Source: Uranotaenia lowii (lineage: Eukaryota; Arthropoda; Insecta; Diptera; Culicidae). From it: a stretch of 64,000 nt of DNA. Numbering within the stretch: position 1 is the stretch's first letter; each line of letters opens with the position of its first letter. Of this stretch, positions 1-64,000 are shown in pieces. The stretch is taken from the NCBI RefSeq assembly GCF_029784155.1, contig NW_026597189.1, positions 1-64,000 on the forward strand, in the 5' to 3' direction. The notes beneath the pieces were generated by a model that saw only the letters and a program-made list of their open reading frames with translations, did no database searches and had not been told where the DNA came from. The translations under genes and the position numbers were made by a program.

Positions 1-739
1 AAGGGCTTTACATGAAAAAGGAGTTAACCCAGTCTTTTCCGATAACGGGTCAAAACTACACTATAAGGGGTTGCGCCAGATGAGTGTGTAGTTCGTTTCT
101 ACACGCTAGAAATTATTAAACCATTTAGGAATCAAAAATAACCATTTTTGACCGTTTCCCGGGAAATGCCATTTTATGAGTTCTCCATGAGAAGTCATAA
201 AATGACTTCTAGGGGAGAAGTTCCGCATAAATGAGGATTGTAACCAAACGGTTTCCTTAATAGTAAAGCGATGATTTGAAGAAGCGTAAAAAAACGTTTA
301 TCAAACGATTATTCAAACCGTGAAATACATTAGTTTAATCGTGAATTCCAAATTCACAGTATTTTTAATATGTCGTTAGGTTATGTAATTGTTAATAACC
401 GTTAAAACACTTGTATGGACGAACTGTTCTACATGCAGTCCATGTTAGGTTTAAAAACCGATTGCTGAAAATGTATTTAGATCATCGGATTGTCATCGTT
501 ATAGTTTTCTCGAGGAGCTCTCATTCCTAAACGCTTACGTCAATGGTTGTGTAACGATTTGACTTTACTTTATTCCAACATTATTCAAACCGTTATAGGA
601 ATCGTTCGTAAAAAGAGCACGCACACAAACGCAAAATTTTTAATGTACATGGGAGATTTTCGGATAAAAATGAAAAATGTTTTTTAATTGCAACATTTTA
701 TTAAATATCGTTTTTTAGCGCCGCTCTATATCGATACGT
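1..739. repeat. Intergenic DNA with a dispersed repeat
   Basis: No gene is visible. About 100-215 matches, in inverted orientation, the stretch at 44031-44128: the shared part starts at ACACGCTAGAAA and runs through GAAATGCCATTTTATGAG, with scattered mismatches. The rest is AT-rich. A looser resemblance (CATAAAATGAC, CCGCATAAAT words) occurs at 23430-23480. The family is not identified, and its ends are not clear in this copy. Confidence 0.5.
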
Positions 740-1665
740 GGCGAAAAACAAATTGTCCTGGCGCAGCGTTGAAAACGCTGCCAATTACTGGAAGCTGATT
801 CTCTCGCAGGAATTCTTGTTCGCTCCCTCTTGGCAGTAGCGCGAAATTAATCGCTGATAGGTGACCCGATTCGGTTCAACGCCCTTGGCCTGCAAATCCG
901 CCAGAAATTCCGTTGGCGAGAAGGAATGCTCATTATCCATATACACCCGAAGAAGGGCGTTGTAGTAGGAAATGTAAATTGCTGCGTTTAAGCTGTTCAA
1001 TGTTTTCCATTACTCCTGAACCAGAGCTGTACGATCCTCGGGAAGGCCTTCTGGAACTAGGTGGCCTGCAATGAGAATTTTAAAAATTTCTGTTAAGGTG
1101 CTTCTTAAGACACCGCGTTTAACATACCGCAACAACGAATATAACCAGTCAAGATTGAGCGCTGGAAGCGGAACGGTTAATACGGATTTCCTCCGGAACA
1201 TCTTTCAGATCTCGGCGTAAAATTCTTTCAGAGCTTTTTACACCTTAATCCAGCCGCTTCAAAGATCGGTCTAGTCCCTGCCTTCAACTAGCGGCAGATG
1301 TAGAATAACCGCTGGAAAGGAAAAAAAATACACTTTTAAAAACAGTGCAATTAAACACTCAGTATAAAAATGAGCAGAAAAATCTATTACAGATAAGTCT
1401 GTTGCGTAAACATTCACTTGCACATCACTGCGTGCCGCAAACCGGCACCCACATAAATGGAAAATTTTCCCGAACTTACCTCACAGAACATTGCGACTGC
1501 TGAATAAACTTCGTTCCGTCTCCCGGACTGTGTTGAATGTTCCGCGCGAATCCGGCGAAATAGCGCACAAATTTGCTGAACCGCAATTTCGATGCCATGA
1601 TTTTGTGGCGCTGGCGAGAAGACCACACCAATTTTTTCGTGCTTCACGTTTGACAACCAAAACAA
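740..1665 (-). pseudogene. Decayed 5' fragment of an LRPPRC / bicoid stability factor (bsf)-like PPR gene
   Basis: On the minus strand the text resembles the N-terminal part of insect LRPPRC (bsf), a mitochondrial pentatricopeptide-repeat RNA-binding protein: LVPEGLPEDRTALVQE, YNALLRVYMDNEHSFSPTEF and GVEPNRVTYQRLISRYCQEG are recognisable (1065-785). Exon structure survives. A possible exon 1 ends at 1480 before GTAAGT. Exon 2 is 1311-1128 (LDRSLKRLD, RRDLKDVPEEIRINRSASS). A 62-nt intron (GTATGT to TTGCAG) spans 1127-1066, and exon 3 starts at 1065. The copy is dead: there is TAA after VQE at 1010-1012, TGA and a small insertion in exon 2, and frameshifts after CQEG, after which the homology fades near 740. 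Because introns remain, it is a genomic fragment and not a retrocopy. Homology is from memory of the family; exon 1 is the least certain part. Confidence 0.7.
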
Positions 1666-2600
1666 AGTCTACATCAGTTTTGCCAGGTTCAATGTTTTAT
1701 CAATATTTGTTTAGATATTGAGATGCAAAATTTAAAGGTAAATATTTAATCTGATCAGGATGATTGTAGTAATTTAAGAATGTTTTAGGGATCACAAATT
1801 AAATAAAATTGTAATTAAGTGCAGATAGACTCTAATCATTAAAGCGCTTTCGTATTTTTTTTTATATTGAAGCGTTTGGAGTCGTTCAACTTGGCGTGCC
1901 GCTAGTGTAAAAGCTTATCACATTATAGGATAGGATAGCTTCGTTCAACCGTTGGTAAAAATCGGTTTCAACTGGTTTCGGTCAACTGATAGATGTTCAA
2001 CGAGCCAAGTTTTGGTCGAAACTAGTCAGAGCGTTGTTCAACGGAGCAAGTTGAAATCAGTCGAAACCAATCCAGCAAGATTCGTTTCGACCTGGTAGAA
2101 ATCGATCGAAGTCAAATGGAAAGAGACAGGTGATCAACTGTCAATCCATTTCTACTTCGGTATCGATTTTTGATTACGGCGAATGCGCAAAGACCTTTGT
2201 TTTGAAAAAACGCATTTCAAGTTTCAGAAAATAAAATCAATTTCCTATTTAGCTGCGTACAATCATTTTCCTAAATAAGTCGCTTAAATGCTTTCAAATT
2301 GATTTAATTTCATCACCCGATCGATAAATATAGCTTTAACCACAGAGAACCAGAGAACGGGCCCCGTACAAATATGTGTCGAATCCGTGTGTAAGAATTT
2401 GAATCGTCGGCCATTTTAAAAACCGTTAAAATTGGCCTAAAAACAGCACCATCTAGTGGCTCTTAGCTAAGTGACTCAGCTGTTGTTGTCGATTTTTTTT
2501 TGTCAACAGTTGAGAACACTCAGAACATAAATAACCCAAAATTTACTTCCAGGTCGCACCAAAACAGAGTTCAGTAAGTTTTCTTTTTTTTTTTGGGGTG
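1666..2600. other. Intergenic, AT-rich, no gene seen
   Basis: No coding sequence is supported. 1930-2130 is enriched in GTTCAAC, GGTCGAAAC and similar words. 2341-2480 resembles the ends of the foldback family seen at 25134-26352: it begins CACAGAGAACCAGAG and includes CATCTAGTGGCTCTTAGCTAAG, close to a stretch near 26250. It is therefore a likely solo relic of that family. Confidence 0.45.
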
Positions 2601-3318
2601 TACACTCAGAAAAATACTATTATGTATGCCATAAGATTCTCTTATGAAGTGGCGCCATAAGAAAAATTAATGAAATTCATAAGATTGTCTTATGACGCGA
2701 ATGAGTTCTGAAGATGAACGCCTACTTCAATGAGAGGTTGTTGCTTTTCATAAGAGATTCTTATGGAAACAGTAAATCACTTTCTAATAAGAAAAATTCT
2801 CGATATTTCATGATGAAAACATTAACTTTATTGTTTGCAAATTTGTTTAAAATTAAATCCTTCATGGTCACCATCAGCAGCGCATCAACAGACGGCTCCA
2901 TCAAAGTTTTTTTTTGCAGCATCTTAATCTTCGACCTTTCGTTTTTTGCCGATCAGCTTGCTGAAAAGTAAACAAATAATGTATTTTAGTTTACTAATAT
3001 ATTCAACGTTCACACCAAAAACATCAAATCGAACTTACCATTCCGGAGATAACAATAACATTTAACATTGAAGGAAAACTATAATAACTAATGAACTGGC
3101 GATTGCTTCGTACTGTTAGATGATGAAAAAAAAAATGATGCTATGAATGAATGTGTTCATCATTTTTTCACAATGCCGTTTCTTCTATTTTTCATAAGAA
3201 CATCGTCTGAAAATTGAAAGAATTTCATAAGACTCTCATGAAAAAATAGTTTGGACTCAAAAAAGTGGTTCATAAGATGTATTTTATGAAATTTATAATA
3301 AGATTTCCTCTGAGTGTA
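2601..3318 (+). mobile_element. CATAAG-rich mini-element, copy 1 (intron-bearing)
   Basis: A 718-bp unit has inverted ends TACACTCAGA and TCTGAGTGTA and is repeated nearly identically at 5668-6382. The TA ends suggest a TA target site of the Tc1/mariner type. The inside is dotted with CATAAGA...TCTTATG mini-palindromes. On the minus strand there is a conserved splice pair: donor GTAAGTTCG from 3038 and acceptor TTTACTTTTCAG ending at 2961, giving a 78-nt intron. The 30-nt exon before it starts with ATG at 3068. Spliced, it reads MLNVIVISGM then QADRQKTKGR and about 10 more residues. No transposase is present. Splicing is inferred, not demonstrated. Confidence 0.75.
2961..3068 (-). other. Predicted first exon and intron of the mini-element transcript
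   Basis: Exon 1 is 3068-3039 (ATG, exactly 10 codons) and the intron is 3038-2961. The same layout occurs in the second copy (6133-6104; intron 6103-6028), with identical exon 1 and intact splice signals. No known protein is recognised in the product. Confidence 0.45.
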
Positions 3319-4589
3319 GAAAAATCAACATAATGAAATTTGCAGAAGGAACTATATGCTCTTTAAACGAAATCTTTTTCTTTTGGCAATGCTGCCTAAT
3401 TTGGTACTCGTTTTGAATTGAGCCACTGATTTTGTTTCAGAAAAAAAGCAAACATTATTTAGTTGTTTGGAGAGAAAGTTCATTTAAGATTTGGATTATG
3501 TGTCTGTTTTAATATGAATTATAATTTCAAAAATAGTTCAGTCAACATTTGCCGCAAGATTTCTGTATGATGTGTTAATTTATGATACCCCTCTAATGCA
3601 GGGGTGAGCAACCTTTTGAACCAACGGGCCAATTTAAATTTGAAATTTTGTCGGTGGGCCAAACTTAAAATATTTTTTTGTGATAATTAAGTGCTGAACG
3701 TCACTTTTCATAACTACAAATTTTTGGCGAAAACAAATCTAAAAAAAAAGATAAAACGAATTCACGTTTTTGAAAACAGTAATTCATGGCAGTAACAACA
3801 AGGCTTTTTTTTTTTTTAAAATAAACCGATATTGAAAAGGTACCTCGCTAAATCTTTGACATCTTTAAATTTTCTCATTTTCTAATAGTTTTTAATAGAA
3901 CTTCTTTGCGAACATTCGTTCTTACAACATTCTTGTTTAAACCGATGATATTATTCGTCATCACTTCCATTTAAAAATCTTTTGGAGCTTACCACAGTGA
4001 AAGCTAAGAGTTTGATAAATATATTTTTAAAGCAATCACAGTCTTCTTAACATTGAACGTTGAATCGCTATTTGACTTTATGTGATTTTTTTTCCTCCAT
4101 TAGGGCATCCGCAGCAATCGCGAGCAAAGTGAAAATGCTCACGAGTTTAATCACTTCCATACCGCACCGGGGGTTAGTATGAAGGTGAGCAAAATAGGGC
4201 CGATGCCGTCGGGACCGACGAAATCACCAAATTTGCTCACTAGAAAGGGGCGAGAGCAAACATGCACTGAAAAAAATTCTACCGTTTTGAGCAGAATTAA
4301 ACAAACGATGTCGCAGCGTGTAGATGTTTGTTGATATTTATTTTAAGAAAAAACTGTATCAGATTAAAATTGTGGATGGTTTTTTTTGGAATTACCAGTT
4401 AAATTTGCAATTTCGTTACATTTTTTCGGGTTTTTCCAAGAATTGAACGAGAAAGTGTACATGCTGGTTCTGATGGTGAGTTATTTATTTTGTATTTTAT
4501 ACTGTTTTGGAATTTTTTCTATCTATGAATTTTGATAACATTTTTTCCTTTCTCACTCAATTTCAGATAAACAAACTTGAAGCATCGTA

Positions 4590-4868
4590 ATTTGTGACCA
4601 AAAATGGTCACTCGGAGTTTCTCGGAGTAATAATAATCGAGACCAGTGCGCTGTGCAGGATTTTTGTATCCAACCGGCCAATATGGGTGGCATTCCAGTA
4701 CTGTCCCTACCGATTCGGCTTTCGAAACGAGGTCTCTCAATAAGTTTGCAACTAATGGGACCCAGTTTTTCGGAGCAGCAACTATTTCAATCAGCACGTT
4801 GGATAGAAAAAGAAGTTGAAGATTTTTTAGAGAAGTATGATTTTAATATAAATATAATAAACAAATAA
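4590..4868 (+). pseudogene. C-terminal fragment of glutamyl-tRNA(Gln) amidotransferase subunit A (GatA-like amidase)
   Basis: The reading [19 protein letters not shown], then [20 protein letters not shown] and [20 protein letters not shown], matches the C-terminal end of amidase-signature proteins. The best fit is mitochondrial GatA, which helps make Gln-tRNA(Gln). The frame is open from about 4590 to a TAA at 4866-4868, and poly(A)-like AATAAA motifs follow. A splice-acceptor-like TTTCAG lies just upstream near 4566. The catalytic Ser-Ser-Lys part of the enzyme is absent, so this is a partial copy. It sits inside the hAT element, so capture of a host 3' exon is plausible. GatA against another amidase is inference. 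Confidence 0.6.
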
Positions 4869-5111
4869 AGTTGAATTTTAGTTGAATTGTTTAGTTTGTT
4901 GAATTTTGTTTTTCGGGTGTGTTAGGGTGTGTTTCGGGGGTGTTTCGGGGGTGTTAAGAAATAAAAGTGCCCGGCGTTTTGAAAACAAAATCGAGCTTAA
5001 TTCGAAAATATATTCTTATCTGAACTTATTCTTATCTGAATTTATTTTATTCAATCAAGTCGTCCTACAATGCAATAAGTTTTTAATCACAATCCAGCAA
5101 ACGGGTGACAC

Positions 5112-5348
5112 GGAATTGGAAACACCGTAAGGGAAACTCAACGCTTTACCGAAAGGATCAATGTTGAATCGGTCGCCGAAAACAACCACCACCGGTTGAA
5201 AGCGGTGTCCTATAGATATGATGACGAGGCCAAGCGAAGCAAACATCCTGCTCGGAAGTTCTTGCTGCATCCGTCATCGGACCCGATTACTGGTGTTCAA
5301 AGTTGCTTGGCCTTGCTGCTGCTGTACGGCATGTTCAACCAGGATGTA
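5112..5348 (+). pseudogene. Unidentified coding-like fragment
   Basis: An open plus-strand frame of about 79 codons ends with TAG near 5348 and has natural-looking amino acid content (RLKAVSYRYDDEAKRSKHPA, KFLLHPSSDPITGV). I do not recognise the family. It has no good ATG, lies ~240 bp from the GatA fragment inside the hAT element, and may be another captured host fragment. It could also be chance. Confidence 0.35.
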
Positions 5349-5667
5349 TAGACTTTGACGTCACGATACGGATAGCAGCTATCCCGTCAAATAACTGCCA
5401 ACACCCCCAGGCCCTTTTAAGACCAACATTCATTAAAATTTCAGCAAAAAACTGACGACTCCGAAAATTTACTCGGTACGTATTAATTTAAGATTAAGAT
5501 TTTCTTCAAAAGTTTTCTCAGTGCAATGCCAAATTTAAAAATAATTATGCTACCGCCCGGTGCGCAAAAGAGTGAGTATCCCAAAACCGGTCCGCTGAAA
5601 TGAGCAAAACCGGGCCGCGTATACTCACTTATTGGTGCGTTTGCTCTTAAAACTTGTCCTCAATACC

Positions 5668-6382
5668 TACACTCAGAAAAATACTATTATGTATGCCATA
5701 AGATTCTCTTATGAAGTGGCGCCATAAGAAAAATTAATGAAATTCATAAGATTGTCTTATGACGCGAATGAATTCTGAAGATGAACGCCTACTTCAATGA
5801 GAGGTTGTTGCTTTTCATAAGAGATTCTTATGGAAACAGTAAATCACTTTCTAATAAGAAAAATTCTCGATATTTCATGCTGGAAACAATCACTTTATTG
5901 TTTGCCAAATTTGTTTAAAATTAAATCCTTCATGGTCACCATCAGCAGCGCATCAACAGACGGCTCCATCAAAGTTTTTATTGTCGCATCTTAATCAGCG
6001 ACCTTTCGTTTTTTGCCGATCAGCTAGCTGAAAAGTAAACAAATAATATATTTTAGTTTACTAATTTATTCAACGTTCACACAAAACATCAAATCGAACT
6101 TACCATTCCGGAGATAACAATAACATTTAACATTGAAGGAAAACTATAATAACTATAAACTGGCGATTGCTTCGTACTGTTAGATGATGAAAAAAAAACT
6201 GATGCTATGAATGAATGTGTTCATCATTTTTTCACAATGCCGTTTCTTCTATTTTTCATAAGAACATCGTATGAAAATTGAAAGAATTTCATAAGACTCT
6301 TATGAAAAATTAGTTTGGACGCAAAAAAGTGGTTCATAAGATGTATCTTATGAAATTTATAATAAGATTTCCTCTGAGTGTA
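5668..6382 (+). mobile_element. CATAAG-rich mini-element, copy 2 (intron-bearing)
   Basis: This is the second copy of the 2601-3318 element, in the same orientation and nearly identical, with the same ends. The minus-strand intron is 6103-6028 (76 nt; GTAAGTTCG to TTTTCAG) and exon 1 is 6133-6104. The spliced frame reads MLNVIVISGM then LADRQKTKGR before a stop, so splice sites and exon 1 are kept while the downstream frame has changed. Confidence 0.75.
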
Positions 6383-7327
6383 GATTTTTTTCTACAAACG
6401 TTAAAAAAACTCGTTTGTTTAAATAGAAGTTCTGTATTGGATCATTGCATTCAGATGTTGAACTATAGGTTGTCGAAATCACAGAGAGCTGTATTTTGAC
6501 TCTGGTAATGTGGATTGCGTATTATAAGTGAAATAACTCAATTTATCGATGTTTGTGATAAATTTTCTATCAAATTTCTGAAAAAGCATCACAGATAATC
6601 GTCAAAGACATTTTAGGTGGAATCACAGAACTTCAGATATCAATTGTTTTTATCAAGTACTAATAATTTTTGTGGGTTGATTTATGTTGATAAACAATCT
6701 AAAATCGTTCAACCAGGCTTTATTATTTAACTTTCGTAATTTTCGTCAATATTCGGAAATAAAAAAAAATAAATCAAAAGTTGTTAGTTTAATTTTTTTT
6801 TGCCATTGTATGGAATAATTAAAAAAAAATCTGCTGAGCACATTTTTTATTATCAACTTTATATTTTTGCTTGAAATGAAAATAGGTAATGACTTCACTA
6901 AACCGGCTTCGAAATTCCTTTGACCATATGTTGGTTCCGATTGTTGGTTTTTCTTTCGAATCACGTTAATGGATTTTGCTCTCAAAGGGGAAGGAAAAAA
7001 TTATACTAATAAAAAAACACCCCAATATAACATTATGCCAATAAACAATATTGCATTTAAGCAGATATACTAGAACCGATATACACCACTTAACGAGAAA
7101 TCGGGAGACACGAATAGCGCTATCTGGCGACAGAAATGGAACTATTACACTGTGATTTTTTTCGGAGCTTTGATCAGAGATGCCAGGTGTCCTGATTTTT
7201 CAATTGACAATCGCAAAAAGTGTGGCGTAGCATATAGAAAAGGCGGAAGTAAAATGATTACTATTTGAATAAATATGAATTAATAACAGCGCATATTCTT
7301 ACAATTCTTAAAACGTTGTCTAAACCC
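6383..7327. other. AT-rich remainder of the hAT element, no gene seen
   Basis: There are only short chance frames. Around 7165-7190 a GATGCCAGGTGTCCTGATTTTT string recalls ends of other small elements in the window (compare 60545-60575). Confidence 0.4.
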
Positions 7328-7331
7328 TTAA

Positions 7332-7630
7332 AGCATCGGCAGCGATAAGTGCTTTCCCAGGTGTTAACCCCGGACACATTCTAGGTCCTTTTTTAGCTTT
7401 AGCAGTACATTTGCGCACCGGAAAGTGCTAAACTGGTTTCCATTTTAGCCACTGGTGACGCTCCGATAGGTGTTGTTGTTTTTTGATGCTATTTCCATTT
7501 GTTAGCATCTGTCAAATCAGGAGCTGGTCGGTATTTAAATAAGGCTCCTGGCTTGCTTTTTCAATACCGAGGAGCAAGTGTCAAAATTGAGTGTTATTAT
7601 AGCTTTGACACCTGACCGCTGCTGATACTC
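7332..7630. mobile_element. TTAA-flanked mini-element (piggyBac-like target)
   Basis: A 299-bp unit is flanked by TTAA on both sides (7328-7331 and 7631-7634). Its ends are imperfect inverted repeats: AGCATCGGCAGCG at the left and, reversed, GAGTATCAGCAGCGG at the right. TTAA duplication is typical of piggyBac-type elements. No coding capacity. The short imperfect ends keep confidence moderate. Confidence 0.5.
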
Positions 7631-7634
7631 TTAA

Positions 7635-8165
7635 ACATCGTGATTGTAATATTCCTATCGATTTAGCGCAAAGTTTAAAAAAAGAAAGAATGAAAAGGGA
7701 ATGTTATTAGAATCATAAACTTTAAGGTCAAGAATTCGAAATAAATGACTAATTTATTATGACTTCATAAATAACTAAAAATACATTGATTTACGACACT
7801 CGCCATAAAATCTGTCTGCACAGATTTTAGACTTTTGCATTGCAAATTTCCGCCAACACTTAACGAGAAAGCAAACAAACTACATATTCTTAATCAAATT
7901 TTAAAAGCTTAGCTAAGAGACGAAAATTAAATATAGATAAAGTTATAAAAAAATTTAAATTCAAAAATGATTGTTATTAATTTTTCCTAGTTATATTTAA
8001 ACAGTTTTTTTGTGTTTTGGAATATCATTTGTTTTGCAATAGTAAAGAATAATAAAAACGTTTCATTTCAAAACCAATATACATGCCAATACCAATATAA
8101 TTTCGTCACATTCCATGGCGGGAACAGAATTTTTCCTTCTTGGTAATAACAAATGACATGATGCT
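7635..8165. other. AT-rich, no gene seen
   Basis: No open frame of interest. ACACTTAACGAGAAA near 7860 repeats a word seen at 7085, which suggests an old local duplication or relic repeat. Confidence 0.35.
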
Positions 8166-8167
8166 TA

Positions 8168-9016
8168 CACACAAAACTTTCGGGGCTCCACTTAGCAAAA
8201 TTTGGCTGTTACTTTCCCTTAGCAAAAATATTTTTTTACTGTTGAGTTAGCAAAAAGTTCAATTTACTTGATTTTAGCAATAAAAAGGTTCATTTTACTT
8301 GATTTGAGCAAAACAAAATTTTTCTAGCCGCTTTGTTTATGGACAGCAGCCGCCGTCGGTTGATCAATAAAATAACAACTTGACGCGATTAAGTGCGGTT
8401 CCGGAGTTCGATGCTGACGGTTCTCGTTGTGGCTAAGTAAACGACAAAATGATAGCCAAATCGACACCGGATTCGGACAGGTAAGGGCCGATCATATAAA
8501 GCGCAAATTTTGGATTTTTAAATTAAAAATTTCTTGTTTTTTTCTAACAGGTTACAACTGGCAGCGAAAACGACAGATTTTAGCAACTGTCCGGAAATTT
8601 TGAGGGTTGCATCCGGCGAATTCGTTAGTTAAGGTCGGAAACTTGGCATTTCCCTTGCCGGAAGGTACATTTCCAGAACGGTACTAATTTAATTACATTT
8701 TACAAATAAGTGTTTAATAATGTCACGAAAAAAGTATGAAAAATAAACTAAAAGTTTAATGATTTGTGTATTCTAGTCAATAATCAAACATTCCCCTGAT
8801 TCTCCAGAGAAAAAAATAACAAAACATGAAATTACGGATCCGGACAATCTTTTTCTCCGGTTTTTGCTAGAAATTTGAGCAAAAACTGCGGCGGCTAACT
8901 TTTTTCTCGTTTACTAAAACTTTAGTTAAAAAATATTGCTAAATTGGTTGCTAAGTTTTTAGCTGGTCAAATTTGAGCAAAATTTTGCTAAATTCCGGCC
9001 TCGAAAATTTTGTGTG
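8168..9016 (+). mobile_element. TTAGCAAA-rich mini-element, copy 1 (intron-bearing)
   Basis: An 849-bp unit has inverted ends CACACAAAACTTTCG and CGAAAATTTTGTGTG, is flanked by TA on both sides, and has a second copy at 37424-38352. Both subterminal zones are packed with TTAGCAAA / TTTGCTAA words. The plus strand carries ATG at 8449, a 32-nt exon to 8480, an intron 8481-8550 (GTAAGG to TTTTCTAACAG) and an in-frame stop at 8630-8632. The spliced frame is 38 codons beginning MIAKSTPDSDRLQLAAKTTD. No transposase. The product is unlike anything I know. Confidence 0.75.
8449..8632 (+). CDS. Predicted spliced micro-ORF of the TTAGCAAA mini-element, copy 1
   Basis: Exon 1 is 8449-8480 (32 nt), the intron 8481-8550 (70 nt), and exon 2 8551-8632. 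The frame stays open across the junction (codon AG|G, Arg). Copy 2 at 37666 has an ATG exon of exactly the same length, encoding a similar start (M-I/V-A-K/R-x-T-P). This is the best support that the exon is real. Expression and function are unknown. Confidence 0.4.
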
Positions 9017-9018
9017 TA

Positions 9019-9550
9019 ATGTGCACACAGTTTTCGTATTAATTAAAAAAAAATGTGCTTAAATTTTGTTTTCTCCTTGATAATCGTTTCTGTGAAACTA
9101 TTTCAGCTGTGATTTTTTATTTGTTTAGATTTTTGTTTTGCGTTCACGTGCACAAATAAATGATGGGAAAACATTAAGAAATATATTCCGATTATTCATT
9201 GCAAATCGAAAGAGTTTTTTTTATTTATTTCAGTACAATTGGTTTGAATTTGAAAGAAAAACAATTCTGTTGCATAAATTCGTCTCAATTAATAAAAAAA
9301 AATCAATCTGTGCCCTTTCAAAATGTTAATCTGGAGTTGTCAAAATGCTGATCAGGGATGCCGTCCAAACATATTTTCATCACTTTTTTTGTTTAGTTTA
9401 GGAACACATAAAAAAATAAATTCCGCTCATTTAAGAAATGAATTCAAAATTCGCACCACCAGCCTTTACTTCTTTCATGTTTTTCAGAAGATATGTCACA
9501 AGTCTCTCAGGCATGATTCCAAGTCCATAATCAGAAAACATGGATATTAG
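9019..9550. other. AT-rich flank ending at the I-element target site
   Basis: No gene seen. TGATCAGGGATGCC at 9349-9362 is mirrored by GGCATCCCTGATCA at 22766-22779 and could be the left end of another small DNA element into which the I element inserted. 9540-9550 (ATGGATATTAG) is the left target duplication of the I element. Confidence 0.45.
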
Positions 9551-9712
9551 TTTTTTTTTTTTTTTTTTAACAATTCTTTATTTGAAACGGCTCATACCTT
9601 TAGGCTTTAAGGAGCCAAAATCGATTTTGTTGTTTACAATTGTTTTCTTAACTTAACACTTTGTGAGAGGAGAAAGGAAGATAGAAAGGGAAATATGAAA
9701 ATAAAAAAGAAA

Positions 9713-12700
9713 TTATAGACGAAGATCGATAGCTTTTAGAAAAAGGTAGATTTCGAACATGTAGTCCAAATCTAGCACAGCTAGTACATCTCTAACTGGA
9801 ACATTAGGTGGTTTTCCTCGGGCCCTAAGGGAGTCTATTAAATTCGTTCTGGCGACAAGATGGACCTCACACGACCAAACAATATGCTCGATGTCATGGT
9901 AACCTTGGCCGCAACTACACAAATTGCTGCCAGCAATGTCAAAACGATAGAGTACCGCGTCTAAGGAACAATGATTGGACATGAGACGGGAAAATATACG
10001 AATAAAATCCCGACTCAAGTTCAATCTATTGAACCATGGTTTAAGGCTTACCTTTGGGATAATCGAGTGGAGCCACCGACCATCCTCATCCTCGTCCCAT
10101 TTGCGCTGCCAGTTGACAAGAGAGTTCCCTCGTACCAAGAAGTAGAATTCGTTGAAGACGATTTCACGTGGATACGTGTCGCCTTCCGTCGCCCCCACCT
10201 TTGCCAGAGAGTCTGCCTTCTCATTGCCCACTATCGAGCAATGAGAGGGAACCCAAACAAAGGTAATGGGAAAGCGACGTCTTGTTAAAGCACTCAAAGT
10301 ATCCCGTATCTTCTCTAGGAAGAACGGCGAGTGCTTTCCCGGTCGTATTGATCGTATTGCGTCAACTGAGCTTAGACTATCCGTTACAATGTAGTAGTGC
10401 CCAACAGGCCGTGAGGCGATGCTGTCCAAGGCCCAGTGAATAGCAGCTAACTCTGCTATATACACAGAGCATGGAGACTGGAGGTTATAAGAGGCGCTAG
10501 TTGTTTCGTTGAACACTCCGAATCCCGTTGATTCCTCAATTAGAGACCCATCGGTAAAGTACATTTTGTCAGCATCGACGTGTCTATATTTAGCTTCGAA
10601 AATTCTTGGAATCAGAAGTGGGCGATGCGAATCCGGGATTCCACGAATTTCCTGCTGCATAGACAAATCAAACTGGACAGAAGAATTATCGTAGTGTGGG
10701 CTGAAAACACGAGTTGGAGAGTACGAAGAAGGGTTTACCTGCATTGACATGAGGACATAGTATACAGACATAAATCTTGTTCGAAAATTTTGCTCAAGTA
10801 ACCTTTCAAAATTAACGATCACCAATGGGTTCATGACCTCACACCTGATGAGGAACCGAAGTGATAGTAGATTGTATCGATCTTTCAAAGGGAGTATTCC
10901 TGCCAAAACTTCAAGACTCATGTTGTGCGTTGAGGGCATAGAGCCCATTGCGATGCGGAGACAACGGTATTGGATACGCTCGAGTTTGATGAGGTGAGAT
11001 TTGGCAGCTGACTGGAAACAGAAGCTACCATATTCCATCACTGAAAGAATGGTTGTTCGATACAATTTTAAAAGATCTTCTGGGTGGGCTCCCCACCAGG
11101 TGCCTGTGATTGATCGGAGAAAATTTATTCTTTGTTGGCATTTTCCTTTCAGATACTCAATGTGGGCTCTCCAGGTACACTTGGAGTCAAACCAAACCCC
11201 AAGATACTTAAAACACCTCGATTGAGTGATCGTTCTGCCTAGGAGTTGAAGCTTCGGTTGAGCAGGTCTATGTTTCTTAGAGAAAACAACCATCTCCGTT
11301 TTCTGAGGGGAAAACTCAATCCCAAGCCCCAACGCCCAGGAAGACAATCTGTCTAAAGTATCTTGTAAAGGTCTGTGCAGATGAGACTCGGAAGATCCTG
11401 TGACAGACACCACGCCGTCATCTGCAAGTTGTCTTAGAGTGCAGCCTTCAGAGAGACAAGTATCGATGTCACTTACGTAAAAGTTGTACAAAAGTGGACT
11501 TAAACATGAACCCTGTGGGAGGCCCATGTAGGAGGTTCTTCTAATTGCAATATCTCCGTGAGCAAAGTTCAGATGTTTCTCACAAAGCAAGCTGTATAAG
11601 ATGTTGTTCAATAGTGGAGGCAGACCCCGGGAGTGCAACTTGTCTGACAACACCTCTATTGAGACTGCATCAAAAGCTCCCTTTATGTCTAGAAACACTG
11701 AAGCCATTTGCTCACGTTTTGCGTACGCCATTTGTATCTCTGAAGACAGCAAAGCAAGACAATCGTTTGTTCCTTTGCCCCTTCGAAACCCAAATTGAGT
11801 ATCTGAAAGGAGGCCATTTGTTTCTACCCATTTATCCAAACGAAACAAAATCATTTTCTCCATCAATTTACGTATACAAGACAACATCGCTATTGGACGG
11901 TACGAATTCGCATCGGACGCTGGTTTTCCGGGCTTTTGGATAGCGATAACTCTCACTTGTCTCCACTCTTGGGGAACAATGTTATGCTCCAAGAATTGAT
12001 TAAATAAATTTAACAAGCGAAATTTGGCGGCGTCCGGAAGGTTTTTCAACAAGTTAAATCTAATTTTATCAATACCCGGAGCTGAATTGTTGCAAGAGAG
12101 GAGGGCAAGTGAAAATTCGACCATCGAAAAACTGGAATCCAGACCACACCTTTCAGGAAGCACATCCCGGATTATTTTTTGTACAGGCGTAGAATCGGGA
12201 CAGACTTTCCGTGCGAAGTTAAATATCCATCTATGTGAATATTCCTCACTTTCATTCGTAGATGATCTATTACGCATGCTTCGTGCCACTCTCCACAAGG
12301 TACTCAAGGATGTTTCTCTTGATAAGCCACCCACAAAATTCCTCCAATACGCCTTTTTCTTCCCCTTGACCAATTTTTTAAACTGATTTTCAAGGGAAAC
12401 ATATACTTCAAAAAGGGCGAGAGTTCCATATTTCCGAAAATCTTTGAATGCTTTTGATTTGTCCTTATAAAGCTTGGAACACTGCTGGTCCCACCATGGG
12501 ATTGGAGGCCTTCGGGGAACTGATGAATCTGGGATGGGTTTTGTTTGAGCGCAAAGTGCACTTTCATGTATTAAACGTGAAAGAAAGTGGTACTCCTCTG
12601 CAGGAGGTAAAACATTCGTAGAACCGATTGCTGATGTTATTTCGTCCGAGTATTTTTTCCAGTCGATGTGTCTTGTAAGGTCATATGTCATATTTATTGT

Positions 12701-13396
12701 GTTTGAAGAGCTAACCCCATTGGTGATTGTAATTTTGATTGGCAAGTGATCACTACCATTGAGATCAGGGATTACCTTCCACTGGCAATCCAATGATAGT
12801 GAGTTTGAGCAGAGTGAGAGGTCAATTGCACTTTGTCTTGCAGGAGGTTTAGGTACTCGTGTTTTTTCACCCGTGTTCAAAATTGTTAAATTGAAACTGT
12901 CGCAAATGTCATAGATAAGAGTAGAACGACTATCGTCAATTTGTTCTCCCCAGACAGTTCCATGCGAATTAAAGTCACCCAGGATCAACCTTGGCTCAGG
13001 GAGCACTGAGCACAGGTCCTCTAGGTGACGTCGATCCACTGCAACTCTATGAGGCCAGTACAAACTGACAACGCATAAGTCCTTACCTCTTATAGTTGTA
13101 TGACATGCAACAGCTTCAATTCCTCCTGATAAAGGGAGGTGGATTCTATAGAAGGAGTGGTGCTTATTGATCCCCAAAAGCACCCCTCCATAAGAATCGT
13201 CGCGGTCTAGACGTATGACATTAAAATCGTGGAATGAGATGTTAGATTGTGAAGAAAGCCAAGTTTCGGACAACGCAAAAATATCGCAACTAGTTTCATG
13301 AAGTAAAAATTTGAACGGGTCCAGTTTAGGGACGAGACTACGACAATTCCACTGTAAAACAGTGATATCTCCGACCTCTCGGCGTAAATTAGCCAT
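9713..13396 (-). CDS. ORF2 of I-type retrotransposon: endonuclease / reverse transcriptase / RNase H
   Basis: An intact frame of 1227 aa starts at ATG 13396. Residues ~10-230 are an exonuclease-endonuclease-phosphatase domain (LQWNCRSL, LSETWL, ILGDFNSHG, SDHLPI) that nicks target DNA. Residues ~440-740 are reverse transcriptase (SYRPIAMLSCIRKLMEK, FGFRRGKGTND, FLDIKGAFDAV, GLPQGSCLSPLLYNF, and LADD as the catalytic A-D-D box). Residues ~960-1090 are RNase H with the four acidic positions (YFTDGS, AELAAIHWAL, VTDSLSS, GNEKADSLA). A CxCx7H-type motif (CSCGQGYHDIEHIVWSC) closes the protein. The start overlaps the ORF1 stop in ATGGCTAA, which suggests coupled reinitiation. Catalytic residues look intact. 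Confidence 0.9.
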   Translation of the reverse strand: MANLRREVGDITVLQWNCRSLVPKLDPFKFLLHETSCDIFALSETWLSSQSNISFHDFNVIRLDRDDSYGGVLLGINKHHSFYRIHLPLSGGIEAVACHTTIRGKDLCVVSLYWPHRVAVDRRHLEDLCSVLPEPRLILGDFNSHGTVWGEQIDDSRSTLIYDICDSFNLTILNTGEKTRVPKPPARQSAIDLSLCSNSLSLDCQWKVIPDLNGSDHLPIKITITNGVSSSNTINMTYDLTRHIDWKKYSDEITSAIGSTNVLPPAEEYHFLSRLIHESALCAQTKPIPDSSVPRRPPIPWWDQQCSKLYKDKSKAFKDFRKYGTLALFEVYVSLENQFKKLVKGKKKAYWRNFVGGLSRETSLSTLWRVARSMRNRSSTNESEEYSHRWIFNFARKVCPDSTPVQKIIRDVLPERCGLDSSFSMVEFSLALLSCNNSAPGIDKIRFNLLKNLPDAAKFRLLNLFNQFLEHNIVPQEWRQVRVIAIQKPGKPASDANSYRPIAMLSCIRKLMEKMILFRLDKWVETNGLLSDTQFGFRRGKGTNDCLALLSSEIQMAYAKREQMASVFLDIKGAFDAVSIEVLSDKLHSRGLPPLLNNILYSLLCEKHLNFAHGDIAIRRTSYMGLPQGSCLSPLLYNFYVSDIDTCLSEGCTLRQLADDGVVSVTGSSESHLHRPLQDTLDRLSSWALGLGIEFSPQKTEMVVFSKKHRPAQPKLQLLGRTITQSRCFKYLGVWFDSKCTWRAHIEYLKGKCQQRINFLRSITGTWWGAHPEDLLKLYRTTILSVMEYGSFCFQSAAKSHLIKLERIQYRCLRIAMGSMPSTHNMSLEVLAGILPLKDRYNLLSLRFLIRCEVMNPLVIVNFERLLEQNFRTRFMSVYYVLMSMQVNPSSYSPTRVFSPHYDNSSVQFDLSMQQEIRGIPDSHRPLLIPRIFEAKYRHVDADKMYFTDGSLIEESTGFGVFNETTSASYNLQSPCSVYIAELAAIHWALDSIASRPVGHYYIVTDSLSSVDAIRSIRPGKHSPFFLEKIRDTLSALTRRRFPITFVWVPSHCSIVGNEKADSLAKVGATEGDTYPREIVFNEFYFLVRGNSLVNWQRKWDEDEDGRWLHSIIPKVSLKPWFNRLNLSRDFIRIFSRLMSNHCSLDAVLYRFDIAGSNLCSCGQGYHDIEHIVWSCEVHLVARTNLIDSLRARGKPPNVPVRDVLAVLDLDYMFEIYLFLKAIDLRL

Positions 13397-14398
13397 CGAG
13401 AGAGATAAACACTGAAAGAAGGGGCCAAGTTTGCATCAATTGCTTCAAAAATGTCTTAACCATAGGAAGCATTGCACTAACAATACTTCTTATGGATTCA
13501 GAAACGTTAAAAAACGTGAAAATTCCATTAAGTATGTCAGAAAACTTGAAAAGTCCCGGTTGATGAGTTGATTCTGACAAATCCGCATTAGTAACGGGAG
13601 CTTTTGAAGTCCCAGCTGCTGTTGAATTATTCTGTGGAGAAAAGGTCGCGCGGAATCCAGGAGGAACTTGTTTTTTCTTGTCTGTAGCAATCACTTTTTT
13701 GGTGATGTTGATTGGAGGGCTGATTGTCGGGATTTTATTCGGAATCTTAGGGGTCTTAGTAGTTGGTTTTGAACGTTTTCGCGAGTTCGCTACAAAAATA
13801 AACGGGTTCTCCTCATCTGTTGTGTCCTCGTTGTCAACTGGCAGCACTGTGAAAATGTTACTGGACTGCGGTTGGATCGGAGGCGCCGCGCCCTTTAGTA
13901 TGGCGGCATAGGAACGTTTTGACCGTTCCTTCAAAGAGCGCCTTTGACTATCCCAGCGGCTCTTAAACGCCTCGCACAAGGAGATGTCATGAGGTGAGCC
14001 CCCGCAATAGATACATTTCTGTTCTATTGCTGAGCATGCTCCATCCCCATGAACCTCCCCGCATTTGGGGCAACGCTTCTTGCTACAACAATGGGAAGCT
14101 GTATGCCCCAATTTAATGCAATTTTTGCATTCCATCGGGCGAGGCACGAAGAGCCGCACAGGAAGCCTCAAAACTCCGTCAATCAAGACGTAGTGAGGGA
14201 GGGCGGTACCCGCAAAGGTCACTCGAAATGAAGCTGAAGGCGAGTACTTTTTAACTCCTTCTACGACGGTGGTAGTATTGAGTTGGCGGCAATCCAAGAT
14301 TTCGACCGAAGTCGAATCAAGGCTCTTAAATTTACCAACGCCGTGGGATTTAACGTACCCAGCCTCCAGACTCATTTCTGAGATCACGCCCTCTATCT
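13389..14398 (-). pseudogene. ORF1 of I-type retrotransposon, C-terminal part (disrupted)
   Basis: This is the larger piece of ORF1, a gag-like RNA-binding protein. It carries three cysteine-histidine knuckles: CKNCIKLGHTASHC, CPKCGEVHGDGAC and CIYCGGSPHDISLC. Its N-terminal part lies at 21161-21584, and the BEL element sits between them with a CTAC target duplication. Allowing for one copy of that duplication, the two parts add to 1434 nt (477 codons plus stop) with no frame change, so ORF1 was intact before the BEL insertion. The antisense BEL LTR supplies an in-frame ATG at 14444 followed by 14 LTR-derived codons, so a shortened fusion frame still exists. It ends in the 8-bp overlap with ORF2. 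Confidence 0.88.
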
Positions 14399-14402
14399 CT
14401 AC

Positions 14403-14876
14403 TGTTGCGGTAACCCGTGACGAACGAGTGAGAGTACCGTCCATTCCCTCGGTCGGAAATACGTCATACGAAGTAAACAGGATAGTGTCATCTAAGTAGT
14501 ACTCTTGAAGGTAGATAGCGTGTTCTCGGATAGAGTTGCGAATCAGATTATTTCGAAGATCATTTAAATTGTTACCCACAGTATATCATATCTTAGTTTG
14601 TACACGAAAAGTGGATAAGGTGAGGAATTTAAAGTTGAATTTAAACTTGAGATCGATATTAATCATTTTCCACCTGCATACTAATTTACAGGAAAGAGTT
14701 TGAGGTTAACTTGTGACAAGCTAGAGAATTCATAGAAAAGGATTAACACTAAATTTTGTAAGAAGGTATGCCTAAACTATTCGATTCCTATATTAACTAT
14801 TCAATAAATTCTAGCTTAAAGCTGTACTGAACTGAACTGCTAAAGAAGAGTGTTATACGAATTCTCTACCGCCACA
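14403..14876 (+). repeat. 5' LTR of the BEL element
   Basis: 474 bp, TG...CA ends, identical to the 3' LTR on line-by-line reading. AATAAA at 14803-14808 is a candidate polyadenylation signal. Its antisense strand contributes codons in frame with ORF1 of the interrupted I element. Confidence 0.92.
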
Positions 14877-14930
14877 AACTTTAAGAAAATTTAAGACCCG
14901 AAGTTGGGGAAATTAAGAAGAACAGTTACC

Positions 14931-17900
14931 ATGGCCAATATAAACACAGATGAGTCCAAAACTACTAAAAGTTGTGCGAAATGTACCCGCAAAGATGATA
15001 GTAATATGGTGTGCTGCGATTCATGTGATGCTTGGGAGCACTACGAATGTGCGGGAGTAAGCGACTCCATTTCGGAGCCAGATCGAAGCTGGAAGTGTAG
15101 CAATTGCTTAACGACAACGGAGGATAAAACGACTAAGCCCTCCAGTAGGCGAAATGGATCTATTGTTAGTCGGGGCAGCAAGAACTCTGAGTTTTACCGG
15201 ATGAAGCTTGAGAAACTGGAAAAAGAGCACGAACTGAAGTTACAAAAGATACAAGAAGAAGAAGATTACATCAAAAAGAAATACGAAATCCTGAAAAAAA
15301 TGGAAGAAGAAGAGGCTGGACCCTCCAGCAGAAGGAGCGACGTCAGTTCCACAAAGGTTCGAGAAAGATTGCTAAACTGGCTGGCGGATGACGGAACAGC
15401 GAAAACCCCTGTTACGGGAAAACCCAGTGACAGCGATACAACTCTTCAAAATGCCCTCCCTAGGGAATCCTCTACACCGAAAGACAAAAACGCAGAAACG
15501 ATCCATCGAGCGATCCCAACGACATTAAAATCTGTCGCCAACAGGAAAATACCCGACAAAGAGCCGCTTGTCCCTTTGAACCAGAACGGAGGAACTGTGC
15601 TTCAACAAAATCCACCAGCATCCACTTCGCTAAATCAACAAATCAATTCCTTGACAACAGCGATTAACACCTGTACGTTTTCTGGTGACCAAATTCCCGG
15701 TGTTCAACAAGGAAATCTGTCAGCTCCGGATACTCTTCCCTATGTAAATCCCGTAAGCGCTGCAACTGAACGGGCGGAACCGACAACTTCCCAACTCGCT
15801 GCCAGACAGGTTATTATTAAAGAACTACCCGTATTTTCCGGTAACCCTGAAGAATGGCCGTTATTCTATGCTGCCTTCCAAAACTCAACGAAGTATTGCG
15901 GATACAGTCACGCAGAGAATCTCTCGCGCCTACAAAGGGCACTTTCGGGACAGGCTCTCGAATCGGTTAGAAGTCGTCTATATATCCCAGAATCCGTTCC
16001 GATCGTCATAGAAAAGCTCAACAAGATCTATGGTAGACCCGTCCTGTTAATCAACTCGCTCATAAATAGAATGCGCAGCGTCCCCCCTCCGAGGGAAGAT
16101 GATCTGGATTCCATAATCTTCTTTGGTACGGCCGTACAGAACCTGGTGGATCATATAAAAATCTCCGATCAACGCGATCATTTAAAAAATCCTTCGCTTC
16201 TCCAAGAAATTATCAACAAACTACCTGTACAGATGCAAATGCAGTGGGGAACGTTCAAATTCCCCTGGAATCCCGTGGATGTAGATCTTGAAACTTTTAA
16301 TCAGTTTATGACCAACCTGGTAGACATTGCTTTGGATTTGACAGTGAAAGTGGGAGCAGTAGCGCAACAGAAAAGTCAACGCTTTAAGCCACGAGAACGC
16401 TTAAACGCTCATTATCAAGCGGAGGATGATCGAGAATCGCTGACTTATAATCCGAGAGGAAGTTGTAACTTTTGCAAGGGACACGACCATTACATTGCAC
16501 AATGCGAAAATTTTAAAAGGCTGAATCTCGACGGACGCTGGAAAACTATTCGCACTCTAAATCTCTGCTGGACCTGCTTAGTACCCCATAAAAGATGGCC
16601 CTGCCGGTCAAACCGAATCTGTGGAGTTGATGGGTGCAGGCAACGCCACCACGGGCTGCTACACAACTTTGGAGAATCCGGAACGATTGATAGAGACCCC
16701 ACGGCACAAATGGACACCTCTGTATCAACAGCACATCATAACCACCACTACGAAAAATCATTTTCATTCATTCGATACTTACCAGTAACACTTTCCGCCA
16801 ACGACAAGTTCATAGAGATATTCGCGTTCTTGGATGATGGCTCCTCCACAACTCTTTTGGAGTCCGATATAGCAACGCAGCTCGGAGTAACGGGTACCCC
16901 AGATATTTTGACGCTTTTCTGGACAGCGAAAATAGGTCGACAAGAAAAGGACTCACACCGAATCAGTGTACAAATTTCGGGAATTGGGTCCACTAATCGG
17001 TTTAAAATAGATGACGTTAGAACCGTTGAAAGACTTGATCTCCCTAGCCAATCTTTGAATTATAAAGTACTGTGTGAATCTTTTCCTTACTTGAGAGGAC
17101 TTCCCATACAAAGCTATCACGATGCGCGCCCAAAAATGATTATCGGCATAGAGCACGCCAAACTACTGACTTCTCTGGAAACTCGTGAGGGCGGTGATCA
17201 TGAACCCGTCGCTATCAAGACACGACTGGGCTGGTGTACCTTCGGAAAAGGAAATAAGTGTAATGACATTACAGAGAGTCTAAACTCACACATCAGCTTC
17301 AATAACATTCGACTGCACGATGTCATGAAACAGTTTTTTCAAACCGAGGAAGCCATCCCACCAGTAAACCTAGATTCAGAAACTGATAAAAGGGCAAGAC
17401 AAATACTAGAAGAAACTACCAAATTCATTGATGGTAGATACGAAACGGGACTCCTGTGGAGAGAAGATCGTCCTATAAATCTACCTAATAGCTTCCCTAC
17501 GGCCCTGAAACGTCTCATTAGTCTGGAGAAACGTCTAGCTGGATTACCCGACTTAGCGCTTAAAGTCCAGGATCTTTTAGACGTCTATGAACGAAAAAAG
17601 TACGCTCATCGACTCACACAAGCTGAATTTAATAAAACAGATCCCAAAAAAACCTGGTATCTGCCCCTTGGAGTAGTGACTAACACGAAAAAACCCAACA
17701 AAATACGGTTGATATGGGACGCTGCGGCACGAACTGGAGGTACAAGTCTCAACGACCTTTTATTGAAGGGACCCGATCTATTAATTTCACTAATGGGGGT
17801 TCTTTTGAGATTCAGACAACGAAACATCGCAGTTTGTGCTGATCTCACCGAAATGTTTCACCAGATAAGAATTCGGGATGAAGATAAACATTTCCAACGT

Positions 17901-20783
17901 TTCTTATGGAGAAAAAGCCCTGAAGAACCTATCGGAACGTACGTGATGGATGTCGCCACTTTCGGTGCGTCGTGCTCACCTTGTAGCGCCCTCTTCATTA
18001 AAAATAAAAACGCTCTCGCCCACGCCTCAGAATTCCCTGAAGCCTCGAAGTCTATAGTGGACAACACCTACATGGACGACTGGCTGGTAAGTGTCGATAC
18101 CGTCGAAGAAGCCGTTCGGCTGTCAGAAGAGGTCAAAAGAATACACGCAGCCGGAGGATTCCAGCTCTCAAAGTTTATATCGAACGTTCCAGAGGTCCTA
18201 GAACGATTAGGAGAGCTTAATTCGCCTTTAGATAAGAACCTTGACTTCGATCAAGCAGAAAATATGGAACGAGTACTAGGGATGATTTGGATACCATCAG
18301 CGGACATGTTTACCTTCAGCACCATGGTGAAACCCTGCCTTCAGAGAATCGCCGATTGTGTGGACATCCCAACTAAGCGACAAGTACTACAAATAATAAT
18401 GTCCGTATTTGACCCGCTAGGATTAATATCTCACTACATCATACACGGGAAAGTGCTAATGCAGGAAATTTGGAGATCCGGGTCTGACTGGGATGAACAG
18501 ATTCCGCAAAATCTACTTGACTCATGGAAAAGGTGGATAGGGCTTCTAGGTCACCTTCACAAAGTCCGAGTCCCACGATGCATCTTCTACAATACCGACT
18601 CTCGAATAAATTACAAACTTCAGCTACACACTTTTGTGGACGCGAGCGAAGCCGCCTACTCTTGTGTGGTCTACATTTGACTTGAAAACAAAAATGACTG
18701 TAAATGCAGACTTATCTCAGCGAAAACAAAGGTGGCGCCGCTCAAACCGCTTTCCATCCCGAGATTAGAACTTCAGGCTGCCGCCCTCGGCGCAAGACAT
18801 CTCCAAACAGTCGCTACTTCGATGACTCTTCCGATAGAGAAAAGGGTGTTTTGGTCGGACTCAGCAACGGTGTTAGCCTGGATACGGTCAGACAGCAGGC
18901 GATTTCATCAGTTCGTGACCTTCAGAGTCGGGGAAATATTGTCGAGCACAAATGTAGAAGAATGGAGACATGTTCCATCGGCGCTAAACGTTGCTGATGA
19001 GGCCACCAAATGGAATAACGAGCCTTCCTTTGATCCCGATAGTCGATGGTACCGAGGACCAACATTCTTACTAGAATTGGAAGAGCAGTGGCCAAGGGCA
19101 TCAGGTAAATCTTTCACAACCGAGGATGAGCTCAGAGCAGTTCACGTCCACGTTCACAACACAGACCCGCTTATAGATACTACTCGCTTTTCAACATTCA
19201 ATCGTATGCTGCGAACAACTTCCTACATTGTTCGTGGTGCCGATTCTTTCCGACATCGGTTACCGCCCGGGACGGTAGAGAAAATACTTCAACGCGATGA
19301 GATCCAGAAGGCTGAACGCGTTTTATGGAAACAAGCACAGGCAGACGTCTTTTTCGCTGAGATAGATCTATTGAACAGAGGAAAACCCATTCCAGCTTCT
19401 AGCCATATTTACAAGTTAAATCCCTTCACGGATGAACATTCGATCATACGGGTTGGGTCTCGATTGAATCTAGCCCCGATCAGCTATGATGCTAAGTTCC
19501 CGGTACTGCTGCCTAAAGAGAATCGGATTACACATCTGTTGATTCTTCATTTTCATGTTAAATTCCTGCATGCAAATAGAGAGACCGTCCTTAACGAAAT
19601 GAGACAACAATATTATATTCCTAACATGCGCTCGATCATACGTAGAATAGCAAACGCATGTTTATATTGTAAAGTGAAACGAGCTAGCCCAAAACCTCCT
19701 ATTATGGCACCTTTACCCCGTGTCAGGCTTACCCCACACATTCGTCCTTTCTCATATATAGGTGTGGACTACTTTGGCCCCATTCAGGTGAAAGTAGGCA
19801 GAAGTCTAGCCAAGCGTTGGGTATGCCTATTTACCTGCCTTACAATTCGTGCTATTCACCTTGAAGTGGTTTATACATTAAGCACGCAATCCTGCATTAT
19901 GGCTTTCAGAAGGTTCATTGCTAGAAGGGGAGCACCACAAGAGGTTTACTCTGATAACGGCACCTGTTTTAAAGGGGCAAGCCGAGAGCTGGCAGAAGAA
20001 AGAAAACAAAGAACACTTATTGATGAAGCGTGCGCCTCTACGTTCACCAACGCTTCTACGGCCTGGTATTTTAACCCCCCAGCCACACCCCACATGGGTG
20101 GGGCCTGGGAACGTATGGTGAAATCAGTTAAATTGGCACTCCAAGTACTATCTGAACACGTGAGACACCCGAATGATGAGGCATTCGAAACCATATTATT
20201 GGAAGCGGAAAGTATTGTCAATTCTCGGCCGTTGACGTACGTACCCCTCGAATGTGACGAGCAAGAGGCATTGACTCCCAACCACTTTTTGTTGTGCTGG
20301 TCCAAGGAAGTCCAACAACCACCTTCGGAGTTAAACAACTATCGCAACTCCTTAAGAGATAGTTGGAGCCTAACTAGGCACTTAGTCGATGGATTTTGGA
20401 GAAGGTGGATAGTCGAATATTTACCAATGCTCACGAGAAGAACAAAATGGTTCGAACCCGTGAAACCCCTTGGAAGAGGCGACCTGGTGCTTGTCATAAA
20501 CGAGAATGTCAGAAACGGCTATGAACGTGGACGGATCGAAAAGGTTGTATTAGGTGCCGATGGGCAAGTGCGCAGAGCATGGGTGAAGACAAGCAGCGGA
20601 ACATCACTGAAAGCAGCTACCAGACTAGCGGTCCTTGACGTCCTGGGAGTGCCCTCGGGAAAAGGGGTACTTCACGGGCAGGGGGATGTTGCGGTAACCC
20701 GTGACGAACGAGTGAGAGTACCGTCCATTCCCTCGGTCGGAAATACGTCATACGAAGTAAACAGGATAGTGTCATCTAAGTAG
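14931..20783 (+). pseudogene. BEL gag-pol polyprotein with one in-frame stop
   Basis: The frame starts at ATG 14931 (ACCATGG context) and is open to 20783 except for TGA at 18678-18680. Order: an N-terminal PHD finger (CAKC...CCDSCD...HYEC...WKCSNC, ~14975-15110); a charged coiled coil (~15190-15310); gag capsid (~15800-16350); a CCHC knuckle CNFCKGHDHYIAQC and a Cys/His-rich region; a pepsin-type protease with DDGSS near 16840; reverse transcriptase with YMDD near 18070; RNase H either side of the stop (FVDASEAAY, then FWSDSATVLAW); integrase with HHCC finger and the D-D-E residues (GVDYFGP, YSDNGTCF, GGAWERMVKS). The stop falls inside RNase H, looks like a CGA-to-TGA change, and would remove integrase. 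The PHD finger at the gag start is notable. The last codons run into the LTR. Confidence 0.9.
20676..20686 (+). other. Polypurine tract of the BEL element
   Basis: GGGCAGGGGGA lies directly before the 3' LTR, the expected place for the plus-strand DNA primer. One pyrimidine interrupts it. Confidence 0.6.
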
Positions 20784-21160
20784 TACTCTTGAAGGTAGAT
20801 AGCGTGTTCTCGGATAGAGTTGCGAATCAGATTATTTCGAAGATCATTTAAATTGTTACCCACAGTATATCATATCTTAGTTTGTACACGAAAAGTGGAT
20901 AAGGTGAGGAATTTAAAGTTGAATTTAAACTTGAGATCGATATTAATCATTTTCCACCTGCATACTAATTTACAGGAAAGAGTTTGAGGTTAACTTGTGA
21001 CAAGCTAGAGAATTCATAGAAAAGGATTAACACTAAATTTTGTAAGAAGGTATGCCTAAACTATTCGATTCCTATATTAACTATTCAATAAATTCTAGCT
21101 TAAAGCTGTACTGAACTGAACTGCTAAAGAAGAGTGTTATACGAATTCTCTACCGCCACA
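20687..21160 (+). repeat. 3' LTR of the BEL element
   Basis: An identical copy of 14403-14876, followed by the CTAC target duplication at 21161-21164. Confidence 0.92.
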
Positions 21161-21584
21161 CTACGTTTCGAGACGGAATGTAGACGTGGTACTCTAAATT
21201 AATGAATTTGCTGGCAACAATTTCATTAGCGGATTTATGATTGTCCACGACAACGCGCAACTTGTTTGGTCGCACCTTAGTAACGCAGGTTACGGAGGGC
21301 CACCTCGCCAGATCTTTAGTGATCTGCACTACGTTTAGCTGTTTGCCGTTAGCTTTGGGCCGGATGAAAACCACCCATGGCCCAGAAAAAGACGAACCAT
21401 CTGTGTAGGTTCGGAGTCGAGGAGCTACACTGTCATCTGTGGGTGATGAAGAATTATTGGACGTACGAGAATGATTAGCACTTGAGGGACCAGCATCGTC
21501 TGAATCCTCCAAATGCTCTTCATTCTCGTACATGGCTTCCTTTTCGTCCACCGATGACGAGTTTAACCCCCCGCCTTCGTTCAT
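21161..21584 (-). pseudogene. ORF1 of I-type retrotransposon, N-terminal part (disrupted)
   Basis: Starts at ATG 21584, the first ATG after an upstream in-frame stop. An acidic/serine-rich stretch is followed by an RRM-like segment typical of I/Jockey ORF1 (WVVFIRPKANGKQLNVVQIT, TKVRPNKLRVVVDN). The frame continues at 14398 after the BEL insertion and joins without a shift. Confidence 0.85.
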
Positions 21585-22176
21585 ATTTTTGCACGGGAAC
21601 ACGAATGTCGCCCGTGTTTAAAATATGACCGAAGCAACCAAAATTCAAAATATGTACAGGGAAATAAATAGACGAGAGAATAGTGAAAAAATGAAAAAAG
21701 AGACTTACAAAGGTTCTTGCACTTTTCAATTGCATGTATCTTCTTTTGTTTAGCAACCACGTGGTCCTTGGAAGAAGATGGCGACCAAGTTGAGTCTTTG
21801 CTGCTGATGACGCTCTTGAACGCAAACGACCGATCCACCGAGACGTCCTGTATCCTGCTACCCACGGCAAACAGCACCGGAACCAACGGTAACAGCTCCC
21901 ACGTTATCCACACTCGGGTTTGTCGGGGGAACAATCAACACTTCCCCGATGGCGACAACACTCGCACCGATGATGATGGCCAGATAAAACTCACGCCAAT
22001 TTCAATTTCGTGTCTCTGGAATTCGGCAAACGATTTGGTCGGTAGAAAAACAAACCACCACGTTCGGACTAACTGCACTGTCCGATTTCACAAAAGCAGC
22101 GAGTTATAATAAAACACACTCCGATCGAAACGTTGGGAGAACACAACCGTTCAGCTTGAGCGATTGAGTTGGAATG
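21585..22176 (-). other. 5' untranslated/promoter region of the I element
   Basis: About 590 bp between the 5' terminus and the ORF1 start. I-type elements have internal promoters here, but I see no specific motif I can assign. No long frame on the element's strand. Confidence 0.5.
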
Positions 22177-22187
22177 ATGGATATTAG

Positions 22188-23095
22188 TTGTTAGCTTTTT
22201 GTTTTTTTGGAGCGCTGGCATTTCTGAAAAGCTTTGTTAGCATTGATTTTTTTTAATCAATTCATTAATTATAAACATTCAAGAGAGATTATTGTCATGT
22301 TATTGCTGGATAAAAGCTCGGTATAATGTCCTTTGACCTAAGATCTGGATTTGATAAATGATCGAACAAACTTTATAGTTTGATAATGATAAACCAATTT
22401 GTTTGAAAATGTTCAAATATTAACAAGAAAAATATAGCATGAGACAATAACAATACCATCTTTAAATACGAATCGTTTAAAATCCCACTTTTTGCCAAAT
22501 TGAAAAGCGACACCCGTCATCTAGTAAAGAGAAAAAAACGATATTTCTACGTAAATTTCGTGATATTTTTTTCCTTAACTATTATTAGTAAGCAAAATTT
22601 TGATAAACAGTTAAGCAGTTGACCGATTGAATTTAAAATCTTTTTCTTAAAAAAACACTTTATGCGCATCCAAATCTATGTATTTTTTGAAACAATAAAA
22701 TTTGTTGGTTTACTAAAATTTTTATGGTGCAAGAATAGAAACAAACAATTTCATTTATTATAACTGGCATCCCTGATCAAGTCGAGTCGGAATACACGCT
22801 ATTCACAAGTTAGACGAATTTCTCGAATTAATGCTTCCATTTTGTCCGCTAGAGGATGCTGATGGTGTCGCCTTCTCATTATATGAAGAAAATAAGTGTG
22901 GTGAATATTGTTTCAATTATATTTGATTTAAGCCTTGAACAGAACATAATAAACGCTTAAAATGCCAGAAAAAAGTTAACAATCTGAAATTTTCCTAAAT
23001 ATCCATTGTAGAAAAAAAGTTAAGGCATAAAAATTTGAAAAAAGCTTCGCGGGCCGCACACAAGGGCCACGCGGGCCGCGGGTTGCTCACCCCTG
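22188..23095. other. Right remainder of the hAT element
   Basis: AT-rich with no gene. It ends in a GC-rich hAT terminus (GGGCCGCG repeats, then GGTTGCTCACCCCTG). GGCATCCCTGATCA at 22766-22779 mirrors 9349-9362. Confidence 0.55.
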
Positions 23096-23103
23096 CTCTA
23101 ATG

Positions 23104-25126
23104 GATAAACTCCACTTTTTGTTTAGGGTCAAATTTTTTTAATCAAATTTCACTCATAACGAAGCATTTCAAATCTAATTTATCGAAAGTATCACCACCC
23201 ATCTTCGTTCGAACATTGCGAAATTTTAGCATGTAAACATCGCGTCATTTATGCCAGGATAGGACTTCAGTACCTACTTCCGAAAATATTTGAAAATTGG
23301 AATAGCTTCTTAATATCGAATTTGGCCTCTTAGACAGAGCAAAGTAATTGCATGGAGGTTACCCGGACACCTAAGAATTCTAAGAATTTAAGGGAATAGG
23401 CAATAGGCATTTAAAAGCAACTTCCCGCATAAATCAGTATCATAAAATGACCGTTCCTGTAATCTTTTTCCCGAGACACCCGAAAGATTACCCTAATAGT
23501 AACCAGATTATTAAAGAAAGATTATATGAATCGTTTTCGGAATCGTTTGGACACACTTTACGATACAGAGAACGGGTTGTTAAGTAGAGTTACGATTCAA
23601 CAACGATTCAAAAACATCGAACCGATTGGATCACACGTGTTATCTTTTTTTAATGATCCACCCATAAACCGATGACTATACGGTTTATCTTTAATTATTC
23701 GTAATACGATTTAAAGAAAAAAAAAAATCATGTTACTACAGTTTGTTTATCAAACATTTTATTAACACACATTTAAATAGGTATAATTAACATGAACACT
23801 ATTACACTTCACCAAAAATATAAGATTATATTTAGTGGTTCCACTGGACAGCTGTTTACATTCCGGACCCGCTGAGATGAAGGCGGAAGAGTTGGTAGAT
23901 GATGACCACTATGTATTGCACCGTTTCCCTGCTCCCATCATCCGGCGTTACAACTTCTGCCGTTTTCATTTCCAGAACTCCCGCTGCGATTTCATTAATT
24001 GTTCTCGTCCTAATCTAAAGCTGCCTTACAGCACAGCTTACAGCTCCTGGAAGAAAATATTCCCCAGTAAGCGTGAATCAATTTTGAGTAAGTTAAGTAT
24101 ACTATTACCACTGATCATACTGACAGGACACTTAGAACAAAAATTCGATCATTTTCTGGCTAATTTTTTTCGTCAAATTTAGCAGGTTCGCAATACCGAC
24201 GGCAGGTGACGAACCTATAATTTTTCCGGTAGAAATGCCCTGTAGGAAAAATGTACCTGTTTTGCACGATTTTATCGTCTGAATTGCCTGTTTTTTGCGA
24301 AAGTCGGGTGGCACTTTCTAACTGGGATAGCATTTCTTCAAATCGATCGATGCGCACTCTGGAATCGATATTGCGTACTATCGATTCCAGAGTGCGTAAA
24401 TTATCCAAAAACCGAAATCGACTGTCCAGTCAGTATGGTCAGTGCTATTACCATCAGAGCTGACGCCGTCGCTTATCGTTCCGACTGTTCCACTTTTTTT
24501 TTCCAAACTTTGCCGGGAGATTTTTTTTCCGATTCCCGCAACCACGTGTATTGACGTGACAGCAAAGAAATTGGGGCGTGTTGCAAAAATAATCAATTTA
24601 TTTTTAAGACGATTAATTGTATCTTTCGAGAATAATTCTTTGTCATTTGGTTGCGTTGCAAAAATAATCAGTCTGTTATCTGGAATATTAAACGTATCTT
24701 TCGGAAATAGTATTTTATCCGTTCTAGCAAAGACACATCAAGCCAAGATGCAATATGAAACGTTACTATTGCTGTAATCAGAACGGAATAATCCGAACGA
24801 TTGAGCGTATCATATTTCCCTATGCGGGTTGATATCAAAATTTTATAAATTCTTCAAATATTCCCCCCTTCTATTATACTAATCACAGATATCCGATAAC
24901 ATCATGCGCCAATTTTCCACCAATCCTACCGAGATAAAAATTTTGTGAAAGAAATAGGAATACTGAACGAATTTTTAAATTTGTGTTCATCATCGAAATT
25001 TATTCTGAATTATAAAAAAAAATCAATTTAGTCTTGATGTAGTGAATTTCATGTCGACAAAAACAAACACAGGCCAAAAACTGAAAAACCATTCAATTAT
25101 TTTAATACCCGATTGAGTGACTGAAT
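23104..25126. other. Intergenic; no identified gene
   Basis: 23400-23640 weakly resembles the repeat at 180-300. A 115-codon plus-strand frame (23835-24182) and minus frames around 24160-24596 are unlike any family I know and are not called genes. 24579-24640 and 24653-24715 are an imperfect direct duplication sharing GTTGCAAAAATAATCA and GTATCTTTCG. A perfect 18-bp hairpin is at 24353-24396. Confidence 0.45.
24353..24396. repeat. Perfect 18-bp-arm hairpin
   Basis: CGCACTCTGGAATCGATA (24353-24370) is followed, after an 8-base loop, by its exact reverse complement (24379-24396). Function unknown. No target duplication was seen to mark it as an element. Confidence 0.8.
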
Positions 25127-25133
25127 ATAAATT

Positions 25134-26152
25134 CACAGAGAACAGAGTTCGGGCTGGAGCTCAAAACGTGTGTGAGAATACCAACCTAAGTTTCAAACCA
25201 AATTCGTAAGTGGACTAACATCCATAAGATGTCGCTACCAGTACACCTGCATATTTTTTATTTTTTTCGACACGCTCAGAAATTATTACTCATCGCTCAT
25301 CTCAAAGGAGGCCAGTGCAATATATGACAGTAACACAATTTTATGTGTGAAAATTTTTAAAAACATCATGATTTAAAAAAAAAAATGCAAATCATAATTC
25401 AAACACACTTTAATTGATATTAAATGCCCCATATTGTATCAATATTGACGCTGAATTGAAAGTTGAATTCCAAGTTTAAAAGTATGGGCTAGGATTTTAC
25501 TATCAGTAAACAGTTTTCTAGAACAGAAAAATTAGACCATAAATGTTACAATTGTAAATTATAGGTCGATATTCCGGTGGATGTTACCTGAGATCGATAC
25601 ATGAGGACTTGTAACTCAGGATTAGTAATCAGTACAAATGAATAATGTTATTATTAATCATGAGTTTTAAGACCTCATGTATCGAACTCAGGTAACATCA
25701 ACCGGAATATCGACCCATAATTTACAATTATATCAGTTATGTTCACATTTTCTGTACTAGTAAACTGTTTACTGATAGTAAAATCCCAGCCAATACTTTA
25801 AAACTTGGAATTCAACTTCAATTCAGCACCTATATTGATTGAACAATATGGGGCATATGATAGCGATTAAAGTGTGATTGAAATATGATTTGCATTATGT
25901 TAAATCATGATGTTTTTAAAATTTATAACACAAAAAATTGTGTTACTGTTAAATATTGCACACATTGCCTCCTTCGAGATAAGCGATGAGTATTAATTTC
26001 TAAGCGTGTCGCAAAAATGACAAAATAGGTGTACTGGTAGCGACATCTTATGGATGTTAGTCCAGTTACGAATTTGGTTTGAACCTTAGGTTGATAATCT
26101 CACACACGTTTTCAACACATTTTTGTTCGGGGCCCGATGTCTGTTCTCTGTG
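25134..26152. mobile_element. Foldback element with ~475-bp inverted arms
   Basis: The left arm (25134-25608) and right arm (~25671-26152) are imperfect reverse complements over almost their full length, with ~60 bases between. The ends are CACAGAGAAC and GTTCTCTGTG. ATAAATT flanks both sides (25127-25133 and 26153-26159), a 7-bp target duplication. No coding capacity. Related termini occur at 2341 and at 26352, so this is a family. Transcripts would form a long hairpin, a possible small-RNA source (inference). Confidence 0.8.
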
Positions 26153-26159
26153 ATAAATT

Positions 26160-26352
26160 TGGCTTTGAGCGCATTTTTCATTCGTTGAAGGTACTATCGT
26201 CTGAGCGTGTAGAAAAAATGGAAAAAATAAAAGTACCGGTAACGACATCTGGTGGCTCTTAGCTAAGTTGCAAAAATGGCGTCGTTTATTTTGAAATCAC
26301 GGTTGGTATTTTTACACACGGTTGGGGCTCCAGCCCAAACTCTGGTTCTCTG
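26160..26352 (-). repeat. Relic of the CACAGAGAAC foldback family
   Basis: Read on the minus strand from 26352, the text repeats the start of the 25134 arm: CACAGAGAAC, then GGGCTGGAG, GTGTGT and ATACCAACC, then ATGTCG. It abuts the foldback element, which may have inserted near it. It shares GGTGGCTCTTAGCTAAG with 2455. Confidence 0.55.
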
Positions 26353-26412
26353 TGCTTTAACGTACTAATTACTTCAAAAAATTAATAAATATAACTGTGG
26401 GCCCTTTTACAC

Positions 26413-26817
26413 CACAGACTAATACAGACAGGACACTCTTTTCCAGTTTTTCGCAAGATTTATGGGCAATGTCGGCACCAGAGGCGCATCGATCGCACAA
26501 AAGATATCTAAGCTAGCGATGCAATTTTGGTCAAATTTTAAGCATAAAATTCAAGTTGCTATGGATCGTTTGTTATTGTTTGTTTGATAGAAAAAAGTTT
26601 ACCAAGCAGAAAAAACAGGATACATCTTTTTGAGAGCAGCAGCAGTCCTCTGACCGAGGCCAAACAACGCAGCAAAGTTCGGAATAGTTTTGTTCGGTTG
26701 TTGAAGCAGAAAAAAGGTTTTTATCTGTTAATGATTAAGTGTTTAAATTATTCAAAATAAATTTTTTTCCAGCTTTTTGATTTCGGTCACGTTGAGAAAC
26801 AGTTCAGTTAGTCTGTG
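26413..26817. mobile_element. Short DNA element with CACAGACTAA ends
   Basis: A 405-bp unit has ends CACAGACTAA and TTAGTCTGTG. The flanks CTTTTACAC (left) and CTTTTACCAC (right) look like an 8-9-bp target duplication with one change, so hAT-like. No coding capacity. Confidence 0.45.
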
Positions 26818-27142
26818 CTTTTACCACAGACTATATGCTCTCATTTTGTTGATTCGCCAAATTGGAGCGCCTTTTTGAATTGCAGAATGACTGTTCGCCT
26901 TTTGGATCACTCATTAAAGAAGCAATATTCAAGCAAATTTCGGCTTGAAAGCGGGTCCAAATGATCACATTAAAATATTAGCACATTAAACGATCTTATG
27001 AATACTGATTTTTACATCTCCTCGTCCTGGAAAACAAATTTAAAAAACTTCAATGCCCTTTTGCTATCTCGAAATAACTATTGTCGCTGAATCCCCAAAC
27101 CGGAGTTATCGTCAATGAGCGCTGGCGACATTAACTGGCGAC

Positions 27143-30100
27143 CATGCGCGGTCCTATGGGGGGGGTGATCGGGGTGATCACCCCCCCCAAGCGACAAAAA
27201 ACCGTTATAAAATACCCGAAAAAGCTCGAATGTTTATAAAAAGTTGGAACTTTTCTTAGTTGATGTGTTTTTAAATTTTCAAAATTTTCCACTCCGTGGG
27301 GGTGTTTATTCAACAAAAAAGTTAATTTATCACTTTAAAGGCTGAATATTGGGAAAAGTCGGTCCACCAAACTCAAGTAGCTGTAACTTGTGATTCCCTG
27401 GACTGAATTATACCAAATAACTTTTGTTGATAAGTAACTCAACAAAAGTATGTTGTTGAGAGTTGATTTCGAATGTGCTTTTAATGAAATGTAGGGACAA
27501 CTTTTTTAAAATTGTCACTAATTTCCTTCATATGCCTAAATTAACACGAGCAAATCGTAATAAATTTTATATTTGCTTCGAATTCGGAGCTTCTAAATTC
27601 TTGATTTTGTTTTGAATTTTAATGAAATAACAAATTTTAAAAAGTCATATAGGGGGGTGAATATGGTTATGACACTGAAATAATGGAAATATTTGTTCTG
27701 TTGTCATCATACATTTATTGCTCAGATTTAAAGAAAACAATAGAAAAAAATCATTAAACTATAAACGTACGGATTCATGTGATTGTCAATTTTCTTTATT
27801 TTTAGAAATTTCTACCATGTTTAATGGATTAACAGATCTTGGTCGTTCTAAGAAGTAAAAAAAAAAACCTTTGGCCTTCAATTGTTAAATTACCTTTATT
27901 GTAAGAAATTTGAATTTAAGTCAAATTATCCATCGGAGTGATCAGTTTTCCAGTAGGGGTTTAAGAAACGACCATCTAACTTTCTAATCTTTCTTTTTGT
28001 CTTTTAGTCACCAATATTTAAAATTCAATCGTAATAAACAACAAGTATTGATGCCGCATTAAATTCATTTTTGATGAAGTTTTGAGCAGCGAAAAGCTTA
28101 CCATTTGTTTTTTTTTGTATTTCAAAATATTTTTTAAAAAAATTATCAATTCAGAATCAGGAAAAATCATTCTAATAAAACTTCACTTAAAGAATAAAAA
28201 GCTAATACATATCTGAAATTAACATACAAATTTGAATTTAAAATTTAGTTTTTTTCTTTTGTTTACAGCTGGTTTATTGAGAATTTTTAAACTTTATAAG
28301 GTCATATCAGATGTCTAATGTTAACCTCATTTTAAAATCTAAAGTATAGTGCTATTTTCACTAGTGTTTAATACAAGGAATTCTAGACTTATTGCATAAT
28401 AAGAATTCAGATTCTGAATCACAGTAAAGATTCTCTTTGGCGATTTTTTCCACCCTCAATTTTCCACCATTGAAGTATGAATTATAAACTAAAAATGATT
28501 AACCTACCTACATTATGAAATTAAAAAAACAAAAATTTAAATTTCAGATCCGATTTTATTTAATTCTGTTTGAAATGTTTCACATCAAACATTCATATTA
28601 TGGATGACCATGAAAAAATTCAAGTACTGCCAAACAGAAATCGAATATAAAATATTCGTAATAAAAGTTTAAATTTTAAAAAATTTTCTCAAGAGATTTC
28701 AGCAACAATAAATCGAAAAAAAAGATCACGTGTTATCACTCACGTGCGTTCCCTATGAGTTTTTAGAGCCAAAAAGAAACAAAAATGTATTTATAAAATC
28801 TGTTTCAATATGAAGGAACTGGTTTTGGCGATAGAGATATCAAAATCTGCATTCAAAACTATAACGCAAGGAAACAAATCCCAAATTTTCCGAAGTGCAA
28901 AGAACTTGAAAACTGATTTTGACATATTTAGGAGCACAAAATCAAACATATTATAATCAACATTGGTAACTCTCAGCATGCTTCATATACTTCAGCAAGG
29001 ACATGTATATCAGCACCACCTCCTGGAGAAAGTTCTTACTAGAAGGAAATTTCAAGCATTGAGGTACTGAGGAAACTCTGAACATTCTTTCCATCAACCG
29101 TGGGTTCGCGTCTTAACTACAAAAGTTCGTGTTTGAACTTGCATTTCTATGACCACGCAGAAAATTTTGTTTATGTTTTATAGGAATTTCAGCCTACTTG
29201 AACTTTTCTTCGTGTAGCAAAGTATGTTGCTATGGTTCTCAATTTGTGTTGTTTTCTTCCGAATGCAAAAAAAGGTCCCGACTGACGGAGTATGCTAATA
29301 AATCTACAATTTGAGATTCTAATGTCATTTGAATTGGAACAATCATTGATGGAAATTTCATTGCTTGGACAATACTGAATATTTCATAAAAGAAATCATA
29401 AGAAGGCAACAATTTCCTAAGTAAATTGATCTTAAAATCTACTCTACAATATGATTTGAGATTTATTTCATCATTATTACTATTATTATCTGGAGCACGT
29501 TTGGTAAATGGAAATCAGCATTTCTATAAAAATGAATAAATTGGTAAAGGAACAAATTCTTCGTGTAGGGGCTCCTTTGCCGTACGACCATTCGCGAGTT
29601 GTTCTCAACCATTTGGCGAACGCCGAGGGCATGAATTACATCAACGCATCTACAATTGTAAGCAGCTTTCTTCGCTCTTAGCTCTTTTTAATACTTTTCA
29701 TTTAGGCACATCTGATTTTTTGAAAACTCCAAAACATGTCTAATCGATAAATCAAAATCATATTTTGAGTTTAAAATTTATTAACGAAGTCAACTTACTA
29801 ATCATGAAAGATATTATGAAAAAAATAGGAGATAAACTTGTGTTGTATTTAGTATAATCGTCAGATCGGGACAGAAAGTTTTGGTGATAATGAGCTTAAC
29901 AGCCAGAAGCTTTTGAAATTTAGTCTAAGGCAACTTAGGTCTTCTCGATAGCATTTATTAATGTTCGTAAGAACTTTCCTCACATACATGGAGGCGCGTT
30001 TCATCTGTCCTTCAAGTTTCTGGGGAGTGAGGAATATTCCTACTATTATAATATTTGACAAAATGCAAATTTATATTTTTAATCAGCTCTTGCTTCCGGT

Positions 30101-31665
30101 ATAAATTTTGAAAATACAAGGTTCATTGAAAAAAAATTTGCACTTTTTAGCAAAAGTGTAAAATATCAAAAAGATTTAGAAAATAAGATTTTAACTTAAT
30201 GATTAATTTTAATGAAGACTGTGAGTAATTTACAATGAGAAAAAATAATAGATGTAAGTATCTGTTCCCATTTTGTAAAATAAGATAATTATCTAGACGA
30301 AAAATGTATTATTTTTTTCGGTTATTTGTTACTTTTTGGCATTCTTCCCTCTTATCTGTATTGTTGAATGAATAATGGATAATGAAAAGATTTTAAATAT
30401 TTTTTGTTGTTCATGTAGGTCTACTGCTATGTTTTAAAATTAATGAATGCCAGAGAATAAGAAGGGAGAAAAAAAATCTGACAAAAAAATCGAGTTTGAG
30501 ACGAAAAAATCTTCCAAATTCAGTTTGCATGCGCTTAATTTTTCCCTTGTCAATTAAAACTATCCCCTTATCATTCCACTATTTTTTCGGCAACAAGGCA
30601 ATCTATCATGCTAAACAGTCAGAAGATCTTTTAGTGCTTTCAGCTTATCTACACAATAATATTGAAATTTTAAATTAAAATTTAGCTTAAGGTTTGATAT
30701 TCTGAATTCGAAAGCTTGGCCATTTCAATTGCAAATAATTGAGACTCTTCACTAAAAAAAAAGTATAACATTCGGAATAAACCCTTCGTTTCATCATTTT
30801 TTTTATAGCAGAAAATTATTATCAAATGAAGAATTATGTGAAGGTATGTACCTACATGAACAATTAAAAAGATTAATCACTTTTTTTTATAATGTGTTTT
30901 CATAATCGGTTTATTCTACTAAATTTATATTGAAAGTGTTTATTTTATATATTGTGTTTCCAAATTTGAAAATAATAATACTAAATTTCCAAATCACGAT
31001 TCAGTAAAATACCCCAATTAAAAATTTAATGCCCGTTAGTCATGCTTGTTGATTAGTTTTTCGGCCTTATTGGCGAAAAATAAAATACTTCCGAAAAATC
31101 ATAAAATATGAAAGCGTCAATATTTAGAAGCTCAGGAAAAAAATGAAGATAGCTTGAATGTTTTTTTCTACATTTTCATCTCTCAACAACGTGTGTATTA
31201 TTTTCATTGAAAAAATTACATTCATAACGAGAAAATCTTTACAGAGCTCTTGAAGTGACAATTTTCAAACACCAGATATACTTACAAATTAAAAAAAAAT
31301 AGCAACATATTTTCGCGGTGGATATTATAGATTCGCTGGTTGTTAAATAAAAGGATGTGTAAGTTGTGTAGACGAATATTGAAATGAGTAAATTGATAAA
31401 GTTTTCATTATTCATCTCTTGTTTCATACTTTTTTAAATACATGTTGTTCAGTGAAATTCATGAGGGAAAAAGGAGCATTGCGCCGCTTAGACTGTAGAC
31501 TCATTTGCAACCATAACTCCCCCCCCCCCCCCCCAATCCCTCCCCGCTCCTTCCGCTCACTCAAATAATTGTTTTTTCACTAGATATTAACGTTCCTTTA
31601 TATTGACTGATTTTTGAAAATAGGAAAATCACCCCCCCCAAGAGCCAGCGCTAGGACCGCGCCTG
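27143..31665. mobile_element. Second hAT-type element (4.5 kb), no transposase
   Basis: The left end is CATGCGCGGTCCTA and the right end, reversed, is CAGGCGCGGTCCTA. Both are followed by G runs then GTGAT. CTGGCGAC flanks both sides (27135-27142 and 31666-31673), an 8-bp target duplication as for hAT. The matching site in the other copy of repeat X (near 49205) lacks the insertion. The interior is AT-rich without a transposase but holds a tyrosine-phosphatase exon (29541-29657) and a 16-C run at 31519-31534. A minus-strand frame 29861-30061 is unassigned. Confidence 0.8.
29541..29657 (+). pseudogene. Protein tyrosine phosphatase exon fragment inside the hAT element
   Basis: The frame includes RVGAPLPYDHSRVVLNHL and EGMNYINAST. 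The pair YDHSRVVL...YINAS is the hallmark of the start of classical tyrosine phosphatase catalytic domains. It ends at a clean donor (ATT|GTAAGC at 29658), as in a host exon. The catalytic HCxxGxxR part is not present in the element. Which phosphatase gene donated it is unknown. A captured host exon is the simplest reading. Confidence 0.6.
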
Positions 31666-31740
31666 CTGGCGACACTCACTGGCGACAAGTCAGTTTGTTA
31701 TTATCAGGGGTGTACAGCTTCGGGTATGTTCTTATACCAA

Positions 31741-32865
31741 AACGCAGAAAAATATTTTTTATTTATAAGGAAAGTGCCGCAAAAACAAAAGATTTTTTTC
31801 TTTGGTTTTAGTATAAATAAAAAATCCTTTGGTTCAAATGCATTTTCCTTTGTTTCAAAGATTTTTTTCTTTTGAAAAATCTTTGATTCAGAATATTAAT
31901 GCTTTGATACAAAAACCAGTTTCATTTGACTCAAAGTTATTATCTTTGCTCAAAGGTAATTTAGATATAGATTTAAAAGCATTTATTCATTGAACCATTT
32001 TTCATGTATTCCAATTGGTAGATTTTTACCCTGTTGTTTCGAAGTTCCTATTAGGAGTTTGAATAATAAAAAGATACAATTTTAATTCTTAAATTCGTTT
32101 TTATTCACAAACACATAAAACACTGGTTCACTATAACCGAGTAGGGTCCTTGATATCGTTGACAAAGTTTCGCATTTTCCGTGGGCCGGTCAATAAACTT
32201 CCGAAAGCCACTCCAGCTGCTGGCTGGTCCGACTGGTGATTGCCGTTGAAGATTGGGCCGAAAGAATACGACTGCGGGATTTGGGAAGGTACTTTGCGCA
32301 GCTTTCACCATGTTCGAGAGACTTGGAAATCTATCCGTCGGCCGTGGTCCTGTAACTATACAAGCGTTTTAGAAAATCTTAAATTCACTTAAATATTCGC
32401 TATTTATTAATTTACACTTGCCATTTTGCATCCTGAATCCTCCTTATTTATTGCTTACTCCGATTCACTGGTTTGATTTTTAAAACGAGCGGCCGAACTT
32501 TATTAGATTTTTCGGTTTTCTGTTCTTCTTGCAAGTCAATCCAAAATATCTTCTAAGTTTGAAGTTTTTGTTTCAAAATATTATTCTTTTCCGTTTAAAA
32601 CATTTTTCTTTGGTTGAAAGAAAATTTACTTTATTTCTAAAGAAATATGCAATTGAACAAATTTCTTTTAAATCAAAGAATTTGTTTGAAATCAAAGTCC
32701 AAAATTATTCAATTCAAAAAATTTATTCTTTCTTTCAAAAATTATTCTTTTGAATCAAAACTATAATTCATTGATTCAAAGAAAACAGGAGTTGGATTCA
32801 AAAAAATGAATATTTTGAATCAAAGTCAGATTTAATCGTTCCAAAATTCAAGTTTACTCTGCGTG
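31741..32865 (-). mobile_element. Mini-element Y, copy 1 (intron-bearing)
   Basis: Ends ACGCAGA and TCTGCGT enclose flanks full of TTTGATTCAAAG-like words. The central unit on the minus strand has a splice pair: donor GCAAGTG (minor GC type) from 32421 and acceptor TAGTTACAG to 32350, a 72-nt intron. Copies 2 and 3 have a GT donor at the same place. If read from the ATG 10 bases before the donor, the spliced frame runs on past FPSLSNMVKAAQS and ends at TGA 32105, ~91 codons. The product is not recognised. Confidence 0.65.
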
Positions 32866-33020
32866 AATACACGGAATCGTTCATCTTGTGGCAATCATAA
32901 TCGTAGGCATGGTAGGCGAACAATTCGCTGTCAAAAAGCGCTCCGTCTCCACCCCCCACTAATGAGAAACTTTTGGTACTCCTTGCCTACTTTTGCTCAA
33001 TAGTCAAAATTTCAACCAAT

Positions 33021-33232
33021 GAGGAATCAGAATGATTGATGTGTTGTGTTAGTGTGCTATCAACCATACTTCTCTAGCATTTGACATTAAGTTCGGGTCC
33101 TTGACAGCAAAATGTCAGGTTGTTTATGGGCCCACAAAATCGTGGGCCCGTAATTTTGATGGTTGTCAAATTCAATGACAAAGGATAGGGATGCCATCTC
33201 CCTGTAATTATAACATTACATCACATTACGTT
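33021..33232. other. Spacer without gene
   Basis: Holds a small hairpin, GGGCCCAC...GTGGGCCC, near 33128-33149. Nothing else is supported. Confidence 0.4.
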
Positions 33233-34100
33233 AAGCGGGCCACAGACTTCACAACATTTGTACAAATGCGATGAAATTCGATGAAATTTTGTCGCTGTGA
33301 GTACGATTTGCATAGTGTATGGCACTGCTTGAATGAGCGCCCAAACGGTTGGAGTAAAATCGGTCGGGATCGAAATATTTTGTACAAAACATTCTCCCAG
33401 CCGGGGTGGAGATGGTTTTTTTTTGTTGCTGTTGCTGTTTTCGCCAGCAATCATTTCTAGCGTAACATTTAAAAAGGGCGAAACTAGCAGTTAGCTCGAA
33501 ACGAGAAAAACGCGTTTGAAAATTCGGAACACCTATTCAAATCCTATTTATAAAATCGACCACTTTTTGTTCAACAAAATCAAAAAATGTGCATTATATT
33601 CACTCATTGTTCGATGGTCACCAAGATCTTTAACTTTTTTCACGTAATTTCAGAGATTTTCGAGTTTCGCCCTATTATTGTTTTCGATTTCAGTTACGCC
33701 TGCAAGTTTCGCCCAATTGATCGGCCGTTTTTGTTTTGGTTTTGAAGTTACGCCCATTCATTCTACACGCAAAAACTAATTAGGCCGTTTTGTCACACAC
33801 GGTCAACTCAGTTACGCCTTTTGGCTCTACACGAATAGAAAAGTTCACTCCATTTTGAAAAGGCGTAACTTCACGTTCCAACGAAAATGCATCAACAGGA
33901 AGTTTCGCCCAATTGAATTTTATCAAGTTTTTGAAAGTTTAAAGTAATTTTAAGATGAAACCGCGTTTGATAGGTAAAGTGCAACCGCGTGCATCCGGAA
34001 TGACCGTTAACTCGATTTGTTTACATTTGGCTGTTTCGCCCTTTTGAAATGTTACGCTAGATTTGTGTTCGCGTGAAATATGTTTGTATAGTGTGTGGGC
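33233..34100. repeat. Dispersed repeat W, copy 1, interrupted by a 604-bp mini-element
   Basis: 33233-33456 and 34065-34085 match 53340-53575 (shared strings include ACAAATGCGATGAAATT, CGGTCGGGATCGAAATATTT and TGTTCGCGTGAAATAT). The interruption is the mini-element at 33457-34060. The second copy shows the empty site. Confidence 0.7.
33457..34060. mobile_element. Mini-element with iterated GGCGAAAC/GGCGTAAC words
   Basis: Inverted ends of 28 bp with one mismatch begin CTAGCGTAACATTT. Target duplication ATTT (33453-33456 and 34061-34064) is supported by the empty site in the other W copy. The inside repeats GTTTCGCCC or AGTTACGCC, on either strand, at least eight times. No coding capacity. 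Confidence 0.8.
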
Positions 34101-34231
34101 GAGGATAGATCAAACAATCGACGCGGAATCATCGAATTTGTACAGGCCAATTTGTGTAGTCTATAGTCCTATTTGCCGCTGGTAGTGTTCGTGATATTAT
34201 GCTGGTTGCTTCACCAACACTTTTCAGTTTT

Positions 34232-34314
34232 GGGACAATCAACCTCAAAAACGACCATGTGCGTCGACCGGCTGCCCGTTTTTTGTACCGAAAGTTTTTG
34301 AGGTTAATTGTCCC
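34232..34314. repeat. Hairpin with 21-bp arms
   Basis: GGGACAATCAACCTCAAAAA starts at 34232. Its reverse complement with one mismatch ends at 34314, with about 41 bases between. It lies about 0.9 kb upstream of PIGB. Function unknown. Confidence 0.65.
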
Positions 34315-35192
34315 GTCTCATCTGTACACGCTCAGCAAGTGTGCGTAAGAAATGTCAAAAACAACTCTATGGCCCGCTTTACAAATTAAATTGTCGTCAA
34401 AAAATAGTAGGGGAAAAAGTGGGGAACATAGATGAAGATTTCTCTAATGGGATTCTGGATTTGTGATTTTTTTCTTGTTGTGATGTTCAGCGAATTACAT
34501 CATCGGACATCAACCGTTTGCAAAGAAATAACGTGAATAAAAGGCTACGTCATCACTGTTCATTTTAAGTTTTTTCGGTTTTTTCTCAGGCGAGGGAATT
34601 TGAATGGAGCCCAACCACATAAAACGAAACTGTAAATATAATTTTTTTTCATACTCGGGATGAATAAGCCACTGAAGCTTAAAATCCCTTGAGAAAAAAA
34701 AAATTATACGTGATGATCCAATATGTTTACATATTTAAAATATATTACTTATAGAACTTTAAAAATTTAAATAAATTTTGAAAGCACGTATTATGTGAAT
34801 AATGCCTTTATTTTCGTTTAGTTAACCTCTTTCTCCGCTGTTCGTAATGAACTCACGCTATGATGAATACATGGGAAAAAATAACGAGTCTCTTTAGAAA
34901 AAAATAAACTAGTGTGAGTGACTCGGGATCTCGTTAGGTTTTTGATGCTTCCTTTTCTGTGCGGGGGCCGCGGTTCGGTATCTTCAGGATTTATGGAATA
35001 TTCGTGATTTTACAGTGTTTTGGTCCGAAAAAATAAGTGCTTTCCTTTAGCTTGGCAACTGTTAACACGATGTGCTAATTGTTTTCAAACGATTCATTTA
35101 TTAAGTAAGCCAACGTAGCTTGCAAAAATTAGGAAAGCACGCTAGCGGCTAGTGGATTTTTTTTTTCAGTGAACTCTACATCTCACGAGGAA
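34315..35192. other. Upstream region of PIGB
   Basis: No gene. It contains the presumed promoter and 5' untranslated region of PIGB, but I cannot point to a TATA box or initiator with confidence. TTTTTTTTTTCAG at 35158-35169 could be a splice acceptor of a 5' non-coding exon. Confidence 0.4.
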
Positions 35193-38100
35193 ATGATTCC
35201 GAATAAAGTGCTATCGTTCTTCATTGCGTTGCGGTTAGCTTCCGTTTACCTGGTTAGAACTTGGTACGTTCCGGACGAATATTGGCAAAGCCTGGAAGTT
35301 GCCCATCGGATCGCTTTTGGGTAGGTTATCTTTTGTAATCATAACGAAAGAGGGCAGCGGGTGAAGCGTTGGAATTTGAAGTTATGCTGAACTACGTGCG
35401 GTTTGTGTCTCTACTAAACATATGCATGTACTCAGAGAAAAGCGAATATTAATAAGCAAAATAATTTAACTTAATAATCAATTTAAATGTATACATTCCC
35501 ATAAATAAATAAAGTTGATATTTTAATTTTTGTTTATGGGTTTATGAGCGCCTGGCTGACCCGGAAAGGAAAAACAGAACGGTGGACAGAAGAGGAAAAT
35601 TTTGAATGAGAGTAGTTTAGCTTAGAAAAGGATAGCGGCAACAGAGCCCGAGGGTTCTGAAGCACCAGATTAGGGGAAGCGTTAAGATAGTGCTCGACGG
35701 ACTACACAGCAAGAAAAATTCGTGTAAATTTAGATCGAAAACGATGCACGAAAACGGAACATCGTTTTCGATGTAAAATTCTATCACGGTTTATTTTTTT
35801 CCAGGATGTAATTTTTGAGGCGTGTAAATTTGGATTGAAACCAATGCACGAGATCGGATCACTAAGGCCGTCGTGTAAAAATACACAGGGATGTAAATTT
35901 TTAAATTTATTATCGTAAATATTGATATTTTGGCTAAATATTCAGGTTTTTGCTTTTGTCTTTGAATGAATGCGCCCACATGTATTATTTTTAATTCACA
36001 TTTATTTACAAAACTGAAAATTAAAACACCATCACGGAAAGCGTCAAGCTGGAATTGTTGTTACATCCGATGATTCCCAGCACGCGGATGTTTTTACAGT
36101 TCAGCGTCATCAGTATCCTCGAATGGTTCCGGAACATCATGATCTTTCGGTCAGCACTTGGACACTTTAATTGATCTGACAAAAGTTTGTCCGGATAATA
36201 ACTGTCCGGATAAATATCAGCCTTTGCGAAAATATCTGACCTTGCTGTAATGGAGAAAAAAATAGTCAGTTTCAACCGCATTCTTCATTTCACGTATACT
36301 TACGACTTTAAAAGACTCTAGAAGTGCTGCTGTAGGTAGCTACGCCTTTGATCGACTCGTTTCCGAATAATTTTTCGACTTGTTTACTTTGTGCGCAAAC
36401 TAACGAAATATAAAAAGGCAGAAGTTAAATATTTGCATTCAATTTTAAATCAAACAGATCTAACTTTACACGGTTTGTGACATAAATTTCATTGACCGGT
36501 TGATTTTTACACGACGCAATGTAAAATTACATCAAAACGGTTTATTTCTATCTTATTTTTGAAAAAAGTCTAATATTACATCAAAAGGAGTTTAAAATTA
36601 CATCTTTTTGCAATTACACTCAAGAAAAAATAGATCACTCGTTTTTTAGATTCCGTGTACTTTTAGAAATTTTTTGCTGTGTAGGACGGTTGGTGGGCCC
36701 CATATGAACTTCGAGTTAACCCAACCTTCAATTCAACCGAGCAATAGTAGTATGGTATCAAATATGATATCATATGCTAACGCCTCGATATAATTGTCAG
36801 AAGGGTTCACTATCTTACCGTAGTTGAATTTTCCCTACCTGTCATCTACCTTACTCGTTTCCATAAATTTGGATTCTTCCTAGTTTGATTTAGAAATAAT
36901 CATAGATTTGCTAAGTAAAAAATATATTCAAGTGATTGATTCTACGCGACTACATGGTTATTCGATAACTCAATTGGGATATCATAAAAACAGAATCTAG
37001 AAAAGGTGTCTCTTAAACTTATCAACAATGAACTATAAGCTTAAATAGCAATAGATTTATTAATATCATCAACTTATCAACGGAACAGGAAAATAACAGT
37101 GCTGTTCTTTAAAACCTTATCACTAATTGTGGTCAACTTCTCAAACAAACTTTAATACTCAATCTACACGATAGAGGTTCAATTCAAATAAACCGTGTGC
37201 CTGTTTTTAAATGCCCGAAAACAATGATCTGAACTATCTACTCATACTTGCTTATCGAAATCATATTTTCTATTTTAAACTTCGATTTATGAATTTCAAT
37301 CCTAACCGAAAAATGTATAAATCTACCAAAAGTAAATAAATAAATAAAAACAAATGTCGAAAGTGTATTACAAACTGAAATATCATATTTGTCAAAACAG
37401 CTTTACCGTCCAATGAGCCCCTACACACAAAATTTTCGAGCCTCCACTTAGCAAAAATACTGCGTTACTTTCGATTAGCAATAAGGGTTGTTTTACTAAC
37501 GCGATAGCAAAATGCTTATTTTGCTTGAATTTAGTAAAAAAGTCAACTAGCTAGCCGCTTTGTTCGGATAGCAGCCGCCGGCTACGAGAGAAAGAAAAAT
37601 AAATCAACGTGAATCAGTACGATTGGCGGAACCTGTGGAGGCGGGGCTGATAAGTCAGTGACGAAATGGTAGCCAGACTAACACCGGAAGCGTACAGGTA
37701 AAGAACCGGTCATGACACGAACAGATTGAATTGAAGATCGATTTTTGAAGCAGGAAATTCTGTTTTTTTCTAGGAACTTACCAATGAATGAACTGTAATG
37801 CGGTTACGGAATCGGGTTCACTGCTAGTGGTGCCAAGGTGTGATGGCCAAGTGGCCGACGGAAGGTGGATAAAACATCGGAAGCGAATAGGTAGGATTCG
37901 ATTCGACCATGAGAAAATCCGGCTTTTAATATGCGAAATTATTTGTTTTCGCCAGGTTGTTCCTGCCGGCCATCATTGCAGGATGATCGACAAAAAGGAA
38001 CCATTTTCACCCGGGTGAAAGACCAATTCTAAAGATCAAGTGGACAAATTAGTTAGTTAGTTAAGTGACTTGCATTTTTTTTAAATAAATGAAGTGAAAT

Positions 38101-40538
38101 AATCTGTGTTGACTTTTTCATATTCCCTCCAGAATTTCCATAGAAAAAATAAAAAAAAATCAATATTCCTAATCCCCCGCGATCTTTTCCGCCGGTTTTT
38201 GCTAAAATTTCGGTAAAACATTCCGGCGGCTAACTTTTTCTCTCTTTTGCTAAAATTGTAGTAGAAAAAAATTGCTAAATCGTTTGCTAAATTTCTAGCT
38301 GGTCAAATTTGAGCAAAATTTTGCTAAATTCCGGCCTCGAAAGTTTTGTGTGTAGTTCTTGTAAAATGCTTGATTTAAGAATAAGCCAACGAAATTCATA
38401 AACCGCAAATGCACACTTTCTAGAGCATTGGGGAGGCGAATACCATTACCTATACCTAACCTAGCAATACTTGAAACATCCTAATTCTATGAAACTAAAC
38501 TAGCTAACTACCTTACCAAACAGATTATGCCCTATTGAAAAGTATCACTTTATGTCGGTAAAATGTGATATTTTCACTACAAAATTTTCCCATTGTTCAA
38601 CGGAAGGGAGGGCAAGTGTTTCAACTCCCATTCATCTTATCAGCATGGATCATGAAAAATTGGGACACCATTGAGCCTACCGCTAATTTGATTTAAATAA
38701 AGGTGTCCAGCACGCCTTCTAATTTGAGTCATATTATGATCCATGCTTGACAAGATGTGTGCAACGACCCTCTCAGGACAATGATAGTAAACCATCATTA
38801 TCACAAGCATGCACACCGCCGCCGTGACCCATGGGAACCCAGGGTACGGAAATAAAGTTGATATTTTAATTTAAAATTAAACTATTTATTATTTCACTAT
38901 CTCTTAAGAAAGAATCGAATAAATTACAATACCAGAGATATGCACGTTCTTATGAGATCTTGAATAACAATAGATTTATCATATCCAATACGTTGAAGAT
39001 GACCCCATATTCTATTCTTATCTTGTTTTTTTTTCTTTTCCTTTTCAGATATGGTCATTTAACCTGGGAATGGACGCAAGGCATCCGCAGTTATCTTTAT
39101 CCTTCGTTGATTGCTGGCTTATACAAGTTGCTTGCCTTAGTTCAGTATGATCAAGTGGAACTGCTTGTATTGCTACCACGCATATTGCAAGCCCTGATTT
39201 CTGCATACTCTGACTACCGATTTTATCAATGGTCCAACAAAAGCAAATGGTCTATTTTTGTTCTGGCATCATCATGGTTCTGGTTCTATACAGCATCGAG
39301 AACGTTGGCCAACACTTTGGAAACTTCATTGACTGTTATAGCGCTGAGTCAATTTCCTTGGGAATCTTCCGAATGCACAAAATTTTTATGGCCAGTTATG
39401 CTTTCAATTTTCATCAGACCAACGTCAGTCATTCCTTGGATTCCTCTATGTTTTTATCATTTAAAAAAATCAGCCCACCCAGTATGGGAATTGTTATTGA
39501 AGCGCTATTTGCCAATAGGAATTGCCATCGGCATCCTTTCAATAGCTGTCGATACTTTCCATCACGGTAGTCTTCTTACTTCACCGTATGAATTCCTGCG
39601 CTACAATGTTTTCAAGGGAATCGGAAGTTTCTACGGCGAACATCCGTGGTACTGGTATTTCAATGTTGGGCTACCAACGATTCTTGGTATTGGAACACTG
39701 CCATTTTTGCTGTCTACCGTTGAAACTCTGCGAAACCGTAATGTGTTCAAAGAGAAGTTTATTTTATTAACCGCCATTCTTTTCACTGTCATCGTATATT
39801 CTGCCCTGCCGCATAAAGAATTTAGATTTTTGCTTCAAATTCTTCCAATTTGTTTGTACTTATCAGCCGATTATCTGTCACGATGGAGTAGAAAAGCATC
39901 GGGGTAAGATGAATAATATACCTCAGACAAATGAGCTTTCAAATACATTTCATCATATTTCCAGGAAACTCGTTTGGCTAGCAGCTATTGTTCTTTTGAC
40001 ACTGAATGTCATACCAGCAGGATACCTGAGCCATACTCATCAACGCGGTACAATCGACGTTATGTCATCGCTGCAAACAATAGCAAAGGAATATCGTGAC
40101 GAGTACAATCAACCGGCAAAATTAATTTTCCTCATGCCATGCCATTCAACGCCGTTTCACAGCCACGTGCATCAGAATATCACAATGCGCTTCCTACACT
40201 GTGAGCCTAATCTTACCAATGATGAAAATTATCTAGACGAAGCTGCAACTTTCTACAAAGATCCAATGGGTTGGATTCGTAAAAACCTCCCGGTTCATCC
40301 AAGAAGTGCCTTACCGTCCCACGTTATTGCTTTCGACAGTCTTGAACCGAAAATTAAGGATTTTCTCTCCATATACGAGAAAAAGGAAACGTTCTTCCAC
40401 TCAGACTACACTACCGATAGAATTGGTAGCAACGTAGTGATCTACGAACGTTTTGATCCCAGCCGTGTGACCACAACTCAAGAACCAACTCCTCAGGATA
40501 ACGAAGAAATCCAACCGAATGACGAAGGCGAACCTTGA
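35193..40538 (+). CDS. PIGB: GPI mannosyltransferase 3 (PIG-B)
   Basis: Exons 35193-35320, 39049-39903 and 39965-40538 join in frame to 1557 nt (518 aa). The enzyme adds the third mannose from dolichol-phosphate-mannose to the GPI anchor core in the ER membrane. Seen: an N-terminal TWYVPDEYWQSLEVAH luminal motif with the acidic residues typical of GT22 mannosyltransferases, TWEWTQGIRSYLYP, many hydrophobic spans, and the family box HKEFRF near residue 320. Length is slightly below the human protein (about 554 aa). Splice sites are GG|GTAGGT to TTTTCAG and GG|GTAAGA to TTCCAG. The ATG follows CACGAGGAA, and the first 42 codons are all conserved-looking, so this start is preferred. AATAAA at 40622. 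Intron 1 (3.7 kb) is largely repeats. Ends facing NANS. Confidence 0.93.
35705..36681 (-). mobile_element. Mini-element P, copy 1 (intron-bearing), in PIGB intron 1
   Basis: Ends CACAGCAAGAAAAATT and AAATTTTTTGCTGTG are flanked by TA (35703-35704 and 36682-36683). It is a relative of 60697-61262. GTGTAAATT-type words are repeated inside. The minus strand has donor GTAAGTATACG from 36303 and acceptor TCCATTACAG to 36245, a 59-nt intron. The exon after it encodes acidic DVPEPFEDTDDAEL in one frame, similar in the other copy. No transposase is seen. Confidence 0.65.
36684..37421. other. Intron DNA without recognised element
   Basis: AT-rich, within PIGB intron 1. No coding signal or clear repeat. 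Confidence 0.4.
37424..38352 (+). mobile_element. TTAGCAAA-rich mini-element, copy 2 (intron-bearing)
   Basis: Same family as 8168-9016: ends CACACAAAATTTTCGAG and GAAAGTTTTGTGTG with TA on each side. ATG is at 37666, exon 1 is 37666-37697 (32 nt, same length as copy 1), and the intron is 37698-37773 (GTAAAG to TTTTTTTCTAG). A second candidate intron, 37891-37955 (GTAGGA to TTTTCGCCAG), follows a similar exon end (GGAAGCG..AG) and may be an internal duplication. Spliced frames are very short. Confidence 0.75.
38355..38849. other. Intron DNA, no gene
   Basis: 38580-38845 is more GC-rich (GCCGCCGTGACCCATGGGAACCC) and ends at the second 23-bp direct repeat. Possibly the terminus of a retroelement in reverse orientation, not identified. 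Confidence 0.35.
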
Positions 40539-41134
40539 AGCTAATTATCGCTTCCGTGTGTTTCTTCTTTGCTTTTTCTTTAGTAAGTAATGATCCTCCG
40601 CAGGAAACTGTTTTAAGTTTTAATAAAGCAGGTTAGTTTGGTGTTTTCTTTTACAACTCGGTAGCAATAACTAACAGTGACGAAAAGGTTTGCAATTGAA
40701 ATCAATATATAAATGTTTATTTTTTACATTATAGATTAAAAACTAAGCTTACATCTCCGTTCTTAAAAAATTCATTAAACCGTACCCTAGTGACTGCCAA
40801 CCGATCAGGATGAATTGTAGTGTTTGTTTTTTTTTCTGGCTATTCAAAAATAGTAATTATTACTAAGGTTGTGGAGTAAATCCTGATTTTCAATGACAAC
40901 GTTTACCATTTTTTCGAATAAAGTGTTCATATTTGAAAATCTGCGAATTATATTTTCCGAAATCCCATATTTTTTGGTTGTATCGTATCACTTTTTGGAA
41001 ACATGACTTTTTGAAATTAATATTTTCGTTATATTCAATGATAATAAAATTTTATTATTTTTCGATTTGTTAATCCTATTACAAACATGTGAGTGTTTTC
41101 GCATAAGAACGTTGAGATTCTACGGAACCAAAGT
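40539..41134. other. Convergent 3' region of PIGB and NANS
   Basis: Holds AATAAA for PIGB (40622-40627) and, on the minus strand, AATAAA for NANS (41056-41051). No other gene. Confidence 0.6.
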
Positions 41135-42325
41135 CTATTTTACAAAATCTTCCTCCAATACGGGTTCGTCAGCGTAACAACATCGAGCTGCGGTTTGTCC
41201 AATCATCTGGTCATGTTTTGTAGGCGATAGTCCACGTGGTTCACTTACTTTAACAGTTAAGTCACCAATCTTAATCACCTGTCCGACCTCAATATATTTA
41301 GCAAAAACTAGGGATTTGCCCAATTTTGCATGACATGGAATTTCGGACGGTAATAGTTTACGGTCTTGCTGAGTGAGCGGTTTCAGACATTCGATGAGAT
41401 CGTTTTGGCAAAATTCGCCAGGTTGCAGAATACTCTTTAATCCTCTTTCAACGTCTGCCACGCTGGTAACTATCGGCAGGTTTTCGGCAATGCGAATGTA
41501 TTGAATTAGTTTTTGAAATTTTTCTGGATTCAAAGAGCATTTGTGATCTGTTCCTTTCCAACTGTTATCTAAGGTAAAATGTCTTTCGACAATGCGTGCT
41601 CCAAGGAGAACACTGGCTACGGAAGTTTGCAATCCGAGTTCGTGACCGGAATATCCTATTACAAAATCTTGGAATTCGTTTCTGTAGATTTGAATGAGAT
41701 TCAACAAGGCCTCGCCGGGTGGTGTTGGATAAGACGAAACGCAATGCAGTATGGCTGCAGACTTTTTGTAGAAAATAGAATGAATCAATTTAACTTGAGC
41801 CCAGCTTTGCATTCCTGTCGATATTATGACGGGTGTATCCAATGCTGCTACCGCTTTGAGGAATTGTACGTTGTCAGCATCCCCGGACCCAATTTTGATG
41901 AATGGTAGGTTCAGCTGGGTAAGTTGTTTCAATGATACCGGATCCATTGCAGAAGCACTAAACAGAATTCCGATTTCAGCACAAAATTTTAGTAATTCCT
42001 CATAATCATCAACTGAAAATTCAAGAAATGATTTATGCTCTCCATATGTTGATCCCCATGAATTGGCATTTTCGTATGGTCGTTCTAAGGCTTGTCGAGT
42101 GAATTTTTCTGTTAAACAGGACTTTTGAAACTTAACACAGTCCGCACCGATTTCCTACAAGCGTTCATGAGAGTTACTTCAAAGTTATTTCATCATGTTG
42201 GTAATTACCTTTGCTTTCAAAATCATTTGTTTAGCAATTTGTAACGATCCTTGATGATTCTGGCCAATTTCGGCCACCACGAAAACAGGATATTCATCCC
42301 CTATTATTCTGTTAGCAATTCTCAT
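41135..42325 (-). CDS. NANS: N-acetylneuraminate (sialic acid) 9-phosphate synthase, with exon-1 frameshift
   Basis: Exon 1 is 42325-42210 and exon 2 is 42154-41135; the intron is GTAATT to TTGTAG. The enzyme condenses ManNAc (or its phosphate) with phosphoenolpyruvate to make sialic acid. Seen: VVAEIGQNHQG, KFQKS, RPYENANSWGSTYGEHKS, GSGDADN, STGMQS and GYSGHELG of the NeuB TIM barrel, and a C-terminal SAF (antifreeze-like) domain (DLTVKVSEPRG). Expected length is about 378 aa. Exon 1 is 116 nt where 117 is needed: near 42240 one base is missing (AATTGTAA on the plus strand where AATTTGTAA would keep frame), just after NHQGSL. This is either an assembly/homopolymer error or a real lesion. 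Exon 2 is fully open. Neighbour PIGB converges on it. Confidence 0.88.
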
Positions 42326-42751
42326 TATTATTTGATCAATTTGAAGTCGAACCTTGCTGTAAAAGAAGCAGCGAGCAGCGAATCGCGTTCTTGTGCCAAC
42401 TAATTGGCTGAATGATTTCTAACACACATACCTACTACCGACTAAATTGGTAGAAGTATAAATACCATAAATACAGCCTTCTGTACATTTTTGCTCATAT
42501 ATCAATTTGAACAAGGCTGTGCATAGAGGTTAACAGATAACAGTATTTGGATGAACTCAAACAATGACAATGTCTCAGCCGTTTCCTAGCGAGACAAGCA
42601 AATAGTATAATAAGAAAAATACGATGACAAACGGTGATGATCATAATTAAAGAAGTCTTATATTCGAGAATGAAACTTCTCCTAAGTCTAAAATGTTAAT
42701 TTTCCATAACAATAGTCGTTGAGTAAAATCACGTTGGGACCCGACATCATA
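42326..42751. other. Spacer between NANS and DYNLT2B
   Basis: 426 bp holding the NANS promoter side and the DYNLT2B 3' end (both minus strand). No gene or clear motif. A TTTTACAG-type acceptor just upstream of the NANS ATG (near 42362) could mean a 5' non-coding exon. Confidence 0.4.
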
Positions 42752-43252
42752 TTAATAAAGATACAGCCCAAATACTGTGACAATGCAGAAGATAGTGGCA
42801 CTTTTGAACTCTGCAGAGGTTTGGTTATCACATTCAGCATCCCAGCGACATCGTGCGATGTACTTACAGCCAGCTCCCAGTTGCTGTCCTAGAACCACCT
42901 GCACCACATGTTTGTATCGTTTCATTTCCAGGTCTTTCACTTTCAGGCTTATCTCATCGGCTAACGTTTTGGTCCAGCGTGCAGCATCGACCGCTGTGTA
43001 TTTTTTACCTGTAAAAAAGTAGTCTATGTTTTCGATCTAAATTAAAAAAAAAAATCCCGACTACTCACCGCTCAAGGTATCATTGAGTACGGTATTAATT
43101 ATCTGCTTGATTCGTTCCGACTTAAACGTTTGATCCAACGTAGGTCGCATCTGGTATGTGCTAGGCGCTGCCGATTCATTTTCCGCAGCCACAATCGGAT
43201 CTGGATCCGGACAGGGTCGGTCTACTTGAAGTAATTGCTCCTGCTGCATCAT
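42752..43252 (-). CDS. DYNLT2B: Tctex1-type dynein light chain (DYNLT2B / TCTEX1D2-like)
   Basis: Exons 43252-43069 and 43008-42752 (intron GTGAGT to TTTTTTACAG, 60 nt) give 146 aa. Light chains of this type bind dynein intermediate chains, and TCTEX1D2 is part of dynein-2 of intraflagellar transport. Residues 1-35 are a variable, acidic head. The Tctex domain follows: PTLDQTFKSERIKQIINTVL, KDLEMKRYKHVVQVVLGQQ, CRWDAECDNQTSAEFKSATI and the closing VFGLYLY. Length is normal. The start has two adjacent ATGs at 43252. It points away from IntS10 across about 1 kb. Assignment to the DYNLT2B subgroup rather than another Tctex member is likely but not certain. Confidence 0.85.
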
Positions 43253-44310
43253 TTTTAAACTTTCTGTATTCTAAATTTTATCTTTAAATAATAGTCTGCT
43301 GAACATGCAAGAAATCTTTTTCTAGCGCTTTCTGTTTGTTTTTCACGGTAACCAGGACAATTTGAACAGATTTTTAAAAGGTCTTAAGTGTTTGTTTTTT
43401 TTTCCTTTTTTCTCATCAGGGATTTTAAACCAAGTTCGTTTATTCATCCCGAAGTGTTTCATGTGTTTTTCGTAGATATTTCAATCCATTTTGTATTTCT
43501 CCTTGATATTATCTTTTTCGTATCTTTATCTTTGGGTTTTTAAATGCTCGGAATTAAAGTTGGTGTAGAAGATTCGATTTTTTGAGTAAGCCAACTTTTT
43601 CTCTTCGTCCGGGGGCAAGGATTTGGCGGAGTGATGTTGAGAGGGAACATGAGGATCTGTGGGTGTGGTATAAGGAACAGTTGGTGAGGATATGCTTGAT
43701 CGTGATCTGCACGTTGCGTGATGGGCATGTGGGTGGATCATCTCCCGTACGAATAAAAGGGAACGTTACGAATTTGGAAATCCAGCTTTATTGTTACCAC
43801 GATCCGGAAGTAACAATTTTACACCAGAATCCCATTCGGTTGAAAAATAACCATATTCGAACTTCTCCCCTAGAATAGCCATTTATGCCTTCCCGCATAC
43901 TAAAAAACCGTATTTTCAACAGTCGCTACGATACTTCTACGGTTTCAGAAATAGTGATTGTATCTGTAAACGTAGCTGTTCTTCTAAACTTTACTTCGCC
44001 AACGATAACAAACGAAATTCTCATTCAAAGAATTCTCATGGAAAACTCATAAAATGGCATTTCCTGGGAAAAGGTCAAAAATTGTTATTTTTGAATCATA
44101 AATGGTTTAAAAATTTCTAGCGTGTAAATCCTCATTTTTTTTGTAAATTTAACCAAAAGTTCGTTAAACTTTATTTGAAGTGTATTTAATGGACGGAAAT
44201 TTGTTGACTTGTTTACGGTGCTCCGGTATTTTTCTATACTTCCATGTAACAGCTCGCTAATTTAAATAACAGCAAAGGTGTCGAGAATTATTGAAATTCG
44301 AGCGCAAGTG
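43253..44310. other. Divergent intergenic region with an inverted dispersed repeat
   Basis: Separates DYNLT2B and IntS10. 44031-44128 is an inverted copy of the repeat at ~100-215 (TTCTCATGGAAAACTCATAA to TTTCTAGCGTGTA). Frames around 43526-43878 are not supported as genes. Promoters of both genes must lie here. Confidence 0.55.
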
Positions 44311-46329
44311 ATGGAGGTACTATCGAGCGAAAAATATTTGATCGCGAGGGCTAAAAAGACCGCCGACCCATACACAGCCAAGGCATGGATCATTGCAGCA
44401 AAAACCTTGTTTCCAAACGACTTTGGGGTTCAATTCGAGGCTTATGAAATAGAGAAGAATGGCAAAAACTTTGAAGAGGCTGCCAAGTGTCTCAGTTATA
44501 TGTGAGGAAGAATAACAGATTTGAATGAGAATATTCAATATTGTTAAAACCCTTTTCTCCTTACAGTATCATGACGTTCCAGAACGCGCATCAAACACCG
44601 GCAAGTTTGTTGAACGAAATCTCGCTAATGACTGCGGCTCTGCGAGTTCCTGAGGGAACCACAACGCCAGAGCAAGAGTTTTATGTCAAAATGTTCCAGT
44701 ACATATCCTACGAAGTGCAGCATAAAATATTGCTGCTTACAGCGGCCCATTCCAATAACAATCTGGATCACTGTCGCCTAATTTTACTTCTGCTTAAACG
44801 GTTTCCTCAAGCTATCTCTACTCATGCGGTGAGTATACTTCTGCATCATAAATCGCTTGTTTTTTCAAATACATAAGGATTTTTTCCCTAACTTTTAGCC
44901 AAGGCTCCTAGAAACATTAGTTCAAAATATCGCCATTCCCAGCTTTAAAGAAATGCTTGTTCAGGAAGCTATTCCTCTGGTATTCAACAGGACACCAGAG
45001 TTGTCGAATAAATTGGTCCATCAAATCATGGCCGTTTGCTTCGAATACTATTTGAATCAGATGCTGAGTGAAACAGAAGACAAAGTTCGATTAACTGCGG
45101 AGAATTGGCGAAAAATATTCGAGTTACTCGATTTTTGTGGTAAAATTTTGAAATGGGAAGTTTTTATGCCTTACAAAAAAAGTTGGAGTAAAGATATCTA
45201 CTGGCAAAAGATTATCCATATCGTACAAGCTGCTCCACCTAGACCATCTGAAAACAAACAAATACTGTTTTGTGCAACTATTATATTTGTTTTATCACTG
45301 CAAGAATATATTCAGTTTTCACATCTCAAGCAGAAAGACAACGACATCGAAGTTATTCTGATGGAAGGTTTAAAGGAGATCAAGTTGGACATTAAACGAC
45401 ATCAACATGAGAACGTAATAGAAATTCCACAGGTGATCGTTAACGGTCTTGTGAATCCAGATGCTCCAAACTGTCTTGTGACTGCTTACAATTGTTGGCA
45501 ATTGCTCCATTCAAATGAAATTTTGAAAGCCGATTTCACTCAGCTAATTTTTTGCATTCCTGCCTTATCCGTGTGGATACAAAAGTTTCTGATTGATCTC
45601 TCTGTGTATGTTGGACATCATGACGAAACCCATAACTTACTACAATCACAAAATGCACGGAACATGACTCAGTTAGAGAAAAATGTGCGCCTTTTTGGTC
45701 TGGCATTGATTCAAGGCAACATCAACGTTCACTTTTTCGAGTTGATGAACAGTATTTTACAAAATCTACCTACTACTAATGGGTCATACCTTCAGACTGT
45801 GGGCCATTCTCTAGCACCTCGTGTTTTATTGTTAATGCCGTTAACAAAACGCTCGATCCTTCATTATATTGTTCAAACGCTTATCATTCTGCTCAAGGCT
45901 AAACTAGGAGATCCCGAATGCACCAATTCCCTTATGGGCAATATGCTGGTTCTGTGTCAGCTAAACTGGCCACACGAGTCAACGATGGTGGAGATTATTT
46001 TTGAAATAATCAAATCCCGAAGACAATTTACTTATCTCCTATTTACAAACTACATAATCAACGTGGATATCATTGAAGAATTCATGTACATATGGCAAAA
46101 CTGTCCTGATGTAAAATTAGAAATTGCATTACCACAGACCACCAGTAATTTGGCTGCCGCTGGTTCCAGGCGAATAGGGACACGAGGCGCGGATAAGGGT
46201 GTGAAGGAAGACTTCAAGCAAATCATAAGACAACAGATAACACGATGTAACGAGGACCTAGATGAACTTATTGTGCAGTTTTTGCAACAGCAGCATCTAA
46301 CTATTCTACAAAACATATTTGAGAAATGA
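44311..46329 (+). CDS. IntS10: Integrator complex subunit 10
   Basis: Exons 44311-44501, 44567-44828 and 44899-46329 join in frame to 1884 nt (627 aa). IntS10 belongs to the Integrator arm module (with IntS13/14) that acts on snRNA 3'-end processing and promoter-proximal RNA polymerase II. Seen: YLIARAKKTADPYTAKAWIIAAKTLFP at the start, matching the IntS10 N-terminus; helical text throughout; AENWRKIFELLDFCGKILKW in the middle; and a C-terminal DFKQIIRQQITRCNEDLDEL. Length fits insect orthologues and is shorter than human (about 710). ATG 44311 is chosen because upstream in-frame codons lack conservation. Introns are GTGAGG to CCTTACAG and GTGAGT to ACTTTTAG. AATAAA at 46354-46359. Converges with the Mpv17 family gene. 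Confidence 0.9.
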
Positions 46330-46359
46330 TTCCGGTATTTCGGTTAAATTTTAAATAAA

Positions 46360-47683
46360 TCCAACATTTTTACCTTTCATTATTTCCTAGTTTGTTTGAA
46401 ATCTTCGAACTTTCCTTTTAACGAATGAATCGTAAAACGATAGTCTTTGGCGTAAAAATATTTTTCTTGTTTTTTATTGTTCACTTCATTTTGTTATCGT
46501 TAGTTAAAATACAGTAAAATCCCGCGGAATGTGGGGAAGTAGTGAGTAGGATAAGCGAAAATTTAAAATATGTATACGAGAAAAACTTAATCTTTTTTTC
46601 GGTATGGGTTAACTTAACCCTTTAATGTAGTCTTGTTTTAAAACAACACTAGCTGAAATCCAATTATATCGGAAACTCGTGAATAATTTTGATTTATATA
46701 TTTTTTTCCAAAAAAGAAAAAAATTCGTAGTTTTATCACGATATTCAAATGTATGTGTGAGATACTTAGGAAATATGCATAAAAATTCCGAAAATCCATA
46801 CATTTTTTTAAAAGATTTTTTTTTGGAAAATTGCTGATATTTCTTGATAACTCTAATATATTTTTTTAATCTGAATCAATAACAAACACCTTCCTGCATC
46901 AAATGCACAAAGTTTTGAAGTACCAGCAAAATCCTACTGAAATAAATCAACGATTTCAAAAATTATTTTTCCACTTGTGTTATTTTTTATGTTCTTATAC
47001 TGTATTTGTTTTCTCCACTCGTGGAGTGTTCCACCGTACCCGATAAAAACAAACACAAATCGTCGCCAGTGTATTGCTACCTCGCTCACTCACACGCTCT
47101 CTCGCAACACTGACAAAATTTTCGGGGCAACACCGCCCGATGGCAGTGCAACACCAGGTCAAAACCAGTGCAACACCGTCCGAATAAACAAACAGTTTGA
47201 CAGCATCTAGTGGTGCACCAGTGCAACACTAGTGCAACACTCGGCATAAACAAATCCAGTATTATATTTCTTATCGTTGAGTCGTCGCGACTATAACGGC
47301 CTAGTGAGGTGAACATATTCGGCACAAAAAACTAAAGTAAAGGCCTTTTAAAAACAAGTTGTATAAATAAATAAAACTTGGTGTTATTCGAATTTAAATG
47401 ATATTGTATCACTGATTCGATCCTGCAAAACTCAACGTCTGGACAACTGGTAAAAATTGGTTTTTTATATTAAAACTCGCCAAAAAAGTCGATAAAATCC
47501 AAGAGTAATACTCATTTAAATAAAGTCATGTATTAAGGGGTTAAAAACATTCCTAGGGGGTAAACACTTAAGAATGTCATAACAGTTTTTGTTTTCGCTT
47601 TACTTAAATCAAGTGAGGCAATCAGACTTTCTTTACATTTTACATTTTGAAGCGACAAAACTGTCTCAATATGGCAACTGTAT
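46360..47683. other. Intergenic, no gene; GTGCAACAC cluster
   Basis: AT-rich except 47000-47330. There GTGCAACAC occurs at 47146, 47168, 47221 and 47232, plus degenerate forms near 47103 and 47126. CATCTAGTGG at 47203 recalls strings in the foldback family. Nothing coding. Confidence 0.5.
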
Positions 47684-47915
47684 TTTATTCCTTAACTTTT
47701 CGCATGCACTATGGTTTACAATCTTTTGAAATATTGTGTTAAACTATTACTTAAAACAAACATGTCAATGCCATGTTACTCTGGTTGAAGCTTGTTCATG
47801 TTAATGTTACCCCGCGCGTGCTACTCTTTAAGTTGTATCACATTTTCTAACGCGTGAAAGTCAACAAACCTAAATATGTATATGCATCGTCTACACACAA
47901 TTACCTAGACGATTT

Positions 47916-48586
47916 TCACAAGGGCGACTCATCCGAAACATCTTCAATATTCTTAACGGTGATCGGCTTATTGTTCGATTCGGTGCAATTAGTTTTCCAC
48001 GAGAGATAAGTATTCCAAAATACTGCGACAAACTGAACCACCAGAACCTGATAATTTAAAGGTACCAGGTAAAAGTTTGTCAGCTGTACCCAGGGCCAGA
48101 TATAGTAGTTTGTCAGCAGAATGTCTTTATATTCATTCCTTAATTTACTTTCAATTTCAGTTTTGTTGTTCCCTTGCAGAAACCCAATGGTACCGATAAG
48201 CGTGCCAAGGAATATTGGAGCAAACACTAACTGATCGAGAGCTACCTTTTTGAAGGTAGCAACTGTTTTGCTGCTTCCTGTTACGTGCTTATCCAACACT
48301 CCGTACCATTTACGTAGCCCCGGGCCCTGTGGAAAATATGAGCCAATGTTAATACCTAGTTATACGTAATCGCATTTGATGTCACATTTGGCAGACTTAC
48401 CCCAATGCAGAAACCGATGCCGAAAAATCGAAACGCTCGCATTCCTTCAATATCGGTAAGTTTTCGCCTTTCAACCAGCGTTTGCGCTATCACATCGCCT
48501 GATCCCATGAGGATTCCCGATTGAACTGATTGCACCAACACCGGATATTTGACGAGAGCTTTTTTGTACAATGTTGATAAGGACAT
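47916..48586 (-). CDS. Mpv17: Mpv17/PMP22 family membrane protein
   Basis: Exons 48586-48401 and 48326-47916 (intron GTAAGT to TTTCCACAG, 74 nt) join to 597 nt (198 aa). Mpv17 proteins are small four-span membrane proteins of the mitochondrial inner membrane (or peroxisome in the PXMP2 branch) linked to mitochondrial DNA upkeep. Seen: [20 protein letters not shown] with the conserved GDxx[38 protein letters not shown] and the signature [13 protein letters not shown] through [10 protein letters not shown]. The 20-residue acidic tail after the last helix is longer than in human MPV17 (176 aa). Minus-strand AATAAA near 47689-47684. Orthology to MPV17 itself against a paralogue is inferred from the C-terminal signature. 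Confidence 0.88.
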
Positions 48587-48945
48587 ACTTTTTTTTTGGT
48601 TTATTGCTAGACGAAATCACAACAAAATTTACCAAAAAACAAAATTTATATTATAAGCCTTAGTTGGCCCGAAAATACTTATGAGATCTTATTTCTGATC
48701 AAAGAGTCACAATCAATAGTTGCGACTGCAGCAAAAACCGAATGTAATTTGTTTTTGTTTTTTTTTTTGTTTTTCTGGGATTTTAACACTCTCGTGTTAT
48801 TCATCCCCTCTCCTCCGTGTCAAGTGAAGTACTGGTTGCCAGTTATATTTGTGATATCAATTTGCTTCAAAGAAATCCAAAATGTTCTTTTCTTCGTCCG
48901 GACAGTTTGATAGAACCTGACGCAGGTTGATTCCAATGTTGCTTT
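48587..48945. other. Upstream of the Mpv17 gene, no gene seen
   Basis: AT-rich 5' flank of the Mpv17 family gene, with T runs near 48755-48775. Promoter motifs not recognised. Confidence 0.4.
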
Positions 48946-48995
48946 CTATTGTCGCTGAATCCCCAAACCGGAGTTATTGTCGTTACAGGGAAAAA

Positions 48996-49170
48996 CTGTA
49001 AAATCAGTTGAGCGACAATGGATTTTTCTCGGAGTAGGTAAGTTAAACCTAACGTCGGAAGTAGTGCGCTGGATGGCGGGTCACCGTACGATTCCAGCGC
49101 ACTACTTCCGACGTTAGGTTTAACTTACCTACTCTGAGAAAAATCCATTGTCGCTCAACTGATTTTACAG
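48996..49170. mobile_element. 175-bp foldback with 78-bp arms
   Basis: CTGTAAAATCAGTTGAGCGA at 48996 opens a 78-bp arm that is repeated in reverse complement at 49093-49170 with about one mismatch. The spacer is 19 bases. The other copy of repeat X lacks it, so it is an insertion, but no clear target duplication is visible. Confidence 0.7.
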
Positions 49171-49985
49171 CGCTGGACTGGCGACACAATATCGTCAATG
49201 AGCGCTGGCGACATTTACTAGCGACACTCACTGGCGACAAGTTATTATCAGGACGTGTACAACTTCGGGTGTGTTCTTATACCAAAGATTTTTTATTTCA
49301 AAGGAAAGTGCTGCAAAAACAAAGGATTTTTTCCTATGGTTTTGATATAAATAAAAAATCCTTTGGTTCAAATGCTTTTTTCTCTGTTTCAGAGATTTTT
49401 TCTTTTGAAAATCTTAGATTGAAAATATTAATGCTTTGATACAAAAACCAGTTTCATTTGATTTAAAGTTATTATATTTGCTCAAAGGTAATTTAGATAT
49501 AGATTTAAAAGCATTTATTCATTGAACCATTTTCCATTTATTCCAATTGGAAGATTTTTACCCTGTTGTTTCGAAGTTCCTATTAGTAGTTTGAATAATA
49601 AAAAGATACAATTTTAGTTCTTAAATTCATTTTTATTCACAAACACATAAAACACTGGTTCACTTTAACCGAGTAGGGTCCTTGTTATCGTTGACAAAGT
49701 TTCGCATTCTCCATGGGCCGGTCAATAAACTTCCGAAAGCCACTCCAGCTGCTGGCTGGTCCGACTGGTGATTGCCGTTGAAGATTGGGCCGAAAAAATA
49801 CGACCGCGGGATTTGGGGAGGTGTTACTTTGCGCATCTTTCTCCATGTTCGAGAGACTTGGAAATCTATCCGTCGGCCGTGGTCCTGTAACTATACAAGC
49901 GTTTTAGAAAATCTTGAATTCACTTAAATATTCAGTATTTATTAACTTACACTTACCATTTTGCATCCTGAATCCTCCTTATTTA

Positions 49986-52900
49986 TTGTTTATTGTTTAT
50001 TGTTTATTGAAAATAATATCATCTGACATAGGTGTCTTAATGATCTACTTAATACTATTTGTACATAACATTATAGGCATTCTTAGTTTCGTAATTGTAC
50101 GCTTAAATCAGATTCAATCCGACGTCTAAAAATTGAAACGGATACATTAAAGTCAAAGTGTGTAAAATGACGTAAAAAGCATGTTATTGCGGAACGTAGA
50201 GGGTCGTTGCTGCCATAGCGTGTACTTCTTGATTCCAGAGAGAGCCAATTTCGATTGCGAAGAGTTCGTTCTGGTGCATAGATGTTACATCGGGAAAGCA
50301 GCCATGCGCAATCGATTTCGTTCCGTAAAATCTTTGCCACGAATAGAGATTGGCCGATGGAATGACGATTCGATAACGTCTGGAGACCAAGCAGGGCATA
50401 AGGTGGCAGGTTTAAAGGATTCTCCCAGGGTAGCTCACGAAGAGCATAACGCACAAATCGTCGTTGAATGGCCTCAAAACGCGTAATCCAAGCAGCTTCG
50501 AAAGGCCACCATACCAGGTTCGCCGATTCCAGTATAGATCGAACCAGGCAGCAATACAGAGCTCGCAAGCAGATCGGATCGGTGAATTCTTTACTCAAAC
50601 GTATGATGAATCCCAGCATGCGGTTTGCCTTTTCAAGTACCACAGAGTAATGACGTTTAAAAGTCATACGAATGTCCAATAAGACGCCAAGATCCTTTAT
50701 TTCCTCCACACGATGCAACTGCTCACCCAGTATATTGTAATTATACAAGAACGGATGTTTCCTGCGCCCAAAAGTTATAATACAGCACTTCGAAACGCTC
50801 AAAACCAATAAATTACAGGCACACCAGCTCACTACTATATCCAGGAAGCGTTGTAACGCGTAACAATCAGCTAGACTGTTTATAACTAAATATATTTTTA
50901 GATCGTCTGCATACTGGAGAACGCCACATCCCATGAGTAGCAAATTTATATCATTACAGAACAGCGTAAACAGTAATGGACCCAGATTGCTGCCTTGTGG
51001 TACGCCAGAGTTTGGAATGAAATCAAAAGATTCAGCAGAACCAATTTTAACAGCTAATCGGCGATTCGTTAGGTAACTTTTTATCCATGCACACAGTCTT
51101 TCGGAAAATCCTAAGCGTTGCAATTTTTTCAGGAGGATTTCATGATTCACTGAATCGAATGCAGCTGATATATCTGTGTAAATAGCATCGATTTGTTTGC
51201 CGCCATCCATTTTCGATATACAGAAGGATGTGAAAACTGTTAGATTTGAAGTTACCGATCGTTTAGGGAAAAATCCATGCTGATTCTCAGAGATCCAGTT
51301 CCGACAAGCTGAGAACATAACATCGTTGACGATCCTCTCCAATACCTTTGAGCATGCAGCTAGCGATGTGACACCTCTGTAATTAAGAACATCTTGTTTG
51401 TCGCCTTTTTTGTGGACTGGACTCATATGCGATTTTTTCCAGATGGAAGGGAATTTCTGTTGTACCAGGGACTGATTAAAGATGTGGGTAAGAGGTTTTA
51501 TCAGTGAATTGCGACATTTTTTCAATACGCACGCTGGTATTCCATCTTGTCCGAATGAAGTGGAATACTTCAAATTAATGATAGCCTCTGAGACCATTTC
51601 CTCACTAATAGCAAAAACGTCCAGATCCAGAACATCAATGGGTAATCGCGTGACGGCAGCGTTTAGCTGATCGGCAGTTGGCGATTCGACTGAAAAGATA
51701 CTGGAGAAGTGCGTTGCAAAAAGGTTGCATTTTTCAGCAGGTGACGTAGCAAATCTACTATTTAATTGGAGTATCGCAGGAAGACCGGATTCTTTCCGTT
51801 TGGAGTTCACAAATTTCCAGAACTGTTTTGGATTACGCCGAAGTTTACTCTGAGTGCGATTTACATAAAGGCGATAGCAAAGTCGATTGTATATCCTATA
51901 TCGTTTTGTAGCATCATTTAGTTTGATTTTTGTAAATGGGCACCTGGAATTACAAAACTTCCGCAGCAATTTCGAACGTGTCTGTTTCAAACGCTTCAGG
52001 TGAGCATTAGTCCAAGGAGGTCGAAGAGGAGGCCGCACCAGGGGTACGGATTGGTCAAAAACATCATCCAAAATTGCGCAAAAAGTACTAACAGCCATAT
52101 CAACATCAGTACAGCTATGGAAATTAGACCAATCATATTCAGAGAGAACACGGTTGATTGTATCGAAATCCGCACGACTAAAGTCACGAGCAGATGTATC
52201 GAAAACCTCTACAAACTCAATGGGATTCGGGAACGAAATTTCAAATTGTAAAGGAGGATGATACATGTCTATTGGGACGACGACATCGCTGGCCTCGATT
52301 ATGGAGCTGATAATAATAGATTCATCCAAAAAAACCAAATCCAACGTTCGATTTTGGAAGTTACGTATCCCGTTTCGTTGATTCATTCCATTCAATGTTG
52401 TTCCGTCCAAGAGTTGAGCACTAGCAGTGTTCAATAATGAGGAAGAATCCAACACCATGCTGTTACTTGGTCCAGGAATCCACAACAATTGCGGCTGATT
52501 GAAGTCACCAAGAAAAATAATACTACTTGAAGGGTGTTGTATTCTAGCTTCTGATAACGCATCAACATGTAACTCGATAATTGAGCTATCCTGACTTTTT
52601 TCCGGTGGTATATATGCTGATCCAATCAAGAATGAGTTACTTCCATTGGACACCTTCACCCACAAGTTTTCTATGCTATCGTCGTTAAATGTAACGATTG
52701 ATGAACTAAGCTTGCTTGAAACCGCTATGAGGACCCCGCCACCTCGACTACGACGGCTATTGGCACTATTTCTGTCGCAGCGAAAAACATTAAACTCAGA
52801 ACCGAATAGTTGACTAGAAGGTATTGAAGAATCAAGCCAGGTTTCGGTGAATGTGTAGATTTCGTAGCATAGTTCAGATGCGGCAATAAAGCATTCAGAA

Positions 52901-53167
52901 ATTTTAGATTTCAAACCACGCACGTTCTGGTAATACAGGCGCAGAATGTTCATGGATGGCTCAAAAATGTGTTGCGACGTTTTCTGATGAAAGACAGGAG
53001 GGCTTCTGCAAGACGAGGACGGGTCACTGAACGCAGCGAAAGATATAAATGGGTACTTGCCTGATTGCACAGGCTGGAGAGCCCCGTTGCCTTCTTCGAA
53101 CACAGGGCCGGGACGACTGTTGTCGCTGGCTGGAATCTGCGCGACTGTGACGAAGGGCTCGGGGGCC
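49986..53167 (-). mobile_element. CR1/Jockey-type non-LTR retrotransposon without RNase H
   Basis: Flanked by a 13-bp target duplication TCCTCCTTATTTA (49973-49985 and 53168-53180). The 3' end, on the minus strand, is a tandem tail of four CAATAAA units (TTTATTG at 49982-50009 on the plus strand), like elements that end in short tandem repeats. One ORF (endonuclease plus reverse transcriptase) occupies nearly all of it. No ORF1, so probably 5' truncated. Exact clade uncertain. Confidence 0.85.
50083..53166 (-). CDS. Endonuclease / reverse transcriptase of CR1/Jockey-type element
   Basis: The frame is open from the 5' junction (53166). The first ATG is at 52953 (MNILRLYYQNVRGLKSK), giving 956 aa. 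The upstream ~70 codons (APEPFVTVAQIPAS...) are open too but start only with GTG, hinting that the native protein began beyond the truncation. Endonuclease: YYQNVRGL, TETWLD, RGGGVLIAV, FLGDFNQP. Reverse transcriptase: NYRGVTSLAACSKVLERIV, HGFFPKRSVTSNL, YTDISAAFDSVNH, SGVPQGSNLGPLLF and catalytic QYADD. No stop or frameshift inside. No RNase H. It would nick target DNA and copy its RNA there. Minus strand, inside mini-element Y2. Confidence 0.85.
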   Translation of the reverse strand, partial: APEPFVTVAQIPASDNSRPGPVFEEGNGALQPVQSGKYPFISFAAFSDPSSSCRSPPVFHQKTSQHIFEPSMNILRLYYQNVRGLKSKISECFIAASELCYEIYTFTETWLDSSIPSSQLFGSEFNVFRCDRNSANSRRSRGGGVLIAVSSKLSSSIVTFNDDSIENLWVKVSNGSNSFLIGSAYIPPEKSQDSSIIELHVDALSEARIQHPSSSIIFLGDFNQPQLLWIPGPSNSMVLDSSSLLNTASAQLLDGTTLNGMNQRNGIRNFQNRTLDLVFLDESIIISSIIEASDVVVPIDMYHPPLQFEISFPNPIEFVEVFDTSARDFSRADFDTINRVLSEYDWSNFHSCTDVDMAVSTFCAILDDVFDQSVPLVRPPLRPPWTNAHLKRLKQTRSKLLRKFCNSRCPFTKIKLNDATKRYRIYNRLCYRLYVNRTQSKLRRNPKQFWKFVNSKRKESGLPAILQLNSRFATSPAEKCNLFATHFSSIFSVESPTADQLNAAVTRLPIDVLDLDVFAISEEMVSEAIINLKYSTSFGQDGIPACVLKKCRNSLIKPLTHIFNQSLVQQKFPSIWKKSHMSPVHKKGDKQDVLNYRGVTSLAACSKVLERIVNDVMFSACRNWISENQHGFFPKRSVTSNLTVFTSFCISKMDGGKQIDAIYTDISAAFDSVNHEILLKKLQRLGFSERLCAWIKSYLTNRRLAVKIGSAESFDFIPNSGVPQGSNLGPLLFTLFCNDINLLLMGCGVLQYADDLKIYLVINSLADCYALQRFLDIVVSWCACNLLVLSVSKCCIITFGRRKHPFLYNYNILGEQLHRVEEIKDLGVLLDIRMTFKRHYSVVLEKANRMLGFIIRLSKEFTDPICLRALYCCLVRSILESANLVWWPFEAAWITRFEAIQRRFVRYALRELPWENPLNLPPYALLGLQTLSNRHSIGQSLFVAKILRNEIDCAWLLSRCNIYAPERTLRNRNWLSLESRSTRYGSNDPLRSAITCFLRHFTHFDFNVSVSIFRRRIESDLSVQLRN

Positions 53168-53180
53168 TCCTCCTTATTTA

Positions 53181-53748
53181 TATTATAGCGCCAGCACTAA
53201 ATTTTACTTCGGAAGTCCGGACTTCCGATCCCGAACTTACTTCCGAACTTTTGACAGTTGTGTTTAAAAAATAACAGTGTACTATATGCAAGGTTGCCAC
53301 ACATAAATGTGTATCCACCAGAGTATCTCTAAATACATAAAGCGGGTCACAGACTACACAACATTGGTACAAATGCGATGAAATTTTGTTGCTGAGAACA
53401 CGATTTGCATCGTGTATGGCACTGCTTGTATCATCGCCCAAACGGTTTGAGTAAAATCGGTCGGGATCGAAATATTTTGTACAAGCCACCCTCTGCCGGG
53501 GTTGAAATGTTTTTTTGTTGTTGTTGCTGTTACTGTTTTCGTCAGCAATCGTTTATGTTCGCGTGAAATATACTCTTACGGGCAAGAAAGAGATACACAA
53601 ACGATTCAAATGAATTTGTGGCAACGTTGATTTTATGTGAATTTGGCGCACGCTTAAATAAAATGACTCAAAATGTTTTGGTCGGAAGTCAGCCATGATG
53701 CCAGTTCACCAAAGACGTTTATAAAATTTTTATCTAAACGCACAATAG
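53181..53748. repeat. Dispersed repeat W, copy 2
   Basis: 53340-53575 matches 33233-33456 plus 34065-34085. It begins after the CR1 target duplication and ends where repeat Y2 resumes (GCTTACTCCGATTCACTGG). An 18-bp perfect palindrome CGGAAGTCCGGACTTCCG lies at 53210-53227. No coding sequence. Confidence 0.6.
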
Positions 53749-54325
53749 CTTACTCCGATTCACTGGTTTGATTTTCAAAACGAGCGGCCGAACTTTATTC
53801 GATTTTTCGGTTTTCTGTTCTTCTTGCAAGTCAATGCAAAATATCTTCTAAGTTTGAAGTTTTTGTTTCAAAAAATTATTCTTTTCAGTTTAAAACATTT
53901 TTCTTCGGTTGAAAGAAAATTTACTTTGTTTCTAAGAAAATATGCAATTGAACAAATTTCTTTTGAATCAAAGAATTTGTTTGAAATCGAAGTCCAAAGT
54001 TATTCAATTCAAAAAATATTTTCTTTCTTTCAAAAATTATTCTTTTCAATAAAAACTATAATTCATTGATTCAAAGAAAACAGGAGCTGGATTCAAAAAA
54101 ATGAATGTTTTGAATCAAAGTCAGATTTAATTCGTTCCAAAATTCAAGTTTACTCTGCGTGAATACACGGAATCGTCCATCTTGTGACAGGCAATCGTAA
54201 TCATAGGCATGGTAGGCGAACAATTCGCTGTCAAAAAGCGCTCCGTCTCCACCCCCCACCAATGAAAAACTTTTGGTACTCCTTGCCTACTGTTGCTCAA
54301 TATGCAACCACCCGTAGCTGTATAG

Positions 54326-55339
54326 CACGCAGAGAAAACTTGGATTTTGAAACAAAACAAAACTGACTTTGATTCAAAAAATTCATTTTTTGGATTCAAT
54401 CTCCTGTTTACTTTGAATCGATGAATTATGGTTTTGTTTCAAATGAATAATTTTTGAAAGAAAGAATTAATTTTTTGAATCGAAAAATTTTGGACTTTGG
54501 TTTTAAACAAATTCTTTGATTCAAAAGACATTTGTTCAATTGCAAATTTATTTGGAAACAAAGTAAATTTTCTTTCAACCAAAGAAAAATGTATTCAATG
54601 CAATGGAATAATTTCTTAAAATAAAAACTTCAAACTTAGAAGGTTTTTTGCATTGAGCAAGAAGAATTTAAAACGAAAAATCGGTTCAAGTTTGGCTGGT
54701 CGTGTTAAAATGTGGATCAGAATTAGCTTGGTTAGCAGGATTCCGGATAAAGTATGGTAAGTAATTGAATGTTAATTAAAGAATAAATATTGAAGAATTT
54801 CAATAAGTGCTTGCAATTTTACAGGACCACGGCCGATGAATGGCTTTCCAAGTCCATGGATGCCTCATCCGAGGTGACACCGCTCCAATCCAACGATCAG
54901 GTCCACGAAAATTGAAACCAGATGATTCGATTAAAGTAAACCAGTTTGTGACCTAGTGTTTAATTTATTTGTGAAAGAAAATAAATTTTATTTTTAAAAT
55001 CGTTTCTTTTTATTATTTGAAATTCCTAATAGGAATTTTAAAACAACAGAAAATATTTCTTCCAATTGGAATAAATAGAAAATGGTCCAATGAATTAATG
55101 CTTTTAAATCTAAATTAAATTACCTTGTGGCAAAACAAAGCAACATTAAATCAAAAGAAACTGTTTTTTGTATCAAAGTACTAGTATTTTGAATCAAAGA
55201 TTTTTCAAAAGATAAATTCTTTGAAACAAACGAAAATTCATTTGACACAAAGGAATTTTTATTTATCCCAAGATCAAAGGAAAAAATCCTTTGTTTTTGC
55301 GGCACTTTCCTTTGAAATAAAAAATCTTTTCGCTGCGTG
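54326..55339 (+). mobile_element. Mini-element Y, copy 3 (intron-bearing, opposite orientation)
   Basis: Ends CACGCAGAG and CGCTGCGTG; subterminal TTTGATTCAAA-type words. The central unit is on the plus strand here: exon from ATG 54710, donor GTAAGTAATTG at 54757, acceptor TTTTACAG to 54824 (68-nt intron), stop TGA at 54913-54915. The spliced frame is 45 codons starting MWIRISLVSRIPDKVW. The sequence just after the acceptor (GACCACGGCCGA) is shared with copies 1 and 2, but the reading frames differ between copies, so protein coding is less certain than the intron. Confidence 0.65.
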
Positions 55340-55474
55340 AGGCACGCTGGTTATTACTTTACAAAAGCGTTGCCAGTAATGATATTTCACAACGTCGCTA
55401 GTTGGCAAGGTTACCGATCACCAGCGCGAAAACTTCGGATTTCAACTTCAATGACAATATACGGGCTTGAAGGT
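55340..55474. other. Unique spacer
   Basis: No gene. It ends at the ATATCGGG target of the first 219-bp element. Confidence 0.4.
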
Positions 55475-55482
55475 ATATCGGG

Positions 55483-55701
55483 CAAGGTTCTTAGATACAC
55501 TAGGTTCTCCGACTTTCACAGTAAGTAGGCGAGGAGTGAGCGGGGCTCTCAATGAGTTTGTTTATTTTTTGCTCAGCTTTTCTGTGGTTTGTTGGTAAAC
55601 AAACTTCATGAGTTCCGCATAGTTGCATAGCCTACATAGCCAAAATGGCTGAATCGGGAATTCGTTATTCGGGAACACCTCCTGAATATATACCCACCTT
55701 G
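55483..55701 (+). mobile_element. 219-bp mini-element, forward copy
   Basis: Starts CAAGGTTCTTAG, ends ACCCACCTTG, and is flanked by ATATCGGG on both sides (55475-55482 and 55702-55709), an 8-bp target duplication. No coding sequence. Its mirror copy starts 23 bases later. Confidence 0.8.
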
Positions 55702-55724
55702 ATATCGGGCAAGATAGTATCCGC

Positions 55725-55943
55725 CAAGGTGGGTATATATTCAGGAGGTGTTCCCGAATAACGAATTCCCGATTCAGCCATTTTGGCTATGTAGGCTATG
55801 CAACTATACGGAACTCATGAAGTTTGTTTACCAACAAACCACAGAAAAGCTGAGCAAAAAATAAACAAACTCATTGAGAGCCCCGCTCACTTCTCGCCTA
55901 CTTACTGTAAAAGTCGGGGAACCTAGTGTATCTAAGAACCTTG
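55725..55943 (-). mobile_element. 219-bp mini-element, reverse copy
   Basis: Near-perfect reverse complement of 55483-55701, of the same length. It has its own 8-bp target duplication GTATCCGC (55717-55724 and 55944-55951). Two independent insertions in opposite orientation explain the apparent giant palindrome. Confidence 0.8.
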
Positions 55944-55951
55944 GTATCCGC

Positions 55952-56912
55952 TATTTCGAAGCTGCGCTGCTGCCAGTGTTCCGAAAATCACTCAATTCTC
56001 ATGAGAGAGACCGAAACTTTTTCAACAGCGAAAGCAAAACCTAAATTGTCGGTTGGTTTATCTCCCAGCGGGGCAAAGATTGTGTTCGACAGCGCTGCTC
56101 CGAGAATCAAAGAAATAAAATTTGAAAGAGAGACGTTCCTTCTCCAGTTGGAATTCTCAACTGATTGAGGAGCTACCTGATTTTCAGTTTCTTTTTTCAC
56201 TCGATAACTTTTCTTGCTCACTCACTCACTCACTCATTCATTTACTGATCGATGATCGACTGCTGTCTGCCTGATACATCTTGCTTTGTTGTTGCTGTTG
56301 TTGGGGAGGACCAACATAGCCATTCAAACACGCACGCAGTGTATCTGCCGCTATGGTAGAAAGTACGCAGGCCGTATGAACCGATGTAAGGCCGCATTGA
56401 TTGAATTTGAGTGAGTGAGTGAGTGGATTTTCGAATTGGATCTTGTATCAGTAAGTGCCTCAATCACTTCTGATACACCAGGTAGTGCGCTTGAGAGATC
56501 GACTTTGATGCGAATCCGCTTTCGCTTTTGAATCTTGTTTACATTGACTTCGCATTGTCGTTCTGCCGACGCTATAGGGAACTACAGGCAGCAGCATTCA
56601 GCTTTGAATTTTTCCAACTAGAAACTTATCCTGAGCGTTTCTTCCGAGTGATTTTCGGAACTCTGGCTGCTGCCATCTGGGGTAGTACGATGAAGCGTGA
56701 GCAACATTCTGGGTGAACGATAAATTATAGACGACTTTACATTGATTCGAGTTAAGTTTTCATAAATCTAAATGATTATGAAAAAAAAACACTCCTTTGA
56801 AAAATTTAAGTTTGTTTTCAATTAAATTAGAATAAATTAGCCTGGTAGAAGAGTCAATTCTATCTGATAGCTCCATTTTAAAATAGTCAGTTGGTCAGAA
56901 AAAATTAACATG
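55952..56912. other. Intergenic, with CACT/GAGT microsatellites
   Basis: No gene supported. (CTCA)n near 56217-56236 and (GAGT)n near 56410-56428 face each other and could pair. TTGTTGTTGCTGTTGTTGG lies near 56287. Short frames here lack family features. Confidence 0.45.
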
Positions 56913-56914
56913 TA

Positions 56915-57780
56915 CAGTCCCCCCACAATCATTAGTCACTTAACGTATCCCTCCACCACAAAATGTTCGTTTATTCGGGTGTTAGTAGACCAAATATCAA
57001 GCATTGCATGAATTTCAGTCATTAAATGCTTCCTCTTTGAGTTCAAATATGTTTTTCATTGAAATCTTGTTTAAAAATAACATAATTTACCGAAACAGTC
57101 AACGTTTTTCAAAACCACAATTATGGGTCAATATTGAAGACCGTAACAATTATAAGTCAAATTGCTTACAATTATTAGTCACATAGAAGTCCATGGCAAC
57201 ACCCGAAAATCAACATGGAAATCATCATGTTTCTGGCAAACATTCAGGGGCATTCTTTGATAGTATAAATTCCAGGGGCATTTGGGTAGAGCTATAGCAA
57301 CCAAGAAATGTTTTGCTTTGCTAGCAAAAAAGTGACCCATGATTGTGTGAAATTTGGTAGATGCTGTAACAGTTATGGGTCAATTTTATTTTGCAAATAT
57401 TATTTAAATTTCGCATTTTATTAGCTCTGTTTTATTTGTAAAATGTTAACTCGACCTTTGTGCTTATATGAGACCTATTTATTTTGTTGGAAATTTTGAA
57501 ATACCCGCATAAGGGGCTTAACGGTTCAAGATGTCAACCTTATACCATTGGAAATTTGTGCGATAGTTCAACAGGTAATAGTTAAAGTATGACAAAAACT
57601 ATTCAAACAGCGATTTTCTGTTATCAAGCGCACACATAATATTTTTAATGCATTTTGATGACACTATCGATAAATTAAAAAAATATAATATGAAATAATT
57701 TCATTCAGTTCAGCAGCAATCAGCTGTTCAAATGCTCGGTGACTAATGGTTGTGTGTGACCCATGATTGTGGGGGGACTG
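56915..57780. mobile_element. 866-bp TA-flanked element with iterated ATKRGTCA words
   Basis: Ends CAGTCCCCCCACAATCAT and ATGATTGTGGGGGGACTG, flanked by TA (56913-56914 and 57781-57782), as in Tc1/mariner-type elements. Near copies of ACAATTATKRGTCA appear about eight times inside, on both strands. No transposase frame, so non-autonomous. Confidence 0.82.
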
Positions 57781-57782
57781 TA

Positions 57783-58509
57783 AATCAATCTTTTCGTTCA
57801 TTTTTTAAAATTTTAATTTTTTCAAATTATCTGTATTGGTGTATCATATCTTTATATTAAACTTTATGCGCTTCTCGTCGGTCTGTATGCATGAACAATT
57901 TGTTACTTTAAACTATTGGATTTGTTTTAGTTGTAACATTTCATGGATACGTTATATAAAAATTTAAATAGTTTCAGCCTAAGACAGTATAAAGTGTTAA
58001 ATTTTAATTTTAATTTTTTTACGACTAGTGGTTGTATAAATTTAATTTTTAATAAAATTTCTCCAAAGAAATCATATAAGGTCTGATAAAGTACAAAACA
58101 TGATATAACCATTGAACGATGTGAATTGCATACCGTCAAAGTAAACTTAAATTGTGTATTTATCCAAGGATATATTTTTTCCATGGCATTTTTACCACCA
58201 TCAAATATCCAAATTCGCCTTATAGCTTTAAAATTATTACGCCTAATAGTATGCAGCTGCAGAAGGAAACCTAATAGAAAATATCAAAAATTTATGTTTT
58301 TTCGAATAAAAAAATTCTAGCTTACCAATTGTTGGTTCTTTCCCAAATTTTGAAGGAATGTTAATTGATTTCTTCTTTAACAAACTGCAATTGAAAATGT
58401 GCATTTGGCTTGAGTTTTCATTCAGAAATATGTGAAATACTCTGAAGAGTTTTTGGCGTAGTAAAAAATTGACCATTTTTGTTGTCCATTTGCGATGCTT
58501 CACGGAACA
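57783..58509. other. AT-rich, no gene seen
   Basis: Only short chance frames. No repeat boundaries recognised. Confidence 0.4.
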
Positions 58510-58511
58510 TA

Positions 58512-59557
58512 GGGGAGATGGGGGCATAATGGCCACCTTAAGGAAAACGGTTATTTAACCATAGAAAATAGCTATTATATGGAGGTTACATTATTGTTTC
58601 GTGTTCAGACACTTGAAAAGCCTATTCCCTAATGGGCTGAAACGTGAAAAACTAGATGAAAACGTCAAAAAATGCATTTTAAAACATTTTGCCAAAAGCT
58701 GAAAACCAGCCACTGTGGAGGCATAATGAGAACCCCCCCTGAGGCAGTATGAGCACCATTAATCAGAGCAAGATGTGCGTTTTTGCCGGGGAATCTAGCA
58801 GCGAATTCAATTCGATGAAGTCAGGTGAGTCATAGATTCATCAAACAAAGCAATAACAAAATAATCTAGGTCTGTTTGTAGAATACAAACAATTCACGCA
58901 CGCTCATACATTATGTGCTTTGTTCGGAGGATGATGCTACTAGCCGTATAATGTAACAATAAAAAAAATCGATCATGAATTGTGAATGGAAAAAAATCAC
59001 CTCGAACAGAAATCTAACTCTAGTCTTTTGATTACCTCTCCGACACCTTACCAATAGGCTAAATTGTCGGATGAAAACTAGTCAAGGTGTGGCGCTATAA
59101 ATCAATTTTAATTCGCTGCTAGATTCTATGGCAGAAAATGCTCATTATGCCCCGATAATATGGTGCTCTATATGCCCCTAGTCAACAAATTTAAGTAAAA
59201 ACGTGTTTTAAATTTGATAAAAGTGAAAAATCAAAAATTTAATGATGGTAAAAATTGAGAAACAATGTGTACATCATGTTGCAGTGCGTACATTATAGAT
59301 CAAGGTTATTTTAAGAACGTAAGAGCTTATTTCGTGGTGCTCAAAAATTATAATATTTTCGTAACTTGAGAACCAAGCTAGTTTTTTTTTAAATATCTCT
59401 GTAAAGATGATAAGGAGATTCCTTTTTTTGTGAAAAATTAATACTATAGGAAGTACGAAACAAATCCTCATGAAAATTTATTTAAGAAAATACGCACTTT
59501 CGTAGAAAAGCGTAGTTCTCATTATGCCTCGGGTGCTCGTTATGCCCTCATCTCCCC
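58512..59557 (+). mobile_element. 1046-bp TA-flanked element with iterated GGCATAATGAGCACC words, possible intron
   Basis: Inverted ends GGGGAGATGGGGGCATAATG and its near reverse complement CGTTATGCCCTCATCTCCCC, flanked by TA (58510-58511 and 59558-59559). Variants of GGCATAATGAG / CTCATTATGCC recur at both ends. Plus strand: ATG at 58773, 52-nt exon, GTGAGT donor at 58825, TTTGTAG acceptor to 58881 (57 nt), stop at 58932-58934. The spliced frame is 34 codons starting MCVFAGESSSEFNSMKSEYK. Only one copy is in the window, so splicing rests on motif alone. Confidence 0.7.
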
Positions 59558-59719
59558 TATACATTTTTTCCTGTAGCTCTAAATAATCTCTGAATCTTCT
59601 ACTTTAAATTTGTATCCATCATTTTCTGAAAAACCCTAACCAAATCAGAGAAAATAATGATTTATTACTAGCTAGTTTTTCCCCCTGTTTGTTTACATTT
59701 TTTGCACGCACACGATCTG

Positions 59720-60225
59720 TCAAAAATTAGCTTCGAAATCGCGAATTATATGCTTTATACTTTGGGGAACTTGACAAGCTACACATAAGGTAGGATCTTT
59801 TTTGTCCATTAAATACTCGTGGGTCAGTCTGGTGTGTCCAATGAGAAGGCGTGTAAATAACCGTCTTTCGTGAAACGATAAACGGTCAGTCCAAGTTTCG
59901 GTGGAATTCTTAATTTCTCTCAACTTATTGTTGGTGATATTGTTCCACTCCTGGGACCAATATTGGCTGATGTGTCGTTTTATCCATTTCACAGCATCTG
60001 TAGAAGGAACGACCTGTTCTGGAGGGTCCAGTCGCCCGCCAGCTACAGCAAGTTGGTCTGCTTTCTCGTTGCCTGGGATCTGTGAGTGTCCGGAGATCGA
60101 ACACAAAATAATACCTTTTTGGACGGCAATTTGGGAAATTTCGGCTATCCAGGGATGTATACCTTGCAGATTGGTATACGGCGGAGTACAAAACAGGATG
60201 AAAGGAGCTTGAAAGACACACGTAT
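59720..60225 (-). pseudogene. RNase H and C-terminal fragment of a non-LTR retrotransposon
   Basis: The minus-strand reading SISGHSQIPGNEKADQLAVA is the end of an RNase H domain, and HTRLTHEYLMDKKDPTLCVACQ with a following IKHII is the terminal Cys/His region of I/R1-type ORF2. The front of the element is missing and there is no recognisable tail, so this is a broken relic. It is different from the 9551 element. Confidence 0.7.
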
Positions 60226-60239
60226 AAATAAATTCCAAA

Positions 60240-60696
60240 CCGTTTTGTTTTTGTTTCTTTCATGGGTCGATTCACGATCGACGTTATTCCCCTTTTGTGG
60301 TGACATTTCGCACGACCTGCTTACAAAATTTTACGAATGAGAATAATGGAGTCATAAAAATCATAAAAAGCTTTTATAAAATAGTTCAACCGATGATACA
60401 TATCTTAATGGCGTTTTCCGATACAAACTGCAGGCCAGTGAAGGTTCTGCTCGCTTCAGTTGCATAGTTAGAGGCGTGTTCAGTACCTGTATTTCGCCTT
60501 TATTTATGCAATCTAAACAGAGCTGCATGTTATTTCCATCAATTTAGTGGTGTCCTGAAAAATCCTGATTTTTTTCATCGTGGTGCTCCTGATTTAAAAA
60601 AAAAACTACTTGCAGCGAAATTTTTCGTGTAGCTGCACGGTTAAGAAATTCAACTCAAAACTCAGTTCAAGGATGTAGCAAAAAACCAAGTCTCAC
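60240..60696. other. No gene seen
   Basis: Intergenic. TGGTGTCCTGAAAAATCCTGATTTTT near 60548 resembles relic ends elsewhere in the window. Confidence 0.35.
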
Positions 60697-61262
60697 ACAG
60701 CAAGAAAAATTAGTGTAAATTATTTTGATCGAAAACGATGCACAAAAACGGAACATCGATTTTGATGTAAAATTCTATCACGGTTTATTTTTTTCAAGGA
60801 TGTAATTTTTGAGGCGTGTAAATTTAGATCGAAATTTCGATCGAATCGAAATCGAATTGATTAATCAATGCACAAGATCGGTTAACAATAAAAGCCGTCG
60901 TGTAAACATACACAGGGATGTAAGTTTTAAAATTATTGATATTTTTGTTAAATATTCAGGTTTATGTTTTGTCTTTGATGATGTATCATGTATCATTTTT
61001 AATTCACACTTATTTTCAAAGCTGAACATAAAAATCACGAAAAGTGTTAGGCTGGAATTGTTGTTGCATCTGATGATTCCCAGCACGGGGATGTTTTTTG
61101 GATCAGCGTCATCAGCATCCTCGAATGGTTCCGGGACATCATAATTTTCCTTTCAGTATCACCTGCACACTGAATTGTTCTGACAAAACTTTCTCCGGAT
61201 AATCACTGTCCGGATATCAGCCACTGCGAAAAATCTGGCCTTGCTGTAATGGAGAGAAAATT
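60697..61262 (-). mobile_element. Mini-element P, copy 2 (truncated)
   Basis: The left end CACACAGCAAGAAAAATT and most of the unit match 35705-36245. The match stops just past the conserved splice acceptor (CTCCATTACAG, at 61244), so donor, first exon and far end are lost. The exon frame reads YDVPEPFEDADDADP then NIPVLGIIRCNNNSSLTL. Confidence 0.65.
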
Positions 61263-62423
61263 TTCTTATGGATTTGAATTTGGATGGAACCGGGTAATTA
61301 TGTGTTTATGTATGTGACCATACTGTAATTTCGAACAAATATGCCGAAAAAATAAAATGAAAGTTTTTACCATCTGTGTAGCCGATAATTGCAAGCGTGA
61401 TGCTCTCTCGGCCGATAGGCCTTTACGAGTCGATAATCTCTCCTTCCTTACCACACATACTCACACGACGGCTGAGCTGCCGTGCCGTGAGTGGTCGTCA
61501 GTCAGCTAACGATATTTGGCGAGATAGGTCGCGTGTCTCCCGTTCAGCCAACGGACGCGAAGCGAAACTTGCACAATGGCGTATCCTGCCAGTAGAGTTT
61601 TCAATTCGGCTGAACGGGAGCTTCGTTGTTTTTTTCATTTATCTAATTGCGTCAAGTGATTCCAAAAGTGAAGTAATGTGTGTGATTGTGGGTTTTGATT
61701 TTCTGGATTCTGGATTTTTTTTGGTATGTGTAGTTGATTTTGATGCAAATTTGAAAGAAACTGTGCAGCATTTTTTTCGAGCCCGCAAGAATGGCGGTCG
61801 GTTTATCTTAATCGATAGGTTTTGAAAATTGAATGACAAACACCTGAAGTGAGGTTCTTGGTCCGGGTAGTGTTTTTTCAACCAGATTCCTGGAGCGGGG
61901 TTGATAAAAAAGACAGTTGAAAATCAGTTAATTTTACTTTTGGATTTCAGCTATTCTGTCTCTCTTCTAGAAGGAAGCACGCGTATGGTTTATTTTCAGA
62001 TGCTGGGGTCGGTTTTTTCTCACATCGGCCAGATGTCATGGCTTGTGTTGGTTGAGTTTTTCTGTCAGCATTTATCCTGAAGTGTTTATTAAATTATGGT
62101 TGCTGTTGATTGTAACCAGTAGGTTACAAAATTTAAATTTATTTTTTTGAATCGGCACATTGAATATCGACCATTCACTTCCCCACAATTAAAACAGCAG
62201 TTTTGAACACACCTGGGCTACTGGGTGCACTCTGCGAACACGTACCGCGTACCAAGCAGCATGGCTGCTCACGTGGGAGCAACTACGCATGGAAGGAGCA
62301 AGACGCATGAGCGGGGAAAAGCGGGAAAATTTGAATAGGGCTGGATTCTTAGAGAAAAGCCCAACAATCGATCAGTGGTGCGCCATCGATCATTCGTTGT
62401 TTGAACAGGCAAGCGTGTGCATC
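61263..62423. other. Intergenic; unassigned GC-richer stretch
   Basis: 61390-61825 is GC-richer, with a 142-codon plus-strand frame that resembles no known family and may be a host 5' exon or promoter area. CCCGTTCAGCC (near 61541) and GGCTGAACGGG (near 61609) can pair. 62289-62420 has a short ATG frame cut off by the retrotransposon poly(A). None is called as a gene. Confidence 0.4.
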
Positions 62424-64000
62424 TTTTTTTTGAAAATTCTTTATTTGAAACGGCTCATACCTTTAGGCTTTAAGGAGCCAAACTCGTTTTGTTTGATTAC
62501 AATTCTGTGCTTATATCTAGTTCACTTTTTGAAGAAAAGATAGAAGATAGATAGGGAAATGTGAAAATAAAAAAAATTATAGACGAAGATCAATAGCTTT
62601 TAGGAAAAGATATATTTCGAACATGTAGTCCAAGTCCATCACAGCCAGCACATCTCTCACTGGAACATAGGGTGGTTTTCCTCGGGCCCTAAGGGAGTCT
62701 ATAAAATTCGTTCTGGCGACAAAATGGACCTCGCACGACCAAACAATATGCTCGATGTCGTGGTAACCTTGGCCGCAACTACACAAATTGCTGCCAGCAA
62801 TATCAAAACGATAGAGTACCCCGTCTAAGGAATAATGATTGGACATGAGACGGGAAAATATACGAATAAAATCCCGACTCAAGTTCAATCTATTAAACCA
62901 TGGTTTAAGGCTTACCTTTGGGATAATCGAGTGGAGCCACCGACCCATCTCATCCTCGTCCCATTTGCGCTGTCAGTTGACAAGAGAGTTTCTTCGAACC
63001 AAATAGTAAAATTCGCTGAAGACGATTTCACGGTGATACGTGTCGCCTTCCATCGCTCCCACCTTTGCCAGAGAGTCTGCCTTCTCATTGCCCACTATCG
63101 AGCAATGAGAGGGAACCCAAACAAAGGTGATGGTAAAGCGACGTTTTGATAAAGCACTCAGATTATTTCGTATCTTCTCGAGGAAGTACGGCGAGTGCTT
63201 TCCCGGTTTTATCGAATGGATTGCTTCAACAGAGCTCAGACTATCCGTTACAATATAGTATAGTGTCCACCTGGCCTTGATGCGATACTGTCCAAAGCCC
63301 AGTGAATAGCTGCTAACTCCGCTACATATACAGAGCATAGTGACTGAAGACTGTGAGAGGCGCTAGATATTTCGTTGAACACTCCAAATCCTGTTGTTTC
63401 CTCTATAAGTGATCCATCGGTAAAGTACATTTTATCAGCATCGACGTGTCTATATTTAGCTTCGAAAATTCTTGGAATCAGAAGAAGGCGATGCGAGACC
63501 GGGATTCCACGAATTTCCTGCTGCATAGACAAATCAAACTGGACAGAAGAATGATCGTAGTCTGGGCTACAAACACGAGTTGGAGAATACGAAAAAGGGT
63601 TTATCTGCATTGACATGAGGACATGGTACATAGACATAAATCTAGTTTGAAGATTTTGCTCAAGTAACCTTTCAAAATTCACAATCACCAATGGGTTCAT
63701 GACCTCACACCTGATGAGGAACCGAAGTGATAGTAGATTGAATCGATCTTTAAGAGGAAGTATTCCTGCCAAAACTTCGAGACTCATGTTATGCGTTGAG
63801 GGCATACAGCCCAGAGCGATGCGAAGACAGCGGTATTGGATACGCTCGAGTTTGATGAGGTGAGATTTGGCAGCTGACTGGAAGCAGAAGCTACCATATT
63901 CCATCACTGAGAGAATGGTTGTTCGATACAATTTTAAAAGATCTTCTGGATGGGCTCCCCACCAGGTGCCAGTGATTGATCGGAGAAAATTGATTCTTTG
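62424..64000 (-). mobile_element. I-type non-LTR retrotransposon, second copy, 3' part (continues beyond window)
   Basis: Same family as 9551-22176. The 3' poly(A) is at 62431-62424, followed by the same 3' untranslated text (ATTCTTTATTTGAAACGGC). It runs past 64000, so its 5' end is unknown. Confidence 0.88.
62577..64000 (-). pseudogene. ORF2 3' part of the second I-type copy, broken
   Basis: It aligns to the RNase H and C-terminal part of the intact ORF2 at 9713-13396. Near 63262 a 2-base gain shifts the frame within the RNase H VTDSLSS region. A TGG-to-TGA stop occurs at 62973 after NSLVN, followed by a further shift. Otherwise similarity is high (YFTDGSLIEETTGFGVFNE, FVWVPSHCSIVGNEKADSLA, CSCGQGYHDIEHIVWSC). 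It cannot make a complete protein. Confidence 0.88.

Follow-up and report, generated by a model that had tools for sequence, protein, structure and literature searches.

Is the gene-like core of a miniature DNA element a leftover, or is it kept because it is transcribed and spliced? The question is raised by a window of 64,000 nt from the mosquito Uranotaenia lowii, in which the original prediction placed short introns in several families of mini-elements, taking them for spliced elements that encode micropeptides or spliced non-coding RNAs, or for deletion derivatives that kept a first intron. To our knowledge, descriptions of MITEs usually give them no functional content inside. Should splice and poly(A) signals be kept in elements that lack a reading frame, RNA processing itself can be a target of selection on selfish DNA.

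Anatomy of the element families

Short DNA elements of 0.7-1.1 kb, present in repeated copies and with CAC- termini, make up the families C (CATAAG), T (TTAGCAAA), Y and P. Self-BLAST bears out their paired copies at the predicted positions, and inverted ends are also present. C copy 1 lies on the minus strand at 2603..3316, with an intron at 3038-2961 and AATAAA 128 nt 3' of the acceptor (sequence, alignment, ORF/junction script, 29 aligned rows and intron scan), between target site duplications (TSDs) of TA at 2601-2602 and 3317-3318 (sequence and alignment). C copy 2, also minus, occupies 5670..6380 with its intron at 6103-6028 (sequence, self-BLAST, alignment and junction script). T copy 1 is on the plus strand at 8168..9016; its intron is 8481-8550, AATAAA follows 191 nt past the acceptor, and a 37-codon ATG-led frame spans the junction. 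T copy 2 (37424..38352, plus, intron 37698-37773) belongs to a diverged lineage and has an extra intron-like unit.

Y copies 1 and 2 are members of subfamily D on the minus strand, the former at 31742..32865 with its intron at 32421-32350, the latter at 49284..54162 with its intron at 49956-49885 and a non-LTR element splitting the copy at about 49982-53744. Both belong to the same larger repeat, and self-BLAST finds flanking sequence in common. Since that is so, and C1 and C2 are 96.5% identical, agreement within either pair carries little weight. Y copy 3, of subfamily A, is on the plus strand at 54326..55339, with a 2-bp TSD of AG, an intron at 54757-54824 and a 45-codon ATG-led frame across the junction. 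P copy 1 (35705..36681, minus, intron 36303-36245) is flanked by TA at both ends and has a donor whose intronic half is perfect and exonic half poor; P copy 2 (60696..61260, minus) is missing the 5' part with the donor and has kept the acceptor. The fifth element (termini GGGGAGATG..), on the plus strand at 58512..59557 with a marginal intron at 58825-58881 and TA on both sides, was thought to be single-copy; it is not unique, as another locus, L094, holds a piece of a similar element.

In C, Y and T the target duplications are 2 bp, with the same dinucleotide at both ends and often but not always TA; P is judged from its 5' end only. Matched dinucleotides other than TA flank 15/31 Y copies, 7/27 C copies and 4/8 T copies with both ends, which does not fit the strict TA target of Tc1/mariner. 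ISL2EU, with an AT duplication inside AATT, does not fit either, C and Y being mostly TA and AT occurring in 2/31 Y copies. CACTA elements have CAC- termini and subterminal repeats and end in CACTA or CACTG; the 2-bp TSD and CAC- termini agree with a CMC/CACTA-like element, for which 2-3 bp is expected. As in MITEs, the elements are short, with inverted ends, TSDs and many copies (at least 40-46 matches per search, these being the best-listed of 410-2184 candidates), and no transposase frame lies inside them among the frames of the window and six larger loci. An Rfam search gave no family at gathering score. The families had been called unrelated; with CAC- ends, 2-bp TSDs and subterminal motifs in common they are not clearly so, and these sequence features suggest a single structural group for C, T, Y and P, the element at 58512, whose termini differ, standing apart.

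Strength of the predicted introns

A GT..AG stretch is found at each intron position above, with a GC donor in Y1. In a position-weight scan against 150 shuffles, using a hand-entered matrix, the introns of C1, T1 and Y3 score 20.3, 22.2 and 19.2 with 0/150 shuffles as high, and the same holds for those of the T lineages TB, T97 and Tm. Four putative host-gene introns, hand-picked in the window and 60-75 nt long, score 17.0-20.8, and C1, T1 and Y3 lie within or above that range. Lower scores are obtained for T2 (17.9, P = 0.033), the 58512 element (17.3, P = 0.053), P1 (15.6, P = 0.087, with a higher best antisense score of 16.6), Y1 (12.3, P = 0.54) and P2, its donor lost (6.6, P = 0.98). The description as spliced mini-elements is supported in part, by motif strength and, in T, by the maintenance over 11 lineages described below; the introns of T2, P1 and 58512 are weaker, and P2 has none.

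Motif counts are on their own weak evidence. A lax motif occurs 28 and 28 times per strand of the window against a Markov expectation of 24.6, and a strict one 13 times against about 5.6 expected, 5 of the 13 falling inside named elements and 6 inside two palindromic repeats. The closeness of the lax counts to expectation and the weak introns of P1, 58512, Y1 and P2 are what chance GT..AG pairs picked by eye would give. We consider that explanation very improbable, given that none of the 150 shuffles reaches the scores of C1, T1 and Y3 and that the intron site is kept in 11/11 T lineages.

Processing signals and reading frame

The T set comprises 11 diverged lineages at 59-91% identity, 7 of them fetched through their 3' ends only. 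All 11 score at least 17 for the intron, against a mean of 1.9 and 0/4000 simulations under a neutral simulation, run without indels and from a root that was guessed; for GT-AG in all 11 the same simulation gives P = 0.00025. The 3'-fetched lineages have the intron in 7/7; with two roots and two branch scalings, P is 0.0000-0.0027, or 0.003-0.024 for GT-AG only. Support weakens once the two most diverged lineages are dropped: the five without L112 and L118 give P = 0.011-0.012 with unscaled branches, 0.08-0.10 with branches scaled to 0.6, and 0.055-0.18 for GT-AG only. AATAAA is present in 10/11 lineages. Over 9 lineages, the best-conserved core 8-mers include the donor, acceptor, poly-T and poly(A) words, along with AGCCGCCG, AGCCGCTT, ACACCGGA and the start-codon context.

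Averaged over bases, conservation at the T donor (0.79) and acceptor (0.78) does not surpass that of the leader (0.78), and is above only that of the middle of the intron (0.71) and of exon 2 (0.60). Block tests of splice-site change counts are not significant, with P = 0.23 or 0.41 for C, 0.18 for Y, 0.09 for T and 0.80 for P. In Y subfamilies A-C, GT and AG are found in 31/31 full-length copies; the step from B to D has P = 0.026, and in Y-D the donor is absent from 3/7 fetched copies.

Functional micropeptides from a spliced two-exon frame would account for the ATG-led junction-crossing frames in T lineages TA, T2, Tm, L113, L119 and L120, in Y3 and in 25/29 C rows. The start-codon context is conserved in T, and codon position 2 is the slowest over the first 16 codons (0.143 vs 0.299 and 0.315), together a hint of past coding. 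We nevertheless hold present peptide function to be very doubtful, and the original prediction of it is not supported. ATG is absent from the start position in 5/11 T lineages; indels break the frame between the second exons of TA, Tm, TB and T97, which are pairwise related (shuffle P of 0.005 or less); and the WxFNxL segment of 4 T lineages falls in frame 0, 1 or 2, its codon positions changing about equally (0.23, 0.30, 0.28). A stop at codon 2 is common to 7/31 Y copies, subfamilies A and B turn 9 nucleotide differences into 7 amino-acid differences, and C frames vary from 20 to 54 aa with a length set largely by an A-run. No reading frame under purifying selection, as in a micropeptide gene, is seen. 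Pfam searches with 7 peptides, taken from families C, T and Y and from the 58512 element, gave no match but one at E = 0.18, a homologue search with the Y3 peptide gave no candidate, and of 21 peptide pairs only Y_A/Y_B were alike at P < 0.1. In T, donor, acceptor and AATAAA persist despite breakage of the small frame, a hint that splicing is what is kept, not the peptide.

Origin of the unit and known systems

The reading we favour, at roughly even odds, is that these elements, not autonomous themselves, maintain a transcription unit that is spliced and probably non-coding. Judging from their sequences, C, T, Y and P are MITE-like families of cut-and-paste type, with CAC- ends, subterminal motifs and a 2-bp TSD; a transposase acting in trans would move them. 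Each carries a miniature Pol II-type unit of leader, short exon 1, 59-78-nt intron with spliceosomal motifs, short exon 2 and AATAAA. The unit is presumably transcribed and spliced, and it may go back to the gene of an autonomous element, of which it would keep the first exon and intron and the poly(A) end. Source elements would have been kept for their spliced, polyadenylated transcript and not for a peptide, and gene-like RNA processing would help them stay active or unsilenced. It is rather unlikely, in our estimate, that proliferating MITE-like lineages maintain a non-coding spliced polyadenylated mini-transcript by element-level selection, with the intron as a host-gene-like pass against silencing or as a means to open chromatin for the trans transposase. 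The human HUSH complex silences intronless mobile elements (excerpts of PMC8770142), and the present families would offer a natural test of whether insects treat introns as a mark of "self".

The main rival to a maintained unit is that it was passively inherited from the gene of an autonomous element: deletion derivatives of autonomous transposons with CAC- ends would each have kept the first exon and intron and the poly(A) signal by accident, the splice signals being visible through young copies or through constraint in the autonomous ancestors. This is possible, if somewhat improbable to us. It fits the 95-100% identity of C, T-A and P1-type copies to their queries (among the best 40 scored matches), the non-significant change counts, and the exon 2s of T2/L112 and Y-D, which are mostly unlike the others, as under separate derivations. 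Deletion derivatives with a first intron, as first proposed, are possible as an origin and a poor fit for T, where TA, Tm, TB and T97 have related exon 2s yet strong introns, so that repeated independent deletion explains them poorly. No autonomous copy or long relative was identified among the fetched copies; constraint may have acted inside such long relatives.

Three long Y copies were rejected as the autonomous element: L078 contains an LTR element of gypsy type, a nested insert of 1.14 kb occurs in both L078 and L081, and L080 has a different insert with inverted arms. L079 may be an autonomous Y candidate; its 9 kb fetched hold no Y 3' end and no recognised transposase. L122 has a T 3' end next to other transposons, and its 5.6 kb contain no T 5' end; at L124, T2-type copies lie clustered. 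Pattern scans of viral contigs returned 0, 7, 2 and 0 stretches, which we take as chance.

Among known systems, the mosquito MITEs of the mTA class of TEfam (excerpts of PMC3422177) are likewise short and non-autonomous, with inverted ends, TA flanks, many copies and recent bursts; the TSDs here are 2 bp and often not TA, and the core has an intron and a poly(A) signal, whereas no introns were noticed in those excerpts. ATon of Aedes aegypti, in the same excerpts, also comprises non-autonomous mosquito families first annotated as TA MITEs, with lengths of 112 and 144 bp, ATAGGCC ends and AT insertion that are unlike the present families. CMC elements (CACTA/Mirage/Chapaev, including animal TRC) resemble ours in CAC- termini, subterminal repeats and a 2-bp TSD, the CMC duplication being 2-4 bp and that of animal TRC 2 bp in excerpts of PMC4482050 and PMC4298943. 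They differ in that the ends here are CACTCAGA, CACACAAA, CACGCAGA and CACAGCAA, not CACTA/CACTG or CCC, and a transposase was not found here. ISL2EU has a 2-bp TSD as well, AT in A|AT|T (excerpts of PMC4482050), where ours is variable and mostly TA. Among the papers listed by our literature searches none was recognised as dealing with intron-bearing MITEs, and the excerpts of PMC3442997 do not mention introns. Introners (excerpts of PMC9860276) also pair a mobile element with a spliceosomal intron; there the element makes the intron, whereas here the intron sits within the element.

Element ends and insertion sites

Self-BLAST of the window (37.7% GC) recovers the paired copies named in the original prediction and several further repeats beyond them. 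With the ends read from the sequence, the mini-transposon family C (CATAAG) lies at 2603-3316 (C1) and 5670-6380 (C2), family T at 8168-9016 (T1) and 37424-38352 (T2), family Y at 31742-32865 (Y1), 49284-54162 (Y2, split by a non-LTR element) and 54326-55339 (Y3), and family P at 35705-36681 (P1) and 60696 to about 61260 (P2, its 5' part gone). A fifth element occupies 58512-59557. The starting sequences are CACTCAGA for C, CACACAAA for T, CACGCAGA for Y and CACAGCAA for P, and each family has its own short motif in several copies near both ends, as counted with mismatches allowed and no chance control. The genome searched for copies, in which the window belongs to contig C227, totals 1.08 Gb over 2009 contigs, the lengths of three being 216, 370 and 437 Mb; together with composition and gene content, its size is suggestive of a culicine mosquito. 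The insertion sites of genome copies have 2-bp duplications. Matched dinucleotides other than TA are found for 7 of 27 C copies, for 15 of the 31 full-length Y copies (39 loci less 8 interrupted or incomplete), and for four of the eight T copies with both ends, the others being three TA and one unmatched, so a strict TA rule is excluded; P copies were examined at the 5' end only. Common flanks make L013 and L022, and likewise L043 and L044, non-independent, and L039 and Y3 are one and the same insertion. By their ends and 2-bp duplications, the four families, which had been called unrelated, look like one structural group. The termini of the fifth element are unlike theirs. It had been described as single-copy, and its ends recur in an element interrupting the T copy at L094, so this family is repetitive too.

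Other features surround these copies. An LTR retroelement at 14403-21160 is probably recent, since self-BLAST shows 100% identity between its two direct repeats of 474 bp; we take its long open frames to be of the Pao/BEL-like type. What is presumably a PIGB-like gene, by its first exon and later frames, lies at 35193-38900, and its first large intron houses P1 and T2. Palindromic inverted repeats of the fold-back type are at 25163-26112, 48996-49170 and 55483-55943 (85-95% between arms by self-BLAST). Elsewhere in the genome, C and T copies directly adjoin, in tandem or inverted, at L012, L091, L124 and G000:C2:276796549-276798784, and on C2 three T copies recur with a period of 872 bp; the adjoining copies may have arisen by tandem amplification or by self-targeted insertion next to an end already in place. 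Contig G000:C1076, probably the other haplotype, matches the window almost identically at the places where C, T, Y and P lie.

Intron strength and splice sites among copies

A plain motif count is weak evidence for introns, giving 28 candidates on each strand of the window versus 24.6 (sd 5.8) at a lax threshold, and 13 in total versus about 5.6 at a strict one, where two palindromes account for 6 and the named elements for 5. Clearer is a position-weight scan of whole elements, using 150 shuffles each. C1 (20.3), T1 (22.2), Y3 (19.2) and the diverged T lineages TB (24.1), T97 (23.1) and Tm (22.2) score above every shuffle, the named intron being the top-scoring pair in all six; four putative host-gene introns, picked by hand, score 17.0-20.8. 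Scores are lower for T2 (17.9, P = 0.033), the fifth element (17.3, P = 0.053) and P1 (15.6, P = 0.087), and Y1 (12.3) and P2 (6.6) fail the scan. The T2 lineage apparently has two exon-intron units, the second like the first (T2 donors GTACAG/GTAAAG and GAATAG/GTAGGA), as if exon 1 and the intron had been duplicated in tandem. Both introns have good scores in lineage L112 (22.6 and 17.5).

Splice sites changing more slowly than the rest of the element, which the original prediction proposed to look for among copies, are shown by no single block test in C, Y or P. The C search listed 41 matches (best 40 of 2184 candidates scored), and its alignment has 29 rows, namely C1, C2 and 27 copies drawn from 26 loci; L011 (the locus of the window itself), L010 (the contig duplicating it) and second copies that are only partial are left out. 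GT and AG are invariant across these rows. The mean rate predicts 1.9 differences in the 6 donor bases and 5.6 in the final 18 bases of the intron, where 0 and 2 are seen; the 3' part is likewise slow (36 versus 70.4), and the core block test gives P = 0.23 by differences and 0.41 by variable sites. Both GT and AG are kept in 31/31 full-length Y copies (41 matches listed, best 40 of 1058 candidates scored; block test P = 0.18) and in 14/14 fetched P copies (40 matches, best 40 of 1174 candidates; P = 0.80). For Y subfamily D (40 matches, best 40 of 410 candidates), seven further copies were fetched, with both splice sites in four and the donor lost by deletion or rearrangement in three. Drift after insertion among copies of one burst would not be expected to reveal selection anyway, and a better question is whether or not the source lineages kept the intron.

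Persistence of intron motifs in diverged T lineages

From a first T search (41 matches, best 40 of 953 candidates), nine loci were fetched, and these sort into diverged lineages. TB-type matches end where exon 2 begins. Relatedness of exon 2, examined in TA, Tm, TB, T97 and T2, holds in every pair of the first four (shuffle P of 0.005 or less), where it is 188-197 nt long with frame-breaking indels and aligns end to end between Tm and T97; T2 exon 2 gives P = 0.165, 0.005, 0.71 and 0.115 against TA, Tm, TB and T97, respectively, and is therefore at best distantly related to them. Because selection by the intron was to be avoided, a second search used the last 225 bases of T2 as sole query (46 matches, best 40 of 958 candidates scored), and 11 of the 46 were fetched across the range of identities. 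In ten, an intron that scores at least 17.5 sits at the equivalent position, its length being 62 nt in one of them and 67-78 nt in the others, and the eleventh, L122, has the 3' end without T sequence upstream. The lineage set leaves out L115, L117 and L121 as near copies of L113, L116 and T2, respectively; L114 (cut by the fetch) and L120 (5' end rearranged) are not full-length in it, and the second of two possible adjacent acceptors was used for L113.

The 11 T lineages have pairwise identities of 0.59-0.91. Drift was simulated, with no indels and a guessed root, on a neighbour-joining tree of leader, exon 1 and intron interior with the splice windows masked. All 11 have an intron score of at least 17, against a neutral mean of 1.9, and 0 of 4000 runs reached 11; for GT-AG in 11/11, P = 0.00025. 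AATAAA follows downstream in 10 of the 11, the exception being L116. Run with two roots and two branch scalings, the seven 3'-sampled lineages alone give P = 0.0000-0.0027, and 0.003-0.024 with GT-AG only. Without the most diverged, L112 and L118, P is 0.011-0.012 at full branch length, 0.08-0.10 at 0.6, and 0.055-0.18 with GT-AG only. The drift result is good, though it leans on the deep lineages and on the alignment of a fast core. In Y, P is 0.026 for the intron kept versus drift on the step that leads from subfamily B to subfamily D. Over nine T lineages, the top conserved 8-mers of the core include words from the donor, the acceptor, the poly-T and the poly(A) signal, and also two from the leader, ACACCGGA, and the context of the start codon. 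Site-averaged conservation at donor (0.79) and acceptor (0.78) is no higher than in the leader (0.78); the intron middle (0.71) and exon 2 (0.60) are below both splice sites.

Reading frames and origin of the unit

TA, T2, Tm, L113, L119 and L120 have the T ATG, which lies 32 nt upstream of the donor, and TB, L112, L114, L116 and L118 lack it. The WxFNxL segment of four T lineages, once coding-like, is in frame 0 in L116, frame 1 in L120, and frame 2 in TB and L113; its three codon positions change to a similar degree. Over the first 16 codons of eight T lineages, position 2 is slowest (0.143 versus 0.299 and 0.315), which hints at a coding T ancestor. As far as the stop of subfamily A, Y subfamilies A and B have 9 nucleotide and 7 amino acid differences. 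A stop at codon 2 is common to 7 of 31 Y copies, a form that thus multiplied despite its broken frame. The C start word is in 25 of 29 rows and missing from 4, and the 25 frames have 29 (17 rows), 34 (4), 20 (2), 21 (1) or 54 (1) codons, a length governed largely by an A-run. Pfam gave no match to seven typed peptides except one at E = 0.18, and a homologue search with the Y3 peptide gave no candidate. A micropeptide of the kind that had been suggested is therefore not what was conserved.

The elements are demonstrated, with their ends, duplications and intron motifs, and so is the persistence of these motifs in T. Such elements would yield a polyadenylated Pol II transcript containing a single intron. 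We infer that the unit may derive from the gene of an autonomous element, of which it would retain the 5' exon-intron and the 3' end, and that source elements would gain from spliced, gene-like processing, whether by escape from silencing or by better transcription leaving chromatin open for transposase in trans. The main rival places the constraint that kept the motifs in unseen autonomous ancestors, with the mini-elements passive, and we regard it as a serious possibility that is somewhat unlikely to be the right one. Our preference is for a benefit of processing to the source elements.

As to known systems, we liken C, T, Y and P to CMC/CACTA-like elements. With no transposase found, this is a resemblance and not membership. 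Judged in part by passages of PMC4482050 and PMC4298943, the CMC/CACTA-like group is the nearest known one to all four families.
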